A stretch of 64,000 nt of DNA, taken from positions 1 to 64,000 of the forward strand of contig NZ_CALEMI010000159.1 of NCBI RefSeq assembly GCF_937910895.1. Reading direction: 5' to 3'. Positions 1-64,000 of this stretch are shown here, piece by piece. The notes beneath the pieces are model-generated. The model did no database searches, was not told the DNA's origin, and was given only the letters and a program-made list of their open reading frames with translations. The position numbers and the translations under genes were made by a program. Within the stretch, counting starts at the first letter, position 1; each line of letters begins with the position of its first letter. The stretch is from an uncultured Dokdonia sp. (GTDB taxonomy: Bacteria > Bacteroidota > Bacteroidia > Flavobacteriales > Flavobacteriaceae).

Positions 1-313
1 GTTTAACTTCATTCACCTGCCTTCATAAGTTCGTTTGCTACTAACAACAACACATTCTCATTCATAAAGTGATTAAAACAGAAAGCCAGATGGTTACCAT
101 ATGTTTATTGGATTAGTTATAGATAGTCACACTTTCATCAATGACGCCAGTTGCACTATTCAACTTACATGTGACATGAAAATAAAGGCTTATGACTTAA
201 GTCTTTGGTTCAAAAACTGTGGGGTCTATTTCACTTAGTGGACAGCCCCATTTACTCTGAACATAGAATTATATTATGGAATAAAAAATAGCGTCATAAT
301 AGCTAAAAAGTAT
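1..313. other. Left-edge region without a recognisable gene
   Basis: No credible gene is visible. A short open frame runs from an ATG at 101 to a TAG at 236-238 (45 codons), but I do not recognise it. The stretch ending at about 249 reads GTGGACAGCCCC, whose complement begins GGGGCTGTCC. That resembles the terminal inverted repeats of several IS families. It lies just before the truncated ABC1-kinase relic, so an IS end abutting a broken gene is possible. No transposase is visible, and it would have to lie left of the window. Confidence 0.3.
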
Positions 314-592
314 TTGCTTATTTTCAGGCCGTGTACAATACCTTCTGCGCTTCCACTTTCAAAAAGAACATTCGATTTTAAAGACACGACATTCTTTGAT
401 AAGATTGCGGCTTTAGGCGAAAAATATACAAAAGACACGGAGATTCGAAAAATGAACGGAAACCGCGGTAGTAAGCACTTCCTATACATCAACAGAACCT
501 TCTTTGGACTTTACAATTTAATGCACGACCTAGGAGGTCGTATCAAAGTAAATAACTTTGAACAATACACATATAAAAAACGTGTCGCATAA
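314..592 (+). pseudogene. 5'-truncated AarF/ABC1-family kinase remnant
   Basis: The last roughly 70 residues of this frame match what I know of the C-terminus of Bacteroidota ABC1/AarF/UbiB-like atypical kinases: TFDF, FFDKIAALGEKY, RKMNGNRGSKHFLYINRTFFGLYNLMHDL. Nothing upstream resembles the catalytic lobes. The frame is open only back to a TAG at 236-238, and its nominal start is a TTG at 314. The whole kinase domain (about 350 residues) is missing, so this is best read as a 3' relic cut off near position 250-365. A hairpin terminator follows at 649-676. Family assignment is from memory of the C-terminal motif; the truncation is directly visible. Confidence 0.55.
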
Positions 593-648
593 AGATTAAT
601 AATTGATTAGTTTATACTTTTCACTTATTTGGTTAGGTTGTTTTGAAA

Positions 649-676
649 AGAGTGCTCCTTGGAGCGCTCTTTTTAT
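649..676 (+). terminator. Rho-independent terminator
   Basis: AGAGTGCTCC TT GGAGCGCTCT forms a 10-bp stem with one G-T wobble and a 2-nt nominal loop, followed by TTTTATT. It is placed to end transcription of the ABC1-kinase remnant. Confidence 0.75.
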
Positions 677-682
677 TAGTAA

Positions 683-800
683 AACACTGTTTTGTAAATT
701 CGGAAAGACGCCTACAAAATAATAAGTTGAACTAATCCTGCTTTCAGCGGGATTTATGGTTTAGTATCTCGACCCAAGGGTCGATTTTTAATGTACAGAG
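683..800 (+). repeat. Dispersed intergenic repeat, copy 1
   Basis: This stretch runs from AACACTGTTTTG through AGTTGAACTAATCC, a GC hairpin (CCTGCTTTCAGCGGG) and TCGACCCAAGGGTCGA. It is closely related, in the opposite orientation, to two tandem copies at 13.4-13.65 kb. It is imperfect (for example CCTGC instead of CCCGC in the hairpin), so it looks like an older copy. The rest of 593-1030 holds the terminator at 649-676, AT-rich sequence and the promoter-like box before the next gene. Confidence 0.7.
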
Positions 801-973
801 CTTGCTCTGGAGCTTAATACCTTTTATCATTTATAGCCTTTAATGATGAAATGTTGTATTCTTAATTTCAATTATATGCGACATTTTTATGGCTAAAATC
901 GTGTTACCTCATCAGTTACTATGCGTGCATACTAAACAAGGCGTTCTTTCTTCTTAAGATACAACCAAAAACA

Positions 974-981
974 TATATTTG
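974..981 (+). promoter_or_regulatory. Bacteroidota-type -7 promoter box (TATATTTG)
   Basis: TATATTTG matches the TAnnTTTG consensus of the principal sigma factor of Bacteroidota. It lies 49 nt before the ATG at 1031 and 88 nt before the alternative ATG at 1070. No clear -33 TTG element is visible. Confidence 0.45.
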
Positions 982-1030
982 TGTTACGCCTTTTTCACTT
1001 TCGTGAAAACGTATATAACAAAAATATCTT

Positions 1031-2077
1031 ATGTCATCCACTGATCGTGTGACTTTTAAAAACAGCTATATGTATAATTCTAGAATCGCCGGATTAGGCG
1101 CTTATGTTCCTGAAAATATTGTTACTAATGACGACTTATCCAAACTGATGGATACCAATGATGCCTGGATACAGGAACGTACTGGGATTAAAGAACGTCG
1201 TCACATCAAAAAAGGAGACGGCAACTCTACATCAAAAATGGGCGCAAAAGCCGCTACCATTGCGATAGAACGTGCAGGATTGACCAATAAAGATATTGAT
1301 ATGATTGTCTTTGCCACATTAAGCCCTGATTATTACTTTCCTGGTTGTGGTGTACAAGTACAACATCTTATGGACATGAAAACCATTCCTGCGCTTGATG
1401 TCCGCAACCAATGTAGTGGTTTTGTATACGCATTGGCTACCGCAGATCAGTTTATAAAAACTGGGATGTATAAAAATGTACTCGTGATCGGCGCTGAAAA
1501 TCATAGTGGTGGTCTAGACTTTACTACAAGAAGCAGGTCTGTCTCTGTGATTTTTGGAGATGGCGCTGGCGCTGCTGTCTTGACTCGTGAAGAAGATACG
1601 ACCAAAGGAATTCTTTCGTCACACTTACACAGCCAAGGAGAGCATGCTTTGGAGCTTTCACTTAGAGGACCAAGCACAGAAGAGTGGGTACCAGAAATTA
1701 TCGCCACCAACCCCACCGAAGATATCCCATATTACCCCTATATGAACGGACAGTTTGTGTTTAAAAATGCTGTTGTTCGCTTCTCTGAAGTCATCAAAGA
1801 AGGACTTGCCAAGAATAACCTCACCGCAGACGATATTGATATGCTGATTCCGCATCAAGCTAATCTTCGTATTGCTCAGTTTGTCCAAAAGAAATTTGGT
1901 CTTACCGACGATCAGGTATTTAACAATATCCAGAAATATGGAAACACCACAGCAGCCTCTATTCCTATCGCACTTACAGAAGCTTGGGAAAAAGGTAAAA
2001 TAAAAGAAGGAGACACGGTGGTACTCGCTGCCTTTGGTAGTGGCTTCACATGGGCGAGCTCGATTATTAAGTGGTAA
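1031..2077 (+). CDS. fabH: 3-oxoacyl-ACP synthase III (KAS III, FabH-like)
   Basis: This thiolase-fold enzyme condenses an acyl-CoA with malonyl-ACP to begin fatty-acid elongation, or does a similar priming condensation for another lipid or ketide. The catalytic triad is intact: Cys128 in QCSGFVYALA, His275 in PHQANLRI, and Asn305 in YGNTTAASI. The early motif IAGLGAYVPENIVTN and the C-terminal FGSGFTW are typical. The length of 348 is slightly long. An internal ATG at 1070 (MYNSRIAGLG) sits right before the conserved core and may be the true start, because residues 1-13 look non-conserved. The gene is monocistronic. Whether it is the housekeeping FabH or an accessory KAS III cannot be decided here. 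Confidence 0.88.
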   Translation: MSSTDRVTFKNSYMYNSRIAGLGAYVPENIVTNDDLSKLMDTNDAWIQERTGIKERRHIKKGDGNSTSKMGAKAATIAIERAGLTNKDIDMIVFATLSPDYYFPGCGVQVQHLMDMKTIPALDVRNQCSGFVYALATADQFIKTGMYKNVLVIGAENHSGGLDFTTRSRSVSVIFGDGAGAAVLTREEDTTKGILSSHLHSQGEHALELSLRGPSTEEWVPEIIATNPTEDIPYYPYMNGQFVFKNAVVRFSEVIKEGLAKNNLTADDIDMLIPHQANLRIAQFVQKKFGLTDDQVFNNIQKYGNTTAASIPIALTEAWEKGKIKEGDTVVLAAFGSGFTWASSIIKW

Positions 2078-2222
2078 GCTCCCTAACCCCCAAAGGGGCG
2101 AACTGAAATCCCCTAGCCCCAAAGGGGAACTCATATATTCTCTAAAACATCCCTAAACTCCGAATCGGTAGTAAAAACAGTTCCTTCTCCCTCTGGGAGA
2201 AGGCTAGGATGAGGGAACAAAA
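2076..2222. repeat. REP-like intergenic repeat cluster
   Basis: Two CCCCAAAGGGG-type hairpins, each followed by GAACT or CGAACT, are followed by TCTCCCTCTGGGAGAAGG then CTAGGATGAGG. The same modules recur at 4060-4190, 7588-7712 and 8880-8950, always between genes. They can form strong hairpins downstream of the KAS III gene and may terminate or stabilise its transcript. Confidence 0.65.
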
Positions 2223-2351
2223 AGCCGTAACAAAATCGATAAACAATACGAACTTCTGACTTAACCGAAAGGTTTACGTATTTTTATGAAGTCCGCAACA
2301 ATTCTAAGATATTGCTTTTAGCGGAACAAAGAAAAAATATACCATCATCAG

Positions 2352-4028
2352 ATGAAAACAACCACCATCCTTCTTTCTCTTTTAATAACGCTCTTTTTTA
2401 GCTGTCAAACAGATAAAAAAGAAGCTACCCCAGAAACCCCAACTAAAAAAGAAAAGTTCACCTCTAATGATTATTCATCTTTAGTAACCTTATTTAAAGA
2501 ATGGAGAACATTTGAAAAACCACCGCTCCGTGATGGCGCTCCTGATTATACCAAACAAACTTTTGAAAAACGTTTGCCAAAATTCAAAGAGTTACAGTCA
2601 GGATTACAATCGATTGACACCACAAATTGGCCTGTAGAAAATCAAGTGGATTGGATGATTGTCTGGGCTGAAATGAATGGCTATGACTTTAACCATCGAA
2701 TTTTAAAACCTTGGGTTCGTGACCCTGCTTTTTATAAATCAGTTTGGTCTAACAGAAGTGATGTGCCAGCTCATGAAGGACCAACCAACCATGGCACCAC
2801 AGAACTATGGACGTATACATTTCCGTTGTCGACAGAAGAAAGAAATAGATTGATCACAGACCTAAAAGTAATCGCTCCCCTCAATGACCAAGCAACGGAA
2901 AATTTAACAGGAAATGCTAGAGATTTATGGATCACTGGCATTCGGGATATTCAAAATCAGAGTGTGGTGCTCACCGATCTAAAAAAGCAAGCGACAATAA
3001 AAGAGGATGCCGAATTAGTTTTAGTGATAGATGAAGCCATCACCTCCACAAATGATTTGGTGACTTGGTTACAGGCTCAATCCAAATCAAAAACAGGTCC
3101 ATCAGGAATCGGCAAAGAAAACTATACGTGGTATTTACAAAATGTACACTTGGTGCCCTTAACTTGGGATGATGAAGTAATGATTCTAAAACGGGAACTC
3201 GCACGTGCTTGGACTTCGCTAAAATTAGAAGAGCACAGAAATAGAAAATTACCAGAATTAGTAGATGCCAACTCTCCAGAAGCTTATAACAAAATGGCAG
3301 ATGAGGCCGCCAAAAGCCTGATTACCTTTTTGAATCAGGAAGACATTGTGACTGTAAAACCTTATTTCGATACAGCTTTACGTGAACATTTAGGCGAATT
3401 TATCCCCAAGGAGAAACGAAACTTTTTCACCATAGGAGAACACTACGACCCTAGACCTTTATACTCCCATTTTTACCATTGGTTTGAATTAGCTCGTATG
3501 GATACTGAACCACACAAAAGTGAGATCCGAAAAGGACCTTTACTATATAACATTTTCGATTCAAGAAATGAAGGCACCGCCACAGCTGTTGAAGAATTAT
3601 TTATGCAAGCGGGTTTATATGATGATAGCCCAAGAACCAAAGAGATTGTGTACATCATGATTGCCCAACGTGCAGCAAGAGGTTTAGGATCCTTATATGC
3701 CCATGCCAATGAGATGACGATGGAAGAAGCTGGAGGGATTCATAGTGAATACACCCCTCGTGGTTGGATGAAGACGGAAAAAGAACTCCTCATTTTTGAA
3801 CAACATCTGTACTTACGTCAACCAGGATATGGCACCAGTTATATTACAGGTAAATATTTACTAGAAAATGCCTTGGCAGATTATGCCAGAATCCAAGAAT
3901 CACAAGGCAAACCCTTTGTTCTAAAAGACTTTTTTGACACGCTCAATAGTATCGGAAATATCCCTGTATCCTTAACACATTGGCAAATGACGGGCTCAAA
4001 TAATCACTTAAAGACTATTACTGATTAA
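2352..4028 (+). CDS. DUF885-like exported lipoprotein
   Basis: A lipoprotein signal peptide ([12 protein letters not shown], lipid-attached Cys18) precedes a 558-residue, largely helical protein. It resembles DUF885 proteins, a family with a fold like M2/M32 peptidases and usually of unknown substrate. Supporting features are its size, [19 protein letters not shown], the region [17 protein letters not shown] (position of the family's EGW-type motif), and [20 protein letters not shown]. The canonical HExxH-like zinc signature is not obvious, so peptidase activity is unproven. It is flanked by repeat-filled spacers and appears to be transcribed alone. Family call moderate; lipoprotein export well supported. 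Confidence 0.6.
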
Positions 4029-4456
4029 TGTATGTATTCCGCTTTGCGAAAAGGAAAGCCCCCTAATCGCCAAAGGGGTAACTTAAACATTCTATAAAAA
4101 CTAAAACAAAAAGCTCCTCCCCTTGCCGAGGGGAGGTGGATGGATCGAGGCACGAGATACAGACGGAGGGGAGCAACACACTACTATCAAAAGAAGTTTG
4201 TCAGAATACTACAAACTCTTTAATCTTCTAGCAAAGCGATCTTGTTTTTTTAACACTATTGTGGAAAACCGTAAATAAGTTAAGCCAGTTTTTCCTAAAT
4301 TTCAAAAGTAATTGTAAACAATTATAAATAACCTCCTACTTTTCAACAAAAGTGATCAGCATAAGAAGTTTATGTTTTTTTATAGTACTTTAGGTAACAT
4401 TATATATTAGTTGCCAGTAATTTGACCAACCATTGAATTGAATTGAATTGAATTAA
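4029..4456. repeat. Intergenic region with REP-like repeats and an ATTGA tandem repeat
   Basis: At about 4060-4085 there is CCCCCTAATCGCCAAAGGGG followed by TAACT. At about 4113-4177 CTCCCCTTGCCGAGGGGAGG leads into GCACGAGATACAGACGGAGGGG, a module repeated near 7686. From about 4250 onward the sequence becomes very AT-rich, marking the start of the helicase island. Four perfect copies of ATTGA plus a partial fifth lie at 4432-4455, ending at the start codon at 4457. Confidence 0.6.
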
Positions 4457-6142
4457 ATGACACCAACACCTGAACAAGAAAAAATATACAATTTTATAAA
4501 GTTTGATTCAAATCACGGAATCATAGATGCTGTAGCTGGTTCCGGAAAAACAACGACTATAATTGAAAGTATTGGATTTGTTGATAAACAAAAAACTTTA
4601 CTTTTCTGTGCTTTTAATAAAAGTATAAGAGACGAAATTCAAAGCAGAGTTACTAAAAAAGATAATAATAATATTGTAGTTAAAAACTTGCATCAACTTG
4701 GGTATGAAATACTAAAATCAAATAATGAACTTCCTTATAATATAAAGCCTCAAAAATATAATAATCTAATAGCTAGGTCAGTTGAAAGCTACAACAAAAA
4801 ATCTTTTTTACGTTATTTGAAATTATATGACATAAGTCCTGAGCCAGAAAACAGTTTTGAAAAAAGTCAATTAAATAATTACTTTAATTCTTTTAAAAAC
4901 AAACTTCTTAACTCGGTTGATAAATTTAGATTAACATTAGAAAAAAAGGATTTTTTTAGATTTAAAGAAATGGTAATCCATTTCAATATTATTGACCCAA
5001 ACAAAACAAACGAAAAAATACTTGATAAAATTATTGATATACTTTTCAAAGGAACCGAACAACTTTTAGAAGAAGGAAATAAAATTGCTAAGAGCCATAA
5101 TTACATCGATTTAACAGATATGTTATACTTACCAAAAGTATTTGAACTTTATCCAATCAAAAAATATGATTTACTTTTTGTGGACGAGTGTCAAGATTTA
5201 TCCAAAGCACAATTAGCTATTGCTTTGAAATATGTAAAAAAATCTGGTCGTGTAATTGCTGTTGGCGACCCTTGCCAATCAATATATGGTTTTACTGGAG
5301 CAGATATTGAATCTTTTAGTCGATTTGAAGATTTACTTAAGAACCACAATAAACTGACTTTGTCTTTTTGTTTTAGATGTCCAAATAATATAATTGAATA
5401 TGCACAGAATTTTAGAAAAGATATAAAACCATTTAAAGACAAAGAAGGAATAATTGAAAAAATAGAATTCAATCAAGTTATTGAAGTTGCTAAGGATGGA
5501 GATTTAATAATAAGTCGAACAAAGGCACCTTTAACAACATTACTCTTTGTTTTACTTGAGAATAACAGAAAAGTTAATATCCACCAAGATGACGTAAAAG
5601 ACTTATTTAATGAGCTTCGTTTTTTATTTTCGAAACAAGAGTTAAATACAAGAAACGTATTTAAAAATAGCTACGACTTCTTTGAAAAAGTCAAAGAGAG
5701 AAATATCTATTTTATTGAGAAGAAAGCAAAAAAAATGTCCAATAATTCATCAAAAGAAGAGTTTATTAAAGAAGAGACAGAATACATTGAAAGAAGAATA
5801 AATTTTCTACAAAGACAAGCATCAATCCATTTAGACGTATCAACAATAAATGAATTAGTAAAACGAATTCAAGGACTAGTGACCGAAAGCGAAGAAGCTA
5901 TTAAACTTTCTACTATACATAAAGCTAAAGGATTGGAAAATAATAGAGTTTTTATATTGAACTATGACAAACTACCTATGAAAAAAGACGGTCATAAACC
6001 GTGGGAAACGGTACAAGAAAATAATTTAAAATATGTCGCTTTAACACGAGCTAAAGAATCTTTATATTTAGTTGATGCTATTAAGGAAGATATTGAAACT
6101 GACGAAGGTAATTTATTTGACGAATTGGATGATATATGGTAA
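4457..6142 (+). CDS. UvrD/Rep-like superfamily 1A DNA helicase
   Basis: An ATP-dependent 3'-5' DNA helicase-like protein of 561 residues. Seen in order: Walker A AVAGSGKTTT (about 25-34), Walker B FVDECQD (about 241-247), motif III GDPCQSIYGFTGA, the FCFRCP region (motif IV), motif V LSTIHKAKGLE, and motif VI VALTRAKESLYLV (about 525-540). It is shorter than UvrD or PcrA, with reduced 1B/2B insertions, and is closer in size to solitary or defence-associated helicases such as GajB. Base composition and codon use are clearly more AT-rich than the flanking genes, suggesting acquisition by transfer. A membrane-protein gene follows 105 bp downstream in the same AT-rich stretch. Biological role unknown. 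Confidence 0.85.
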   Translation: MTPTPEQEKIYNFIKFDSNHGIIDAVAGSGKTTTIIESIGFVDKQKTLLFCAFNKSIRDEIQSRVTKKDNNNIVVKNLHQLGYEILKSNNELPYNIKPQKYNNLIARSVESYNKKSFLRYLKLYDISPEPENSFEKSQLNNYFNSFKNKLLNSVDKFRLTLEKKDFFRFKEMVIHFNIIDPNKTNEKILDKIIDILFKGTEQLLEEGNKIAKSHNYIDLTDMLYLPKVFELYPIKKYDLLFVDECQDLSKAQLAIALKYVKKSGRVIAVGDPCQSIYGFTGADIESFSRFEDLLKNHNKLTLSFCFRCPNNIIEYAQNFRKDIKPFKDKEGIIEKIEFNQVIEVAKDGDLIISRTKAPLTTLLFVLLENNRKVNIHQDDVKDLFNELRFLFSKQELNTRNVFKNSYDFFEKVKERNIYFIEKKAKKMSNNSSKEEFIKEETEYIERRINFLQRQASIHLDVSTINELVKRIQGLVTESEEAIKLSTIHKAKGLENNRVFILNYDKLPMKKDGHKPWETVQENNLKYVALTRAKESLYLVDAIKEDIETDEGNLFDELDDIW

Positions 6143-6247
6143 ACCTACTTACGAAAATCCTTGTCGATTTTCTATTTGGTTTGTATTTGTTAAATTAAAT
6201 AATATACAAATTAGGTTAAGTACAACTTAGCAGTAATATCGAATAAT

Positions 6248-6787
6248 ATGGAAAAAATTAGCCTAGACATATTTACTTTAAAATTAGCAATAGGAACTAT
6301 TTGGTTCGTATCTATTTTCATGTTTACATGTGGATTTTATAACATTTATCCTTTCGTTGAAGAATTATCGAAATCTTCAACTTGGGGAATAGTTGTAACA
6401 ATTCCAACTCTTATATTTTCATATTGTCTTGGAGCCATTGCTGTATATTTGAGTAATAACCTAAAATACAAATCAAAAAAATCATTTAATAGTATTGATG
6501 ATTTTTTATTTGTAGCTGGTTTAGAAAATGAATTTATTACTAAACGACATGAAGCAATGAGAAATCAACATGAATTTTTTACTGCTTGTATCCCAACTGT
6601 CATATTCTTAGGTATTTCAGTGATATGGGCATCAATTAGGATTTTGAAAAGTGGTGTTTTTGAAGGGGAGAAATTGGTTGCAATCGGGTTGGGGGTTTTA
6701 ACTATAATTTCTTCGATAATTTTATTTAAAATGGGTAAAAACCAAAGAAACGAGATAGAATATTTTATGAAAGAACTGAAAAAGTAA
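6248..6787 (+). CDS. Four-helix membrane protein of unknown function
   Basis: A 179-residue protein with four predicted membrane segments: about 12-30, 45-67 (WGIVVTIPTLIFSYCLGAI), 112-128 (FFTACIPTVIFLGISVIW) and 143-160. A cytosol-sized loop with charged residues (KYKSKKSFNSIDDF to KRHEAMRNQHEF) lies in the middle, and the tail is basic. I do not recognise the family. It lies in the same AT-rich segment and orientation as the helicase, 105 bp downstream, so the two may have arrived together. A separate promoter in the gap cannot be excluded. Confidence 0.6.
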   Translation: MEKISLDIFTLKLAIGTIWFVSIFMFTCGFYNIYPFVEELSKSSTWGIVVTIPTLIFSYCLGAIAVYLSNNLKYKSKKSFNSIDDFLFVAGLENEFITKRHEAMRNQHEFFTACIPTVIFLGISVIWASIRILKSGVFEGEKLVAIGLGVLTIISSIILFKMGKNQRNEIEYFMKELKK

Positions 6788-6823
6788 GCAATGATTAACA
6801 AAAAGCATAGTCAATTACTTCTT

Positions 6824-6988
6824 TTATGGTATACTCACAGACGCAGAAAGATCTACTAATTCTGGTGGGACAAAATACATCCCTAGATAATGTACTTTCT
6901 TTAAGGCTTCATAATAGGTTACAATTTCCTTCCCATCAATTAGCTCCTGTAATTCTTTTCGCGACAGCGTAATACCAGTATCTTCCAT
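6824..6988 (-). CDS. Possible small protein or gene fragment
   Basis: On the minus strand an ATG at 6988 opens 54 codons ending in TAA at 6824-6826. The product is rich in charged and aliphatic residues (ITLSRKELQELIDGKEIVTY, YFVPPELVDL) and reads like real protein. The same frame stays open upstream to about 7070, into the start of the oppositely transcribed cupin gene, and still reads plausibly (FFNLRIIYGLEIY just before the ATG). It may therefore be the 3' end of a broken gene rather than an intact small one. I do not recognise a family. Confidence 0.3.
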   Translation of the reverse strand: MEDTGITLSRKELQELIDGKEIVTYYEALKKVHYLGMYFVPPELVDLSASVSIP

Positions 6989-7032
6989 ATAAATTTCTAA
7001 TCCGTAAATAATTCTGAGGTTAAAGAAAGATT

Positions 7033-7040
7033 TATATTTG
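7033..7040 (+). promoter_or_regulatory. -7 promoter box (TATATTTG) immediately before a start codon
   Basis: TATATTTG matches the Bacteroidota TAnnTTTG box. It ends only 5 nt before the ATG at 7046, so a transcript from it would be leaderless or nearly so. No clear -33 element is visible. Confidence 0.4.
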
Positions 7041-7045
7041 TTTTT

Positions 7046-7549
7046 ATGAACACCAAAGAAACCCTCATCAAATCCCTAGACCTCCAACCCCACCCAGAAG
7101 GAGGCTACTATAAAGAAACCTATAGAAGTCAAGGAAACATTGCCGAAGAATGTCTTTCAGATGCATACAACGGAAGCAGAAGCCATGCAACAGGCATTTA
7201 CTTCTTGCTGACCTCTGACAATTTTTCGGCGTTTCATAAAATCAATCAGGATGAGATGTGGCATTTTTATGATGGCGCTTCGATCCTACTGCATATCATT
7301 TTAAAAGAAGGTGTCTATTCACAACATATCATTGGACGAAATATCCTTGCGGGAGAAGTCCCTCAGTTGGTCGTAAAAGGAGGCGATTGGTTCGCTGCAG
7401 AAGTTATAGGCGTGGACACCTTTTCTTTTGTTGGCTGTACCGTATCGCCTGGTTTTGATTTTAAAGATTTTGTGCTTCCTAGTAGGAAAGAATTAGTGGC
7501 CTTATTTCCTGAACACACAGACGTCATTACACGGTTGACGCATCATTAA
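7046..7549 (+). CDS. DUF985 cupin-family protein
   Basis: A small single-domain cupin (167 residues) of the DUF985/Cupin_5 family, related to yeast YML079w; its substrate is unknown in most organisms. Diagnostic features are LQPHPEGGYYKETYRS at the N-terminus, SHATGIYFLLTSDNFSAFHKINQDEMWHFY containing the first cupin motif, GGDWFAAEV, and the conserved end TVSPGFDFKDFVL. Length matches the family. It has its own promoter-like box and is followed by a repeat-rich spacer, so it is probably monocistronic. Confidence 0.9.
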   Translation: MNTKETLIKSLDLQPHPEGGYYKETYRSQGNIAEECLSDAYNGSRSHATGIYFLLTSDNFSAFHKINQDEMWHFYDGASILLHIILKEGVYSQHIIGRNILAGEVPQLVVKGGDWFAAEVIGVDTFSFVGCTVSPGFDFKDFVLPSRKELVALFPEHTDVITRLTHH

Positions 7550-7966
7550 ATTAATAAAAACTCCAAAACAATAAAAACCGAAAACAATTCCTTCTACCTC
7601 TTGGAGAAGGCTAGGATGAGGTAACAAAAAACTCCTTCCCTCAGCGATGCCTGTGCTGAGTCCGCCGAAGTAGAAGGTGGCTATATAGAAGCACGAGATA
7701 TAGACGGAAGGGAAAGAAATCTCTAACTCCGAAAGTGACGACTTATATCCTTCCTTAGTTGTGAATAGTTTGTTTTCTCGAACTTGCCTGCCAGTAGGAA
7801 GGAGCAAAATTATTTTCAAACCTATTATTCTAAATGTAGAATACTCATCACATCTTTAATTTGTGAATAAATCTCAATAAACAACTGACAAACAGTGCTT
7901 AAAATTGTTTAGATTAGCCGTTACTATTTATTAAAAAGCCCCTAAGCCTAATTAATAAATATAAAT
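7550..7966. repeat. Intergenic region with REP-like repeats
   Basis: At about 7588-7628 CTTCTACCTCTTGGAGAAGG then CTAGGATGAGG repeats the module seen at 2185-2214. At about 7635-7712 a longer segment ending GCACGAGATATAGACGGAAGGG repeats the module at about 4150-4173. A third module (about 7790) contains CTTGCCTGCCAGTAGGAAGG. The remainder (7810-7966) is AT-rich with no recognisable gene. Confidence 0.6.
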
Positions 7967-8641
7967 ATGACCAATTTAGAAACACTCCAAGAACTTCTAG
8001 GGAAGAAGATAGAACGTCAGGGTATTTTATTAAAAAAAAGCAATGAGCTAGAAAAAGTATATCTTACTATTTCTGGGTCAAAAAAGGGAAGATGGTTTGG
8101 TTCTTCCTATTTAATTGTAAAACGAACGTTATCTATATTTTTAGGGATAGGGCTTATTATAGTAGGTGTCTTTTTTCTAATAAATCCTAGTGTGATTCTG
8201 TCAGATCCAGATATCCGTGAAGAACTTATCAAAGACTCCAAACAACATTATATAGAGCTTGCCGGTAGTGGTTTAAATGCGACGTTAATAGAAGCTGCAA
8301 GAAATAAAAATAATTTTAATGATGTAGTTGAAATGCTTGATACAGTTGTAGAAAAGTCTCTTGAAAAAGAAATTATAAGTAGCATCCGATTCTTAGCAGG
8401 ACTTCTTATCATACTTGCTTTTGTATTCCTTTATATAGCTCGGATGACTCGAAAGATGAAAGTCAGGAATCAAAAAATATCAGAGTCAGAAACCTTAACG
8501 CAAGACATTATTAAGAGCTTTAGAACGTCCATACAAGAAGAAGAGCAAGAACTTCTTATTCTTCAAAATATGATTCGTACATATATGAACAATAAGGATT
8601 TCCTAAATTCAACTAGGAATCCCCCGCATAGAGCTTCGTAA
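7967..8641 (+). CDS. Two-helix membrane protein with coiled-coil ends
   Basis: A 224-residue protein of unknown family. It has an N-terminal cytoplasmic helical stretch (about 1-45), a membrane segment at about 55-75 (TLSIFLGIGLIIVGVFFLI), a predicted extracytoplasmic loop of about 65 residues, a second membrane segment at about 140-160 (FLAGLLIILAFVFLYIA), and a long charged C-terminal helix likely to be a coiled coil (QDIIKSFRTSIQEEEQELL). No enzymatic motif is visible. Flanked on both sides by repeat-containing spacers, so transcribed alone. Confidence 0.6.
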   Translation: MTNLETLQELLGKKIERQGILLKKSNELEKVYLTISGSKKGRWFGSSYLIVKRTLSIFLGIGLIIVGVFFLINPSVILSDPDIREELIKDSKQHYIELAGSGLNATLIEAARNKNNFNDVVEMLDTVVEKSLEKEIISSIRFLAGLLIILAFVFLYIARMTRKMKVRNQKISESETLTQDIIKSFRTSIQEEEQELLILQNMIRTYMNNKDFLNSTRNPPHRAS

Positions 8642-8959
8642 CAAAACTAAATGGCGCCTTTCCTCAACGAGAAAAATCTCTCGAACCTTCATAAGAGTAC
8701 ATTTTTATCCTTGAATCTTGATAAATAGTTCGCTTTCGCGAAAAGGATGCAGGACTTAAAAGAATTAGGAATTAGGACTAAAAAAGTCTTGAGTGGTGAG
8801 TCTTTGAGTAAAACAATCCCGAGTCGTATCGATCCTTCGACAAGCTCTGGACAAACTTTAGGAGAGATCACACAAGTAGCTACCTAATTCTCCAAAAGGG
8901 GAACTAAAAAGTGAATTATTCTTCTTCTGGGAGAAGGCTAGAATGAGGAAATCAATATC
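8642..8959. repeat. Intergenic region with palindrome and REP-like repeats
   Basis: Contains an iterated-palindrome copy (8731-8744), the module ATCCTTCGACAAGCTCTGG at about 8834 (related to CTTCGACAAGCTCAGTGTGAC at about 9599), CTCCAAAAGGGGAACT (about 8890), and CTTCTGGGAGAAGGCTAGAATGAGG (about 8924-8948). No gene is visible on either strand. Confidence 0.6.
8731..8744. repeat. Iterated palindrome, intergenic, imperfect right arm
   Basis: Core TTTCGCGAAA at 8734-8743, left arm CGC, right arm decayed to AA. Confidence 0.85.
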
Positions 8960-9490
8960 TTAAGACCAACCTTCTCTCTTTACTAAATTGGCGATGTGCA
9001 TATAGTGATGCATTCCGTGCCATGCGTATTGTCCTACGTTTTGACGCAAAGAGATCACTTTATTTCCATCGGGATGTACAAACGTGCGTTCTAGTTGCTC
9101 ATCGCTTAGGCAGCGTAGCAAACGCACCAATTTATAATGTACTGCTTCCAAATGTTTTAAAGACCACTCCACAGGCATTCCTTTGAGGTCTGGGAGGTCT
9201 GTCCACTCATTTTCCAGATACGGTTTAATGATTGGATTGTCTTCAGTAAGTGCCCACTTAAAACGAATATAACTGTGATGATGACTATCCGCTAGATGAT
9301 GTACCACTTGGCGTACGGTCCATCCTTCTGGTCGGTATGGAGTGTCAAGTCGAGTGTCAGGCATATCACTGACCATGTCACGTAATTGCGCGGGTAAGAC
9401 TTCTAGAATGGTGATCCATTCCTTTAATTTTTCGTCAGAAATCGTTTCTGGTGGCGTAAATCTGCCTATTGGGTATTTGAGTGCTTCCAT
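8960..9490 (-). CDS. YfiT/DinB-family putative metal-dependent hydrolase (bacillithiol-transferase-like)
   Basis: A 176-residue DinB-superfamily four-helix protein closest to Bacillus YfiT/BstA. The three metal-binding histidines are in place: the early one in RQVVHHLADSHHHSY and the late pair in YAWHGMHHYMHI. LRYPIGRF-type N-terminal wording (here ALKYPIGRFTPPE) and RPEGWTVRQVVHHLADSH are family hallmarks. Members transfer thiols or hydrolyse metabolites using a bound divalent metal; the substrate here is unknown. It lies downstream of the cyclophilin-FKBP gene but is separated from it by a strong terminator, so it probably has its own promoter. Confidence 0.9.
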   Translation of the reverse strand: MEALKYPIGRFTPPETISDEKLKEWITILEVLPAQLRDMVSDMPDTRLDTPYRPEGWTVRQVVHHLADSHHHSYIRFKWALTEDNPIIKPYLENEWTDLPDLKGMPVEWSLKHLEAVHYKLVRLLRCLSDEQLERTFVHPDGNKVISLRQNVGQYAWHGMHHYMHIANLVKREGWS

Positions 9491-9503
9491 ACCTCAAAAA
9501 TAG

Positions 9504-9534
9504 AAAAAGTGCCTATCGAAATAGACACTTTTTT
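9504..9534 (-). terminator. Rho-independent, probably bidirectional terminator
   Basis: AAAAAGTG-C-CTAT CGAA ATAG-A-CACTTTTT forms a strong hairpin with one internal mismatch and flanking A/T tracts on both sides. It lies downstream of the cyclophilin-FKBP gene on the minus strand. Confidence 0.75.
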
Positions 9535-9620
9535 ATAAGTAGTTATCCACAGTTTATACAACTAGGATCGTATGTATGTTTTGTTTCTGAGTACGCCACT
9601 TCGACAAGCTCAGTGTGACA

Positions 9621-9633
9621 TTTCGCGAAAGCG
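9621..9633. repeat. Iterated palindrome, intergenic, left arm missing
   Basis: TTTCGCGAAAGCG, directly preceded by the CTTCGACAAGCTCAGTGTGAC module. Confidence 0.85.
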
Positions 9634-9654
9634 TATAAAACACGTATAGAAAAC

Positions 9655-10587
9655 TTACTTTACAGCAACAAGTTCCACATCAAAAATAAGGGTTGCATCT
9701 GGAGGAATTACTCCACCAGCACCACGACTTCCGTAACCTAAATTTGAAGGAATGACTAAACGTGCTTTGTCTCCTACACCTAATAACATAATCCCTTCAT
9801 CCCATCCTGCAATGACTTGTCCTTGATTGATAGGAAAATCAATCGGTGCATTACGCTTGTACGAACTGTCAAAGACTGTCCCGTCAGGTAATTGTCCTTT
9901 ATAATGTACAGAAACCGTTTGCCCAGAAGCTGGTTTTGCACCGTCTCCTTTATGGATCATTTTATATCTAAGACCACTTTCTGTTTTTTCAAAACCAGCG
10001 GCTATTTTATCTAATTCGGCTTCTTGTGCTGCTTTAGCTTCGGCGATTCTTAGTTCTCTAGCACCTTCAAAAGTTCTAAATGCTTCGATCGCGTTCCAAG
10101 CTTCTGCTTCAGCTCCTTGACGTATAATCGTCACTTTGTCCATCGTATCTCCTTGCTCAATCGCATCGACCACCTCTTGTCCTTCGATCACAGATCCAAA
10201 CACGGTGTGCTTACCATCTAACCAAGGTGTTGCTACGTGTGTGATAAAAAACTGACTTCCATTAGTGCCAGGTCCTGCATTTGCCATACTTAATTTACCA
10301 GGTGCATCATGGATCAATTCTGGGTGAATCTCATCATCAAACTGGTAGCCTGGACTTCCTGTTCCTGTTCCTTGAGGACATCCTGCTTGTACCATAAAAT
10401 CAGGAATGACTCTATGAAATTTTAATCCGTCGTAATAAGGAGTTCCTTGTGGCTTAGCGCCATTTTCCATATTTCCTTCGGCTAGTGCTACAAAATTCCC
10501 TACCGTTCCTGGAGTTTTTTTGTGCTCTAATTGTGCTACTATCTCGCCTTTTGGCGTACTAAATTTTACGTAAATACCGTCTTGCAT
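9655..10587 (-). CDS. Cyclophilin-FKBP fusion peptidyl-prolyl isomerase
   Basis: A cytoplasmic dual immunophilin of 310 residues. Residues about 5-160 form a cyclophilin domain ([45 protein letters not shown]). Residues about 160-205 form an alanine/glutamate-rich linker helix. Residues about 205-310 form an FKBP domain ([51 protein letters not shown]). No signal peptide is seen. Both domains catalyse proline cis-trans isomerisation and act as foldases. Cyclophilin-first fusions are known from Flavobacterium relatives as dual-family immunophilins, so the arrangement is rare but not new. Active-site residues of both domains look intact. Confidence 0.93.
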
Positions 10588-10644
10588 TCGTTCCGTTTTT
10601 TAATAAAGTGCAAAGATAGTTATATCCTAATGAAGGGTAAAGAA

Positions 10645-12024
10645 TTAGCCATTCGTTTTTTTGAAACTACTGAAGTATTTTTTGGCTTCCTTCATTACTC
10701 TGGGTGCCAAATATAAGGTCGCAAACATAGTAGGAATCGCCATAAGTGCAAACACGCCGTCAATTAGATTAATCATCATACTAAGCGATGTGGTGGCGCC
10801 TAACATAATACTCGCTACATAAAAAATATTGTAATACTTCTTATTTTTCGCGCCAGCTAGAAAGCTTAAACTCTTAGATCCATAATAGGAGTAAGAGAAT
10901 AGTGACGAGATGCTAAATACGGCAATACAAACCAATAATATATATTTTCCTACCGATGGGATCGCTTTCGCGAAAGCGGTTGCCGTAAGGCTCACTCCGT
11001 TCACATCAGTACTTTCCCAAACGCCTGTGACCAGAATTGCCAGTGCGGTTAGCGTACAAACAATCAGTGTATCGATAGCGGGACCTAGCATCGCCACGAG
11101 CCCTTCGCGGATAGGCTCTGCAGTTTTGGCGGCACCATGCGCCATGGGTGCGGTACCAATTCCCGCCTCGTTAGAAAAAGCACCTCGCTTGATTCCTAAT
11201 ACAATCAACGCTCCTAAAATCCCTCCGTATAAGGGTTCGCCTTTATATAAACTTGCCGAAAAAGCATCGGTAATAATCATCTTAAAATACATGGGGACGA
11301 CTTCTATATTTTGAATAAGAATATACATCACGGCTATAAAATAGAGTCCTACCATAGAAGGCACGAGTCGAGATGCTGTCTTACTAATGCGATTCAAACC
11401 TCCTAAAACCACAATAGCTGTAATGATCACAAGCGTCCCTCCTATGATTAAATTCGTCTTGAGACCGACCTCAATGCCTTGTGGTTTTAGTAAAATATCA
11501 TTGATTGCTTGCGTTAACTGATTAACATTAAAAACGGGTAATGCACCAATAAGAGCTGCGACGCTAAAAAAGACAGCAAGCGGTTTCCACGCTTTGCCCA
11601 TGCCTTCCGTAATAAAATACATCGGTCCTCCTTGTGCGACGCCTTCACTATCGGTACCGCGATACATCACAGCAAGGCTTCCTGTAAAGAACTTAGTCGC
11701 CATCCCCACGACAGCACTTACCCACATCCAGAAAACCGCACCAGGCCCTCCTATCGCAATAGCCACAGCAACCCCAGCAATATTTCCCATTCCAACAGTA
11801 GCAGACAAAGCAGTTGTTAACGCCTGAAAATGACTAATTTCTCCAGGATCATCTGGATCATCATATTTTCCTCGTAACACTTGAACGGCATGTCCTAAAT
11901 ACCGAAAAGGCAAAAAACGAGAATAGATCAACAGAAAAAGTCCGCCTCCTATTAATAAAACCAATAGAGGAATCCCCCAAACGGCACTTGAAAAAGCAGC
12001 TATTATCGCGTCTAATTTTTCCAT
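10645..12024 (-). CDS. Alanine/glycine:cation symporter (AGCS family)
   Basis: A 459-residue inner-membrane transporter with about ten hydrophobic segments, taking up alanine or glycine with sodium or protons. Family signatures are GNIAGVAVAIAIGGPGAVFWMWVSAVVGM (seen in part), GGPMYFI, RGAFSNEAGIGTAPMAH and FSISSLFSYSYYG. Length matches AlsT/DagA relatives. Near residue 345 the iterated palindrome (10963-10978) encodes AFAKA in a loop. The adjacent isomerase gene is 57 bp downstream on the same strand, so they may share a transcript. Confidence 0.92.
   Translation of the reverse strand: MEKLDAIIAAFSSAVWGIPLLVLLIGGGLFLLIYSRFLPFRYLGHAVQVLRGKYDDPDDPGEISHFQALTTALSATVGMGNIAGVAVAIAIGGPGAVFWMWVSAVVGMATKFFTGSLAVMYRGTDSEGVAQGGPMYFITEGMGKAWKPLAVFFSVAALIGALPVFNVNQLTQAINDILLKPQGIEVGLKTNLIIGGTLVIITAIVVLGGLNRISKTASRLVPSMVGLYFIAVMYILIQNIEVVPMYFKMIITDAFSASLYKGEPLYGGILGALIVLGIKRGAFSNEAGIGTAPMAHGAAKTAEPIREGLVAMLGPAIDTLIVCTLTALAILVTGVWESTDVNGVSLTATAFAKAIPSVGKYILLVCIAVFSISSLFSYSYYGSKSLSFLAGAKNKKYYNIFYVASIMLGATTSLSMMINLIDGVFALMAIPTMFATLYLAPRVMKEAKKYFSSFKKTNG
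10963..10978. repeat. Iterated palindrome inside the AGCS transporter gene
   Basis: Perfect CGCTTTCGCGAAAGCG, read as A-F-A-K-A in the transporter. Confidence 0.9.
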
Positions 12025-12127
12025 AAATAATGTGTCTCATTAATTGCTTAAATCTACAACTTATCGCCCTTTTTCTATAGATTAATTAATTAAACTATCT
12101 TCCCGCTTTGCAAATTTTAAAAATTAC

Positions 12128-13408
12128 ATGAAGAATCCTACGTGCGTTTTGATAAAAAAAAGATGCCTACACTTATCTATATTTTTTCTGTTATTCAGTA
12201 ATTTACAAGGTGTATTGGGACAAGAAAACACCTCCCCTATAACGATCGTTCCAGAGTTTGTTTTTGGTACTTCAGCCGCTTCCAATAAGACGTTTCCTGA
12301 ACGAAACCTGCAAACACAAGCAATTTTTAATCTGTTTTGGCATCACGAAAACAATCCCCAAAAGTGGGCACATTGGCTTCATAGTCCGCGTACAGGAATA
12401 AGTGTAGGCTATACCAATTTTGGAAACTCAGACCGTCTAGGAAGCGCATTTACCCTCATGCCTTTTTTGGAATTTAATGCATTTAAGAGTCAACGTCTAA
12501 CCACACAGATAGGTATAGGGACTTCGTATTTTACCAAGCAGTATGATTTTGAAACTAACTTTTTTAATCGGGCTGTCAGCACTGACTTCACATGGTCTTT
12601 CAGAGCGTTTATACACTATAATTTTTTACAAAGGGAAAAAGTAAACTATAGAGTTGGTGCTGGGATTTTTCATCACTCTAACGGACATACGAGATTACCT
12701 AATCAGGGATATAATTCGTTCTTAGTAAGTGTTTCTGCAGAGATCAAAAATGTAAAATATCGCGCTTACGCGAAAAATACCCAAACACTTGAAAAACCAG
12801 AAAGAACAGTTCAAAACTATATTGCCATACGAACAGGGATTGGTCAGAATGTATTTAGTGATGTGTCTATTTTTAATGAAAAGAAAGAAGTGTACACGCT
12901 TTCTGCCGAATACGGAAAAATCTATAACAAAACGCTTAAAATAGGTGTTGGTGCTTTTTATAGATTGTATGAGCATTACTATGATTACATCAATGATAAT
13001 GAATCATTAGTACAGGACGGAGAAGAATATGCTTCTTTACGAGATAATCCTTGGCATAATGCATCCAATTATGGGCTGTTTGTAAAAGGTGAATTATTGC
13101 TCAATCACGTAGGAATTGAGTTGCAATTTGGTACTAACTTCCATAAGCCTGCCTACGAGATAGATTGGAAAATTAATGAAGGATGGGATTTGGCACCTAG
13201 AGAAATACCCCCAGGATGGGTACTTGGCGAATTGAACTCTAAGTTTAAATTTAAAAATGCGATCAATACGCGTATAGGCCTTAAGTATTACCTTATAGGG
13301 ACAGATGCTGCTCCAAAACATAATCTATATGCAGGTGCTTTTATCAATGCAAATCTTGGACAAGCTGACTTTACAGAATTAGGTATTGGATATGTGCGAA
13401 GTTTTTAA
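12128..13408 (+). CDS. PagL-like lipid A 3-O-deacylase / acyloxyacyl hydrolase family outer-membrane protein
   Basis: A 426-residue exported beta-rich protein. An N-terminal hydrophobic segment (LSIFFLLFSNLQGVLGQ) is a signal peptide. The motif HHSNGHTRLPNQGYNSFLV at about residues 180-198 matches the PagL active-site pattern (H-x-SNG, then PN-x-G-x-N), where the histidine and serine form the catalytic pair in an outer-membrane barrel that removes an acyl chain from lipid A. The protein is about twice the size of proteobacterial PagL, with extra strands after the motif, as in other Bacteroidota members. Monocistronic; followed by tandem repeats. Confidence 0.75.
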   Translation: MKNPTCVLIKKRCLHLSIFFLLFSNLQGVLGQENTSPITIVPEFVFGTSAASNKTFPERNLQTQAIFNLFWHHENNPQKWAHWLHSPRTGISVGYTNFGNSDRLGSAFTLMPFLEFNAFKSQRLTTQIGIGTSYFTKQYDFETNFFNRAVSTDFTWSFRAFIHYNFLQREKVNYRVGAGIFHHSNGHTRLPNQGYNSFLVSVSAEIKNVKYRAYAKNTQTLEKPERTVQNYIAIRTGIGQNVFSDVSIFNEKKEVYTLSAEYGKIYNKTLKIGVGAFYRLYEHYYDYINDNESLVQDGEEYASLRDNPWHNASNYGLFVKGELLLNHVGIELQFGTNFHKPAYEIDWKINEGWDLAPREIPPGWVLGELNSKFKFKNAINTRIGLKYYLIGTDAAPKHNLYAGAFINANLGQADFTELGIGYVRSF

Positions 13409-13410
13409 TG

Positions 13411-13645
13411 AAGGGTATTAAACCCTAGGACAAGCCTTGGATACTGAAAATCGATCCAAGGGTCGAGGTATTAAACCATAGATCCCGCTAAAAAAGCGGG
13501 ATTAGTTCAACTAGCTATTTTGAATGCGTCTTGCAGACTTTGCAAAACAGCGTTACGTTAAAACATAAAGAGATCCCGCTAAAAAAGCGGGATTAGTTCA
13601 ACTAGCTATTTTGAATGCGTCTTGCAGACTTTTCAAAACAGCGTT
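13411..13645 (-). repeat. Tandem pair of the dispersed repeat (copies 2 and 3)
   Basis: Copy A (13481-13554) and copy B (13572-13645) are nearly identical over about 74 bp, starting 91 bp apart. Each begins ATCCCGCTAAAAAAGCGGGA, a strong hairpin, and continues TTAGTTCAACTAGCTATTTTG to AAAACAGCGTT. Upstream, 13411-13480 contains GATCCAAGGGTCGAGGTATT, matching the flank of copy 1 at 683-800 in reverse orientation. The block separates the convergent ends of the PagL-like and TonB-receptor genes, where the hairpins could terminate both transcripts. Confidence 0.8.
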
Positions 13646-13648
13646 TCA

Positions 13649-16177
13649 CTAATAATAGATTCTAACCACTGTATTGAAAGTCGTTTCTAAAGCGGTTCGC
13701 TTAAACTCTTGTACAGTAGATGTTCCGTCTACACGGAAAAAATTCTCAATAGTATTATTGGTATTTGCTACATTCCAAACAGAAAAACCAAGATCTGCAC
13801 GCCATCGTTTCTTTGTTTTGAATTGATACATCGCCGAAAAATCTGCTCTCAGATAGTCTTCTAAGTTGCTACTGTTTGCATCTGCAAAATTGATTTGATT
13901 ATTAACAACCTCAGCACCTTCTATAGGTAATGTGGTGGGTCTCCCTGTTCGCCAATTGATGCCAAGTGCCATTTTGAGGTTATTGGTCGTAAAAGCCGTT
14001 CCGAAAGTGACCGAATGTGTGATATCAAAATTACTAGGGAAGGTTACTTCTGATAAGGCTTCAAAGGTGTACTCATTGTTGATAAAAGAATAGCTCAGCC
14101 AAGAATTAAACTTCCCATAACGTTTACGCACCAATACATCTACGCCTGTGGCTTCATAGCTTCCAGTGGTTCTAGTGAACTCATACTTAGTTTTAAATTC
14201 CTGACTCTGGGTAGTTATACCGTCTACATTTTTATAATAAGCATCTACGTTTAGTAAGAGCCCATAACGACTGTAAGTGATGCCTAAAGATCCTTGCTTA
14301 CTTTCTATCACAGGAATATCATCATCATTAGCGAGTTGCCATCTTCTACGTTCTATACCTAAAAAATCATTTTGAAAATTAATAAACTGAGAGGTGTTTT
14401 GATGTTTAAATTCTCCTAAGGCTTCTAAAGAAAAATAGTCCCAAAACTGATGGTTGATACTCAAACGTGGCTCTACTAATATTTTTTCAAATTTATCTAT
14501 ATATGTAAAACGCCCGCCCGCATTGATCCGTGTATTTTTATCTGCTGATTTATAAGCTATTTGTGAAAAAACAGCATGCGTCCGTACTACATTAGATCTC
14601 AATTCTCTAAACAAAGGTTCGTCAATATCATTAAGATTGGTCACTTCGGTTTCTACCACTTGATATCCGCTATGAAGGCTCAACCTATTATTAAATGTAT
14701 ATGCTGTTTGCAGTTTTATTCCAGTTTCTGAGATTACGTTTTCTTGCAAAAATCGTTGAGAGGCGAGTAGGTTTGCATTAAATCCTCGTAACGTATAATC
14801 GGTTTCATAGACGTGAATACTTGTTTTAAAAAAGGGATTCCACGTACGTTCATAAAAAATACCGCCTGCAATACTATTTTGGGTTAAACTACTTTCTCTT
14901 GTTTCCAATACGGTGTCTACATTGGTCGTTTCATTAAAACTCAATTCGTTTTGGATGTTTATAAAATTAAGTCGAATCTGATCTTTATCGGAGATTTTAT
15001 AGAGCCATCGTAACGAGGTATCGTAAAAATCAAATTTTTGATTTGAATTTAAGATCGCAATATCATTATCCTGAACTTCGGTTTCTTGGGTAATTCTATC
15101 AAAAAAAGAGGTATAAGTTGGCGTGGTAACAAGATCACTCAGCGATTTTCGTACCCCAATCTGTATGGAAGATTTTTCAGAGAACGGGATATCTACAAAT
15201 GCATCTGCGCTTAAAAGATTAGCGCCCAAAGAGGCTTTAAAATCGGTAGTGATTTCGGTGTCTGTTTGCATAGCAATAGTTCCTGAAACGCCGTCTGTAT
15301 ATGCGACATCACTTCCATTTTTTATAATAGAAACGGTATTTGTAATTTGAGGATTAAATCCTGAAATCAGCCCAAAGAAATGCCCTGATTGGTACATCTT
15401 AATATCATCCCATAACAGTAGATTTTGATCATTACTACCGCCTCGTATATTAATATTTGAAATGGTCTCGTCTACACTTATAATACCAGGGAGTGCTTGT
15501 ACAGATTGCAAGACATCGGTCTCTATTAATCCAGGAAGGATACTGAATTTTGAAAAATCTATTTGTGTACTCCCGTTACTCTTTTTATCAATTCCTTTGA
15601 CAAGATAGCCTGTCAAAACAACCCTAGACAAAGCCGTTTCATCTGGATACAGATGAATCACACCACAGCTCTCTTTACTAAAAAAATCACTTTTCCGAAG
15701 TACATTTTTATACCCGATATGTCGTATTTCTATAAAAGTATTGGAGAGATTTTCTGTGAATTCAAAATATCCAGTATCATCGGTAGTAATTGATTCATTT
15801 TTGGTAGTTAACGTAGCGCCCACAATAGGCCCTTTTGTTTCAACATCTCTTAAATAACCACAAATACGAACTTGTGATTTTTCTTTGGTGATGTAATAGA
15901 TTCGAGTACCTACTTTGGTAATTTTAAGTCCTGTTGTCTTTTGTAGATATGATAGGCTTTCTTGCAGAGTCCGCTTTCGCGAAAGCGGTAAAAGAAATAT
16001 TCCCTCTAGTTCTTCTACGGCATAATTAAACTGGATATCCTGCGCTGTTTCTATCGCAGTCATGAACTCTAGGATAGAGATTTTTTGATCAGATTCTTGA
16101 GCCAATCCTACATAGGAAATGCTTAAGAAAATGACGGTATATAGATATCGTTTAATTTGTTGCGTCATGTATGACAA
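13649..16177 (-). CDS. TonB-dependent outer-membrane receptor with STN signalling domain
   Basis: An 842-residue transducer-type receptor. Signal peptide at about 10-27 (YLYTVIFLSISYVGLAQ); STN domain about 30-95, which contacts the FecR-type regulator; carboxypeptidase-like regulatory domain about 105-185 (GPIVGATLTTKNESITTDDTGYF); plug about 205-310 (QALPGIISVDETISNINIRGG); then a 22-strand-type barrel ending in a hydrophobic-aromatic C-terminus (VVRIYY). The substrate is unknown. It is the last gene of a sigma/FecR/receptor operon, and its start overlaps the FecR gene. An alternative start at 16168 (MTQQIKRY) shortens the overlap. The palindrome at 15971-15988 encodes LSRKR inside the STN domain. 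Confidence 0.92.
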   Translation of the reverse strand: MSYMTQQIKRYLYTVIFLSISYVGLAQESDQKISILEFMTAIETAQDIQFNYAVEELEGIFLLPLSRKRTLQESLSYLQKTTGLKITKVGTRIYYITKEKSQVRICGYLRDVETKGPIVGATLTTKNESITTDDTGYFEFTENLSNTFIEIRHIGYKNVLRKSDFFSKESCGVIHLYPDETALSRVVLTGYLVKGIDKKSNGSTQIDFSKFSILPGLIETDVLQSVQALPGIISVDETISNINIRGGSNDQNLLLWDDIKMYQSGHFFGLISGFNPQITNTVSIIKNGSDVAYTDGVSGTIAMQTDTEITTDFKASLGANLLSADAFVDIPFSEKSSIQIGVRKSLSDLVTTPTYTSFFDRITQETEVQDNDIAILNSNQKFDFYDTSLRWLYKISDKDQIRLNFINIQNELSFNETTNVDTVLETRESSLTQNSIAGGIFYERTWNPFFKTSIHVYETDYTLRGFNANLLASQRFLQENVISETGIKLQTAYTFNNRLSLHSGYQVVETEVTNLNDIDEPLFRELRSNVVRTHAVFSQIAYKSADKNTRINAGGRFTYIDKFEKILVEPRLSINHQFWDYFSLEALGEFKHQNTSQFINFQNDFLGIERRRWQLANDDDIPVIESKQGSLGITYSRYGLLLNVDAYYKNVDGITTQSQEFKTKYEFTRTTGSYEATGVDVLVRKRYGKFNSWLSYSFINNEYTFEALSEVTFPSNFDITHSVTFGTAFTTNNLKMALGINWRTGRPTTLPIEGAEVVNNQINFADANSSNLEDYLRADFSAMYQFKTKKRWRADLGFSVWNVANTNNTIENFFRVDGTSTVQEFKRTALETTFNTVVRIYY
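15971..15988. repeat. Iterated palindrome inside the TonB-receptor gene
   Basis: Perfect 18-bp CCGCTTTCGCGAAAGCGG, read here in a second frame as P-L-S-R-K-R. Confidence 0.9.
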
Positions 16178-17072
16178 CCTTTCTATTATTTTGCGTTGTG
16201 TAGGTCATACGTAGGGGGGCTGTAATGGCGGTTAATGCGTCGGTTAGATTTGTGTGTTCAAAACCTCCTGAAAACAGGATGGTGCTATCTATGTTGCTAA
16301 AATCAATTTGTACATCATATTGTCTTTCTAGTTCTTTGAATACTTCGGCAATGGCTACTTTAGAGAAAACGCTACGATAGTTGATCCATTGTGGACCTTC
16401 TCCCGAAATAGTGCCTTGCGTTGCTATAGAATGATCCAATCTAAAGGTGTTTCCAGCAGGTAAATTGATGAGTTTATTATTGTAAGATACACTGACTAAA
16501 CCTTCATAACAGCTTACTTCAAAAAACTGATCTCGTTGTTTTACATTAAAGGAGGTACCCAAAACGGAAACCACTCCATCATGTGTTTTTACGTCAAATT
16601 TTGCGCCTTTGGCTACTTTAAAGAAGGCTTCTCCTTCTAAAGATACTGCTCTTTTTTCATTCCACGTGTCTTTAGAATAACTCATGGAGCTGATGGCATT
16701 GAGCGTCACTTGAGATTGATCGGGCAAGGATACGGTTTCTTTTTGAGCTAATTGCGTAGTAATAGTCGTTTGACTTTGTGATGTAAAGACATAATACAGT
16801 CCTAATGTAATCACTACAATCGCTGCAATACTAGATAGTTTCTGGATCCACGGAAGGCGTATTACCTTCGTAGGCGTATCATTCTTGGTCTCTTTTTGAA
16901 TTTTGAAGGTTTCAAAATCATCCACAAGATAGTGATCAGGGGCTCTAAACCGCTGTGCTTCTTGTAGGATATCCTGACTTAAAGGAGCGTCGTCCAATTT
17001 GTTAAACGCTTCTAATTCTGAAAGCGTTAACTCGTCATTCAACCATTTTTTATGTAAGTATTCTTTTTCCAT
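16152..17072 (-). CDS. FecR-family anti-sigma regulator
   Basis: A 306-residue single-pass inner-membrane protein. The cytoplasmic N-terminus (1-78) would hold the sigma factor. The membrane segment is about 79-96 (LSSIAAIVVITLGLYYVF). The periplasmic FecR domain spans about 110-215 (VSLPDQSQVTLNAISSMSY, VSLEGEAFFKVAK, VSVLGTSFNV). The C-terminal part, about 235-300, is DUF4974/STN-like (VFKELERQYDVQIDF). It relays occupancy of the cognate TonB receptor to the sigma factor. It lies between those two genes, 51 bp after the sigma gene and overlapping the receptor start by 26 bp (17 if the receptor begins at 16168). Confidence 0.92.
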   Translation of the reverse strand: MEKEYLHKKWLNDELTLSELEAFNKLDDAPLSQDILQEAQRFRAPDHYLVDDFETFKIQKETKNDTPTKVIRLPWIQKLSSIAAIVVITLGLYYVFTSQSQTTITTQLAQKETVSLPDQSQVTLNAISSMSYSKDTWNEKRAVSLEGEAFFKVAKGAKFDVKTHDGVVSVLGTSFNVKQRDQFFEVSCYEGLVSVSYNNKLINLPAGNTFRLDHSIATQGTISGEGPQWINYRSVFSKVAIAEVFKELERQYDVQIDFSNIDSTILFSGGFEHTNLTDALTAITAPLRMTYTTQNNRKVVIHDATN

Positions 17073-17123
17073 ACGTGTCGTATTCTATATACTAAAAACA
17101 ACTTCATCTTAAAATATCCTGAA

Positions 17124-17648
17124 CTATTTTAAATGAAATCCTTCAAGCTCTTCTTTAATTTGCTTAAACGCACTATAAATTCTGTATTCAACTACCTTTT
17201 TAGTCACACCTAGTTCATCTGCGATTTCTTGATGTTTCTTTCCTTCGGCTTTATTGAGTAAGAAAGCAACACGTTGTTCTTCTGATAATTTGCCTAGTAC
17301 TTTTTGGTAGTTCACTAAAAACTCTTCTTTTTGAAGTAAAAATTCTGGAGACTCATTGGTGTATTCTTTGGGTTTTATTTTTCTAAAGTTCAAAACCACT
17401 TTATGATGCTTTACATGATTAAGCATCATATTATTTGCAATCGTATACAGATACGATTTTGCTTTTGAGATCTCGACTTTTTTACAATTCTCCCATAATT
17501 TTATAAATGCTTCTTGTGCTGTATCTTTGGGGTTATAAGTATCTCCATACTTATAATATAAATGATTTGCTAACGACTGCGCATAGGTATCATATAACTT
17601 TGAAAAAATATGATCTTCACAAACAGAACTAGATAATGGTTTTTTCAC
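17124..17648 (-). CDS. ECF sigma factor (FecI-like)
   Basis: A 174-residue extracytoplasmic-function sigma-70 factor that redirects RNA polymerase. Region 2 is at about 15-75 (YYKYGDTYNPKDTAQEAFIKLW) and region 4 at about 110-165 (LSEEQRVAFLLNKAEGKKHQEIADELGVT), with an acidic linker. The start is a GTG at 17648, chosen because no upstream in-frame ATG fits and the following KKPLSSS is a normal short N-terminus. It heads the operon with FecR and the STN-TonB receptor. Divergent lipoprotein genes begin 237 bp away. Confidence 0.93.
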   Translation of the reverse strand: MKKPLSSSVCEDHIFSKLYDTYAQSLANHLYYKYGDTYNPKDTAQEAFIKLWENCKKVEISKAKSYLYTIANNMMLNHVKHHKVVLNFRKIKPKEYTNESPEFLLQKEEFLVNYQKVLGKLSEEQRVAFLLNKAEGKKHQEIADELGVTKKVVEYRIYSAFKQIKEELEGFHLK

Positions 17649-17652
17649 AAAG

Positions 17653-17780
17653 GTTGTTTTAAGTGGTCTACAAAGCTATGAGAAACTTTTTAATTTTTTT
17701 TTCAGGAGTTTTCAGAATGTAGTTGTTTTAAGTATGAACGTTCGCAATTAAATGTACTGAAATTTTACTCGATAATCGAG
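17653..17780. promoter_or_regulatory. Divergent control region with a direct repeat and a palindrome
   Basis: Two perfect copies of GTTGTTTTAAGT (17653-17664 and 17722-17733) start 69 bp apart. CTCGAT-A-ATCGAG (17768-17780) is a perfect 6-bp inverted repeat with a 1-nt spacer. All lie between the sigma-factor gene (minus) and the acidic lipoprotein gene (plus). They are good candidates for sigma-factor promoters or an operator; function is inferred from position only. Confidence 0.4.
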
Positions 17781-17884
17781 ATTTAAATACTCGAAGGCTT
17801 GCCTCAAAATCGAATGATTTCCCTTAAAATACTATTTGGGCTTGTACCAAGGTAATTCACTAATCAAAATAAAAATGAATCTTT

Positions 17885-19315
17885 ATGAAACTTTTTAAGA
17901 ACATACCACTTTTAATGGTAGCCATGTTTTTTCTTTTTACTGCCTGTAGAACAGAGGATGAAGAAATTATAACACCACCTGAACAGATCAGCTCTACTAC
18001 TGCTAACCTAATTAACCGCACCGCTACCAATGATGGATCTAATGATAACATCTTAGATAATGCCAGCTGCTTAAGTATTCAATTACCAGTTACTGTTATT
18101 GTAGATGGGTTAGAAATTATCATCGATTCTGAAGATGACCTAGATGTCATTGAAGCTATTTTTGATGAATTTGACGATGATATTGACGAATTGGATTTTG
18201 TATTCCCTATCACTATCATCCTGAGTGATTTTACAGAAATCACCATTACAAATGCTCAAGAACTCCAGTCTTTTATTGACGATTGTTCTGGAGAAAATGA
18301 AAGCGATGATGATATTGAGTGTATTGATTTCCAATACCCAATCACCTACGCAATTTTTAATCAGAATAATGAACTTATAGAGACTGTCACTATAACTAAT
18401 GACCAAGAGCATTATGTGTTTATTGATAATCTAGACGATTCTGATGTTGTTACTATTAATTTTCCATTAACCCTTATTCTTTCTGATGGAAATACAGTCA
18501 CTGTAAATAACATTTCACAACTTGAAGACGCCATAGAAGATGCCATAGACGATTGTGATGAAGATGACGATAACGATTATAATGATGATGATTGTGAAAA
18601 TTGCACTACAGATCAATTAGCTTCTATTCTAACAGAATGTCCTAGTTGGGAAATAGATAAACTAGAACGTAATGACAATGATCTTGAAGATTCGTATAAT
18701 GGTGTCTTATATTCTTTTAGTACGGATGGTACGATCACAATAGATGATGATGGTGTGATTACTAATGGAACTTGGAATGCTGTAAACAATACGATGACAA
18801 ATAGTATTGAAGTCACTATTGATGTCGCTGGAGATGCTAATGTAAGTGATACCTGGATGCTCCACGAAATTGAAGAAGAAACAGGAGAAGTAAAAGTAGA
18901 CTTACGTATAGGAGATGACGATAGATTACGTTTTGAAAGCACGTGTGAGGAAGATGGTAATAATGGTGGTGAAAATACGTTTTTAGAAGATGTGCTTACC
19001 GCAGAAAATAGTGTTTGGATTGTAAGTAGTTATGTAGAAGACACTAATGATGAAACCGCTGATTTTAACGGATTTGAATTTGAATTTAATATAGACGGAA
19101 CTGCGACTGCTACCAATGGTGGTACAGTAACTAACGGAACGTGGGCACACATAAACAACGAAACAGAATTGCTGTTAAATTTTGGGACTTCTATACCTTT
19201 AGATGAATTACAAGATGATTGGGATATCATTTCTGTGACCGAAACTCAAGTAGAACTTCAAGATGTGAGTGGCGGAAATGGAGGAACAGATACATTAATA
19301 CTAACTAAAATATAA
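17885..19315 (+). CDS. Large acidic lipoprotein with two kinds of internal repeat
   Basis: A 476-residue surface or periplasmic lipoprotein (signal MVAMFFLFTAC, lipidated Cys21), extremely rich in Asp and Glu. The N-terminal half (about 65-230) holds about four diverged repeats of the pattern FPhTIhLSD followed by ThTN and a short helix ending in C (for example DFVFPITIILSDFTEITITN and INFPLTLILSDGNTVTVNN). A DDDNDYNDDDCENC linker follows. The C-terminal half holds two lipocalin-like repeats (about 255-355 and 378-476) with GTITIDDDGVITNGTW, GTATATNGGTVTNGTW and the ending DVSGGNGGTDTL. I do not recognise a named family. Acidity suggests cation binding. It is divergent from the FecIR-receptor operon and 3 bp upstream of a paralogue. 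Confidence 0.7.
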   Translation: MKLFKNIPLLMVAMFFLFTACRTEDEEIITPPEQISSTTANLINRTATNDGSNDNILDNASCLSIQLPVTVIVDGLEIIIDSEDDLDVIEAIFDEFDDDIDELDFVFPITIILSDFTEITITNAQELQSFIDDCSGENESDDDIECIDFQYPITYAIFNQNNELIETVTITNDQEHYVFIDNLDDSDVVTINFPLTLILSDGNTVTVNNISQLEDAIEDAIDDCDEDDDNDYNDDDCENCTTDQLASILTECPSWEIDKLERNDNDLEDSYNGVLYSFSTDGTITIDDDGVITNGTWNAVNNTMTNSIEVTIDVAGDANVSDTWMLHEIEEETGEVKVDLRIGDDDRLRFESTCEEDGNNGGENTFLEDVLTAENSVWIVSSYVEDTNDETADFNGFEFEFNIDGTATATNGGTVTNGTWAHINNETELLLNFGTSIPLDELQDDWDIISVTETQVELQDVSGGNGGTDTLILTKI

Positions 19316-19318
19316 ATT

Positions 19319-19810
19319 ATGAAAACTATGAATAATTTTTTTATCAGTGCCTTTTTTCTAGTAGGGATGATCACCTTACAGAGTTGTTCTACCGACGATG
19401 ACAGTTCTAGTAATACTAATAATGACGCTCAGATTATGCAAGCTCAAAGTATTGCTAATACAGGTACTTGGATCATTACAAACTTTAATGATTCTGGACA
19501 GAATGAAACATCAGATTTTAATGGCTACACGTTTGACTTTGCAAGTGACGGTGTATTGACGGCTACGAATGGCACAAATACGATCACAGGTACTTGGTCT
19601 GTCACAGATGATAGTAATAGTAGTGATGATGATAGTTCTAATGATGATGATATCGATTTTAATATTTTCTTCCCTGTATCAGAATCAAGTAATTTTGAAG
19701 ATCTAAATGATGATTGGGATATCGTATCTGTAACAGAAAATCGTATAGAACTTAGAGATGTAAGTGGAGGAAACGGAGGAATAGATATTCTGGTATTTGA
19801 AAGAAATTAG
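19319..19810 (+). CDS. Small acidic lipoprotein, paralogue of the preceding gene's C-terminus
   Basis: A 163-residue lipoprotein (signal through Cys23, TLQSCSTDDD). After a Ser/Asp/Asn linker it contains one copy of the same lipocalin-like repeat found twice in the preceding protein: ETSDFNGYTFDFASDGVLTA, ITGTWSV, an Asp/Ser low-complexity insertion at about 98-115, LNDDWDIVSVTENRIELRDV and SGGNGGIDIL. It starts 3 bp after the previous stop, so the two are co-transcribed and presumably act together. Function unknown. A strong terminator follows at 19862-19902. Confidence 0.7.
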   Translation: MKTMNNFFISAFFLVGMITLQSCSTDDDSSSNTNNDAQIMQAQSIANTGTWIITNFNDSGQNETSDFNGYTFDFASDGVLTATNGTNTITGTWSVTDDSNSSDDDSSNDDDIDFNIFFPVSESSNFEDLNDDWDIVSVTENRIELRDVSGGNGGIDILVFERN

Positions 19811-19861
19811 TTTTAAAGTCCCCAATGATTGATTTATACTTGATGGATATAAATCACCCCC

Positions 19862-19902
19862 AAGCGAAGTTGCCTATATTTTAGGCAACTTCGCTTTTTT
19901 TT
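19862..19902 (+). terminator. Rho-independent terminator
   Basis: A perfect stem of about 15 bp, AAGCGAAGTTGCCTA pairing with TAGGCAACTTCGCTT, a short loop, then a T run. It ends the acidic-lipoprotein operon. Confidence 0.9.
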
Positions 19903-20285
19903 ACTAGTCTGCGATTGAAATTTATATACATTTATAGGGATATGTAGTATGCGGGCTTTTTAGTACATTACCTTGCTTTTCTTGACATTAGTACCTTAGG
20001 CCGAGGTAATGAAAACATACCTACTTACAACTAGTTCTCAAATGATCAACAATTAGATCTAACGTCTTATGCCTAAAGGCGAAGTGGTCTTATATCTTAG
20101 TCAGATACATTGTATTAAATTTATGGTTTAACAATAATAAAAAATAAGAAAAATCCTACAATATTGATTTTTAAAAATTAAAAAAAGTATATTTGTGTTG
20201 GTTATCAAGACAGTGACTAAAAGATTTTAAAATTTTTATACATTATAAATAATGTTTTTATTTTAAAATTTATTGCCCCAAAATA
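19903..20285. other. AT-rich intergenic region before the histidine kinase gene
   Basis: No gene is visible on either strand. The last 170 bp are very AT-rich. A TATATTTG box (20188-20195) with a TTG at 20164-20166 is the likely kinase promoter, giving a 5' leader of about 85 nt. A partial inverted repeat, ACCTTAGGCCGAGGT, lies near 19991-20005. Confidence 0.5.
20188..20195 (+). promoter_or_regulatory. -7 promoter box (TATATTTG)
   Basis: TATATTTG fits the TAnnTTTG consensus, with a TTG at 20164-20166, 21 nt upstream, in the position of the -33 element. It would drive the histidine kinase gene at 20286. Confidence 0.5.
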
Positions 20286-22526
20286 ATGAATAAAGACATA
20301 AACCCTACTTTAAAAGTCCTACATCTTCTGGATAAAGCTTATCAGCTACGTGGGGAAAATATGCACCTCAGTATAGCGCTTGCACAAGAAGCGTTAGAAA
20401 AAAGTAGAGAACTTGATGACTCTTCTCTTATAGGTAAAAGTCTTAGTAAACTTGCTTTATTTCACATGGTAAGTGCAGACAATCAAAAGGCTATTGAGAT
20501 GTCTGAAGAAGCCATCAGATATTTCAAGAAAAACAATGATGAACTAGGCATCGCTAAGGCACAGTACAATATAGCAGGGGTCTATTATAAGACAAACAAC
20601 TATCACTTAGGGATGTTTCATCTTATTGATTGTTTGACCATTTTCCGTAAACATAAGGATAAACACAACGAATCCAAAACTCATAAAACACTAGGTACCG
20701 TATATGAAATCCTAGGAGATCAACATAATGCCATTATTGCCTATGAAAATGCAATATCTTGCGCGATTGATATAAAGGATAAAAACCTAGAATCTAATGC
20801 ATATAATCCTCTTTCTGGTATATTCTTAAAACAAGGAAACATAAAAAAGGCATTAGATATTATAGAATTATCTGTGTCTATAAAAAAAGAGACTGGTGAT
20901 ACAAGAGGATATGCTTTTGCTATTTATGGTCGAGGTAAAGTATTTACATACCTAGAAAAGTATGATGAAGCGCTACGAGATTTTGATGAAGCGTTTGCGA
21001 TACATGAACATGTAGGAGACCAATTTGCGATGGCGATGTGTCATAATAAAATGGCAAAACTTTTTATAAAGACAGAAGAAAGAGAAAAGGCTAAGATATG
21101 CTTAAAAAAAGCACTAGATATAAGCACGTCAAATAACCTGTCTATGATGAAATACAAATGTTATCATTTTCTGTATACCATTTGTAAAGATGAAGGAGAC
21201 CACGTAACAGCCTTAGGATATCTAGAAAAATATCTTGATGAAAAAGATGCTGCTGTCAATTCTCAAACATTAAAAGTTATTGAAAATTATGAGCGTATTT
21301 CAAAAATACAATCAAAAGAAAATGAAGTCGAATTAGCCCGTCAAAAAGCCGAAATAGTCGCACAACAAGAACGTGCAGAGCAAACGGCAGCTATGAAACA
21401 AAATTTCCTTTCGGCGATGAGTCATGAGATACGAACACCCCTTAATGCGGTTACAAGTATTATCTCATTACTAACAGAACGCTCTGATGATGAAGAGAAA
21501 AAACTACTGACATCGCTTCGATTTTCTTCCAAAAATCTAATGCGTATTATCAATGATATCCTTGATTTTTCCAAATTAGATTCTAATAAGATGTCCTTAG
21601 AAAAACACCCTATAAAATTTAAGGAATTCTTACACAATATACAGCAAACCTATGTAAGTCTTGCAGAAGAGAAAGGGATACAATTACACTTACAGATAGG
21701 CGATACTGTTGCCAATACGTATGAAATAGACGAAACAAAGCTATTCCAAATCCTTGGAAACCTTGTGAGTAATGCCATCAAGTTTACAGAAAAAGGATGT
21801 GTATATATTATTGTAGACACAGTGACAATACATCAGGATACAGATTTATTGTCATTTAAAGTCAAAGATACTGGCATTGGTATTCCCCTTACAGAAAAAG
21901 AGCGTCTCTTTGAGAGCTTTTATATGCCTAAGTCTATTATGACACGTAACGATGGAGGGACTGGACTCGGATTATCTATTGTCAAAAAGTTAATAGAACT
22001 TCACGGAAATACCATAAGCGTAGATAGTATAGAAGGGAAAGGATCTGTCTTTAATTTTGAACTTGAATTTAAGAAAGCTGAGGCGCCTGTTCACATGGAC
22101 AAAGACATGTTTAAAGCCCTACGAAACAAAACAGCCATCTTAGCTGAAGATAACGAAATTAACGCTCTAGTAATACGACAATTACTCAACAAATGGGGAA
22201 TCTCTATCAAACGTGTAAAAAATGGAAAACAAGCAATTGTACAAGCTTTAGAACTTAAAGTAGATTTTATTCTTATGGATATTCACATGCCAGAAATGAA
22301 TGGTTTTGATGCGACTCGCATCATTCGATCTACAGAAAATGTAAACCAACACACCCCTATTTTTGCACTTACTGCCGATGTAACTTCTGCAAACCAAGAA
22401 GAGTTTGCCCATCTGTTTGATGGTTTTTTATGGAAGCCTATTGAGATCCCACGTCTCTTTGATACACTCACAAAAATCTATTCGGAAAAAGAGCTGCCCG
22501 TTGTCAACGTGATGCAAGACAGATAA
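20286..22526 (+). CDS. Cytoplasmic TPR-containing hybrid sensor histidine kinase
   Basis: A 746-residue kinase with no signal peptide or membrane segment. Residues about 10-330 are tetratricopeptide repeats (for example GIAKAQYNIAGVYYKTNNY). About 335-370 is a coiled coil. HisKA is at about 370-435 with phosphoacceptor His380 in SHEIRTPLNAV. The HATPase domain is about 480-600 (NLVSNAIKF, DTGIGIP, GGTGLGLSIV). The receiver domain is about 625-740 with phospho-Asp665 in ILMDIHMPEMNGFDA. It would sense an intracellular ligand or protein via the TPRs and signal through its own receiver domain. No partner response regulator is adjacent. Confidence 0.92.
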   Translation: MNKDINPTLKVLHLLDKAYQLRGENMHLSIALAQEALEKSRELDDSSLIGKSLSKLALFHMVSADNQKAIEMSEEAIRYFKKNNDELGIAKAQYNIAGVYYKTNNYHLGMFHLIDCLTIFRKHKDKHNESKTHKTLGTVYEILGDQHNAIIAYENAISCAIDIKDKNLESNAYNPLSGIFLKQGNIKKALDIIELSVSIKKETGDTRGYAFAIYGRGKVFTYLEKYDEALRDFDEAFAIHEHVGDQFAMAMCHNKMAKLFIKTEEREKAKICLKKALDISTSNNLSMMKYKCYHFLYTICKDEGDHVTALGYLEKYLDEKDAAVNSQTLKVIENYERISKIQSKENEVELARQKAEIVAQQERAEQTAAMKQNFLSAMSHEIRTPLNAVTSIISLLTERSDDEEKKLLTSLRFSSKNLMRIINDILDFSKLDSNKMSLEKHPIKFKEFLHNIQQTYVSLAEEKGIQLHLQIGDTVANTYEIDETKLFQILGNLVSNAIKFTEKGCVYIIVDTVTIHQDTDLLSFKVKDTGIGIPLTEKERLFESFYMPKSIMTRNDGGTGLGLSIVKKLIELHGNTISVDSIEGKGSVFNFELEFKKAEAPVHMDKDMFKALRNKTAILAEDNEINALVIRQLLNKWGISIKRVKNGKQAIVQALELKVDFILMDIHMPEMNGFDATRIIRSTENVNQHTPIFALTADVTSANQEEFAHLFDGFLWKPIEIPRLFDTLTKIYSEKELPVVNVMQDR

Positions 22527-22534
22527 ATTCTCTA

Positions 22535-23179
22535 CTATTTACTACCTAAAGAAAGTTCTTTAAAATTAAGCTCATAATCACTAGACAGTACATCTATGTG
22601 AATAACCATAAATGAATGTGTGTTACCACTTATATAATATTGCGTAAAATTCCGATTTTCATTAAAAGCACGTGTTTCTTCTACTTTGAGTTTTATCATT
22701 TGATGACTCCCAAATCGCTTTATACGTTTTTCAACAATCTCAGAGGTTGTTCCATATTGCGCATCTTGCATTTTCAAGCTAGCGTCATAACTACTTATCC
22801 AATACGATGCTGACCTTTTATCTAGCCTTTGATAGGACATGGGATACACCACGATAAAATTACCATACAAAAACTCATCTCTAAAAAACACAGGTTTCTG
22901 TTCTTGATCCCTATATTCTTTGGCAGATTGTAATAACATATTTACCAAAGCATCATCGGTTACCTTGGCAATCTCAAACAGCTCTTCGTAGGTCAGTTTT
23001 TGATAATTAGGAGGCAACCATAGCGTCGAGTTCAAAAACTCAACCTCGTGTTCACTCAACACGGTTTTATCTAAAGATGCTTCAGGGGTTTTCACTTCTA
23101 CGTCCTTACAAGAAAAAAAGCAAAAACATAAAAAACAGCTGATTGTGGGTATGGTATATTTCAGAAGAACTCTATCCAA
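22535..23179 (-). CDS. Lipoprotein of unknown function
   Basis: A 214-residue protein with a Cys-rich lipoprotein signal ([11 protein letters not shown], probable lipidation at Cys24), then an alpha/beta body with [18 protein letters not shown] and [14 protein letters not shown] do not recognise the family. Its start overlaps the 3' end of purC by 8 bp on the same strand, so it is translated from the purC transcript or an internal promoter; a functional link with purine synthesis is not implied. Confidence 0.6.
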
Positions 23180-24116
23180 GATACTTCAATACGTTTTTTT
23201 CGATTCTGGCTTCTATATTCGATACGTCCGCTTTCGCGAAAGCTTCCCCAGTAATATTTTCATATAACTCAATGTATCGGTCTGACACGGTTGTGATGTA
23301 TTCATCAGACATTTCTGGTACGGTTTGCCCTTCTAATCCTTGAAAGTTGTTAGCAATTAGCCATTGTCGTACGAACTCTTTAGAAAGCTGTTTTTGCGCT
23401 TCTCCCCTCGCCTGACGTTCCTTATAACCCTCTGCATAAAAATAGCGAGAAGAATCGGGTGTATGAATCTCATCGATGAGTACAATCTCGCCATCAGCGG
23501 TTTTGCCAAATTCATATTTGGTATCTACCAAGATCAGTCCGCGACTCGCGGCTATCTCAGAACCTCTTTGAAAGAGTTTACGGGTATAATCTTCTAACAC
23601 GCTATAATCTGCTTTAGAGACGATCCCTCTCTTTATAATATCTTCGCGAGAGATATCTTCATCGTGATCACCCATCTCCGCTTTGGTGGCAGGCGTAATG
23701 ATCGGATTGGGAAACGCATCGTTTTCTTTCATTCCTTCTGGCATAGACACCCCACAAAGCATTCTTTTCCCCGCTTTATATTCGCGTGCCGCATGACCCG
23801 ACATATACCCACGAATCACCATTTCTACCTTAAAAGGTTCACACCGTTTTCCAATCGCCACATTGGGATCAGGGGTTGCCACGAGCCAGTTAGGGACGAG
23901 ATCTTCGGTATCCTTCATCATCTTGGTGGCAATCTGATTTAAGATTTGCCCTTTATACGGAATCCCTTTTGGCATCACCACATCAAAAGCACTCAATCGG
24001 TCGGTAGCGACCATGAGTAGTAAATCATTTTCAAGGGTATATACTTCGCGAACTTTTCCTTTGTATAAATCCTTTTGTCCTGGAAAATTAAAGTTAGTGT
24101 CAATGATGGTGTTCAT
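23172..24116 (-). CDS. purC: Phosphoribosylaminoimidazole-succinocarboxamide synthase
   Basis: SAICAR synthase, step 7 of IMP synthesis, joins aspartate to CAIR using ATP. The 314-residue form (the eukaryote/Bacteroidota-like longer type) shows [53 protein letters not shown] and [10 protein letters not shown]. All are expected nucleotide- and CAIR-binding regions. The palindrome at 23229-23243 falls in the C-terminal region and encodes AFAKAD within [11 protein letters not shown]. It is followed by an overlapping lipoprotein gene. Confidence 0.96.
23229..23243. repeat. Iterated palindrome inside purC
   Basis: CGCTTTCGCGAAAGC, read as E-A-F-A-K-A-D in the enzyme's C-terminal part. Confidence 0.9.
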
Positions 24117-24228
24117 AGTTGTGATCTGATTGTATGTTGTGTTTTAGGATGTAAAAATAATGAATCCTAATTGCTAGTGTCAAAACGTAATGTGTGTTAG
24201 AAAAACTCATTACAGAAACCTATGTTCT

Positions 24229-24621
24229 TCAATTCGTTTTTATCGAACCTGAACACATATCGACTTCCTCAATTCCTTTTAACCAAATTGTTAATTTATC
24301 TGTTCTTTCCTCAGTCAATTCTTTTAAATAGATAGCACTACACATTGGATAAGATAAACCGTAATATGAATCTGTATAATTCGGATATTTCATTTCTAAT
24401 TCTGCATCACGAAATTGAATCCAAATTCTTTGTACGTTTTTTAAACTCTTCACAAAGGTTACGTCTTCCTTATATTCAATCAAAATCTTCTGATAGACTT
24501 CATTTAGTTTTTTGTCAGCTTCATTTAGTGCCGCATAAGCATCTTTATTCATTTCTGCTTGGGTTTGAGAAAAACAAGTCAAATTAAAAAAAAACAATAA
24601 TAATAAAAGTATTCGATTCAA
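24229..24621 (-). CDS. LprI-like (DUF1311) exported protein
   Basis: A 130-residue secreted protein with signal peptide ILLLLLFFFNLTCFSQ. The mature part matches DUF1311/LprI: MNKDAYAALNEADKKLNEVY, LKNVQRIWIQFRDAE, YPMCSAIYLKELTEERTDKL. LprI of Mycobacterium inhibits lysozyme; whether this one does is unknown. Two cysteines near the C-terminus (in SYPMCSAI and VDMCSG) could pair. More AT-rich than purC and phoH, which flank it on the same strand with gaps of 112 and 32 bp. Confidence 0.8.
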   Translation of the reverse strand: MNRILLLLLFFFNLTCFSQTQAEMNKDAYAALNEADKKLNEVYQKILIEYKEDVTFVKSLKNVQRIWIQFRDAELEMKYPNYTDSYYGLSYPMCSAIYLKELTEERTDKLTIWLKGIEEVDMCSGSIKTN

Positions 24622-24653
24622 TTTCTTTAAGTAATTTTTTAGCTTGTCATAAA

Positions 24654-25607
24654 CTAATTCCTATTCTCAATATCCTTATATGCTGCAATCACCTTTTTAA
24701 CGAGATGGTGACGCATTACATCTTTATCATCCAGATAGATCATCCCCACGCCTTCTACGTTCTTAAGAATTAATAACGCTTCTTTGAGTCCGCTAGTGAC
24801 ACGTCTTGGTAAATCAATCTGTCCTGGATCTCCCGTAATGATAAACTTAGCGCTCCGCCCCATACGTGTCAAAAACATCTTCATTTGTGCATGTGTGGTG
24901 TTTTGACCCTCATCCAAAATCACATACGCATTATCTAAGGTACGCCCTCTCATAAATGCCATAGGTGCAATCTGAATCACGCCTTTTTCTATAAAACTTT
25001 CTAACTTCTCATGCGGAATCATATCACGTAACGCATCATACAACGGTTGCATATATGGATCTAATTTCTCTTTCATATCGCCTGGTAAGAATCCAAGATT
25101 CTCCCCTGCTTCTACCGCGGGACGTGTTAAAATAATCCGTTTTACTGATTTTTCTTTGAGCGCTTGTACGGCAAGTGCCACACTTACGTAGGTTTTACCC
25201 GTTCCCGCAGGACCAATCGCAAACACCATATCATTCTTCTTTGCAAGCTCTACCAACTTACGCTGATTGGCTGTTTGAGGTTTGATCAATTTCCCACTTA
25301 CGCCGTGTACAATCGTGTCTCCACTCTCTTTAGAGGTCTCGTAATCCGATTTACTCTGACTTGTAAGCACACGCTCTATCACGTTCTCATCCAGTTTATT
25401 ATACTTTCCAAAATGATCGGTGAGCATGGTAAACCGCCTATCAAATTCTTCTAGCAAGTCCTCATCACCATAGGCTTTTATTTTGTTCCCTCTGGCAACA
25501 ATTTTCAATTTTGGAAAATAGCGTTTGAGCAATTCTATATTGGCGTTTTGTTGACCAAAAAACTCACGCGGATTGATTTCTGACAGTTCAATAATTATTT
25601 CGTTCAA
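24654..25607 (-). CDS. phoH: PhoH-family P-loop ATPase
   Basis: A 317-residue cytoplasmic ATPase of the PhoH/PhoL family, linked to RNA metabolism and phosphate or stress responses, often paired with YbeY. Walker A is GPAGTGKTYVS (about 134-144); Walker B region is AYVILDEGQNTTHAQMK, followed by FLTRMGRSAKFIITGDPGQIDLP. An N-terminal KH-like region (about 1-75) is present. Length fits the family. Transcribed divergently from the SAM-hydrolase gene across a 342-bp spacer. Confidence 0.94.
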   Translation of the reverse strand: MNEIIIELSEINPREFFGQQNANIELLKRYFPKLKIVARGNKIKAYGDEDLLEEFDRRFTMLTDHFGKYNKLDENVIERVLTSQSKSDYETSKESGDTIVHGVSGKLIKPQTANQRKLVELAKKNDMVFAIGPAGTGKTYVSVALAVQALKEKSVKRIILTRPAVEAGENLGFLPGDMKEKLDPYMQPLYDALRDMIPHEKLESFIEKGVIQIAPMAFMRGRTLDNAYVILDEGQNTTHAQMKMFLTRMGRSAKFIITGDPGQIDLPRRVTSGLKEALLILKNVEGVGMIYLDDKDVMRHHLVKKVIAAYKDIENRN

Positions 25608-25949
25608 ATGGCAAGCGGTTTTTATGAGATACCTCGGTAAATTATTTTAGATTTGTTATACCATGTATACTTTGAAATTACCAAAAAGAAAATGATGATT
25701 TTTTTCTTTATATGAAGAAGAAAACTAAAGCATACCATTAGATACGTTTTCTTTTTATTCTGAAATAGAAAGGAAAAAAGGGCATTTTATTACAGTACTT
25801 TCAAAGTATACAGGTATTATATAGCAAAGTACGAAATTTTTGAGCGTATATACCTACTCAAAAGTTATCGTGTTATTAAAAATAATAAACAATTTGGGGA
25901 TGGTTGTTTTTTTGCTTTCGCGAAAGCGGACTACCCTTCACATATAGCT
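25608..25949. other. Divergent intergenic region with a MITE-like inverted-repeat element
   Basis: An AT-rich spacer between divergent genes. About 25654-25821 is bounded by imperfect terminal inverted repeats; the best part is a perfect 13-bp pair, GTATACTTTGAAA (25665-25677) and TTTCAAAGTATAC (25799-25811). An iterated-palindrome copy lies at 25914-25928, 21 bp before the SAM-hydrolase start. No protein-coding gene is visible. Confidence 0.5.
25914..25928. repeat. Iterated palindrome, intergenic
   Basis: GCTTTCGCGAAAGCG, 21 bp upstream of the SAM-hydrolase start codon. Confidence 0.9.
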
Positions 25950-26783
25950 ATGGCGATTATCACATTAACTACCGATTTTGGCGAAAAAGATCACTTCGCG
26001 GGTGCTGTAAAAGGGGCTATTTATAGTGAGCTTAGTGATATTCGTATTGTAGATATCACCCATTCTATATCGCCATTTCACATCACAGAAGCGGCGTATA
26101 TTATCCAAAATGCGTACAAAAATTTTCCAAAAGGTAGTATTCATATTATAGGTGTAGATAGTGAACTGACGCCTGAAACCAATCATATCGCGGTCAAACT
26201 AGAAGATCATTATTTTATTTGTGCCAATAATGGAATCATCTCGCTCATCACCAGAGACATTGTTCCTCAAGAAATGGTAGAGATTAATATTCATAATAGA
26301 GTGACGACTAACTTTACGGTACTAGACGTCTTTGTTCAGGCGGCGTGTCATATTGCAAGAGGAGGTACGCTCGCTGTAATCGGGAAGCCTATTTCTGAAA
26401 TCAAACCGCTTACCGGCATCCAACCTATCGTTAATAAATCACAAAAACAGATTATCGGAAATGTGATTTATGTTGATAATTATGGAAATGTGGTGAGTAA
26501 TATCACTCGTAAACTGTTTGAAAAGGTAGGAAAAGGGCGTGATTTTAAAATAGAAGCCAGACGCACGCAAATTTCTAAAATACATACCTCGTATAGTGAT
26601 GCCATTAATTTCTCATTAGAAAAACACAAGCGAGAAGAAGAGGGCAAAAAACTGGCGATTTTTAATTCTGGTGATTATATAGAACTTGCTATTTATAAAA
26701 GTAATCCAAGTACGGTAGGAAGTGCAGCTACCCTTTTTGGGCTTGACTATCGGGATGCGATTACGATAAACTTTGAAGATTAA
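25950..26783 (+). CDS. S-adenosyl-L-methionine hydroxide adenosyltransferase (DUF62 family)
   Basis: A 277-residue member of the SAM-dependent fluorinase/chlorinase superfamily. Most bacterial members hydrolyse SAM to adenosine and methionine using an Asp-Arg-His triad. Seen: ITLTTDFGEKDHFAGAVKG, VDITHSISPF, GSIHIIGVDSELT, FICANNGIISLI, YVDNYGNVVSNI. The body is complete. Its stop codon overlaps the next start (TAATG), so the two are translationally coupled. Confidence 0.94.
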   Translation: MAIITLTTDFGEKDHFAGAVKGAIYSELSDIRIVDITHSISPFHITEAAYIIQNAYKNFPKGSIHIIGVDSELTPETNHIAVKLEDHYFICANNGIISLITRDIVPQEMVEINIHNRVTTNFTVLDVFVQAACHIARGGTLAVIGKPISEIKPLTGIQPIVNKSQKQIIGNVIYVDNYGNVVSNITRKLFEKVGKGRDFKIEARRTQISKIHTSYSDAINFSLEKHKREEEGKKLAIFNSGDYIELAIYKSNPSTVGSAATLFGLDYRDAITINFED

Positions 26784-27079
26784 TGCTCGTACGAATTGTC
26801 AAAATGCGCTTTCGCGAAAGCGAAATAGAAACCTTCTTAACCAATTTTGAGGTGGTCAAAGAAAGCATCAGAGCGTTTCAAGGCTGTCAGTTTTTAGAAT
26901 TGTATAGAGGGCAGGATGATACGCGTATCTTCTTCACCTATAGTTATTGGGATTCTGCCGAAGCTTTAGAAAACTACAGACATTCAGAGTTGTTTAAAGG
27001 GGTTTGGGCAACTACAAAACCCATGTTTTCAGATAAACCTGAAGCTTGGAGTGTAGATAAACTAGCGAGTTTGGAATGA
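26783..27079 (+). CDS. Antibiotic-biosynthesis-monooxygenase-like (ABM) dimeric alpha/beta-barrel protein
   Basis: A 98-residue ferredoxin-like-fold protein of the ABM/YgiN type: VRIVKMRF at the start, FLELYRGQDDTRIFFTYSYWDSAEALENYRHSELF in the middle. Members are small cofactor-free oxygenases or stress proteins; the substrate is unknown. The start overlaps the SAM-hydrolase stop by 1 bp. The iterated palindrome at 26807-26822 encodes RFRES near the N-terminus, in a frame different from most other coding copies. Confidence 0.8.
   Translation: MLVRIVKMRFRESEIETFLTNFEVVKESIRAFQGCQFLELYRGQDDTRIFFTYSYWDSAEALENYRHSELFKGVWATTKPMFSDKPEAWSVDKLASLE
26807..26822. repeat. Iterated palindrome inside the ABM gene
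   Basis: Perfect CGCTTTCGCGAAAGCG, read as R-F-R-E-S. Confidence 0.9.
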
Positions 27080-27085
27080 AATTAT

Positions 27086-27490
27086 TTAATATCTAGAGTA
27101 TTTAGAGACAAACTTATTCAATTTTTCTAGGTTTATGATTCCATTCTCACTTATTACTTGCTCTTTAAACATAGTAGCCAATAATTTTTTCCAATTACGA
27201 CTTAATTTTTCAGATTCAAATTTAACTCTTTGTTCAAAAAAATTTATTACTATATAATCATCATTATAATAACCTCTAGTACCATTTTCGTTTGATGTCA
27301 TGTATAAAATTTCATCGTTATCTTCTAACGAAAATATAGATATCTCAGTTCCTAAACCTTTTCTATCAAACTTGAATACTTCTTCTCCATCTAGAAGAAC
27401 CTTATCTCCTTTAAATTTAACCTTTTGTGCATTGACAGAATTTAAAGTAATCACGCTTAAAGCGAATAAAAGAAAGTATTTAATTTTCAT
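27086..27490 (-). CDS. Small secreted protein of unknown function
   Basis: A 134-residue protein with a clear signal peptide (YFLLFALSVITLNSVNA-Q). The mature part starts KVKFKGDKVLLDGEEVFKFD, suggesting short beta repeats, and ends in a Lys/Ser/Tyr-rich helix. No named family is recognised; similar small secreted proteins are common in Flavobacteriia. It is AT-rich relative to its neighbours. The DUF4835 gene lies 43 bp upstream on the same strand. Confidence 0.65.
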   Translation of the reverse strand: MKIKYFLLFALSVITLNSVNAQKVKFKGDKVLLDGEEVFKFDRKGLGTEISIFSLEDNDEILYMTSNENGTRGYYNDDYIVINFFEQRVKFESEKLSRNWKKLLATMFKEQVISENGIINLEKLNKFVSKYSRY

Positions 27491-27533
27491 AAATTAAAGA
27501 ATTGAATATTTTAAATAAGACTAAAATAATGTT

Positions 27534-28421
27534 TTAAAAAGAAATCTGCCTCCAAAACGTAGATTTGGTAGGTGCAATTCGGTTTAAAGTGGTTAACAAA
27601 TCTGTAATCGGAAGTTGTGGTCCCCCAGAAAACATAGCTGCAATCTCTTCTGCTTTGGAGTCAAAGAACACCCGATTTAAGAAGTTATTAGGGCGTTTGT
27701 TATACATCGCCTTCATTTTACCAATCGCATCCATCACAGCTTTCTTTCCTTTTTTGGTGTCATCTGCCATGATATCTAAACCCGTACGATGATACTCATA
27801 TAGTACCTCGCTAAAGTCTCTAAAGTTAGGCGATAATAAGTCCTCATTGAGTCTGTAGCGTGATTGTGGTCCATCTTGTGGTCGCCATCCTCTGTTATTA
27901 GTTCCTTGCGCAGTAGTTACAATTTGCTTTGCTGTTTGAAAATAATCATCACCTGCGTTTGGTGTAAACGTATTGCTATCATATCCTAAGATCGTATATA
28001 CATAATACGCAAGCACAGAAACAAGATTAGAATCAAATGTATTAGGATTGAAAATAAGCGGTTGGAACTCTACATATTCAAAATCAAAGTCTCTGTCATT
28101 AAAGTTAAAAACTGGGCTGTTGTAATTGGAATTAAATACAGGACGTGATGATTGCACTTGAATACTTGCTTTAAAAGCATCTGAGTTCACTTCTTGAACG
28201 ATGATATTAAACGAACAATCAATACGTTCTTGTTGTTTGTATTTCTTATCGGTCCACTTTGTATTATTGATAAACTCGGTAAGTGCACGTTCTAGGGTTT
28301 TAAATACTTGAAGCTCTGCTTTTCCTGTTTGTTCTGCATTAATAATCACCACAGCATTTAATTCTTGTGCTTGAAGTGATAATGTGCATAAAATTACAAA
28401 GATTGCGATAAGTGTTCTCAT
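27534..28421 (-). CDS. DUF4835 family exported protein
   Basis: A 295-residue protein with signal peptide LIAIFVILCTLSLQA, then the DUF4835 body: ELNAVVIINAEQTGKAELQVFKTLE, NFNDRDFDFEYVEFQPLIFN, LASVLAYYVYTILGYD-like wording (here LVSVLAYYVYTILGYDSNTF), and RGWRPQDGPQSRYRLNEDL. Function unknown but conserved next to coaBC in Bacteroidota. Its start overlaps the coaBC stop by 4 bp, so it belongs to the bamD-rpoZ-coaBC transcript. Confidence 0.9.
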   Translation of the reverse strand: MRTLIAIFVILCTLSLQAQELNAVVIINAEQTGKAELQVFKTLERALTEFINNTKWTDKKYKQQERIDCSFNIIVQEVNSDAFKASIQVQSSRPVFNSNYNSPVFNFNDRDFDFEYVEFQPLIFNPNTFDSNLVSVLAYYVYTILGYDSNTFTPNAGDDYFQTAKQIVTTAQGTNNRGWRPQDGPQSRYRLNEDLLSPNFRDFSEVLYEYHRTGLDIMADDTKKGKKAVMDAIGKMKAMYNKRPNNFLNRVFFDSKAEEIAAMFSGGPQLPITDLLTTLNRIAPTKSTFWRQISF

Positions 28422-29626
28422 GTTGTTTTTATAAGTATCTGATCAAAAATATCTGCTGCCACTTCCTTTTTTGATTTCAAATCATAAGAAGTAGGCGATC
28501 CATTTTTGTCTATAAACGTAATTTTATTGGTTTTGGTCTTAAAGCCAGCTCCTTTATCTCTAAGCGAATTTAAAACAATTGCGTCTAAATTCTTCTTTTT
28601 CAATTTTTTTAGTGCGTTTTCTTGCTCATTTTCCGTTTCCAGCGCAAAGCCTACAAGAAACTGTCCTTTCTTTTTCTCCCCCATAGAGGCGAGAATATCT
28701 TTGGTCTTTACAAGATGAATCGTAAAGGTATCGTCGTTCTTTTTAATTTTTTCGACAGCGACTTGTGCTGGTTTATAATCTGCTACAGCGGCAGCGGCAA
28801 TCGCAATATCGCATTGCTCATATACTTTATGTACTGCCTCGTACATCTCTTCTCCAGAAACGACATCGTGGACAGTAACCAAGTCGTGTTGTACCTTTAA
28901 GGCACTAGGTCCTAAAATCAAATCGACAGAGGCACCTAGATCGGCAGCGCGTAATGCGAGCTCTGCTCCCATCGTACCGCTACTGTGATTTCCTATAAAA
29001 CGTACAGGATCTATAGCTTCATACGTTGGTCCCGCTGTTATGATTACACGTTTCCCTCTAAGCGGTAATTTTTCTTGCATAGTATTTTCTATAAAACGTA
29101 CGATATCTTCTGGCTCTGCCATTCTTCCCTGACCTATAAGCCCGCTAGCTAATTCGCCACTGGTGGCTTCGATCATAATATTTCCGTATGAAGTAAGCTT
29201 TTGAAAATTTTCTGTGGATGAAGGGTGGATGTACATATCCAAATCCATTGCGGGTGCGAAATATACAGGACATTTTGCACTAAGATAGGTCGCAAGTAAT
29301 AAGTTATCACAAGTTCCTTGCGACATTTTTGATAGTGTATTTGCAGTAGCTGGGGCGATCACCATCAAATCTGCCCATAACCCTAGTTCTACATGATTGG
29401 TCCAAACAGCATTGGCATCTTCTTCCTTTGTAAACGAGCTATGAACTGGATTTTTTGAAAGGGTAGATAATGTGAGAGGGGTTACAAAGTCTTTTGCTTT
29501 TTCTGTCATAACTACCTGAACAAAAGCGCCAGCTTTAATAAATGCTCTTACTAAAGTGGCGCTTTTATATGCTGCTATGCCAGCGGTAACTCCTAACAGT
29601 ACTTTTTTACCGCGTAATATGGACAT
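28418..29626 (-). CDS. coaBC: Bifunctional phosphopantothenoylcysteine decarboxylase/synthetase
   Basis: Catalyses two steps of coenzyme A synthesis. The N-terminal CoaC flavoprotein domain (about 1-180) shows LLGVTAGIAAYKSATLVRAF, the histidine in WTNHVELGLWAD, and PAMDLDMYIHPS. The C-terminal CoaB domain (about 190-402) shows IITAGPTYEAIDPVRFIGNHSSGTMG, IAAAAVADYKP and the KIKK lysine motif. Lengths and order match typical CoaBC. It is the third gene of a tight block (9-bp gap from rpoZ, 4-bp overlap with DUF4835). Confidence 0.96.
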   Translation of the reverse strand: MSILRGKKVLLGVTAGIAAYKSATLVRAFIKAGAFVQVVMTEKAKDFVTPLTLSTLSKNPVHSSFTKEEDANAVWTNHVELGLWADLMVIAPATANTLSKMSQGTCDNLLLATYLSAKCPVYFAPAMDLDMYIHPSSTENFQKLTSYGNIMIEATSGELASGLIGQGRMAEPEDIVRFIENTMQEKLPLRGKRVIITAGPTYEAIDPVRFIGNHSSGTMGAELALRAADLGASVDLILGPSALKVQHDLVTVHDVVSGEEMYEAVHKVYEQCDIAIAAAAVADYKPAQVAVEKIKKNDDTFTIHLVKTKDILASMGEKKKGQFLVGFALETENEQENALKKLKKKNLDAIVLNSLRDKGAGFKTKTNKITFIDKNGSPTSYDLKSKKEVAADIFDQILIKTT

Positions 29627-29635
29627 ATATGTAAT

Positions 29636-29974
29636 TTATGCGTTTGTATCTTCTTCAGAAATACTTGTATCTCTGTAATAAATACGATCTTCTAGCCATT
29701 CTTGCACTGCAAGTGCATGTGCTTTAGGAAGACGCTCATAAAATTTAGATACCTCTATTTGTTCTTTGTTTTCAAAGATTTCTTCAAGACTATCATTAAA
29801 GGTAGCAAACTCGTCTAACTTATCAGAAAGCTCTTTTTTGATTTCTGTATTGATTTGTGTTGCACGCTTAGCAATAATAGAAATCGCCTCATAGACATTA
29901 TCTGTAGGGGCATCTATTAGATTTTTATCTATAGTTGTTGTATTTACTGGTGCATCAAGATCTTTAATATTCAT
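29636..29974 (-). CDS. rpoZ: RNA polymerase omega subunit, Bacteroidota type
   Basis: A 112-residue protein with the omega signature shifted after a leader: DNVYEAISIIAKRATQIN (about 26-43), followed by helices with FYERLPKAHALAVQEWLEDRIYYRDT. In Bacteroidota this omega-like subunit lies between bamD and coaBC exactly as here. It helps assemble and stabilise RNA polymerase via the beta-prime subunit. Confidence 0.9.
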   Translation of the reverse strand: MNIKDLDAPVNTTTIDKNLIDAPTDNVYEAISIIAKRATQINTEIKKELSDKLDEFATFNDSLEEIFENKEQIEVSKFYERLPKAHALAVQEWLEDRIYYRDTSISEEDTNA

Positions 29975-29985
29975 CTTACAAGTGT

Positions 29986-30798
29986 TTAATTTATGGTCTC
30001 TTCTACTTGAAGTCGTTCGTTGATATCTTCTATCATCTCAGTAACTTCTTCTGTATATTTTCCTGACGGATAATATTTTTCTAATACTTCGTATGCTTCT
30101 TTTGCCTCTATCAATCGTTCTGTCATTAAGTCTAGTCGACTTCCTACGGCAAATTGATAAGCAGAGTCAAATCTCCAGAACATGGCATCTTCTCTGTAAA
30201 CAGATCCTGGATATGCAGATATAAAATTATCAAATGCTTTTATAGCATTTGGGAATGTATTCCGACTAGCGCCTATAGTGTTATATCCCTTTGCAATTTC
30301 AAAATCTTTTTTTTCTAATTTTGTTTGCAATTCTTTAACCATGGCATTTGCTTGTTCCTGTCTTTCTGAATCTGGATACACATTGATATATTCTTGCAAC
30401 TTCTCCATGGCTTTATAAGTATCTGCTTGATCTAGATAATAGCTTGGAGAAAGTTGATAATAACTCTCTGCGCTTTTAAAAGCAGCTTCTTCTCTCTTGG
30501 TACTTTGAGGATATGATTTTACAAAACGTTCAAATTGATAACCTGCTAAATAATAATCGCCTAATTGATAATAAATATCAGAATAGGCATACATAACACG
30601 CTCTGCTTGTGGACGACCTCTGTACAAAGGAACAATCTGCTCGTACAACTTTAATGCTTTTTTATAGCTACCACCTTGGTATAGAGAATCTGCAAGTGTA
30701 TACTTGAGTTTAATATCATCAGACTTTAGCGCATCTTGATACGTTGAACATGAGCAAAATACAATTGCAAAAACAAAAAGGACACAAATATTCTTCAT
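29986..30798 (-). CDS. bamD: Outer-membrane assembly lipoprotein BamD
   Basis: A 270-residue outer-membrane lipoprotein (signal VLFVFAIVFCSCS, probable Cys15 or Cys17) made of TPR-like helices. It is a core partner of BamA in inserting beta-barrel proteins. Typical segments: AERVMYAYSDIYYQLGDYYLAGYQFERFVKSYP, EEAAFKSAESYYQLSPSYYLDQADT. It heads the operon and has a TAnnTTTG-like box (TAATTTTG at 30816-30823 on the minus strand) close upstream. Confidence 0.93.
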   Translation of the reverse strand: MKNICVLFVFAIVFCSCSTYQDALKSDDIKLKYTLADSLYQGGSYKKALKLYEQIVPLYRGRPQAERVMYAYSDIYYQLGDYYLAGYQFERFVKSYPQSTKREEAAFKSAESYYQLSPSYYLDQADTYKAMEKLQEYINVYPDSERQEQANAMVKELQTKLEKKDFEIAKGYNTIGASRNTFPNAIKAFDNFISAYPGSVYREDAMFWRFDSAYQFAVGSRLDLMTERLIEAKEAYEVLEKYYPSGKYTEEVTEMIEDINERLQVEETIN

Positions 30799-30815
30799 AG
30801 GACTAAAACAGCAGG

Positions 30816-30823
30816 CAAAATTA
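30816..30823 (-). promoter_or_regulatory. -7 promoter box for the bamD operon
   Basis: The minus strand reads TAATTTTG, matching TAnnTTTG, about 18 nt before the bamD start codon at 30798. Confidence 0.4.
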
Positions 30824-30918
30824 CAAAAAATCTATCACATAATAAAACAATATATGACACGTCAAAAATAAACGGATTTATCGCTCCTATCCTAGGATTA
30901 GCATAAGATTAACGCTTT

Positions 30919-31797
30919 TTAATAAGTTTTAAGATAGACACCTATTTTCTGACTTAACGGTATGCTGGCTTTCACAAGAGGTAATCTTACGTGATCTTCA
31001 CAAAGATTCAATTGTGATAATAATGATTTGATTCCTGCTGGATTTCCTTCTTCAAAAATAAGATCTATTCCTGGCATGATTTGATAATGTGTTGTATACG
31101 CTTTCGCGAAAGCGCCCTCTAACCCATTCCTAATCATTCCTGAAAATGATTGTGTCAATCCCTGTCCTATTACAGAAATCACGCCATCACCTCCTGCAGA
31201 AATCATAGGCAATGCCAACATATCATCACCCGAAATAACCAAAAAATCTTCTGGTCGATCTTTTAATAAACGTAAGGCTTGTGTGATGTTGCCCGCTGCT
31301 TCTTTGATCGCTATAATATTTTTAAAGTCGCTGGCGAGACGTAACGTAGTTGCCGCTTCCATATTACTCCCCGTGCGCGAAGGCACGTTATACATAATAA
31401 TGGGAAGAGAAGATGCCTCTGAAATTGCCTTATAATGTGCATAAATCCCTTCTTGCGAAGGTCTGTTGTAATAAGGAGACACCGATAGAATTGCATCAAA
31501 GCCATCCAAAACGCCGTCTGTAGAAAGTGCGACTACAATAGCTGCGGTATGATTTCCTCCCAAACCTAAAACGAGTGGTAAGCGTCCTTTATTTACAGAT
31601 ACGATATGCTGTTTGATTTGTTTTTTTTCTTCCTCAGAAAGTGTAGCACTCTCGGCAGTAGTACCTAAAGCCACTAGATAATCAGTTCCTTGATTTATGT
31701 TGTGTTCAATAAGTCGTGTGAGTCCATCAAAATCGATAGACAAATCTTCATTAAAAGGAGTAATCAGGGCGACTCCTGTACCACGGAAGGATTGCAT
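30919..31797 (-). CDS. dapA: 4-hydroxy-tetrahydrodipicolinate synthase
   Basis: Condenses pyruvate with aspartate semialdehyde in lysine and meso-diaminopimelate synthesis. The 292-residue TIM barrel shows TPFNEDLSIDFDGL, GTTAESATLSEEEK, GLGGNHTA, YYNRPSQEGIYAHY, YNVPSRTGSNM and the Schiff-base Lys165 in IAIKEAAGN, followed by ISGDDMLALP. The palindrome at 31099-31114 encodes GAFAKAYT in the C-terminal helical part. It is 1 bp downstream of the DUF6913 gene, with which it is co-transcribed. Confidence 0.95.
   Translation of the reverse strand: MQSFRGTGVALITPFNEDLSIDFDGLTRLIEHNINQGTDYLVALGTTAESATLSEEEKKQIKQHIVSVNKGRLPLVLGLGGNHTAAIVVALSTDGVLDGFDAILSVSPYYNRPSQEGIYAHYKAISEASSLPIIMYNVPSRTGSNMEAATTLRLASDFKNIIAIKEAAGNITQALRLLKDRPEDFLVISGDDMLALPMISAGGDGVISVIGQGLTQSFSGMIRNGLEGAFAKAYTTHYQIMPGIDLIFEEGNPAGIKSLLSQLNLCEDHVRLPLVKASIPLSQKIGVYLKTY
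31099..31114. repeat. Iterated palindrome inside dapA
   Basis: Perfect CGCTTTCGCGAAAGCG, read as A-F-A-K-A. Confidence 0.9.
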
Positions 31798-31798
31798 G

Positions 31799-32317
31799 TT
31801 ATAAAATTTTAAGTATTCGTAAATATTTTTCTAATTCATTGATAAATACGGTTTCTTCGCCTGTAGCCGTTGTAATTACTAGGTCGTGAAGACTTTCTTC
31901 CTCTTTGATAAGCCCTACTTTAAATGTAGCTTTAGAGAGTCCAGATACCCATCGGAGCGGTAGTCGGTCTTCTGTATAATAACTTAATAATATATCAAAA
32001 TCTTTTGCTATAAATGTTTTTAAGCTAGCCGTTTTTGCAATACCATTCCATCCTATTGATTTTACACTATACGTGCCTTCTACTTCTTTTTGATCCTTGG
32101 ATAGTGTTGTCACGTACGTAAGAATTTCTATGTCTTTTTCTTGGATGCCTAAAACCTTGGCAAGCTGTTCTCTATTTTTTTTATCAAAAGGCACCGCTTC
32201 TTCTTGTAAGATACCAATGCTACGTATAGGCGTACCAGAAGGGACATACGTTCTACTTGCAACCTCGTTTTTAAGTTTTCTTATAATGGATTTTGTCTTT
32301 AATCCGTTTAAAAACAT
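31799..32317 (-). CDS. DUF6913-like conserved protein
   Basis: A 172-residue soluble alpha/beta protein conserved next to dapA in Flavobacteriia, which I associate with DUF6913. It has a basic N-terminus (KTKSIIRKLKNEVASRTY), then IRSIGILQEEAVPFDKKN and FDILLSYYTEDRLPLRWVSGLSKATFKVG. No catalytic motif is evident. It precedes dapA with a 1-bp gap. It is divergent from the nucleotidase genes, with only 55 bp between starts. Confidence 0.7.
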   Translation of the reverse strand: MFLNGLKTKSIIRKLKNEVASRTYVPSGTPIRSIGILQEEAVPFDKKNREQLAKVLGIQEKDIEILTYVTTLSKDQKEVEGTYSVKSIGWNGIAKTASLKTFIAKDFDILLSYYTEDRLPLRWVSGLSKATFKVGLIKEEESLHDLVITTATGEETVFINELEKYLRILKIL

Positions 32318-32372
32318 TTATCTTAGCTTTTACGCAAATGTAGCTAAAAAACAGACTAAATTTAACTTCATA

Positions 32373-33137
32373 ATGATACTTAAACTAAATATATCCACAC
32401 TCCTTTTATGTGGAATTCTCATAGCGTTTACAAGCTGTAAACAAGAGCGATATAACATCTCTAGAGTAGATGCCTCATTGGTCTCTATAGATCAAAATAT
32501 AAAAGAAGATGCTACAATTACTGCTTTTATGGCTCCATACAAAGCTTCGGTAGATAAAGAAATGGACGGTATCCTTGCTTATATACCTACCTCTATATCT
32601 AAAAAAGACAGCAAATACAATACGGCTATAGGTAATATGATGGCAGATGCTGTTTTTGAATTGGCAAATCCTGTTTTTGAAGCTAGAACTGGCTACCCGT
32701 TTAATGCCGTACTCTTAAATTATGGAGGCATACGTGCTCCCCTTTATAAAGGAACTATAACCACAAGAACCGCGTACGAGTTGATGCCTTTTGAAAACGA
32801 AGTCGTCGTTGTAGAGTTGAGCGGTTTTCAAATGAAAGAATTATTTCAATACCTCGCCAACGGAACGGCACACCCAATCTCAAACTTGCAAGTGATTCTT
32901 AACGAAGATGGAAGTCTACAAAAAGGATTGATCCAAGGACAAGAGATTATAGATAATGAAACGTATTTTATTGCAACCAGTGACTATTTACAAAAAGGAG
33001 GTGATAATATGACGTTTTTAAGTAAGCCTGTGAGTTTGCTTTCACTAGATTATAAGATACGTAATGTACTTATAGATTATTTTAAAAAGAACGATACGAT
33101 CGCTCCCGTGAGAGACGATCGATTTATAAAACAATAA
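32373..33137 (+). CDS. 5'-nucleotidase C-terminal domain lipoprotein
   Basis: I start this at the ATG at 32373 because a lipoprotein signal follows immediately (LNISTLLLCGILIAFTSC, Cys22); the longer frame overlaps the divergent gene. The roughly 254-residue product is the substrate-specificity (C-terminal) domain of UshA-type 5'-nucleotidases: NMMADAVFELANP, ALLNYGGIRAPL-like (VLLNYGGIRAPLYKG), LMPFENEVVVVELSG, YFIATSDYLQKGGDNM. It lacks the metallophosphatase domain, which is encoded by the next gene 4 bp downstream. The two presumably assemble in the periplasm. Confidence 0.88.
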   Translation: MILKLNISTLLLCGILIAFTSCKQERYNISRVDASLVSIDQNIKEDATITAFMAPYKASVDKEMDGILAYIPTSISKKDSKYNTAIGNMMADAVFELANPVFEARTGYPFNAVLLNYGGIRAPLYKGTITTRTAYELMPFENEVVVVELSGFQMKELFQYLANGTAHPISNLQVILNEDGSLQKGLIQGQEIIDNETYFIATSDYLQKGGDNMTFLSKPVSLLSLDYKIRNVLIDYFKKNDTIAPVRDDRFIKQ

Positions 33138-33141
33138 GGAT

Positions 33142-34053
33142 ATGAAACGGAGACATTTTATAAAACAAACCGCAGCTGCAGGAAGCCTTATTGGATTAGG
33201 AGGTATTGCAATGAGCACCGCCTCACTAGCACCTAAAAAACAGATTACTATTTTACATACTAATGATGTGCATAGCCACATAGAACCCTTTGCAGAAAAC
33301 GACCCTAACTATGCCAACCAAGGAGGTGTCGCAAGACGATTAACCCTTATTAATAGCATCCGACAAGAAAATCCAAACGTCTTATTATTAGATGCTGGTG
33401 ATATTTTTCAAGGAACTCCTTATTTTAACTTTTATGGTGGAGAGTTGGAATTTAAACTCATGTCTATGCTAGGGTACGATGCTGCTACCATTGGAAACCA
33501 TGACTTTGACAATGGTGTGGGCGGACTTGCACAGCAAATGCCACATGCTTCTTTTGAAATGCTGTCTGCCAACTATGATTTTACAAATACGATGATGGAT
33601 GGATTTACAAAACCCTATCGCGTGTTTGTCAAAGAAGGAATTCGCATTGGTGTATTTGGTATTGGTATCGAATTAGAAGGGCTTGTCAATCAACGTCAGT
33701 TTAAAGAGACCAAGTATTTAGATCCTATAGAACGTACAGAGGATATGACGCGAATCTTAAAAGAAGAGAAAGCCTGTGACCTTGTTATTTGCTTATCCCA
33801 CCTTGGCTATGATTACAATACTAAAGAGCGTATCTCAGATCTTAAGTTAGCTGCTGCTACTAGAAACATAGACCTCATTATAGGAGGGCATACCCATACA
33901 TTCTTAGACAAACCTACCATTGCTCAAAATAAAGATGGAAACGTCGTTCTCGTTAATCAAGTAGGTTGGGGTGGTATTAATTTAGGACGTGTAGATTTTC
34001 ATATAGATGCTGTAACTGGCACAGAACACACCAGCACGTTTTACAATATATAA
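33142..34053 (+). CDS. 5'-nucleotidase metallophosphatase domain protein, Tat-exported
   Basis: A 303-residue calcineurin-like phosphatase: ITILHTNDVHSHIEPF (metal Asp and His), LLLDAGDIFQGTPYFN, TIGNHDFDNGVGGL, LSHLGYD, IIGGHTHTFLDKP. The N-terminus MKRRHFIKQTAAAGSLIGLGG is a twin-arginine-like (RRHFIK) export signal, so it is folded before export, fitting a metalloenzyme. It lacks the C-terminal domain, which is the preceding gene. Together they would hydrolyse nucleotides or UDP-sugars in the periplasm. Confidence 0.9.
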   Translation: MKRRHFIKQTAAAGSLIGLGGIAMSTASLAPKKQITILHTNDVHSHIEPFAENDPNYANQGGVARRLTLINSIRQENPNVLLLDAGDIFQGTPYFNFYGGELEFKLMSMLGYDAATIGNHDFDNGVGGLAQQMPHASFEMLSANYDFTNTMMDGFTKPYRVFVKEGIRIGVFGIGIELEGLVNQRQFKETKYLDPIERTEDMTRILKEEKACDLVICLSHLGYDYNTKERISDLKLAAATRNIDLIIGGHTHTFLDKPTIAQNKDGNVVLVNQVGWGGINLGRVDFHIDAVTGTEHTSTFYNI

Positions 34054-34084
34054 TATCATTTACCAATTAAATTTACTGGTATAG

Positions 34085-34753
34085 CTAAAGGTAGTCTTCA
34101 TCTTCTACATCAAAATCTTTAATAGCATCAATACGTGTAAGGTATAAAGCAAATATAATCTTTAAAAAGGCTCCAAAAATATGAGCCATCACTAGATAGG
34201 CTCTATGATCTGATACGTACTGATATGTGAAGGCACAAACCATTTCTGCAATCAAACCCCCGCCAATCCCCCACAACATAATATTATCTGGATGTTTATT
34301 AAAAAGAGGTATTCCTATACACGCAACGATAATCAATAAAAATGAAATAACAGAAGGTATAAACAATGTTAAATCAGGCACTAAAGGAAAAATCAAATAG
34401 AGCACATATCCTATAACATAACTCATCCCCAAAAAACCTATAATTAACTCTGTTACATTATGAGTGCTAAAGTTTTTTATATTGATCTTAATCACGGGCT
34501 TTAAGAGCCATAAAAAAAACAACTGACTTGTTATATGCAGAAAAGAGATGACATTGATATACTTTTCAAAATCGTATAAAAATAAAATTTCATAAAACAT
34601 AGCCACCAACAAATATGTAAAAAAGGGAAATGAAAATTTCCCTGTTGCTTTGTAGTGATATATAAACAGAAAAATAGCAAATAAAGGAAAAAGCACCAAT
34701 GTGTACTCTATGTCGTAAAGTAACGTTGCCAATACCAAAAGTATAGATACCAC
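34085..34753 (-). CDS. Multi-pass membrane protein, intact copy of a duplicated gene
   Basis: A membrane protein of at least 222 residues with about seven hydrophobic helices, resembling TMEM86/YhhN-type proteins only in general layout; no family firmly recognised. Conserved segments are YHYKATGKF, HNVTELIIGFLGMSYVIGYVLYL, NKHPDNIMLWGIG and YVSDHRAYLVMAHIFGAFL. The nominal start is GTG at 34753, but the frame upstream still matches the second copy (SYIQGRIYRTLT versus SYIHGKVYRTLA), so the true start is probably near the end of the ligA relic and uses a non-ATG codon or overlaps it. About 60% similar by eye to the decayed copy at 35207. Confidence 0.65.
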   Translation of the reverse strand: MVSILLVLATLLYDIEYTLVLFPLFAIFLFIYHYKATGKFSFPFFTYLLVAMFYEILFLYDFEKYINVISFLHITSQLFFLWLLKPVIKINIKNFSTHNVTELIIGFLGMSYVIGYVLYLIFPLVPDLTLFIPSVISFLLIIVACIGIPLFNKHPDNIMLWGIGGGLIAEMVCAFTYQYVSDHRAYLVMAHIFGAFLKIIFALYLTRIDAIKDFDVEDEDYL

Positions 34754-34803
34754 GATGGTTAGTGTCCTGTAGATTCTACCTTGTATGTAGCTTTGATTTT
34801 TGA

Positions 34804-35145
34804 TTATAGTAGCTTTAAAAATTCTTGTTCAGAAATCATTGTAATCCCCAATCCTTCTGCTTTTGCACGTTTACTCGACCCCATATTATCTCCTGCTATC
34901 AAAAAGGAAGTTTTTGGAGAGATCGAGCTGGGTACCTTCCCGCCATTATCTTCTATTAATTTTTCAACTCGTTACGAGACATTTCAAAAACGCCAGATAC
35001 CACAAACGTTTTTTCTTGTATAACTGCAATAATTGCTCGAGCGAAAGTAGGTATAAATCTGAATAATTCACCATTAAATCCTCTTTTACTAACAAAGCAA
35101 CCACCTCGCCTTCAATCCCTTCTATATTTCCTGTCATAAAACATA
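34804..35145 (-). pseudogene. ligA 3'-end relic with internal deletion
   Basis: On the minus strand this repeats two separate parts of the intact ligA 3' end. 34804-about 35018 matches about 35921-36140 (BRCT domain and stop, ending QEFLKLL-stop). About 35025-35130 matches about 36480-36585 (helix-hairpin-helix region). The roughly 340 bp between them are missing. There is also a 1-nt deletion in a T tract near 34960. It cannot encode a functional domain. It sits between two copies of the same membrane gene, showing that a block [ligA 3' end plus membrane gene] was duplicated in tandem and then decayed. Confidence 0.85.
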
Positions 35146-35206
35146 TAGAATTTCATATCGATCCTATCAAGGGGACTTAACAGACTAGCTATTTTATATC
35201 ATATTA

Positions 35207-35890
35207 TTATACATAATTACTATCATCAAATTCAATAATACTTTCAATACGCGTAAGATATATAGCAAATACAATTTCTAAAAACGCTCCAAAAATATGA
35301 GACATGACAATGTATGCTCTATGGTCTGATACATACTCAAAAATAAAACTACAGCACATTTCAGCAATCAAACCTATTCCTACACCCCACAACATAATAT
35401 TATCTGGATGTTTATTAAAAAATGGAATCCCCGTACATAATATTATAGTAATAAAGAACGCTATTAGTGAAGGAAAAAAAAGAGTAAAATCTGGTATTAA
35501 AGGAAAAACTAAATAAAGTACATATCCTAAAATATAACTCAATCCCAAAAAGCTTATAATCAGTTCTGTTAAGTTATGATTACTAAAGCTTTTAAGCTTC
35601 ACTTTCACTATAGGTTTTAACAAAATTAAAAAACAAATTTGACTTACAAGATTGAGAAATGACAACACATTAATATTCTCAGAAAAACCAAGCATAAATC
35701 CTATTTCAGCAAACGTCACAGAGACCAAATAGATCAGGAAATATACATTAAAATCCCCAGTAACTTTGTAATGATATAAAAAAAGAAATAACGCAAACAG
35801 TAGATAAAATAAAAAACGTGTACTCTATATCAAAAACCATAGTGGCAAAGATCAAAAGTACGGCCACTACAATCGCTAAAGTCCTGTACA
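35207..35890 (-). pseudogene. Frameshifted duplicate of the membrane-protein gene
   Basis: This copy lies directly downstream of intact ligA. From about 35770 to 35207 it encodes the same protein as 34085-34753 (HYKVTGDFN, HNLTELIISFLGLSYILGYVLYLV, NKHPDNIMLWGVG, YVSDHRAYIVMSHIFGAFLE). Further upstream SYIHGKVYRTLA and DIEYT are in another frame: between about 35775 and 35822 there is one extra base compared with the other copy, in a T-rich stretch. Only a TTG at 35728 would allow a shortened 173-residue product. The frameshift could be real or a homopolymer sequencing error. Confidence 0.65.
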
Positions 35891-35920
35891 CTTTCCCGTG
35901 TATGTATGATCTATTTTCGA

Positions 35921-38226
<2,306 letters not shown>

Positions 38227-38817
38227 TTACGTCAAATCTCCTTTTAGCCACTTAGGAACGGGTTGTGGTGTGTAGGCTTGCATTTTTGCAATAAGTCCCT
38301 CCACAGACGTATCGACGATGAGGAGTTCGTAGTTTTCCATTTTTAAGAAACCTCTCCGTACCATGTGCTCCAGCATTTTTAGTAAATCGTCATAAAAACC
38401 ATTGATATTTAAGAGGCCTATCGGTTTTTGATGCAGTCCTAACTGACTCCACGTAATGATTTCAAAAAGCTCTTCCAAAGTTCCAAAACCACCTGGCAGT
38501 GTAATAAAACCATCAGATATTTCTTGCATGGTCATTTTACGTTGGTGCATATTCTCGTTGGTAATTAACTCCGTTAATCCGAGATGAACCACTTCTTTAA
38601 GCTTTAGAAATTCAGGAATTACTCCAATCACTTTTCCTTTATGGTCTAAACTTGCTTGTGCCACCTGTCCCATCACACCAATCTTCGCCGCACCATACAC
38701 CAATGTGATATCGTGGTTGGCTAGATACGCACCTAATTCTTTGGCTTGTTCTTCTATGTGGATATCATTGCCTTCACTGCTTCCGCAGAATACACAAATC
38801 GATTTTATAGTTGTCAT
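38227..38817 (-). CDS. LOG-family protein (TIGR00730), putative nucleoside-5'-monophosphate phosphoribohydrolase
   Basis: A 196-residue Rossmann-like enzyme of the LONELY GUY family. Seen: VFCGSSEG at the start, LVYGAAKIGVMGQVAQAS, KMTMQEISDGFITLPGGFGTLEELFEIITWSQLG containing the PGGxGTxxE motif, and KPIGLLNINGFYD. Members cleave ribose-5-phosphate from AMP or cytokinin nucleotides. Separated from neighbouring genes by AT-rich spacers, so probably transcribed alone. Confidence 0.93.
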   Translation of the reverse strand: MTTIKSICVFCGSSEGNDIHIEEQAKELGAYLANHDITLVYGAAKIGVMGQVAQASLDHKGKVIGVIPEFLKLKEVVHLGLTELITNENMHQRKMTMQEISDGFITLPGGFGTLEELFEIITWSQLGLHQKPIGLLNINGFYDDLLKMLEHMVRRGFLKMENYELLIVDTSVEGLIAKMQAYTPQPVPKWLKGDLT

Positions 38818-38946
38818 GAGTTCTCTATTTTGTTATTTTCAGAATCTAAAAATGATGTTTATAATTATCTAATGGCTTTGTCTTTTTTTCGCTTAAAGCG
38901 AAAATTAAATTAGTCTGTAAAAATGCATATCAACAAACCCAAAGCC

Positions 38947-39921
38947 TTACTTACAAGCCTTGATCATCCGGTCATTACCGAAGATATCCTTACGTAATTG
39001 CACGCTAGTAAATCCAATGTCTTTAAGGAGTTGAACGGTTTCTTTACCAAGATACTGATTGACTTCAAAAAATAACCAACCGTTTCCTGATAAGTTATCA
39101 AAAGCCAATTGCCCAATGGTACGGTAAAAAATCAACGGATCTGTGTTTGAAACAAATAAAGCCGTATGTGGTTCGTGATCCAATACATTCGACTGTATTT
39201 CTTCTTTTTCGAGTTCACGTACATACGGAGGATTGGACACAATAATATCAAAAGAAGGCTCTAGCTTCTCTGCTTGTAAGATGTCTACTTGTTTAAAAGT
39301 AACCGCAACCTCATTTGCAACAGCATTTTCTGAAGCGATTTGTAATGCGTCTTGTGAAATATCATACCCAGTCACCTCCACATTCGCCAGATGCTTTGCA
39401 AGGCTCACAGCTATACACCCTGAACCTGTACCAATATCTAAAATGGAGACTAATTTCTGCTTGCTTTGATAGCTATCATTTTGATCATTCCCATTTTCTT
39501 CACTCTCTTTTATCTCTTCTTTTCTCTCTTTTTTCTGTCTTCTAGAACTCTCTTCTTCATTTTCTTTCCCCACACTCACTTCTTCCCGCTCCTTCTCATC
39601 TTCAACAATCCAATCGACCAACTCTTCGGTTTCTGGTCTTGGAATTAAGGTGTCTGGGGTGACTTTAAAAGGCAATCCGTAAAATTCGGTGGTACCTATA
39701 ATGTATTGGATGGGTTCGTGTTTTTCTAATCGACTGACTACACGATGCATATTTTGAACAGTTGCTTCCGCAAGTTCTTCTTCTAATCTTAGAACAAGAT
39801 CCATTCGGCTATATTTCAGAAAATGATCCATAGCAATTTGAAAGAAACTTTGAATTTCTTCCAACGGATAGTGATCCCGTAAACGAGTTTCAAAAGTGGA
39901 GCGGAGATCTTTTATTTTCAC
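38947..39921 (-). CDS. prmC: Release-factor glutamine methyltransferase with a charged insertion
   Basis: PrmC/HemK methylates the GGQ glutamine of peptide-release factors. N-terminal helical domain about 1-85; then TLIPRPETEELVDWI; SAM-binding ILDIGTGSGCIAVSLAKHL (about 160-178); catalytic NPPYV in IIVSNPPYVREL; C-terminal LFFEVNQYLG. At 324 residues it is about 40-50 longer than usual. The excess is a Glu/Lys/Arg/Ser/Asn low-complexity segment at about 107-155 (39457-39603) placed between the N-terminal domain and the methyltransferase core. The GNAT gene lies 14 bp upstream. Confidence 0.92.
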   Translation of the reverse strand: MKIKDLRSTFETRLRDHYPLEEIQSFFQIAMDHFLKYSRMDLVLRLEEELAEATVQNMHRVVSRLEKHEPIQYIIGTTEFYGLPFKVTPDTLIPRPETEELVDWIVEDEKEREEVSVGKENEEESSRRQKKERKEEIKESEENGNDQNDSYQSKQKLVSILDIGTGSGCIAVSLAKHLANVEVTGYDISQDALQIASENAVANEVAVTFKQVDILQAEKLEPSFDIIVSNPPYVRELEKEEIQSNVLDHEPHTALFVSNTDPLIFYRTIGQLAFDNLSGNGWLFFEVNQYLGKETVQLLKDIGFTSVQLRKDIFGNDRMIKACK

Positions 39922-39935
39922 GAAAGTGTACTGAT

Positions 39936-40421
39936 TTACAAATCAATAAGCATGTGTACGGGACATGAAAAATGTCCTGTATCTCCCATCGGACCGTCTA
40001 TATAGCGAAATCCTGTACGGGTATATAGTTTTTGTGCAGCTTCCATATACGGCATGGTTTCTATATAGCATTGGTCATATCCAAAATCACGAGCCGTATC
40101 GAGACAAGTGCTCATCATTTGCGCTCCAATACCCTTCCCTCTGGCTTCTTCGAGAAAATACATTTTTTGGAGTTCGCATACATTCCCGTCATAATTGTCA
40201 AGTTGTGCTATGCCTGCACAGCCAATCAATGTACCTTGATCTTCCACCACAAAATAACGGGCTTTTGGAGTATCATACGTTTCATACATCTGGTCTAATG
40301 CGGTATCTGCATAGGCAGTTCCCACCTTAGGAACTCCTAATTCTACAAGTACTTTACGGATAACGGCAGCAACTTGCTCATTGTCTGCCTTTTCAATTGG
40401 GCGAATAATAGGTTTGCTCAT
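39936..40421 (-). CDS. GNAT-family N-acetyltransferase
   Basis: A 161-residue acetyltransferase: IRPIEKADNEQVAAVIRKVL at the start, YFVVEDQGTLIGCAGIAQL, and the acetyl-CoA-binding motif ELQKMYFLEEARGKGIGAQMM, followed by YDQCYIETMPYMEAAQKLYTRTGF. The substrate is unknown. It is 14 bp upstream of prmC on the same strand, so they likely form a two-gene operon. Divergent from ribD with a 27-bp gap. Confidence 0.9.
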   Translation of the reverse strand: MSKPIIRPIEKADNEQVAAVIRKVLVELGVPKVGTAYADTALDQMYETYDTPKARYFVVEDQGTLIGCAGIAQLDNYDGNVCELQKMYFLEEARGKGIGAQMMSTCLDTARDFGYDQCYIETMPYMEAAQKLYTRTGFRYIDGPMGDTGHFSCPVHMLIDL

Positions 40422-40448
40422 CGAAAGTTATAGTTCTATTTTTGCGGT

Positions 40449-41453
40449 GTGAAGATACACGAAAAGTATATAAAACGTTGTATAGATTTAGCGAAAAATG
40501 GACTCCCAAGCGCGATGCCCAATCCTTCTGTAGGGGCACTTCTTTTGGTAGATGATCTCATTATTGCCGAAGGCTATACGAGTGCTTACGGAGGCAATCA
40601 TGCTGAAGTGAATGCGATTACGTATGTGCAAGCACACACGCCAGAACTTCTTGCAAAAGCGACGCTATACGTGACCTTAGAACCTTGTAGCCATTATGGC
40701 AAAACACCGCCTTGTGCTGATCTTGTGATTGCATCGGGGATTCCAAAAGTAGTGATCGGTACTATAGACCCTCATGCAAAAGTAGCTGGTAGTGGTATCA
40801 AGAAACTGATGAAGGCGGGTATCAACGTAACGGTAGGTGTTTTGGAATCCAAATGTTATGAAGTGAATAAACGCTTCTTTACGTTTCACGAGAGAAAGCG
40901 ACCGTATATTTTATTGAAATGGGCAGAAACGGTAGATGGTTTTATCGCCCCAACAGAAAGGGATAAAATAGCACCCGTTTGGATTACCAATCTGTATTCC
41001 AGACAACTCGTGCATAAATGGCGGAGTGAAGAGCAAGCGATTCTCGTCGGAGCGCAAACGGTATTGGCAGATAATCCATCACTCACGACAAGAGATTGGT
41101 ATGGCAACTCTCCTCTACGAGTGGTGCTTGACGAACGAGGAGATTTGCCTAAAGAAGCTGCTGTTTTTAATGAGCAAGCAGCAACCGTTGTCATCGCATC
41201 AAAAGACCCCAAAGAGATTGGACGTATTCTTTATGAAAAAGGAATACAATCGGTCATCGTAGAAGGAGGCGCCAACACATTGCAACGTTTTATAGATGCT
41301 GATCTTTGGGATGAAGCCCGCGTATTTACAGGAACCACTACGTTTGGAAAAGGAACGAAAGCACCTGTCCTTACTCAAGAACAAAAGAGCCTATCTAAAT
41401 CTCAGGATCTCAAAGGAGATACACTTACCACCTACAAAAATAACCACTCGTGA
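40449..41453 (+). CDS. ribD: Bifunctional riboflavin deaminase/reductase
   Basis: Catalyses the second and third steps of riboflavin synthesis. The N-terminal deaminase domain (about 1-145) has zinc ligands in GNHAEVNA and PCSHYGKTPPCADLV. The C-terminal reductase domain (about 150-334) has RPYILLKWAETVDGFIAP, LVGAQTVLADNPSLTTRDW, VVLDERGDLP and SVIVEGGANTLQRFID. The start is GTG at 40449, right before the conserved KIHEKYIKRCIDLAKNG. Its stop overlaps the next gene by 4 bp. Confidence 0.95.
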   Translation: MKIHEKYIKRCIDLAKNGLPSAMPNPSVGALLLVDDLIIAEGYTSAYGGNHAEVNAITYVQAHTPELLAKATLYVTLEPCSHYGKTPPCADLVIASGIPKVVIGTIDPHAKVAGSGIKKLMKAGINVTVGVLESKCYEVNKRFFTFHERKRPYILLKWAETVDGFIAPTERDKIAPVWITNLYSRQLVHKWRSEEQAILVGAQTVLADNPSLTTRDWYGNSPLRVVLDERGDLPKEAAVFNEQAATVVIASKDPKEIGRILYEKGIQSVIVEGGANTLQRFIDADLWDEARVFTGTTTFGKGTKAPVLTQEQKSLSKSQDLKGDTLTTYKNNHS

Positions 41454-42316
41454 TATACCTACTGCTCAGCATTGCCTCGTCTTGTGTGATTTTTGTGGTG
41501 TTCAAATTATTTGCACGTTTTAAAATCAACACCTTACAGGCGATTGTTTTTAATTATTTGACAGCGAGCACTCTAGGTCTATTTCTGTCTGAAGGCGGAA
41601 TCACTACAGATGTTATCCCACAACAGGATTGGTTTTTGGGTGCCGTCGCTTTGGGGTTTTTATTTATTCTCATTTTTAATCTAATGGCAATCACTACTCA
41701 GCGTAGCGGACTTTCGGTAGTTTCCGTGGCGACTAAAATGAGTGTGGTTATTCCTATCCTTTTTGGGATTCTTTATTACAAGGAGTCATTAGGGATCTTA
41801 AAAGCAAGCGGTATTATCATCGCATTGATAGCGGTTTACCTTGCTTCTGTAAAATCTAAAAATGGCATTCCGTTTAAAAAAACAGACCTTATTTTTCCTG
41901 CACTCGTTTTTTTAGGAAGTGGAATTATAGATGTTAGCATCAAATATATTGAGGAAAAGTATCTCAGTACGGGCAATCTCCCTATATTTTTGACAACCGT
42001 TTTTGGTACCGCTGGGATGATAGGGCTCCTTATTATAGGAAGTCAACTCCTACGAAAGCGTTTTACATTTAGTACCAAAAATATCCTTGCAGGGATTTGC
42101 TTAGGAGTTCCCAACTACGGTTCTATGTATTTTCTGGTAAAAGCCTTACGAAATGACGCTTTCGAAAGTTCGACGATTTTTACCATGAATAATGTAGGGA
42201 TAGTAATGATTTCTACCTTGCTAGGAATTGCGCTATTTACAGAAAAATTACAGCTTAAAAACTGGATTGGTATTGCCCTTGCGGTGATTTCTATTATATT
42301 GGTTTCACTTTCGTGA
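41450..42316 (+). CDS. EamA/DMT-family transporter
   Basis: A 288-residue inner-membrane protein of about ten hydrophobic helices with the two-fold EamA repeat (ATKMSVVIPILFGILYYKESLGILKASGIIIALIAVYLA in the first half, and FTMNNVGIVMISTLLGIALFTEKLQLKNWIGIALAVISIIL in the second; each segment quoted in part). It probably exports small metabolites. The start is GTG at 41450, overlapping the ribD stop (GTGA), so translation is coupled to ribD, hinting at a flavin or precursor link that remains speculative. Confidence 0.85.
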   Translation: MIYLLLSIASSCVIFVVFKLFARFKINTLQAIVFNYLTASTLGLFLSEGGITTDVIPQQDWFLGAVALGFLFILIFNLMAITTQRSGLSVVSVATKMSVVIPILFGILYYKESLGILKASGIIIALIAVYLASVKSKNGIPFKKTDLIFPALVFLGSGIIDVSIKYIEEKYLSTGNLPIFLTTVFGTAGMIGLLIIGSQLLRKRFTFSTKNILAGICLGVPNYGSMYFLVKALRNDAFESSTIFTMNNVGIVMISTLLGIALFTEKLQLKNWIGIALAVISIILVSLS

Positions 42317-42373
42317 AAAGATATACTACGTTCCTGTGCGCCGAACAGGCAGGTTTGCAAAAAGGTATAGTAT

Positions 42374-42388
42374 GCTTTCGCGAAAGCG
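42374..42388. repeat. Iterated palindrome, intergenic, with a diverged partner
   Basis: GCTTTCGCGAAAGCG 31 bp before the YigZ-family start. A diverged relative, TTTCGTGAAA, lies at 42309-42318 at the end of the transporter gene. Confidence 0.88.
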
Positions 42389-42419
42389 TACTCACAACGC
42401 ATACAATCAATAGCAAAAA

Positions 42420-43028
42420 ATGAAAGACACCTATAAAACTATTACAAAACCATCACCCGAAGCACTGTTTAAGGATCGGAATAGTAAGTTTTATGGATAT
42501 GCCTTTCCAATAGAAGACGAAGATCAGGTCAAAGAATATATTGAAGATTTAAAAAAACAACACCATCAGGCACGTCATTGGTGTTATGCGTGGGTGCTTG
42601 GAAATGACTACAGTCGCTATAGAGCCAATGATGACGGGGAACCTTCCAATAGTGCGGGAGCTCCTATCCACGGACAATTACAAGCCTATGAACTTACCAA
42701 CACGCTTGTTGTGGTTGTTCGTTATTTTGGAGGGACAAAACTAGGCGTCGGCGGCTTGATTAATGCGTATCGTACTGCAGCACAACTCGCCCTAGAAGAA
42801 GCAAAAATAATAGAAAAAACTATTGATATTGAGTTTACGATTACTTTTGAATATGCGCTTATGAATAAAGTCATGCGCGTCATCAAGGAACAAAACATTC
42901 GAATTATTGATCAAAAATCAGCACTTGCCTGCGAGTATACACTCGCCATTAGAAAGAAAGATTTTAAGCAAAAAAGTGTACTTGTAAAAAATATCTACGG
43001 TGTTAAAATCAAAAAAGAAGATACTTAA
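42420..43028 (+). CDS. IMPACT/YigZ-family protein
   Basis: A 202-residue member of the YigZ/IMPACT family. Seen: KFYGYAFPIEDEDQVKEYI, HHQARHWCYAWVLG, DDGEPSNSAGAPIHGQLQAYELTNTLVVVVRYFGGTKLGVGGLI (quoted in parts) and AYRTAAQLAL. The eukaryotic relative IMPACT inhibits GCN2 signalling; the bacterial role is not defined, probably translation- or ribosome-linked. It converges on the thioesterase gene with a 4-bp overlap. Confidence 0.93.
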   Translation: MKDTYKTITKPSPEALFKDRNSKFYGYAFPIEDEDQVKEYIEDLKKQHHQARHWCYAWVLGNDYSRYRANDDGEPSNSAGAPIHGQLQAYELTNTLVVVVRYFGGTKLGVGGLINAYRTAAQLALEEAKIIEKTIDIEFTITFEYALMNKVMRVIKEQNIRIIDQKSALACEYTLAIRKKDFKQKSVLVKNIYGVKIKKEDT

Positions 43029-43423
43029 TCTTGTAGTTTATCGAGAATATAAGCAGGACATCTTATAGGTCTATTTTTTTTGGCATCCATAAAAATTAAT
43101 TCTGTACTTGCAGTTGTTAACAATTCATCATGTTGATTATAAATTTTATAGTCAAAAATGATGCGAACGGTAGGTAAATTACGTAGGGTTACAGCAACCG
43201 TAAGCAAATCATCAAATTGCGCCGATTTCTTGTAGATAATGTTTAAAGAATAAACAGGCAAAAAGACACCATTTTCTTCCATGGATTTATAGGAAATCCC
43301 TAAGCCATCTAGCCATTCAAGTCTCGCTATCTCAAGATATTGCGGGTAATTACCATGATGCACGATGCCCATCTGATCTGTCTCTGCGTATCGAACTTTA
43401 ATAAAAGAATTATGTGTTTTCAA
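43025..43423 (-). CDS. Acyl-CoA thioesterase, YbgC/4HBT hot-dog fold
   Basis: A 132-residue hot-dog thioesterase. The motif VRYAETDQMGIVHHGNYPQYLEIARLEWL holds the catalytic Asp and the YbgC signature (quoted in parts: AETDQMGIVHHGNY). It then has KSAQFDDLLTVAVTL and STELIFMDAKKNRPIRCP. It hydrolyses acyl-CoA or acyl-ACP thioesters; the exact substrate is unknown. Transcribed convergently with the YigZ-family gene and divergently from dnaA. Confidence 0.9.
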   Translation of the reverse strand: MKTHNSFIKVRYAETDQMGIVHHGNYPQYLEIARLEWLDGLGISYKSMEENGVFLPVYSLNIIYKKSAQFDDLLTVAVTLRNLPTVRIIFDYKIYNQHDELLTTASTELIFMDAKKNRPIRCPAYILDKLQD

Positions 43424-43484
43424 GGAATGACTCGGTTTTTTTTTGTAGTTTTAAAAGATGCTAAGTATGCACAAAAATTAATCG

Positions 43485-43510
43485 AAAAACAACCCCTAAG
43501 TTGTTTTTTT
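43485..43510 (+). terminator. Hairpin with T run upstream of dnaA
   Basis: AAAAACAAC CCCTAA GTTGTTTTT forms a 9-bp stem followed by further T residues. No plus-strand gene precedes it, so it may insulate dnaA from read-through or act in its leader. Confidence 0.5.
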
Positions 43511-43625
43511 ATTCAAAAAATTGTTCACATATTTGCTACAGGTTAAAAGGGGGAGCAATTATGTTCATAATTGAAAAATTTTTAACCTTCTAAAGACAAC
43601 TAACAACCAAACTAATTAACAACTA

Positions 43626-45053
43626 ATGAGTAGAACTGCGCAATCTGTATGGGAGAACTGTTTGTCTTTTATAAAGGACAATATTACACCCCAAGCATAT
43701 AAAACGTGGTTTGAACCTATCAAGGCTGTAAAGCTTACTGACGTCGCACTTAACATACAAGTACCCAGTAAGTTTTTCTATGAATGGCTAGAAGAACACT
43801 ATGTAAAGCTTCTAAAAGTTGCTCTCAATAAGGAACTAGGAGAGAACGCAAAGCTGGTGTATGTCATCAAAATGGAAAACACCTATGGTAACAATCAACC
43901 GTTCACAGAAAAAATCCCTAGTGCCAATAGATCTTCTTTAAAATCTCAAGATGTAGACGCACCTTTTAAAAACAAAAATCCTGAGTTAAAAAACCCGTTT
44001 GTAATTCCTGGAATCCGTAATCTACAAATAGAATCTCAACTCAATCCTAATTATAATTTTGATAATTTCTTAGAAGGAGATTCCAATCGTCTTGCCCGTT
44101 CAGCGGGAATGGCGGTGGCTAATAAACCTGGAGGAACTTCTTTTAATCCATTACTTGTATTTGGAGGTGTTGGTCTAGGAAAGACACATTTAGCACATGC
44201 TATTGGAGTACAAATCAAAGATCAATATCCAGACAAAACAGTATTATACATCTCTGCAGAGAAGTTTACACAACAATATATAGAATCCGTTAAAAAGAAT
44301 AACAGAAATGATTTTATTCATTTCTACCAAGTAATTGATGTGCTGATTGTAGATGATATTCAGTTACTAAGCGGAAAAGCAGGAACACAAGACGTATTCT
44401 TCCATATCTTTAACCATTTACATCAAAATGGGAAACAGGTGATTCTTACCAGTGATAAGGCTCCTGTAGATATGCAAGATATAGAACAACGCTTATTATC
44501 TCGTTTTAAATGGGGATTATCAGCTGAGTTGCAACATCCTGGTTTTGAAACCCGCATCTCGATCATCAAACACAAACTCTATCAAGATGGTGTGGAAATG
44601 CCAGAGGAAATTGTAGAGTTCTTAGCAAATAATATCAAGACCAATATCCGTGAACTTGAAGGTGCGATCATTTCATTAATTGCACATTCGTCTTTCAATA
44701 AAAAAGAAATCACGCTGGATCTTGCTAAGAAGATTGTAGATAATTATGTGAAGCATACCAAACGTGAAGTATCCATCGATTATATTCAAAAAATCGTTTC
44801 TGATTATTTCCAAATGGATGTAGATACTTTACAATCTAAAACACGTAAACGTCATATCGTACAAGCAAGACAACTGGCGATGTTCTTTGCAAAAAAATTA
44901 ACCAAAGCATCGCTGGCAAGTATCGGATCTCAAATTGGACAACGCGATCATGCGACTGTATTACACGCCTGTAAAACCGTAGATAACCTCGCTTCTACAG
45001 ACAAACAATTTCGTAAATACGTAGAAGATTTAAATAAAAAGTTGACTGTCTAA
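43626..45053 (+). CDS. dnaA: Chromosomal replication initiator DnaA
   Basis: A 475-residue AAA+ initiator. Domain I about 1-85 (VWENCLSFIKDNITPQAYKTWFEPI); linker with basic residues about 90-135; AAA+ domain about 140-360 with Walker A GGVGLGKTHLAHA (about 180-192), Walker B IVDDIQLLSG, and sensor/arginine finger area QRLLSRFKWGL; DNA-binding domain IV with QRDHATVLHACKTVDN (about 438-455). It binds DnaA boxes and opens oriC. A clear terminator follows. I see no DnaA-box cluster next to it, so the origin is probably elsewhere. Confidence 0.97.
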   Translation: MSRTAQSVWENCLSFIKDNITPQAYKTWFEPIKAVKLTDVALNIQVPSKFFYEWLEEHYVKLLKVALNKELGENAKLVYVIKMENTYGNNQPFTEKIPSANRSSLKSQDVDAPFKNKNPELKNPFVIPGIRNLQIESQLNPNYNFDNFLEGDSNRLARSAGMAVANKPGGTSFNPLLVFGGVGLGKTHLAHAIGVQIKDQYPDKTVLYISAEKFTQQYIESVKKNNRNDFIHFYQVIDVLIVDDIQLLSGKAGTQDVFFHIFNHLHQNGKQVILTSDKAPVDMQDIEQRLLSRFKWGLSAELQHPGFETRISIIKHKLYQDGVEMPEEIVEFLANNIKTNIRELEGAIISLIAHSSFNKKEITLDLAKKIVDNYVKHTKREVSIDYIQKIVSDYFQMDVDTLQSKTRKRHIVQARQLAMFFAKKLTKASLASIGSQIGQRDHATVLHACKTVDNLASTDKQFRKYVEDLNKKLTV

Positions 45054-45075
45054 GTACAGTATACTAATTCATATT

Positions 45076-45110
45076 AAAACGGTCAAATGCAAATACATTT
45101 GACCGTTTTA
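45076..45110 (+). terminator. Rho-independent terminator after dnaA
   Basis: AAAACGGTCAAATG, a 6-nt loop, then CATTTGACCGTTTT: a perfect 14-bp stem followed by a T-rich tail. Confidence 0.9.
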
Positions 45111-45190
45111 TGTTTTATTTATATTCTTTTCAAAAATTCATTGGTATTTTAGAATGAGTTTTCATACTATACTTTTAGTTTTGTTGAAAC

Positions 45191-46285
45191 ATGAATCGTA
45201 AAATCTTATTCATATTTATATCTACGCTCCTCCCTTTCTTATGTTTCGGACAACAATCGTATTTCTACACAGTCCCAACTACATATTCCGATGGTTGGAA
45301 AACGAGTGATTTGTTATCACAACAGATCGATACTACCCTACTTTATAAAGGTTTTCAACAATTAGCAAATGTAGATCACAAAATTCATAGCGTACTTATT
45401 ATCAAGAATGAACATCTAGTTTTTGAAGAATATTATCAGGATTATTCTTATGATATCGTACACGATTTACGGTCTGTCAATAAAAGTATCAAATCAATAC
45501 TCATGGGGATTGCCATTGACAAAGGTTTTATAGAAAGTGAAGATGACCTAATCTTCAAATATTTAAAAACGCCTGTTCCTCAAAAAAACCTCGATCCCCG
45601 AAAAGACAATATTACCATCAAACACTTACTCACCATGAGCATGGGGCTAGACTGTAATGACTGGGATAAAAAATCAAAAGGACAGGAAGATCGTGTCTAT
45701 AAAAAGAAAGACTGGTTACAATATACCTTAGATCTTCCGATGGATAGAGAACCTGGCAAAACTGCTCTCTATTGCTCTATGGGAACGGTACTTGCTGCCG
45801 AAATTATAGCGCAAGCTTCTGGCATGTCATTAGACGCGTTCACTAAAAGGTACTTGTTTGATCCTTTGGGAATCAGCAACATTCAACGAGGACATACCAC
45901 AACGGATAAAGAAATTATCTCATCAGGAAAGCGCTTGTATATGACCCCTAGAGATATGGCAAAAATTGGTAAACTCATCCTCCAAAAGGGACTTTGGGAG
46001 GGACAACAGATCGTATCTGAGTCATGGATCACAACTTCCACTAGCATACATACCCAAATCACAGGGATTGATTATGGCTATTTATGGTGGCAATTTCCAT
46101 TTATTCATCAAGGAAAACGCACCAACGCAACGTTAGCGACAGGAAATGGCGGACAATATATTATGATCTTTCCTGAGCAAGATATGGTTATTGTTTTTAC
46201 AGGAGGTGCTTATAATTCGCAGGAAGATAAACTTCCATTCAAGATTGTAAGTGACTTGATTATACCTTCTTTACGTCAACATTAA
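45191..46285 (+). CDS. Exported beta-lactamase-like serine hydrolase (class C fold)
   Basis: A 364-residue protein with signal peptide ILFIFISTLLPFLCFGQ. The serine beta-lactamase/DD-peptidase fold is shown by the S-x-x-K motif in LRSVNKSIKSILMGIAI (about residues 95-111), the YCSMGTVLAAEI region in place of the usual YSN, and the late GNGGQYIMIFPEQDMVIVFTGG. Such proteins are often esterases or peptidases rather than resistance enzymes. The Cys in the tyrosine motif is unusual. Transcribed alone. Confidence 0.87.
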   Translation: MNRKILFIFISTLLPFLCFGQQSYFYTVPTTYSDGWKTSDLLSQQIDTTLLYKGFQQLANVDHKIHSVLIIKNEHLVFEEYYQDYSYDIVHDLRSVNKSIKSILMGIAIDKGFIESEDDLIFKYLKTPVPQKNLDPRKDNITIKHLLTMSMGLDCNDWDKKSKGQEDRVYKKKDWLQYTLDLPMDREPGKTALYCSMGTVLAAEIIAQASGMSLDAFTKRYLFDPLGISNIQRGHTTTDKEIISSGKRLYMTPRDMAKIGKLILQKGLWEGQQIVSESWITTSTSIHTQITGIDYGYLWWQFPFIHQGKRTNATLATGNGGQYIMIFPEQDMVIVFTGGAYNSQEDKLPFKIVSDLIIPSLRQH

Positions 46286-46303
46286 AATAGGATTCTGCCT
46301 TCG

Positions 46304-46323
46304 TACGCTTTCGCGAAAGCGTA
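46304..46323. repeat. Iterated palindrome, intergenic, fully symmetric 20-mer
   Basis: TACGCTTTCGCGAAAGCGTA, a perfect 20-bp palindrome between the serine hydrolase and phosphatase genes. Confidence 0.92.
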
Positions 46324-46359
46324 ACATTCCCTATTTTAGTATTCCCAAAACGAATCGCT

Positions 46360-46818
46360 ATGAACAAAACCAAGATCCTCATGGTATGCCTTGGCAATAT
46401 ATGTCGCTCACCACTCGCCGAAGGAATCTTACGTAACAAATTGGATATCAATAAATTTACTATTGATTCGACAGGAACAGGGAATTGGCATGTAGGGAAT
46501 CCACCAGATAAACGAAGTGTTGCTGTTGCTAAAAAATATGGTATTGATATTTCTGGTCTACGAGGAAGACAATTCACAAGTTTGGACTATCAAAATTTTG
46601 ATCACATCTATGTCATGGATAGTTCTAATCTAGAAAATGTACTAGCCCTTGCCGAAAGCAAAGAAGATCGGGCAAAAGTGTCTATGATTCTAGACACGCT
46701 ATTTCCTGGAGAGAAAGTAGATGTTCCAGATCCCTATTATGGTGGTGATGATGGCTTTGAGCAGGTTTATGCGATGCTAGATGAAGCCTGTGACGTCATA
46801 AAACAGCGACACACCTAG
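46360..46818 (+). CDS. Low-molecular-weight protein tyrosine phosphatase
   Basis: A 152-residue phosphatase with the C-x5-R-S active site at residues 10-17 (CLGNICRS) and the catalytic aspartate in DPYYGGDDGFEQVYAML. Removes phosphate from tyrosine or arginine, often in control of surface polysaccharide synthesis or the stress response. Length and motifs are complete. Position between unrelated genes gives no further clue. Confidence 0.94.
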   Translation: MNKTKILMVCLGNICRSPLAEGILRNKLDINKFTIDSTGTGNWHVGNPPDKRSVAVAKKYGIDISGLRGRQFTSLDYQNFDHIYVMDSSNLENVLALAESKEDRAKVSMILDTLFPGEKVDVPDPYYGGDDGFEQVYAMLDEACDVIKQRHT

Positions 46819-46879
46819 TCATCTTTTGACTCCAGATTTTGTATATTTAGAAAAACTATAATCCTAATTCTATAATCCT

Positions 46880-48262
46880 ATGAAAAAATTTAAAATCCTA
46901 CTGACGTTATTTTTGGCTACATATCTTTCCTATGGCCAAACCCCCGACATTGCTATTTTAGAAGTTGCTTCTGGTTTTGACAATCCTGTAGATATTCAAA
47001 ATGCAGGTGACGATCGTCTCTTTATTGTAGAACAATCAGGTGCGATCCAGATCATAAATAGTGATAATACCGTAAACAGTACGCCGTTTATTTCGATTCC
47101 TGTGAATGATAGCGGATTTGAACAAGGACTTCTAGGACTTGCGTTTCACCCAGAGTATGCAACTAATGGTTTCTTTTATGTGCATTACACACAAAATAAT
47201 GGGGACACGCAAATATCAAGATTTACTGTAACGAGCGATCCTGATATTGCAGATCCGAATTCTGAATTCCCCCTCTTGGAAGTAGATCAACCATTTTCAA
47301 ACCATAATGGTGGTGGTCTCGCTTTTGGAGAGGATGGTTTTTTATATATTGCTTTAGGCGATGGAGGAAGTGGTGGAGATCCTGGAAATAGAGCCCAAAA
47401 TCCTGGAATCCTTTTAGGTAAAATACTCCGTATAGATGTCGATAATCAAGATGCTGGCTTGGAGTATGCCATTCCAGATACCAATCCATTTGTAAGCAAT
47501 AGCAGTTTTAGACCCGAAATTTGGGACTTAGGACTGCGTAATCCTTTTCGTTTTTCTTTTGATGATGAAACGGGAGCAATGTGGATAGGCGATGTGGGAC
47601 AAAATCAAATAGAAGAAGTAGATCGTGGTATTGGAGGCGGTCATAATTATGGATGGCGTTGTTATGAAGGGAATAGTCCTTTTAATACATCAAATTGTCC
47701 TGATGACAGCGAACTTACATTTCCTGTAGCGCAATATTTTCATAGTGGTAATGGCCCCGCTAAATGTTCTATTGTGGGAGGTTATGTCTATAGAGGTGCT
47801 CAATTTCCTACAATGCAGGGCTTGTATTTCTTTGCAGATACGTGTAGTAATGAGATTGCTTATATAGATGCTTCTACGCCTGCAGAGATTACATATAGTG
47901 AACAATTTGGCGGAAATTCATTTGTCACTTTTGGAGAGGACATCAACAAAGAATTATATATTTCTGGTCTTGCTGGAACAGTATATAGAGTTGTTGATGC
48001 CGACTTATTAAGTGCTGACACCTTTGATCAAGAAAATTCAATAAGCATCTATCCTAACCCAGCAACAGACGTATTAAATATAGTCTTAACCCAGCTTACT
48101 AACACAGATACGCTACGAATTTTTGATATCACAGGAAAACTTGTAAAATCACAATCGATTGAAAGCCTTACAACAACCATACGTATCGGAGATTTGACAT
48201 CTGGTATCTATCTTGCACAACTAGAAACTTCTGGATATACCCAGAAACTAATTATAAAATAA
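46880..48262 (+). CDS. T9SS-exported PQQ-type sugar dehydrogenase
   Basis: A 460-residue secreted beta-propeller of the soluble glucose/sorbosone dehydrogenase family: signal peptide ILLTLFLATYLSYGQ, GLLGLAFHPEYATNGFFYVHYT, NHNGGGLAFGEDGFLYIALGDGG, GKILRIDVDN, LGLRNPFRFSFD, GHNYGWRCYEG. The last 75 residues form a type A type IX sorting domain (ISIYPNPATDVLNI, LRIFDITGKLV, GIYLAQLET, QKLIIK), so it crosses the outer membrane and is attached to the surface or released. Substrate unknown; acts with PQQ and calcium in characterised relatives. Confidence 0.93.
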   Translation: MKKFKILLTLFLATYLSYGQTPDIAILEVASGFDNPVDIQNAGDDRLFIVEQSGAIQIINSDNTVNSTPFISIPVNDSGFEQGLLGLAFHPEYATNGFFYVHYTQNNGDTQISRFTVTSDPDIADPNSEFPLLEVDQPFSNHNGGGLAFGEDGFLYIALGDGGSGGDPGNRAQNPGILLGKILRIDVDNQDAGLEYAIPDTNPFVSNSSFRPEIWDLGLRNPFRFSFDDETGAMWIGDVGQNQIEEVDRGIGGGHNYGWRCYEGNSPFNTSNCPDDSELTFPVAQYFHSGNGPAKCSIVGGYVYRGAQFPTMQGLYFFADTCSNEIAYIDASTPAEITYSEQFGGNSFVTFGEDINKELYISGLAGTVYRVVDADLLSADTFDQENSISIYPNPATDVLNIVLTQLTNTDTLRIFDITGKLVKSQSIESLTTTIRIGDLTSGIYLAQLETSGYTQKLIIK

Positions 48263-48270
48263 AAAATCCT

Positions 48271-48996
48271 ATGAGTGAGCCCCAAGCGCTAGGTAAATTA
48301 TATCTGATTCCAACAACTTTAGGAGAAACAAGTGCTCTTGAGGTGATTCCGCTATCTGTAAAGAAAGTCATAGAATTGGTCGATCATTATATTGTTGAAA
48401 ACGAAAAAACAGCAAGGCGATCTATCAAAGCGATTTCGCCAGGAAAGTCTCAACCTAAATTACAGATCAAGCTTCTCAATAAGTACACGGATGAGTTGGA
48501 ACTTCCCTCCTACTTAGATCCTTGTTTTGAAGGAGTTTCTGTTGGTTTACTTTCTGAAGCGGGAGTACCAGGCATTGCAGACCCAGGAGCTGATGTGGTG
48601 AAAATTGCACATCAAAAAGGGATTCAAGTGGTGCCGCTGGTGGGACCATCATCTATTTTGATGGCGATGATGAGTAGTGGTATGAATGGGCAAAATTTTG
48701 CGTTTAACGGCTATATACCCATCGAGCAAAAACAACGCAAAATGGAATTAAAGCGTCTCGAAAAACTGTCATTTGATACAGGTCAATCACAATTGTTTAT
48801 AGAAACACCGTATCGCAATGATAAAATGTTACAAGACATCGTAAGTTCGGTACATGCAGATACCCGTATCTGCGTGGCATGTGATATTACCCTGCCAACT
48901 GAATTTATACTTACAAAGCCAGCGAGTTACTGGAAAGAAAATATGCCGAATCTTCATAAACGCCCTGCTATTTTTATTATACATAAAGGACTTTAG
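48271..48996 (+). CDS. RsmI-like tetrapyrrole-methylase-family SAM methyltransferase
   Basis: A 241-residue SAM-dependent methyltransferase of the tetrapyrrole (corrin/porphyrin) methylase family, close to the second RsmI-like protein of Bacteroidota. Seen: GKLYLIPTTLGE, VGLLSEAGVPGIADPGADVVKIAHQKGIQVVPLVGPSSILMAMMSSGMNGQNFAFNGY (quoted in parts: LLSEAGVPGIADPGADVV, PLVGPSSILMAMMSSGM) and LFIETPYRND. The rRNA target of true RsmI is C1402 of 16S; this shorter-spaced paralogue's target is unknown. It is 8 bp after the sugar dehydrogenase. Confidence 0.88.
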   Translation: MSEPQALGKLYLIPTTLGETSALEVIPLSVKKVIELVDHYIVENEKTARRSIKAISPGKSQPKLQIKLLNKYTDELELPSYLDPCFEGVSVGLLSEAGVPGIADPGADVVKIAHQKGIQVVPLVGPSSILMAMMSSGMNGQNFAFNGYIPIEQKQRKMELKRLEKLSFDTGQSQLFIETPYRNDKMLQDIVSSVHADTRICVACDITLPTEFILTKPASYWKENMPNLHKRPAIFIIHKGL

Positions 48997-49063
48997 AAGC
49001 AATTCTAGCGCTATAGATTTAGATACATTTTCTATAAAAACACTCTCATTTACGGAGATCATT

Positions 49064-49303
49064 TCATCTCAAATTTGAAGGTCTTGGATAGGTACGTTGT
49101 ACTTTCTTAATCATGGGTTCTAGTCCGTTGAGTTTGATCTCATACATTTCTTGAAGTAAACGTCCTAGTTTTCCCTCTGGAAATCCTTTTTGCTTAAACC
49201 ACACAAAATAATACTCAGGCACATCTACAAGATAATACCCTTTGTATTTACCAAAAGGCATTTTATAATGTGCGAGTTCTATGAGATGATCTTGGGGTGT
49301 CAA
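49064..49303 (-). CDS. DUF3820-family small protein
   Basis: A 79-residue protein with the DUF3820 pattern: HYKMPFGKYKGYYLVDVPEYYFVWFKQKGFPEGKLGRLLQEMYEI (quoted in parts: MPFGKYKGYYLVDVPEYY, GFPEGKLG). The family resembles exonuclease-associated modules, but function is not established. Its start overlaps the preceding minus-strand gene by 4 bp. Confidence 0.88.
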   Translation of the reverse strand: MTPQDHLIELAHYKMPFGKYKGYYLVDVPEYYFVWFKQKGFPEGKLGRLLQEMYEIKLNGLEPMIKKVQRTYPRPSNLR

Positions 49304-50049
49304 ATTATAAGCCTTTTGTAGTTTAATTCTATTCCTTTACTATCAAATCTCGAAATAAGAAAAATTTTATCGTAACTAGATGATAGCTTTGGGTACTGTC
49401 CTAAATCAATAAGAGTATTTTTATCAACCCTACTGAATATATAATCGACTAAAATCAACCAATTCTTTTCAAAAGAGATTGAATCTAAATTATCTAGTAG
49501 TTTTTTTTCTTTTTCACGAATAGCAATTTGAAGAGCTTGATATCTTTTTTTTGTAATATCCCAACCTTCATCTTTATCACTACAACCCCCTAAATAAATA
49601 TTAGTATCTTGATCATCACGTGACTCGTATAAAGTGTAACTAAAATTAGACTCAATTGAAACACTTTCACCAAATATCTTATGCTCTATTGTGTTTTTAA
49701 TAGATTCCTCAAGGTTTTTGTAAAATATATTATCAGGTTTTAGGGGCCTCTTGTAAGCAACAGAGGCTCTTAAGCAATGATTTAATCCTGTGTCAAATTC
49801 ATTTAGAAATAAACGCATCCTTTTCAAAAAGCTTTCCTTAAAATCCTCTAAAGCAACAAATTTTCCGTCTACTTCTATTTGATAATTTAATCTTCTAACC
49901 TCAACTCCAATTTTTCCTATGGAAAAATCTGGGAAAGTATAACGACCTCTAGGCTCAAAATCAATATTATCATAGCCTAAGTAAAATAAAAACTTTTTTG
50001 CTTTTTTTTCATCTTTATTCATTCCAAAAAAATCAATCTCACTCCCCAT
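49300..50049 (-). CDS. Possible PD-(D/E)xK-type nuclease
   Basis: I start this at the ATG at 50049 (MGSEIDFFG); an ATG at 50022 (MNKDEKKAKKFL) is equally possible, and a longer frame to 50070 lies wholly inside the upstream gene. The roughly 249-residue product has FEPRGRYTFPDFSIGKIGVEVRRLN near residues 30-55, fitting a PD...ExR/K nuclease core (P-D, then E-V-R; quoted in parts RYTFPDFSIG and VEVRRLN). The rest is charged and helical. No named family is recognised. It is much more AT-rich than both neighbours and overlaps both (11 bp and 4 bp), suggesting a transferred gene inserted cleanly between them. Confidence 0.55.
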   Translation of the reverse strand: MGSEIDFFGMNKDEKKAKKFLFYLGYDNIDFEPRGRYTFPDFSIGKIGVEVRRLNYQIEVDGKFVALEDFKESFLKRMRLFLNEFDTGLNHCLRASVAYKRPLKPDNIFYKNLEESIKNTIEHKIFGESVSIESNFSYTLYESRDDQDTNIYLGGCSDKDEGWDITKKRYQALQIAIREKEKKLLDNLDSISFEKNWLILVDYIFSRVDKNTLIDLGQYPKLSSSYDKIFLISRFDSKGIELNYKRLII

Positions 50050-51667
50050 ACACCTTCTCTCCACCAACATAAGTCGCTTTGACTTCTAGGTTGGGGATTT
50101 TGTCTTCGTCTACGGTCATAATATCTTGATCCATGATAATAAAGTCAGCGAGTTTTCCTGTTTCAATGCTTCCTTTTTCCCCTTCTTCAAAATTTGAATA
50201 GGCCGCCCATATCGTCATTCCTTTTAAGGTTTCTTCTCGGGTAAGGGCATTTTCCATTTGATACCCGCCTTCTGGGTATTGTTTTAAATCTTTACGAGCT
50301 ACCGCTGCATAAAACGTATAAAATGGGCTGACTTGCTCTACAGGAAAATCAGTTCCTAAAACGACAATCCCTGATTTATTTAATAAATCTTTAAAGGCAT
50401 ACGCCCCTTTAATACGTGCTGCTCCTACTCTATCTTCTGCCCAATACATATCACTGGTGGCGTGTGTCGGTTGTACGGATGGAATAATCTTTTGATTAAA
50501 AAAATCAAAATCTCCTTGAGAAACTACTTGTGCGTGTTCTACCTTCCATCGTGGGTCTTCTATAGTTTGCAAGGCTTCTTTGTAGGCTCTTAATACCACT
50601 ACATTAGCACTATCCCCTATCGCATGGGTATTCATTTGAAAACCAGCTCCTGCAATTCGCTTTGAGAGGTTTTGAATTTCTGACACTGGTGTAATCATTG
50701 CTCCAAAATGTCCGTCTTTATCAGTATACGGTTCTTTTAAAGCAGCACCTCTAGAACCCAAAGCGCCATCTCCATATACTTTTACAGAACGTACATTGAG
50801 ATAGTCTGTTTTTACTTTTCCTGAGGTTAAATAATGATCTAGGTTTTCTGGTTTGTTACTAATCATAGCATAGACACGCATCTTTAAATCGCCAGCCGTT
50901 TGTAGACTGTCGATCAACTCGATAATAGATTTATCGAGTCCTGCATCATTTACCGTAGTTAATCCGTAGGAGAAACATACTTCTTGCGCCCCTTTTAGGG
51001 ATGCTATATTTTGTGATCTACTTGCTTTTGGCATGACAGCGTCTACTAGTTCTTGCGGTCGGTCTACCAATACACCTGTAATCTTTCCATCTTCTTTGAC
51101 AATTTCTCCTCCGGCTACAGTGGTTGCTTCGGTAATTCTTGCAAGGTATAAGGCTTTTTGATTGACTAGATAGGCATGACCATCTACACGCTCTAATGCC
51201 ACCGGTAGATTTGGAAATAAGGCATCTAGTTTTTCTTTGGTAGGGAATTCCTTAACGTCCCAGTCGTTTTGATCCCATCCTCTTCCTCTTAAGAAGGTAG
51301 TGGCTGGGTTTGCTTTCGCGAAAGCGGACACCCGCTCCAACACTTCATCATAACTTGTTGTACCGACAAGATCTACGACTTGCAGATTTTGACCTAATCC
51401 GTAAAAATGACAGTGTCCATCAATGAGTCCTGGCAAGACCGTTTTTCCAAAAGCATCCACAACTTCTGGGGCGGTATAGGCTTCTGTAATTTCTTGTGTG
51501 GTGCCTACAGCGACAAATTTTCCGTCTTTGATGGCAAAGGATTCCGCTTTCGCGAAAGCGTCATTCACCGTATATACCGTTGCATTGACAACAATAAGGT
51601 CTACTTCTTGTTTTGTAGTACAAGAGATTGTAAACGTAAGTAGGAGTAAAAAAGTAAAGATTCGCAT
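50039..51667 (-). CDS. YtcJ-like amidohydrolase lipoprotein
   Basis: A 542-residue metal-dependent hydrolase of the amidohydrolase_3/YtcJ type, lipoprotein-anchored (LLLLTFTISC, Cys16). Metal motif LPGLIDGHCHFYGLG; later FLRGRGWDQNDW, MNTHAIGDSAN, KVEHAQVVS and VLGTDFPVEQVSPFY, and the closing FIIMDQDIM. The substrate is an amide, urea or similar C-N bond, not predictable. Two copies of the iterated palindrome encode NDAFAKAES near the N-terminus and SAFAKANP at about residue 120. Complete active site. Confidence 0.92.
   Translation of the reverse strand: MRIFTFLLLLTFTISCTTKQEVDLIVVNATVYTVNDAFAKAESFAIKDGKFVAVGTTQEITEAYTAPEVVDAFGKTVLPGLIDGHCHFYGLGQNLQVVDLVGTTSYDEVLERVSAFAKANPATTFLRGRGWDQNDWDVKEFPTKEKLDALFPNLPVALERVDGHAYLVNQKALYLARITEATTVAGGEIVKEDGKITGVLVDRPQELVDAVMPKASRSQNIASLKGAQEVCFSYGLTTVNDAGLDKSIIELIDSLQTAGDLKMRVYAMISNKPENLDHYLTSGKVKTDYLNVRSVKVYGDGALGSRGAALKEPYTDKDGHFGAMITPVSEIQNLSKRIAGAGFQMNTHAIGDSANVVVLRAYKEALQTIEDPRWKVEHAQVVSQGDFDFFNQKIIPSVQPTHATSDMYWAEDRVGAARIKGAYAFKDLLNKSGIVVLGTDFPVEQVSPFYTFYAAVARKDLKQYPEGGYQMENALTREETLKGMTIWAAYSNFEEGEKGSIETGKLADFIIMDQDIMTVDEDKIPNLEVKATYVGGEKVYGE
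51312..51326. repeat. Iterated palindrome inside the amidohydrolase gene (first of two by position)
   Basis: GCTTTCGCGAAAGCG, read as S-A-F-A-K-A-N. Confidence 0.9.
51545..51560. repeat. Iterated palindrome inside the amidohydrolase gene (second by position)
   Basis: CGCTTTCGCGAAAGCG, read as D-A-F-A-K-A-E near the mature N-terminus. Confidence 0.9.
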
Positions 51668-51727
51668 AAGAAAGATTTTGCACTAAAATACAAAACCTAG
51701 CTGGTATACAATAGGATCAAAACAATT

Positions 51728-52201
51728 TTAAAAAAGTAATCTGTAGGTTCCGAAGTTTGTGTTTTCAATGGTTACACTGTCGCTATTTACGGCTACGTTT
51801 GAATATACATTCCCAAGACAACAAGGATCAGAAATAGCTTCGACAGAAAAGCTGAAAGCGACTTCAAATACATTTGGAATCGAGATTTGATAGCTTTCTA
51901 AAGTACTACTTTCCATAAATGTAGGAAGTACAACTACGGTTCTATCGCCTGACCCGAGGGTTTCTGCATTGAAATTAATGGCTTGATTGGTTTGGGTATT
52001 AATGATTTGTAAACTATCGATAACAAATGTGTCATTAGAAAATAAATCTTCTCCTGAATCGGCAGCAACAAATTCTAATCTTAAACTAACTGAGATGCAA
52101 TCTACCAAAGCACAGGCATTATTAGTTTCTTGTGTTTCATCTTGGGAACAAGAAAAGCAACTAATGGCTAGGAATAAAAAGGCGATACGTCGCTGTAACA
52201 T
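51728..52201 (-). CDS. Small lipoprotein, paralogue of the next gene
   Basis: A 157-residue lipoprotein (AFLFLAISCFSC, lipidation at Cys15 or Cys18). The body is beta-rich with LEFVAADSGEDLF, YQISIPNVFEVAFSFSVEAISDPCC and a short C-terminal strand. It aligns by eye along its length with the gene at 52220-52669, including the paired CC, and both end in a strand following VTI.N. Likely an extracellular immunoglobulin-like or lipocalin-like fold; no family recognised. 18 bp separate the two genes, so they share a transcript. Confidence 0.65.
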   Translation of the reverse strand: MLQRRIAFLFLAISCFSCSQDETQETNNACALVDCISVSLRLEFVAADSGEDLFSNDTFVIDSLQIINTQTNQAINFNAETLGSGDRTVVVLPTFMESSTLESYQISIPNVFEVAFSFSVEAISDPCCLGNVYSNVAVNSDSVTIENTNFGTYRLLF

Positions 52202-52219
52202 GGATTTATATTTTGGGGG

Positions 52220-52669
52220 TTATATAAAGATACGTAAAATCAATGTTGTATTATCTTGTACCTGCGTAAAAGTGGCATTGGTCACCGTTACGTTTTCATA
52301 ATTATAATCTTGACAGCAACCACCGTCAGATACGGCTTCAATGTCAAATGCAATCTGAACATCAAACACATTTTCTAACGAAATTTGAAATTGCTCTGTA
52401 AACCTAAAAGTACTTAACTGACCTGAAGTAAATCCGTAATCTTGTTCAAATGTTAATGGAGTATTGTCATCTCCGATGGTTATCACAAAACCATCTGGTG
52501 CCCCATTATCAAAAGCGCCTTCTAAGATATTTTCACCAGTGTCAGCATCTATAAATTCAAATAAGAATTCTGGCCCTACGCATAATACAGTGCCACAATC
52601 AAGAGTATCATCTGAGTTACATTGAATAAGTGATAGGCTTACGAATAGTATAAAAATTAGTTTTTTCAT
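52220..52669 (-). CDS. Small lipoprotein, paralogue of the preceding gene
   Basis: I start this at ATG 52669 (MKKLIFILFVSLSLIQC, lipidated Cys17), because the extra ten codons of the longer frame would put a polar leader before the signal. The roughly 149-residue product contains FLFEFIDADTGENILEG, FQISLENVFDVQIAFDIEAVSDGGCCQDYNY and VTVTNATFTQ. The ADTGE and CC segments match the paralogue downstream. It precedes that gene by 18 bp. Function unknown. Confidence 0.65.
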   Translation of the reverse strand: MKKLIFILFVSLSLIQCNSDDTLDCGTVLCVGPEFLFEFIDADTGENILEGAFDNGAPDGFVITIGDDNTPLTFEQDYGFTSGQLSTFRFTEQFQISLENVFDVQIAFDIEAVSDGGCCQDYNYENVTVTNATFTQVQDNTTLILRIFI

Positions 52670-52720
52670 GGGTTTCAAATTTGTTTTCTTGTGATACACT
52701 CTAAAGAGTCATAAATCTAG

Positions 52721-52762
52721 AAAAGGTTGCGTCCCTTTTTCACAAAGTGATGCAACCTTTTT
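52721..52762 (-). terminator. Probable terminator of the barrel/TPR operon
   Basis: AAAAGGTTGC and GCAACCTTTTT form a 10-bp stem around a 21-nt loop containing CACAAAGTGA. It lies 33 bp beyond the stop of the barrel gene on the minus strand. Confidence 0.6.
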
Positions 52763-52794
52763 AAAATCTATGTAAAACAAGTGTTTCTTTCTAT

Positions 52795-54573
52795 CTAAAA
52801 GTCAAACCTATACGTTGCCCCTATCATTCCTTGAAGTCCTTGTACTTCATAGTTTACCCATTTTTGATAGTCACTATTTAAGATATTATTGACTCTTCCA
52901 AAGGCTGAGAGTCTATCATTAAAACGGTATCCTACGTGTGCATTTGCATCTAGATAGCTATCCAATGTCACAACTTGTGGTTGTGCTAAAATATCAGTTG
53001 GGTCATTTGCAAACAGAAGATCTTGGCGTTCTCCCACAAAAAATAAGTTGATCCCTGCAAACCATTGTTGTGTGATTTGATAGTCTGCAAATACCGAAGC
53101 TCTCAACTCTGGCAAGTTCCATGCTTCTTCTTGGTTATCGGTTGTGTAAGAATTAAACTGTCCGTTGATTTTCATTTTGAAGTTGCTGTTGACATCAAAA
53201 TTCAGTTCTCCAAAAACACCTAAGGTTTCTACATCGTCATATACAATACTAAAAGAGTTTCCGTTTAGAAATGCCACTGATGACGCTACCTGCGCTGGAT
53301 TAAAGATGAACAATGCTTTATTACTTTCAGCGACGTAATTGGCTCTCAAATTATAACTGATGCTATTAGAAAGTTTACCTTTCATCCCTAGATATCCATC
53401 ATATTGTTGGTCTGTAGGGGTAATGGCTAGAGAGGGTGCTACAAAAGGATTTTCTTGTACAAAATCGTAATAACTGTTTTGTTGTAGGTTTCCTTCTAAT
53501 CCTGCATAGGCGATAAAGTAATCACTCACAACACGATATGATGCTGTTATTCTTGGATATACAAAAAAATCGGTGTTGCTATTTTCACTATCCATGCTTA
53601 CAAATCCAGCAACCCCTAAATTAACGGTAAGATCATCTCTTAGAATCACCAAACTTGGATTCACACCTACGTTAAGAATACTATGTTTTGTCTCTTCAAT
53701 ATTAGGAGAAAAATCATTGGCAAAACTGCCGTTTACATAATCGACAATAAATCCAGTGGTAATATTTTCTCCTGCAATAGGAAGTTCTATCGTTGGTTTT
53801 ATAATAGCACGTAGCTCATTACTGCTTTCTGAGTCTGTAAGATACCGAACCGTTGCTTTTCCTTCTTTAAAGATGGCATCTTTAAAAGCTACACTTCCAT
53901 TGATAGCTCCTGTGAGATAGGAATGGGTTACATCAAAGTCATCTGTAAGGATAGGTCCAGCTACTCCTCCCATATCTGTAATGGTAGGTGAAATCCCATA
54001 CCAATTAAATACTTGGTGTTGCACGTCTAAATCTGTACGCCAAGAAAAATCACGTTCTCTGGCGCCATAATTCAAGTTAAGTCTTGTATCATAAAAAAAG
54101 TCATCTACTCTCACATTATCAATACCTCCTTGTGATGAATTATGATTTAAGAACACCCCAAAATCTTCGGTACGACTGATTTGGAAGTTGCTATAAAACT
54201 CTGCGAGGACTGAGGTAAAACTACCAAAGCCAATCGTTGCATAATTATCATACAATTTTAATTTAGGTGCTTTCTTTACCGCGGCTGCTTTTCCTTTGGC
54301 TGGCGTGAACGTACTAGCTACTGGTGCCGAAAAAATACTGTATGTTACTTTCTTTTTGGTGGTATTGACTGAGTCATTAAGCTTTGGAGTAGCCTTTACC
54401 TTAAACGCATCACTAATGGTAGGCGTATAGGGTTTTACTACATTAACTACCTCTGTCCCCAAGTCTTGTTTGTCTTTCTTCTCTTCTTTTTCTTGAGCAT
54501 TCACTTGAGATACGCCAAGCCCTAAAGCCAATAAAAAAATAGTTTTATATGTTTTGATGTGATGAACTATCAT
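52795..54573 (-). CDS. TonB-receptor-like outer-membrane barrel protein lacking an evident plug
   Basis: A 592-residue outer-membrane protein. A signal peptide (FLLALGLGVSQVNAQ) is followed by a charged periplasmic extension (EEKKDKQDLGTEVVNVVKPYTPTISDAFKV, seen in part) and then directly by barrel strands starting near residue 105 (YDNYATIGFGSFTSVLAEFYSNF). The C-terminal strand ends MIGATYRFDF. The late segment HVGYRFNDRLSAFGRVNNILNSDYQKW is typical of TonB-dependent receptors, but I see no plug domain. It lies 33 bp downstream of the 1006-residue TPR gene, and this pairing is familiar in Bacteroidota genomes, so they probably form one envelope complex of unknown purpose. Confidence 0.75.
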   Translation of the reverse strand: MIVHHIKTYKTIFLLALGLGVSQVNAQEKEEKKDKQDLGTEVVNVVKPYTPTISDAFKVKATPKLNDSVNTTKKKVTYSIFSAPVASTFTPAKGKAAAVKKAPKLKLYDNYATIGFGSFTSVLAEFYSNFQISRTEDFGVFLNHNSSQGGIDNVRVDDFFYDTRLNLNYGARERDFSWRTDLDVQHQVFNWYGISPTITDMGGVAGPILTDDFDVTHSYLTGAINGSVAFKDAIFKEGKATVRYLTDSESSNELRAIIKPTIELPIAGENITTGFIVDYVNGSFANDFSPNIEETKHSILNVGVNPSLVILRDDLTVNLGVAGFVSMDSENSNTDFFVYPRITASYRVVSDYFIAYAGLEGNLQQNSYYDFVQENPFVAPSLAITPTDQQYDGYLGMKGKLSNSISYNLRANYVAESNKALFIFNPAQVASSVAFLNGNSFSIVYDDVETLGVFGELNFDVNSNFKMKINGQFNSYTTDNQEEAWNLPELRASVFADYQITQQWFAGINLFFVGERQDLLFANDPTDILAQPQVVTLDSYLDANAHVGYRFNDRLSAFGRVNNILNSDYQKWVNYEVQGLQGMIGATYRFDF

Positions 54574-54606
54574 ATATAAATAAATTACGTCTGTGATTGA
54601 TGAAAA

Positions 54607-57600
54607 TTAGTTACCGCCTTCTTCTATAGAAGCGTTGGTCTTGGCTTCGTTTGTCTTAATAATAGCGAGTTGTTGCTGTGCTTCTTTTACAATAGCTGGA
54701 AAGTCTGAAAAGTTGGTAATCACACTTTCCAAAATATAGGTAGCTTGATAGGCGTCTTCCAAAGCATAAAAGTTTTTTGCCATAAGCACAAGCCCTTTGG
54801 CACCAAATTCCTTATATCCGCTATAATCTCTTGCTAGTACTTGTACAGTCGTATTGGATCCTTTAAAATCATTGGCTTTATGTTTAAAGTAGGCATCGTA
54901 GTACAATGCTTCTGCAGCGAGTGCACCTGTAGCGATGGTTTGCACCTTCGCATAGGCTGTTTTTGCACGATCTTCATCGCCTGTTTTAATCGAAGCTCTT
55001 GCAATAATCACTTGGGCATCACTTTTTACAGCATTATCGATTTTTGTATTGGTCAATACTTTTTCTGCATACGTAACGGCATCTGTATAATTTTCTAGCT
55101 CATAGTGAGACTTCATCAGATTCGATTGTGCAAAGATGACATTCTGTGGAAAATCGGCTTCTGTTTCTAAGCGTTTTAAAACAGGAATTGCTTTTGCATA
55201 GGCTTTCTGGGTTAAGAATACTTGTCCTAACCGCGCGAGGGCTTGCTCTGTAAATTCAGATCGTTCTTTGGCGATCACAAACTGATAATGCGGAATGGTT
55301 GTGGGATAGTCCGCTTTCGCGAAAGCGAGTTGACCCAAATAAAAATGGGCTTTCAAAGCATGTTGTCCGTTGGGATAACTTTCTAGGTATTCATCCAGCA
55401 AACGTGTGGCTTGCGTCGCATTATTCTCCAAATATTGTTTTTCTGCCGAAGCATACGCGGCATCATCCAACTCTGCGTCTTCTACATCTATAAAATCGAG
55501 TGTACTCACCCATTGTCCGTACTCATTGACACGTCCTAAGTCTATATAAATAAGTTTTGCAGTGGTGACCGCTTGTAGGGCTTCTGGCGTACCTGGATAA
55601 TCGGCAGCTACTTTTTTAAGAATCGTAATGGCTTGATCTGACTGATTGTTATTGTCATAAATCAATGCTTTTTTAAGTAATGCACGAGATACATACGAAC
55701 TTCCAGAGACTTCACGCACCAGCTGATCATAGGCTGCAATCGCCTGATCGTTATTTCCTTGAGAGACATATACGTTTCCTAATTCATACAAGGCATCGTC
55801 TCTATAACTTGATTTTGGAAAGCTTTGCGCGAAATTTTTCAACCCATTAATCTTATCTGCATTTCGGTTGACAAATCCGTAACTCATTGATTTTTGAAAA
55901 GTGGCATAATCACTATCGGTTACATTGATTTCGATAGCTTTGTTATAGGCTTCAAGGGCTGGCCAATATTTACTAGAAATAAAACGGCTATCGCCTAAGC
56001 GTAAGTACGCATCATTGAGACGGACTTGGTCGTTTGTATTTTTTTTTGTGAATTTTTCAAAATATGTCGCTGCATTTTCATAATCTTTATCAGAAAAATA
56101 AGCGTATGCTAGATTATAATTGAGGTCTTGATATTCTGGTGTTGCAGTAGCGTTGCTGTTTTGCAAATACTGTTTATAGCCTATCACTGCTTCTTTATGA
56201 TTGCCCAATACATAATCAGACTCTGCATTCCAATAGGTGGCTCTTGCGACAAATTGCTCATCTCTAGGTTCTTCTAAAGATTTTTTAAACATGGCTTGGG
56301 CGTCTATATAATTTCCAGCATTATAAAGCTCTACACCTCTGTAAAAAGCTACTTTTTGGTAGGCTACTTTACTTTCAAAAGAGTTATTTTTTTCTAATAA
56401 CACCAAGGCTTCTTTGTAGTTTTTTGACGTAATATAAGAATCAATAAGAAGGGCTTCAAACTCTTCTTTTGCGGGCGTATTAGGATATTCCTTGATATAG
56501 TTGGCAAGGACTTGAGGAACGGTTTGGTAGGCATTTCCAATCTCATAACTCAATTTTGCATAGTTCAAACCACTGTCTTCTTTGATTTTTGCATCAAAAT
56601 CCATTTCTGACGCATTTTTAAACGCATTTAAGGCTTGCTGCTTTTTATCTGTTTTTAAATAGGATTCTGCTAGATGGTAGTAAGCGTTTTGAGCGACACT
56701 GTTTTTACCATCTATAATTTTATTAAATTCATTGATCGCGTTTTCATAATCGCCTTGTTTGTAATAGGCATATCCTAACTGGTAGTAATCGGTGTTATTC
56801 CACTTTCCTCTTTTTCCTTTGTATTCTTTTAAATACGGTAAAGCTTCTGCATACTTTTCTTGATTGAAGTAACTTTCCCCTATAATCTTATTGAGTTCTG
56901 ATTTTTCTTTTGGATTTGCTGTAGGGAGTTGTGAGGTCCCTTCGGCAATGGCTTGGTCAAATTTTCCTAATTTAAAATTAAGATCGGCTTTAAAGTAAGC
57001 GAGTTCTTCTTTGTAATCTTCTTTATCTTCTACGGCGTCAAAAAGTTCATCTGCCTCTTGGTAATCATCGCCTTCATACGCCATGAATCCTAAGTAATAT
57101 TTGGCTTGTGATCCATACTTTTGAGAGTCACGTACACGGTTTAAAAACTTTTTTGCCTGATCATATTGTTTACTTTTATAATAGGAATATCCATTATTAA
57201 AATCGAATGTTTCTCTAGCGCTTCCTGTCAAACTTCCTTCATCAACCAGATCATACCACTTACGAGCATAGGCATATTTTCCATTATCAAAATAAAAAGA
57301 AGCGACATCTAGATATGCTGAGTTACGCTTAGTACTTGTCGGATATTCATTGACAAAACTTTGCATGAGATTATCGGCTCCTTGTTGATTTAAACGAACA
57401 GCTGCATTTGCAATATAATAAGCACAATCCCCTTGAATGGTGGTATCATTTGTTTCGTCTTTGACTTCTCCAAATAAGGTTTGTGCTGCGAGATACTGCT
57501 GACTATTATAAAGCGATAATGCCTTGTTGTATTTTACAAGATCGTCTGTGTAAATAGCCGTTTGCTGTGCAGAGAGTATACTTGTATAAAGTAAAAATGC

Positions 57601-57627
57601 GGTAAGCACCGTGATTAATTTCTGCAT
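54607..57627 (-). CDS. Giant exported TPR protein
   Basis: A 1006-residue exported protein: signal peptide ITVLTAFLLYTSILSAQ, then about 20 or more TPR/Sel1-like helix pairs over nearly the full length (for example DCAYYIANAAVRLNQQGADN, YYQLGYAYYKQGDYENAINEF, DDALYELGNVYVSQGNNDQAIAAYDQLV). The wording resembles BamD/YbgF-type envelope scaffolds. The iterated palindrome (55312-55327) encodes LAFAKADYP in one repeat. It is the first gene of a pair with the barrel protein. Role unknown; a periplasmic scaffold for the barrel is inference. Confidence 0.85.
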   Translation of the reverse strand: MQKLITVLTAFLLYTSILSAQQTAIYTDDLVKYNKALSLYNSQQYLAAQTLFGEVKDETNDTTIQGDCAYYIANAAVRLNQQGADNLMQSFVNEYPTSTKRNSAYLDVASFYFDNGKYAYARKWYDLVDEGSLTGSARETFDFNNGYSYYKSKQYDQAKKFLNRVRDSQKYGSQAKYYLGFMAYEGDDYQEADELFDAVEDKEDYKEELAYFKADLNFKLGKFDQAIAEGTSQLPTANPKEKSELNKIIGESYFNQEKYAEALPYLKEYKGKRGKWNNTDYYQLGYAYYKQGDYENAINEFNKIIDGKNSVAQNAYYHLAESYLKTDKKQQALNAFKNASEMDFDAKIKEDSGLNYAKLSYEIGNAYQTVPQVLANYIKEYPNTPAKEEFEALLIDSYITSKNYKEALVLLEKNNSFESKVAYQKVAFYRGVELYNAGNYIDAQAMFKKSLEEPRDEQFVARATYWNAESDYVLGNHKEAVIGYKQYLQNSNATATPEYQDLNYNLAYAYFSDKDYENAATYFEKFTKKNTNDQVRLNDAYLRLGDSRFISSKYWPALEAYNKAIEINVTDSDYATFQKSMSYGFVNRNADKINGLKNFAQSFPKSSYRDDALYELGNVYVSQGNNDQAIAAYDQLVREVSGSSYVSRALLKKALIYDNNNQSDQAITILKKVAADYPGTPEALQAVTTAKLIYIDLGRVNEYGQWVSTLDFIDVEDAELDDAAYASAEKQYLENNATQATRLLDEYLESYPNGQHALKAHFYLGQLAFAKADYPTTIPHYQFVIAKERSEFTEQALARLGQVFLTQKAYAKAIPVLKRLETEADFPQNVIFAQSNLMKSHYELENYTDAVTYAEKVLTNTKIDNAVKSDAQVIIARASIKTGDEDRAKTAYAKVQTIATGALAAEALYYDAYFKHKANDFKGSNTTVQVLARDYSGYKEFGAKGLVLMAKNFYALEDAYQATYILESVITNFSDFPAIVKEAQQQLAIIKTNEAKTNASIEEGGN
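55312..55327. repeat. Iterated palindrome inside the giant TPR gene
   Basis: Perfect CGCTTTCGCGAAAGCG, read as L-A-F-A-K-A-D within a TPR helix. Confidence 0.9.
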
Positions 57628-57813
57628 ATAGATTGTTTTTGATATGATGTATTAAGATTGGGTTTGTTATGGTATTCAAAGATACTTTTCTTCTTTATGC
57701 ATAACGGGAGAAATGGCGTATAATTATATAGAGTTTTAAAAAGGAAATTAACAATTGGAAATACAACTATGAATATGCTTCATTATACTACTCATTAACA
57801 CAGATTAAAATTA

Positions 57814-57821
57814 TATATTTG
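57814..57821 (+). promoter_or_regulatory. -7 promoter box (TATATTTG)
   Basis: TATATTTG fits TAnnTTTG and lies 28 nt before the ATG at 57850. No convincing -33 TTG is seen. Confidence 0.4.
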
Positions 57822-57849
57822 AGCCACTTAAAAAATAAAAAAGATTTAC

Positions 57850-59067
57850 ATGAAATACATTTTATCGTTTTTTGCCTGTTTATTCATTAGTAGTTTACAT
57901 GCTCAAATAGTTTTTGAAGAAGGATATTACATCAATAATGCAGGTGAAAATATCGAGGGTTTTATTAAAAATTCTGATTGGAAAAATAATCCTACTGATT
58001 TTGAATTTAAGGCCTCTATGGCTAGCGATGATTCAAAAAACCTCTCTATAAAAGAAGTCAAAGAATTTGGTATTACAAATGTATTTAAATATGAACGCCA
58101 TCAAGTAAAAATAGATAGATCTTCAAATGATTTAAAAAATTTAGGATATAGTAGAGAACCTGAGTTTAAAGAAGAAACTGTATTTCTAAAAGTACTCGTA
58201 GAGAATGATGTCATTTTATATAGATATACCGATTCTGATTTAACTACGTTCTTTTATAAGTCAGGAGAAAATTTATATACACTTGTGTATAAACGCTATA
58301 TAAATATTCAGAAAAAACTAGATGAAAATAGTTTTTACAAACAACAACTGGCTTCTGATGTAAATTGCACAGATAAAAAAATGCCTAATGTAGAGAACTT
58401 ACGATACACTCAGTCTTCGCTTGTAAAATATTTTACTGCGTATGGTGTATGCACAGGTAGTGCTACAAATAAGACCTTTGTTAAAAAAGTAGAGAATTCT
58501 TTTAATATCAAGTTGGTTGCAGGAGTACAGTTTACTAATTTCTCTGTAGATTCTAATATGAGAAGAAGTGTTGATTTTGGAAGTAACGTTGGATTTGTTC
58601 CAGGCATTGAGTTTGAATATTTATTACCATTTAATGCTCAAAAATGGGCGTTATTTCTTGATTTTAGATACCAAAGTTACGAGGCAGATAGAACTACCGA
58701 AGTATTTGTGCCAAGCTCTAATGTATTCGTTACTCGATCTAATGAAGCATCATATAAGGGTATCGATGCAGGTTTTGGAGTTAGACATTATTTTTTACTT
58801 TCTGAAAATTCTAAATTTTATCTAGGACTCAACTATTCTATAGACTTCAGTAATGATACAGAAGTTATTTATGAAGATGCCGAAGATTTTATTGCTTCTA
58901 AAGCTACAGGAGTTTTAGGTATTGGAGCTGGATACGCTTATGATCGATTAAGTGCAGAGTTTAGGTATTATACCAATAGAAATAGTTTAGGAAATGAATT
59001 TCTTTTTCAAAATTCAGAATATAGCAACATTACGTTTAGCTTATCCTATAGACTTGCTAGATTTTAG
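57850..59067 (+). CDS. Exported protein with C-terminal outer-membrane barrel
   Basis: A 405-residue protein: signal peptide ILSFFACLFISSLHAQ, a mixed N-terminal domain of about 200 residues (GYYINNAGENIEGFIKNSDW, YRYTDSDLTTFFYKSGENLYTLVYK), then PorT-like or OmpA-like barrel strands from about 215 (FNIKLVAGVQFTNFSV, VGFVPGIEFEYLLPF, GVRHYFLLSENSKFYLGLNYS) ending with SLSYRLARF. This layout is common in Flavobacteriia; no specific function is known. Monocistronic, with its own promoter box. Confidence 0.7.
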   Translation: MKYILSFFACLFISSLHAQIVFEEGYYINNAGENIEGFIKNSDWKNNPTDFEFKASMASDDSKNLSIKEVKEFGITNVFKYERHQVKIDRSSNDLKNLGYSREPEFKEETVFLKVLVENDVILYRYTDSDLTTFFYKSGENLYTLVYKRYINIQKKLDENSFYKQQLASDVNCTDKKMPNVENLRYTQSSLVKYFTAYGVCTGSATNKTFVKKVENSFNIKLVAGVQFTNFSVDSNMRRSVDFGSNVGFVPGIEFEYLLPFNAQKWALFLDFRYQSYEADRTTEVFVPSSNVFVTRSNEASYKGIDAGFGVRHYFLLSENSKFYLGLNYSIDFSNDTEVIYEDAEDFIASKATGVLGIGAGYAYDRLSAEFRYYTNRNSLGNEFLFQNSEYSNITFSLSYRLARF

Positions 59068-59418
59068 AAACAGTCTATTTAACGATGTAGCAATTATAAG
59101 AAGGAAAATAACAATTTCATATTTTAGAACAAACTACTATTCTATGGGCGTTGTAATGAGTACGCTTTCGCGAAAGCGTATAAAACTAACATTCCCTATA
59201 AAAACTTGATTCAAGTGCGGTGATCATTAGAAAACCTGTATTTTTATTTCGATTCTTATAAAAAGAACTAAACGAACCAAGAAAAAAGAATTGTGTCTTA
59301 TCTTTTATTTTATTATAAATAAAAGTGAGATAGAAACACATGATTCGTGTTATTTTAGAGTTTACTTTGGTATAATTCATAAGATTTAATCTATTTTTAT
59401 CGTTAGTTTTAATTCTAT
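59068..59418. other. AT-rich intergenic region with a palindrome and an inverted repeat
   Basis: Contains the perfect 20-bp iterated palindrome (59161-59180) and an AT-only-type 9-bp inverted repeat, CTTTTATTT/AAATAAAAG at 59302-59325 with a 6-nt loop. No gene is visible on either strand. The ftsE promoter must lie in the last part but I see no clear consensus. Confidence 0.45.
59161..59180. repeat. Iterated palindrome, intergenic, fully symmetric 20-mer
   Basis: TACGCTTTCGCGAAAGCGTA, identical to the copy at 46304-46323. Confidence 0.92.
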
Positions 59419-60102
59419 ATGTCAAATCCAGTATTACATCTTAGCAACGCAGCCATCTATCAACGAGAGAACATGATTCTCTCTGATGTACAGATTACTA
59501 TTAACAAAGGCGATTTTGTCTACCTCATCGGAAAAACTGGATCTGGGAAGAGTAGTTTTATGAAAACGCTCTATGGTGATCTTCCGCTTACAGAAGGAGA
59601 AGGAGAGATTGTTGGATTTACATTAAATGGGTTAAAAGAGAAGCAAATTCCATTTTTACGTAGAAAATTAGGGGTGGTTTTTCAAGATTTTAAATTATTG
59701 AATGATCGCACCGTCAAAGACAATTTGCTATTTGTACTTAAAGCTACAGGGTGGAAAGACAAAACTGCTATTGATGCAAAAATAGAAGATGTGCTCTCCA
59801 AAGTAGGAATGAAAAGTAAAGGCTTCAAATTTCCATATCAGCTTTCTGGAGGAGAACAACAACGTGTAGCAATTGCAAGGGCATTACTTAATGATCCAGA
59901 ACTTATTCTTGCAGATGAGCCTACAGGAAACCTAGATCCTCAAACCAGCGTAGAGATTATGGAAGTGCTACAAGACATCAATAAAAATGGGAATACCATC
60001 TTAATGGCAACGCACGATTATGCGTTATTACTAAAGTATCCTTCCAAGACCTTAAAGTGTGATAATAATAAAATTTTTGAAGTGGTACAACGGACGGTGT
60101 AA
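59419..60102 (+). CDS. ftsE: FtsE-like ABC transporter ATPase
   Basis: A 227-residue ABC ATPase: Walker [13 protein letters not shown] (about 36-47), Q-loop VFQDFKLL, signature [16 protein letters not shown], Walker [15 protein letters not shown]-loop ATHDY. It matches FtsE, which with FtsX controls cell-wall hydrolysis at division. No ftsX is adjacent; the following gene is a methyltransferase 9 bp away, so it may be co-transcribed with the glycan genes. Confidence 0.88.
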
Positions 60103-60111
60103 ATTCTTTTT

Positions 60112-60843
60112 ATGTATCAACTCACAAAGAAAGTAGCGAAGTCAATCATCCCAAAATCATTTTTACTTAGAAATGAACTGATACTTCGCAAATTATTTTC
60201 TTTTAAATATCGGGGGAGTATATACACCTGCAATGTATGTGATGCAAGCCTTAAAAAATTTATTCCCATTGGAAAAGAAGACCTACTATGTCCTATTTGT
60301 GGCAGCCGAAGTAGATCGCGTAGAGTGTATCATCTCCTAAAAGAAAATCATTTACTCTCTGGAAAAACACTGCATTTCTCACCTCCAAGGGCATTATACA
60401 GAATACTAAAAAAAACACCTGATATTATCTATATAGCTACTGACTATGAAAATGAGTTTATAGCAGATTACTCGTATGATATTACAGCGATTGCAGCACC
60501 TGACAACTCATTTGATACCATTATTTGTTATCACGTACTAGAACATATTCTTGACGACACAAAAGCAATGGCTGAGTTGTATCGTGTTCTAAAACCAAAA
60601 GGAACTTGCCTTGTACAAACTCCGTTTAAGCAAGGAGCTATTTATGAAGATAATAGTATTACATCAGAAGAAGGAAGACTCGAAGCCTTTGGTCAGAAAG
60701 ATCATGTACGTATCTACTCCTTAGAAGGATTAAATACACGATTAAAAGATGCTTACTTTAAAACAGAAATTATAGATTTTACAACAGAAAAAGATCATAT
60801 CCACGGATGGCAATCTGAATGTGTGATCAAGGCAATGAAGTAA
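60112..60843 (+). CDS. Class I SAM methyltransferase with zinc-ribbon
   Basis: A 243-residue methyltransferase. A four-cysteine zinc ribbon lies at about 40-67 (CNVCDASL, CPICGSRSRSRR). The SAM-binding fold includes YIATDYENEFIADYSYDITAIAAPDNSFDTIICYHVLEHILDD (quoted in parts: APDNSFDTIICYHVLEHI), the last part being methyltransferase motif IV. The substrate is unknown. It precedes an asparagine-synthase-like gene and glycosyltransferases, suggesting modification of a sugar or glycan. Confidence 0.82.
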   Translation: MYQLTKKVAKSIIPKSFLLRNELILRKLFSFKYRGSIYTCNVCDASLKKFIPIGKEDLLCPICGSRSRSRRVYHLLKENHLLSGKTLHFSPPRALYRILKKTPDIIYIATDYENEFIADYSYDITAIAAPDNSFDTIICYHVLEHILDDTKAMAELYRVLKPKGTCLVQTPFKQGAIYEDNSITSEEGRLEAFGQKDHVRIYSLEGLNTRLKDAYFKTEIIDFTTEKDHIHGWQSECVIKAMK

Positions 60844-60905
60844 GGAAACTTTATTATTAGTGTAATACAGTATCTTATAGACCACACATAAAACAAAAAT
60901 AATCC

Positions 60906-62420
60906 TTGAAAAAAAAACAATATTTCATCACAAATGACCCTTCTATAGAATTCACTTCTGAGGAGGGATTTTCAAACTTAGTTATTGATGACTATACCGT
61001 TTTTTATCATAAAGATTTAGTGTGTACGCATTCAAGGAACATCGTGACGCAGAAGTCTATACTGAGCGAAGTTGAAGTACAAAAGCAAAATTGCACGATT
61101 GCCATTCTAGGGTTTGCTATAGATCCGTATCGACCAGAAGCAACAAATCAAGAAATTGCAGATACCCTTGTAAAATGTCAATCTAAAACAGACTTCTTTA
61201 AATCGCTTGAAGTACTTACTGGGAAGTATGCTATTTTTTATGTTTCTAAAGAATATAAGATTTTAATGACTGATTTCTTTTCAGAGAGACAATTGTATTA
61301 CTGGAAAAGAACAGATTACTATTATATCTCGTCGTCAGACAAACTGATTTTAGATACGTTACAATTAACTCCAGAAATAAGCCCTGAAAAAAAAGTATTA
61401 ATTAACGCTACGCTATTTTTAAACATTAACGAACATTGGTTACTCTCTGAAGAAGATTGGGATGATCGCATAAAAAAACTAATCCCAAATCATTATCTAG
61501 ATGTTCAAAAAAATGAAATAGAGCGACTCCCTATTTTTGTGAGTAATCAACTAGATGAAAAAGAAGTGTTGGCTACTTTCAAAACCTACTTACAAAATGT
61601 GATGGAAGCGATCACGTTGCGATATACTTCTATTTATTTTCCCATAACAGCAGGATATGATTCTAGGCTATTATTGGCTGCTAGTATCCAATGGAAGGAT
61701 AAAATGAAGTATTATATTTTTAACTCTGGTAAGACCTATGTACTAAGGGATGTAAAAATTGCAAAAAAGATCGCCAAAAAATTTACTCTTGATTTTGAAG
61801 AAATTAAGGTATCCGAAATGAGTCCTGGGTTTAAAAAAGAATTTGCTTCTCATTTTATTGTGCCCCGCTTTTTATCAAAAACTAGAAATATCGCTTGGTT
61901 TAAGGAACATGTTAATACTCCTACGGTAAATATCTCTGGTGGTGGAGGGAATTTAAAAGGCGTATATGATGAAGCCAAATTTTCTACTATAGAAGACCTT
62001 ATAAAAGAAATAGAGTATGACAACCTACCTATTCATAAAAAGGCTATAGAAAAATGGCTAGTTGAAGCAAAACCCTATGCTAAAAGATACAATATCCCAC
62101 TTAACGATTTATTCTTTCAAGAGTTACGTATGGGAAAATGGGCATCCAAAATGTATCACGAAGCAGACATCACTCCTGTAGACTACTACTCGCCCCTTAA
62201 TTGCAGGCAGATTATGTATATGGCGTTTTTAAATATTCCAGCTACACGAAGACACAAACCCGATTCCTTTCTTTTTAAAACGCTTACAGAAGACATGCTT
62301 CCTGGTGCTACAAAGATTCCTTTTAATCCTAAAACGTGGAGGGATTATGTTAAGAGTGTGATTCCATACCAACATATTAAAAAGCAAGTTCGGTTATTGC
62401 GATATGGGAACAAACTATAA
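60906..62420 (+). CDS. Asparagine-synthase-like ATP-pyrophosphatase
   Basis: A 504-residue protein beginning at a TTG (60906) followed by KKKQYFITND; no in-frame ATG lies near. The N-terminal half resembles a degenerate glutamine-hydrolase domain without the catalytic Cys2. The C-terminal synthetase domain has the PP-loop-like TAGYDSRLLLAAS (about 255-267) and GGGGN later. Such proteins amidate sugar carboxylates or peptides in surface-glycan clusters, possibly with ammonia. Product unknown; neighbours are glycosyltransferases. Confidence 0.78.
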   Translation: MKKKQYFITNDPSIEFTSEEGFSNLVIDDYTVFYHKDLVCTHSRNIVTQKSILSEVEVQKQNCTIAILGFAIDPYRPEATNQEIADTLVKCQSKTDFFKSLEVLTGKYAIFYVSKEYKILMTDFFSERQLYYWKRTDYYYISSSDKLILDTLQLTPEISPEKKVLINATLFLNINEHWLLSEEDWDDRIKKLIPNHYLDVQKNEIERLPIFVSNQLDEKEVLATFKTYLQNVMEAITLRYTSIYFPITAGYDSRLLLAASIQWKDKMKYYIFNSGKTYVLRDVKIAKKIAKKFTLDFEEIKVSEMSPGFKKEFASHFIVPRFLSKTRNIAWFKEHVNTPTVNISGGGGNLKGVYDEAKFSTIEDLIKEIEYDNLPIHKKAIEKWLVEAKPYAKRYNIPLNDLFFQELRMGKWASKMYHEADITPVDYYSPLNCRQIMYMAFLNIPATRRHKPDSFLFKTLTEDMLPGATKIPFNPKTWRDYVKSVIPYQHIKKQVRLLRYGNKL

Positions 62421-62480
62421 ATGTATAGATCACACACTAGCGTTTATTTATATTTGAATATCGTATTTTCGTAATCCACC

Positions 62481-63368
62481 ATGCTTTCTATCCTTATCCC
62501 GACATATAACTATACAATCTATAACCTCATCCAAGAGATAAGTAGACAAGCAGAAGCTATGGCTATCCCCTATGAAATCATAGTTTCAGACGATCACTCT
62601 TCACAATATCAGGAAGAAAATAAAAAAATAACATCCTTCCCACATACCAAATACCTTGAACAAACACAAAATCTAGGGCGTACTAAAAACCGTGAGCTAC
62701 TAGCCCATACAGCCAAATATAGTTGGATACTATTTCTCGACGCCGATGTAATTCCTGCATCAAAGGATTTTATAAAAAACTATATTCATGCTATACACGA
62801 TGAAATAGACCTCATATTTGGAGGAATTTCTTATCAAGAAAAATCTCCAAATAAAAATCAATACTTGCGCTGGTTTTACGGAAAACATCGAGAAGCACAA
62901 GCTGTTGAAAAAAGACAGAAACATCCTTGGTTTGTAATCTCTCAAAATTTGCTTAGTAAGAAAGAACTCTTTTTAAAGGCAAATGTGAGTAAGGAAAATA
63001 GATATGGATTAGACAATCTATTTTCCCACCAACTTAAAAAATTAGAAGCAAGAATTATTCATATCGATAACCCTATCATCCATTTAGGATTAGAGGAAAA
63101 TCCAGTCTTTCTCAAAAAAAGTGTAGAAGCAGTAGAAACAACTATTCACTATGAACATATTGGTATGATGGAATCCTATGTAAGTCGTTTGCAAAAAAGC
63201 TATCAGTTTCTTAAAAGAACAAAACTTACAGGACTTTTTGTCTCTCTAATACAACCACTTAAAAAAAGAATAGAAAGAAATTTACTTGGAAAATCCCCGT
63301 CGCTATTTCTTTTTGATCTCTATAAATTGTATCATTATACACGTCTAAAAAAGAATAGAGATGCCTAA
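62481..63368 (+). CDS. Family 2 glycosyltransferase
   Basis: A 295-residue GT-A glycosyltransferase: MLSILIPTYNYTIYNLI at the start, IVSDDHSSQ, NLGRTKNREL, the metal-binding DADVIPASKDF, and a basic C-terminal region. Donor and acceptor are unknown. Its stop overlaps the next glycosyltransferase start by 8 bp, showing tight coupling in a glycan-synthesis operon. Confidence 0.9.
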   Translation: MLSILIPTYNYTIYNLIQEISRQAEAMAIPYEIIVSDDHSSQYQEENKKITSFPHTKYLEQTQNLGRTKNRELLAHTAKYSWILFLDADVIPASKDFIKNYIHAIHDEIDLIFGGISYQEKSPNKNQYLRWFYGKHREAQAVEKRQKHPWFVISQNLLSKKELFLKANVSKENRYGLDNLFSHQLKKLEARIIHIDNPIIHLGLEENPVFLKKSVEAVETTIHYEHIGMMESYVSRLQKSYQFLKRTKLTGLFVSLIQPLKKRIERNLLGKSPSLFLFDLYKLYHYTRLKKNRDA

Positions 63369-64000
63369 ATTCTCTGTAGTCATATCGGTATACAATAAAG
63401 GAAACTTTATAAAAAAAACGTTGCAAAGTGTTTTTAATCAATCGGTACAAGATGTTGAAATTATCATTGTTAATGATGCTTCTACAGATCATAGTGAGAC
63501 AGAGATACTCTCTATGCCGCAAGAGAAGATCATCTACCATGCATTTCAAGAAAATAAAGGTGCCGCCGCAACGCGTAATAAAGGGATTGAGCTCGCTTCT
63601 GGAGACTATATTGCCTTATTAGATGGAGATGATACTTGGGACCCTAACTATCTCGCAGAAATAACAAACTTAATCCACAACTTTCCAGACCATCACGTTT
63701 TTGCAACCGCCATCACTATCGAAGAACATGATGGCAAACGCCCTTCACAATACACCTGTTCTAATCCAGAGAATAAAGAACAACTTTCTCTTAACTATTT
63801 TGAATCCAGTTATAAAAATACATTGCTCACTAGCAGTTCTACTGTTATAGAAAAAACGGTATTTGATATCATAGGCAACTATGATGAAACAATAAAAAGC
63901 GGACAGGATACCGATTTATGGATTCGTATAGGTTTGTACTACCTAATTGCATTTAGTACCAAATCCTATGCCTCCTATACGTACGCTCCTGTGAGTTTAT
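63361..64000 (+). CDS. Family 2 glycosyltransferase, truncated by the window edge
   Basis: Begins MPKFSVVISVYNKGNFIKKT and shows EIIIVNDASTDH, ENKGAAATRNKGIELASGDYIALLDGDDTWDPNYL (quoted in parts: NKGAAATRNKGIELASG, ALLDGDDTWDP) and ETIKSGQDTDLWIRIG, the hallmarks of GT2 enzymes. The frame is still open at position 64000, after at least 213 codons, so the C-terminus lies outside the window. It overlaps the preceding glycosyltransferase by 8 bp. Confidence 0.9.
   Translation, partial: MPKFSVVISVYNKGNFIKKTLQSVFNQSVQDVEIIIVNDASTDHSETEILSMPQEKIIYHAFQENKGAAATRNKGIELASGDYIALLDGDDTWDPNYLAEITNLIHNFPDHHVFATAITIEEHDGKRPSQYTCSNPENKEQLSLNYFESSYKNTLLTSSSTVIEKTVFDIIGNYDETIKSGQDTDLWIRIGLYYLIAFSTKSYASYTYAPVSL

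Follow-up and report, generated by a model that had tools for sequence, protein, structure and literature searches.

DNA uptake sequences are among the closest described counterparts of the iterated palindrome reported here. In Haemophilus influenzae, 65% of them are reported to lie in open reading frames (ORFs), with even spacing and no bias in orientation, and the same source describes the known uptake sequences as non-palindromic (PMC1939737). The uptake sequences of Neisseriaceae are reported to have dialects (PMC3630211), and foreign uptake words are reported to have served to find Neisseria ICEs (PMC7371117). A second comparison is the cyanobacterial HIP1 palindrome. In Elhai's model, as outlined in PMC4390886, its density should saturate near one per kb, and its core shows no excess outside the HIP context. 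Competence in Flavobacteriaceae is pilus-independent and involves an outer-membrane protein and a DUF5689 protein that are adjacent to each other (PMC8459023). In R. columbina self DNA is preferred, and by the account in PMC7965970 the search for a responsible word covered only the raw k-mers of highest frequency.

The stretch of Dokdonia DNA that we analysed as a whole (64,000 nt, the window) contains 15 exact copies of the 10-mer TTTCGCGAAA, as counted in the original prediction, which had expected far less than one; 100 dinucleotide shuffles gave a mean of 0.15 and a maximum of 2. Most copies extend further, 12 of the 15 to GCTTTCGCGAAAGC, eight to CGCTTTCGCGAAAGCG and two to the 20-mer TACGCTTTCGCGAAAGCGTA, again as originally described. 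The diverged forms noted at 999, 39916 and 42309 are all present, and the plus strand holds ten one-mismatch forms in total. The exact copies are:

8734..8743, no strand, 10-bp palindrome, intergenic
9621..9630, no strand, 10-bp palindrome, intergenic, also in D. pacifica in a diverged spacer
10963..10978, no strand, 16-bp palindrome, sodium:alanine symporter (AGCS) gene, read as AFAKA
15971..15988, no strand, 18-bp palindrome, TonB-dependent receptor gene, read as LSRKR
23230..23243, no strand, 14-bp palindrome, purC, read as AFAKA, beyond the Pfam domain
25914..25927, no strand, 14-bp palindrome, intergenic
26807..26822, no strand, 16-bp palindrome, ABM-domain gene, read as RFRES
31099..31114, no strand, 16-bp palindrome, dapA, read as AFAKA
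36230..36239, no strand, 10-bp palindrome, ligA, read as FAKA
42374..42387, no strand, 14-bp palindrome, intergenic
46304..46323, no strand, 20-bp palindrome, taken as intergenic (the overlapping ORF has 105 aa and no Pfam match)
51312..51325, no strand, 14-bp palindrome, amidohydrolase gene, read as AFAKA
51545..51560, no strand, 16-bp palindrome, second copy in the amidohydrolase gene, 234 bp from the first, read as AFAKA
55312..55327, no strand, 16-bp palindrome, TPR gene, read as AFAKA
59161..59180, no strand, 20-bp palindrome, intergenic

All nine genic assignments stand, and their translations (seven FAKA, one LSRKR and one RFRES) use all three frames. This use of three frames supports the earlier proposal that the constraint acts on the DNA, as do the motif-free orthologues, which are mostly ungapped, of equal length and different in their residues at the site, and the retention of the 14-mer while the flanking sequence diverges. 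Orthologues in other genera lack the motif, and neither outcome that would have counted against the original prediction was seen. Ten of 11 sites are unchanged between G000 and D. pacifica, compared with 6.6% of all 14-mers and 3.9% of GC-matched 14-mers. D. pacifica has not kept the copy at 46304..46323. The copy in dapA is shared by D. pacifica, G206 and a Dokdonia MAG; G076 and G242 lack it, with no difference in length. The copy in ligA, whose product is 92% identical to that of D. pacifica, lies where conservation is weak (11th percentile among 6-residue windows in 80 rows).

In most of the orthologue comparisons the copies arose through substitution and not insertion; gapped exceptions are the copy at 46309 of the window, L146_8830, L139_8845 and a small number of distant comparisons. 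A mobile repeat of the REP or MITE-like type, or an intrinsic terminator, would also be palindromic and dispersed, and the sites are indeed denser in Dokdonia spacers than in ORFs, by a factor of 2–6. Insertion is rejected at most sites by the equal length of the orthologues, however, and about two thirds of the copies are genic (70 of 101 14-mers in G206). A role as terminator was likewise rejected, as convergent spacers are the poorest in sites (0.33 per kb vs. 1.04 in tandem spacers) and the next 20 nt contain T5 at only 10 of 254 site-strands, compared with 41 for A5. Both forms of this explanation are scarcely credible.

Genome-wide, TTTCGCGAAA occurs 1092 times in 4.81 Mb, whereas the reversed pattern, our control, occurs 22 times, a roughly 50-fold difference that places the count far from background. 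The over-represented word sits in genes and spacers across the whole genome, as uptake sequences and HIP do. The unit is a sharp 14-mer, often longer, of 14–16 bp in size, and the favoured context reaches about 30 nt to either side. A G/T-rich, C-poor tract precedes the site at its 5' end on each strand, making the composition switch strand-symmetric. The original prediction had pointed to TCGCGA at the centre. The long palindrome is iterated, but the hexamer itself is not over-represented outside it: 440 kb of G206 contain 48 TCGCGA in all (57.9 expected), and G190 has 83 (72.8 expected). We therefore rejected the hexamer as the iterated unit, which is the long word.

Because the core in the HIP1 model is likewise not enriched outside HIP, the hexamer result by itself leaves room for a palindrome of HIP type, generated and maintained by a solitary methyltransferase together with methyl-directed repair, the scheme that Elhai put forward for HIP1. 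The Dokdonia-clade word resembles HIP1 (GCGATCGC) as an iterated, GC-bearing palindrome found in and outside genes throughout a clade, and the saturating density that the model predicts also speaks for this reading. It differs in being about twice as long, in having a context and in occurring less often per kb than HIP1's roughly one. A conserved 14–16 bp unit with context is far longer than a methyltransferase site, and the iterated word in G076 is not palindromic; we consider this explanation very improbable.

The 14-mer is present in 288–903 copies in each of the 28 genomes examined, which represent three genera (four Dokdonia, 23 of a second genus and one of a third). The palindrome is found in one clade, and only five of 299 sampled family genomes contain more than 34 copies of the 10-mer. 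A viral scan gave at least 120 stretches with the site; among the 80 matches listed, nearly all have one. Spacing between sites is over-dispersed in G206 (CV 0.58 vs. 0.99) and in G190 (CV 0.68), with none of 5000 simulations as low in either case. Conservation and spacing together show that selection on DNA maintains the palindrome genome-wide as a dispersed recognition site.

A site of this kind could serve a dimeric chromosome-maintenance or nucleoid protein, with one site per chromosome stretch. This is the main rival to an uptake function, and we judge it unlikely. The perfect symmetry, the sharp 14-mer and the even spacing would suit such a protein, as would the persistence of the word in all 28 genomes and the copies present in every stretch sampled around the single 3.16-Mb contig of G190 (1–7 per 20 kb). 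The palindromic sites of the parS, Noc and SlmA type are likewise symmetric and of similar length. However, they number in the tens and are regionally biased, whereas the Dokdonia-clade palindrome occurs in hundreds of evenly spread copies. The word of relatives is non-palindromic or differently spaced, which would be unexpected if the protein were a conserved housekeeping one, and no candidate protein was found.

The density of sites, approximately one per 3.4–4.4 kb, is similar to that of Chi signals. Together with the strand-symmetric composition switch, it would fit a two-way, Chi-like recombination or repair signal, in which palindromy would let the signal act on breaks from both sides and RecA, which prefers GT-rich DNA, would load at the 5' G/T-rich tract. 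Yet the known Chi words are short and are not palindromes, and they show a strand bias (towards the leading strand), whereas the Dokdonia-clade word is long and palindromic and so has no orientation. The non-palindromic word TTTCCGAAG of G076, if it belongs to the same system, occurs in mixed orientation (71 and 54). Such a signal appears quite improbable to us.

Some other genera contain iterated words that differ from the palindrome, namely TTTCCGAAG, CTTCCGAAG and CTTCSGAAG. These resemble dialects and may form one system with the palindrome. An integrative element brings the palindrome into other genera, as a foreign word on a mobile element. Most of 80 named loci showed no clear iterated word, which counts against an uptake function. 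Nor was an iterated word found in 40 kb of G611, a putative Riemerella relative chosen solely by its match to a published 16S primer (one of 57 matching genomes among 395).

Our first choice, tentative as it is, falls on an option already listed in the original prediction: the palindrome may function as a DNA uptake sequence that marks self DNA in natural transformation. We favor it because of the copy number, the retention in 28 of 28 genomes, the conservation of sites, the over-dispersion, the share of copies in ORFs, the higher density in Dokdonia spacers, the dialect-like words and the foreign word on a mobile element. The pilus-independent competence of Flavobacteriaceae, the self-preference of R. 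columbina and the occurrence of ComEC and DUF5689 in carriers also speak for it. Like the DUS of Neisseriaceae and the USS of Pasteurellaceae, the word occurs in hundreds of evenly spaced copies in genes and spacers, with a weaker flanking context, lineage dialects and foreign dialects on integrative elements. In contrast to DUS and USS, it is palindromic and 14–16 bp long, some of its carriers lack the type IV pilus ATPase, and its uptake role is a prediction. Against uptake stand the non-palindromic nature of described uptake sequences, the spacing in G319 (CV 0.915, P 0.24, not significant), the spacers of G190, which are not clearly enriched in sites, and the lack of any loss of the word among 23 of 23 species of the second genus, although competence is often lost elsewhere.

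None of the competence candidates compared (PilB, DUF5689 and the barrel) emerged as a reader of the palindrome. Three of seven carriers (G206, G010 and G190) lack PilB, the type IV pilus ATPase, which is present in non-carriers; we therefore rejected pilus-linked uptake and did not place the palindrome among the known pilus-based systems. ComEC and DUF5689 are each found in all seven palindrome genomes, and DUF5689 in 22 of 23 genomes of the second genus, the exception being a 77% complete genome. Since both occur in 29 of 30 genomes with or without the palindrome, their presence says little. DUF5689 was rejected as the reader, as trees do not follow the motif: the N-domain tree shows three label changes without tracking the word, and G325 carries 634 palindromes although its N domain is of a foreign type. 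The barrel comes close to following the word, its tree placing 25 of the 26 palindrome rows together with G008 on a single fork, with G190 apart. The N-domain trees omitted G076 (doubled domain) and the last of them also G000 (length); the last barrel tree omitted G076 and G313 (length).

If the palindrome is an uptake sequence, its perfect symmetry makes it readable on either strand. An envelope part of the pilus-independent machinery, presumably the outer-membrane barrel with the DUF5689 protein, followed by ComEC, DprA and RecA, would favor fragments carrying the word together with the G/T-rich context on its 5' side. Copies would arise through point mutation in tolerant codons and spacers, in keeping with the substitutions seen in most comparisons, and would spread as tagged alleles re-enter the population by transformation. 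A nearby second copy would add little, which may account for the observed over-dispersion, and the different words of other genera would restrict exchange. More tentatively still, this would be the first DNA uptake sequence to be palindromic, and also the first from Bacteroidota, served by a non-pilus importer (barrel and surface lipoprotein), with the genus-specific words GCTTTCGCGAAAGC, TTTCCGAAG and CTTCSGAAG acting as gene-exchange barriers among marine Flavobacteriaceae.

A description of the motif was not found in the literature searched, most subscription journals and preprints lying outside its coverage, and the papers with the 10-mer anywhere in their text did not concern this motif, as judged by title and abstract. 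If the palindrome is not an uptake sequence, hundreds of exact, strongly selected 14-bp sites per genome require some binding protein. If it is one, DNA self-recognition exists outside pilus systems in abundant marine bacteria, the words would predict gene-exchange partners, and the palindrome would give a handle on the receptor of Flavobacteriaceae competence.

The literature that we searched contained no description of the palindrome. Its 15 copies in the window, reported in the original prediction, were all recovered; 12 extend to the 14-mer and 8 to the 16-mer. As also claimed there, 9 of the 15 lie within genes and use all three reading frames. The excess extends genome-wide: the 4.81 Mb of the genome carry 1092 copies, compared with 22 of the reversed word. 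The sole close pair in the window is found within the amidohydrolase gene, where two copies lie 234 bp apart. The ligA copy falls in a weakly conserved stretch of the gene, whose product is 92% identical to LigA of Dokdonia pacifica; on this identity the genome is probably a Dokdonia. Broken pieces resembling the LigA C-terminus adjoin the intact ligA (window 34807-35191, minus strand), with 80% identity over residues 607-662 and internal stops.

Among 299 genomes of the family sample, 10-mer counts reach 559-1107 in five genomes from three genera, the next highest being 34. A 14-mer survey of 29 genomes found 903 copies in D. pacifica, 685 in a Dokdonia MAG, and only 0-5 in 18 others (Aequorivita, Ulvibacter, Altibacter, Xanthomarina, Zunongwangia, Maribacter and others). 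All 23 genomes of the second genus carry 288-857 copies. The LigA tree (46 rows) places all seven included palindrome genomes on one side of a single branch (SH-aLRT 90), which is consistent with one origin of the palindrome. In four Dokdonia genomes, sized at about 3.0, 3.6, 4.8 and 5.5 Mb, the 14-mer counts are 685, 857, 878 and 903, respectively, and by these figures accessory DNA seems poor in palindromes.

The 14-mer forms a sharp unit. The second Dokdonia genome (G206) contains 101 perfect 14-mers in 440 kb and 21, 28 and 36 with one, two and three mismatches; the respective numbers in 400 kb of G190, a carrier assembled as a single contig, are 49, 20, 23 and 43. Outside the core, the favoured bases in G206 are C at -8 (83%), A or C at -9 and T at -10 (75%); further out on the 5' side, a C-poor tract spans about 30 nt and fades by about 60 nt. 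This tract is mirrored on the other strand, is present at both coding and intergenic sites, and is weaker in G190. A DNA-binding protein acting as a dimer, or a receptor making extended contacts, would fit such a long unit and its context. TCGCGA is not enriched outside the long palindrome. Because Elhai's model of HIP-type methylation likewise describes no enrichment of the core outside the long word (PMC4390886), we rate methylation of this type slightly higher, albeit still as quite improbable, and DNA uptake slightly lower.

Most copies have arisen by substitution, as palindrome-less orthologues, including those of dapA, ligA and the amidohydrolase, mostly align without gaps, with some gapped exceptions. 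Between the window, with its 12 14-mer sites, and D. pacifica, 10 of the 11 alignable sites are unchanged, compared with 6.6% of all 14-mers and 3.9% of equally GC-rich ones. Identity is 0.981 in the core and 0.785 in the flanks, which are thus no better than the average of 0.794. Other genome pairs retained 4/5, 2/2, 3/6 and 4/5 palindromes against a background of 1.7-2.7%.

Many 14-mers of low-copy genomes are clustered (16/16 in G076, 18/19 in G287 and 16/17 in G051). G144, G042 and G314 share palindrome pairs at identical intervals (933, 2446 or 2447 bp), and other copies are scattered in G144, G042 and G310. The cluster of G076, a relative with another iterated word, is an integrative element of ~85 kb (contig C3, about 31-116 kb; L358-L362), encoding a large serine recombinase, a methylase-like protein, a Fic protein and, as judged by eye, ORFs resembling metal-efflux proteins. 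Parts of it are common to several genera, and it places the Dokdonia palindrome inside a host with a different word, TTTCCGAAG, of which the element contains two copies. Compared with homologous segments, 8/10, 3/4, 2/3 and 4/5 element palindromes are kept (all 14-mers 23%, 24%, 4% and 40%, respectively); the closest segment keeps 9/11 against 83% of 14-mers, without excess. Six of the seven palindromes lost across these segments differ by a single transition.

In G206, the distances between neighbouring 10-mers over 380 contiguous kb have a CV of 0.58 (0.99 by chance), the smallest being 602 bp. Among the sites listed for G190, the first 100 give a CV of 0.68, with no gaps below 1 kb (12.8% expected). 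For the 94 sites of the carrier G319, the CV of 0.915 is not significant (P 0.24) and gaps below 1 kb are rare (5.4%, 19.8% expected). The Dokdonia 14-mer density per kb is 0.16 in ORFs (86 of 127 sites) and 1.04, 0.51 and 0.33 in tandem, divergent and convergent spacers; in G190 the values are 0.13 and 0.15, 0.16 and 0. As for other roles, a chromosome-maintenance site is unlikely though worth weighing, a two-way Chi-like signal is improbable, and a repeat or terminator is very improbable indeed.

The pilus-free competence of Flavobacteriaceae, as outlined for Riemerella, involves four unusual proteins in addition to ComEC, DprA, ComF and RecA; two of these four are an outer-membrane protein and a DUF5689 protein encoded side by side (PMC8459023). 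DUF5689 is present in 29 of 30 genomes surveyed, and an upstream ORF has a barrel-like end at all 29 loci; G030, the single genome of the 30 without DUF5689, is also the only one without ComEC. Of the 23 genomes in the second genus, 22 retain DUF5689. The protein is a mosaic (L203, L208, L393), with two DUF5689 matches within one frame in G076 and, in the window's genome, a C-terminal part that exceeds its D. pacifica counterpart in length. Strong PilB matches occur in 7/30 genomes. Against an uptake function, however, PilB is missing from three of seven carriers, DUF5689 trees are not congruent with the palindrome distribution, and the carrier G325 combines a foreign-type DUF5689 N domain with an undiminished palindrome.

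The palindrome may work like a DNA uptake sequence, the likeliest of the readings weighed, which we hold tentatively, at somewhat less than an even chance. Like such sequences, it shows a repeated core set in a weaker context, copies that are evenly spaced and lie both in genes and in spacers (as described in PMC1939737), putative lineage dialects (in PMC3630211) and putative foreign dialects on ICEs (in PMC7371117). It is also alike in form to HIP1. It is at most a putative member of either class.

Two further iterated words were observed in Flavobacteriaceae, TTTCCGAAG and CTTCSGAAG (G076, L025, L023, L010-L013), and most of 80 named loci had no clear iterated word. ATTTCCGAAG occurs 605 times in G076 against 21 for controls, the highest among 120 genomes; several others reach 100-180 where controls give about 20-34, and many show no excess. 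A 440-kb portion of G076 contains 125 copies of the 9-mer TTTCCGAAG. They occur in both orientations (71 and 54), are flanked by A- and T-rich sequence and are spaced only a little more evenly than expected by chance (CV 0.86, P 0.04); TTTCGCGAAA has zero occurrences there. High densities of TTTCCGAAG also occur in Arcticiflavibacter, with 12 copies in 22 kb, and in Psychroserpens burtonensis, with 10, and high densities of CTTCCGAAG in Aequorivita, with up to 10 copies, and in Ulvibacter, with 8. These words are next to absent from Dokdonia. Judging from their common TTC-GAA layout and use, the relatives' words and the palindrome may belong to one system.
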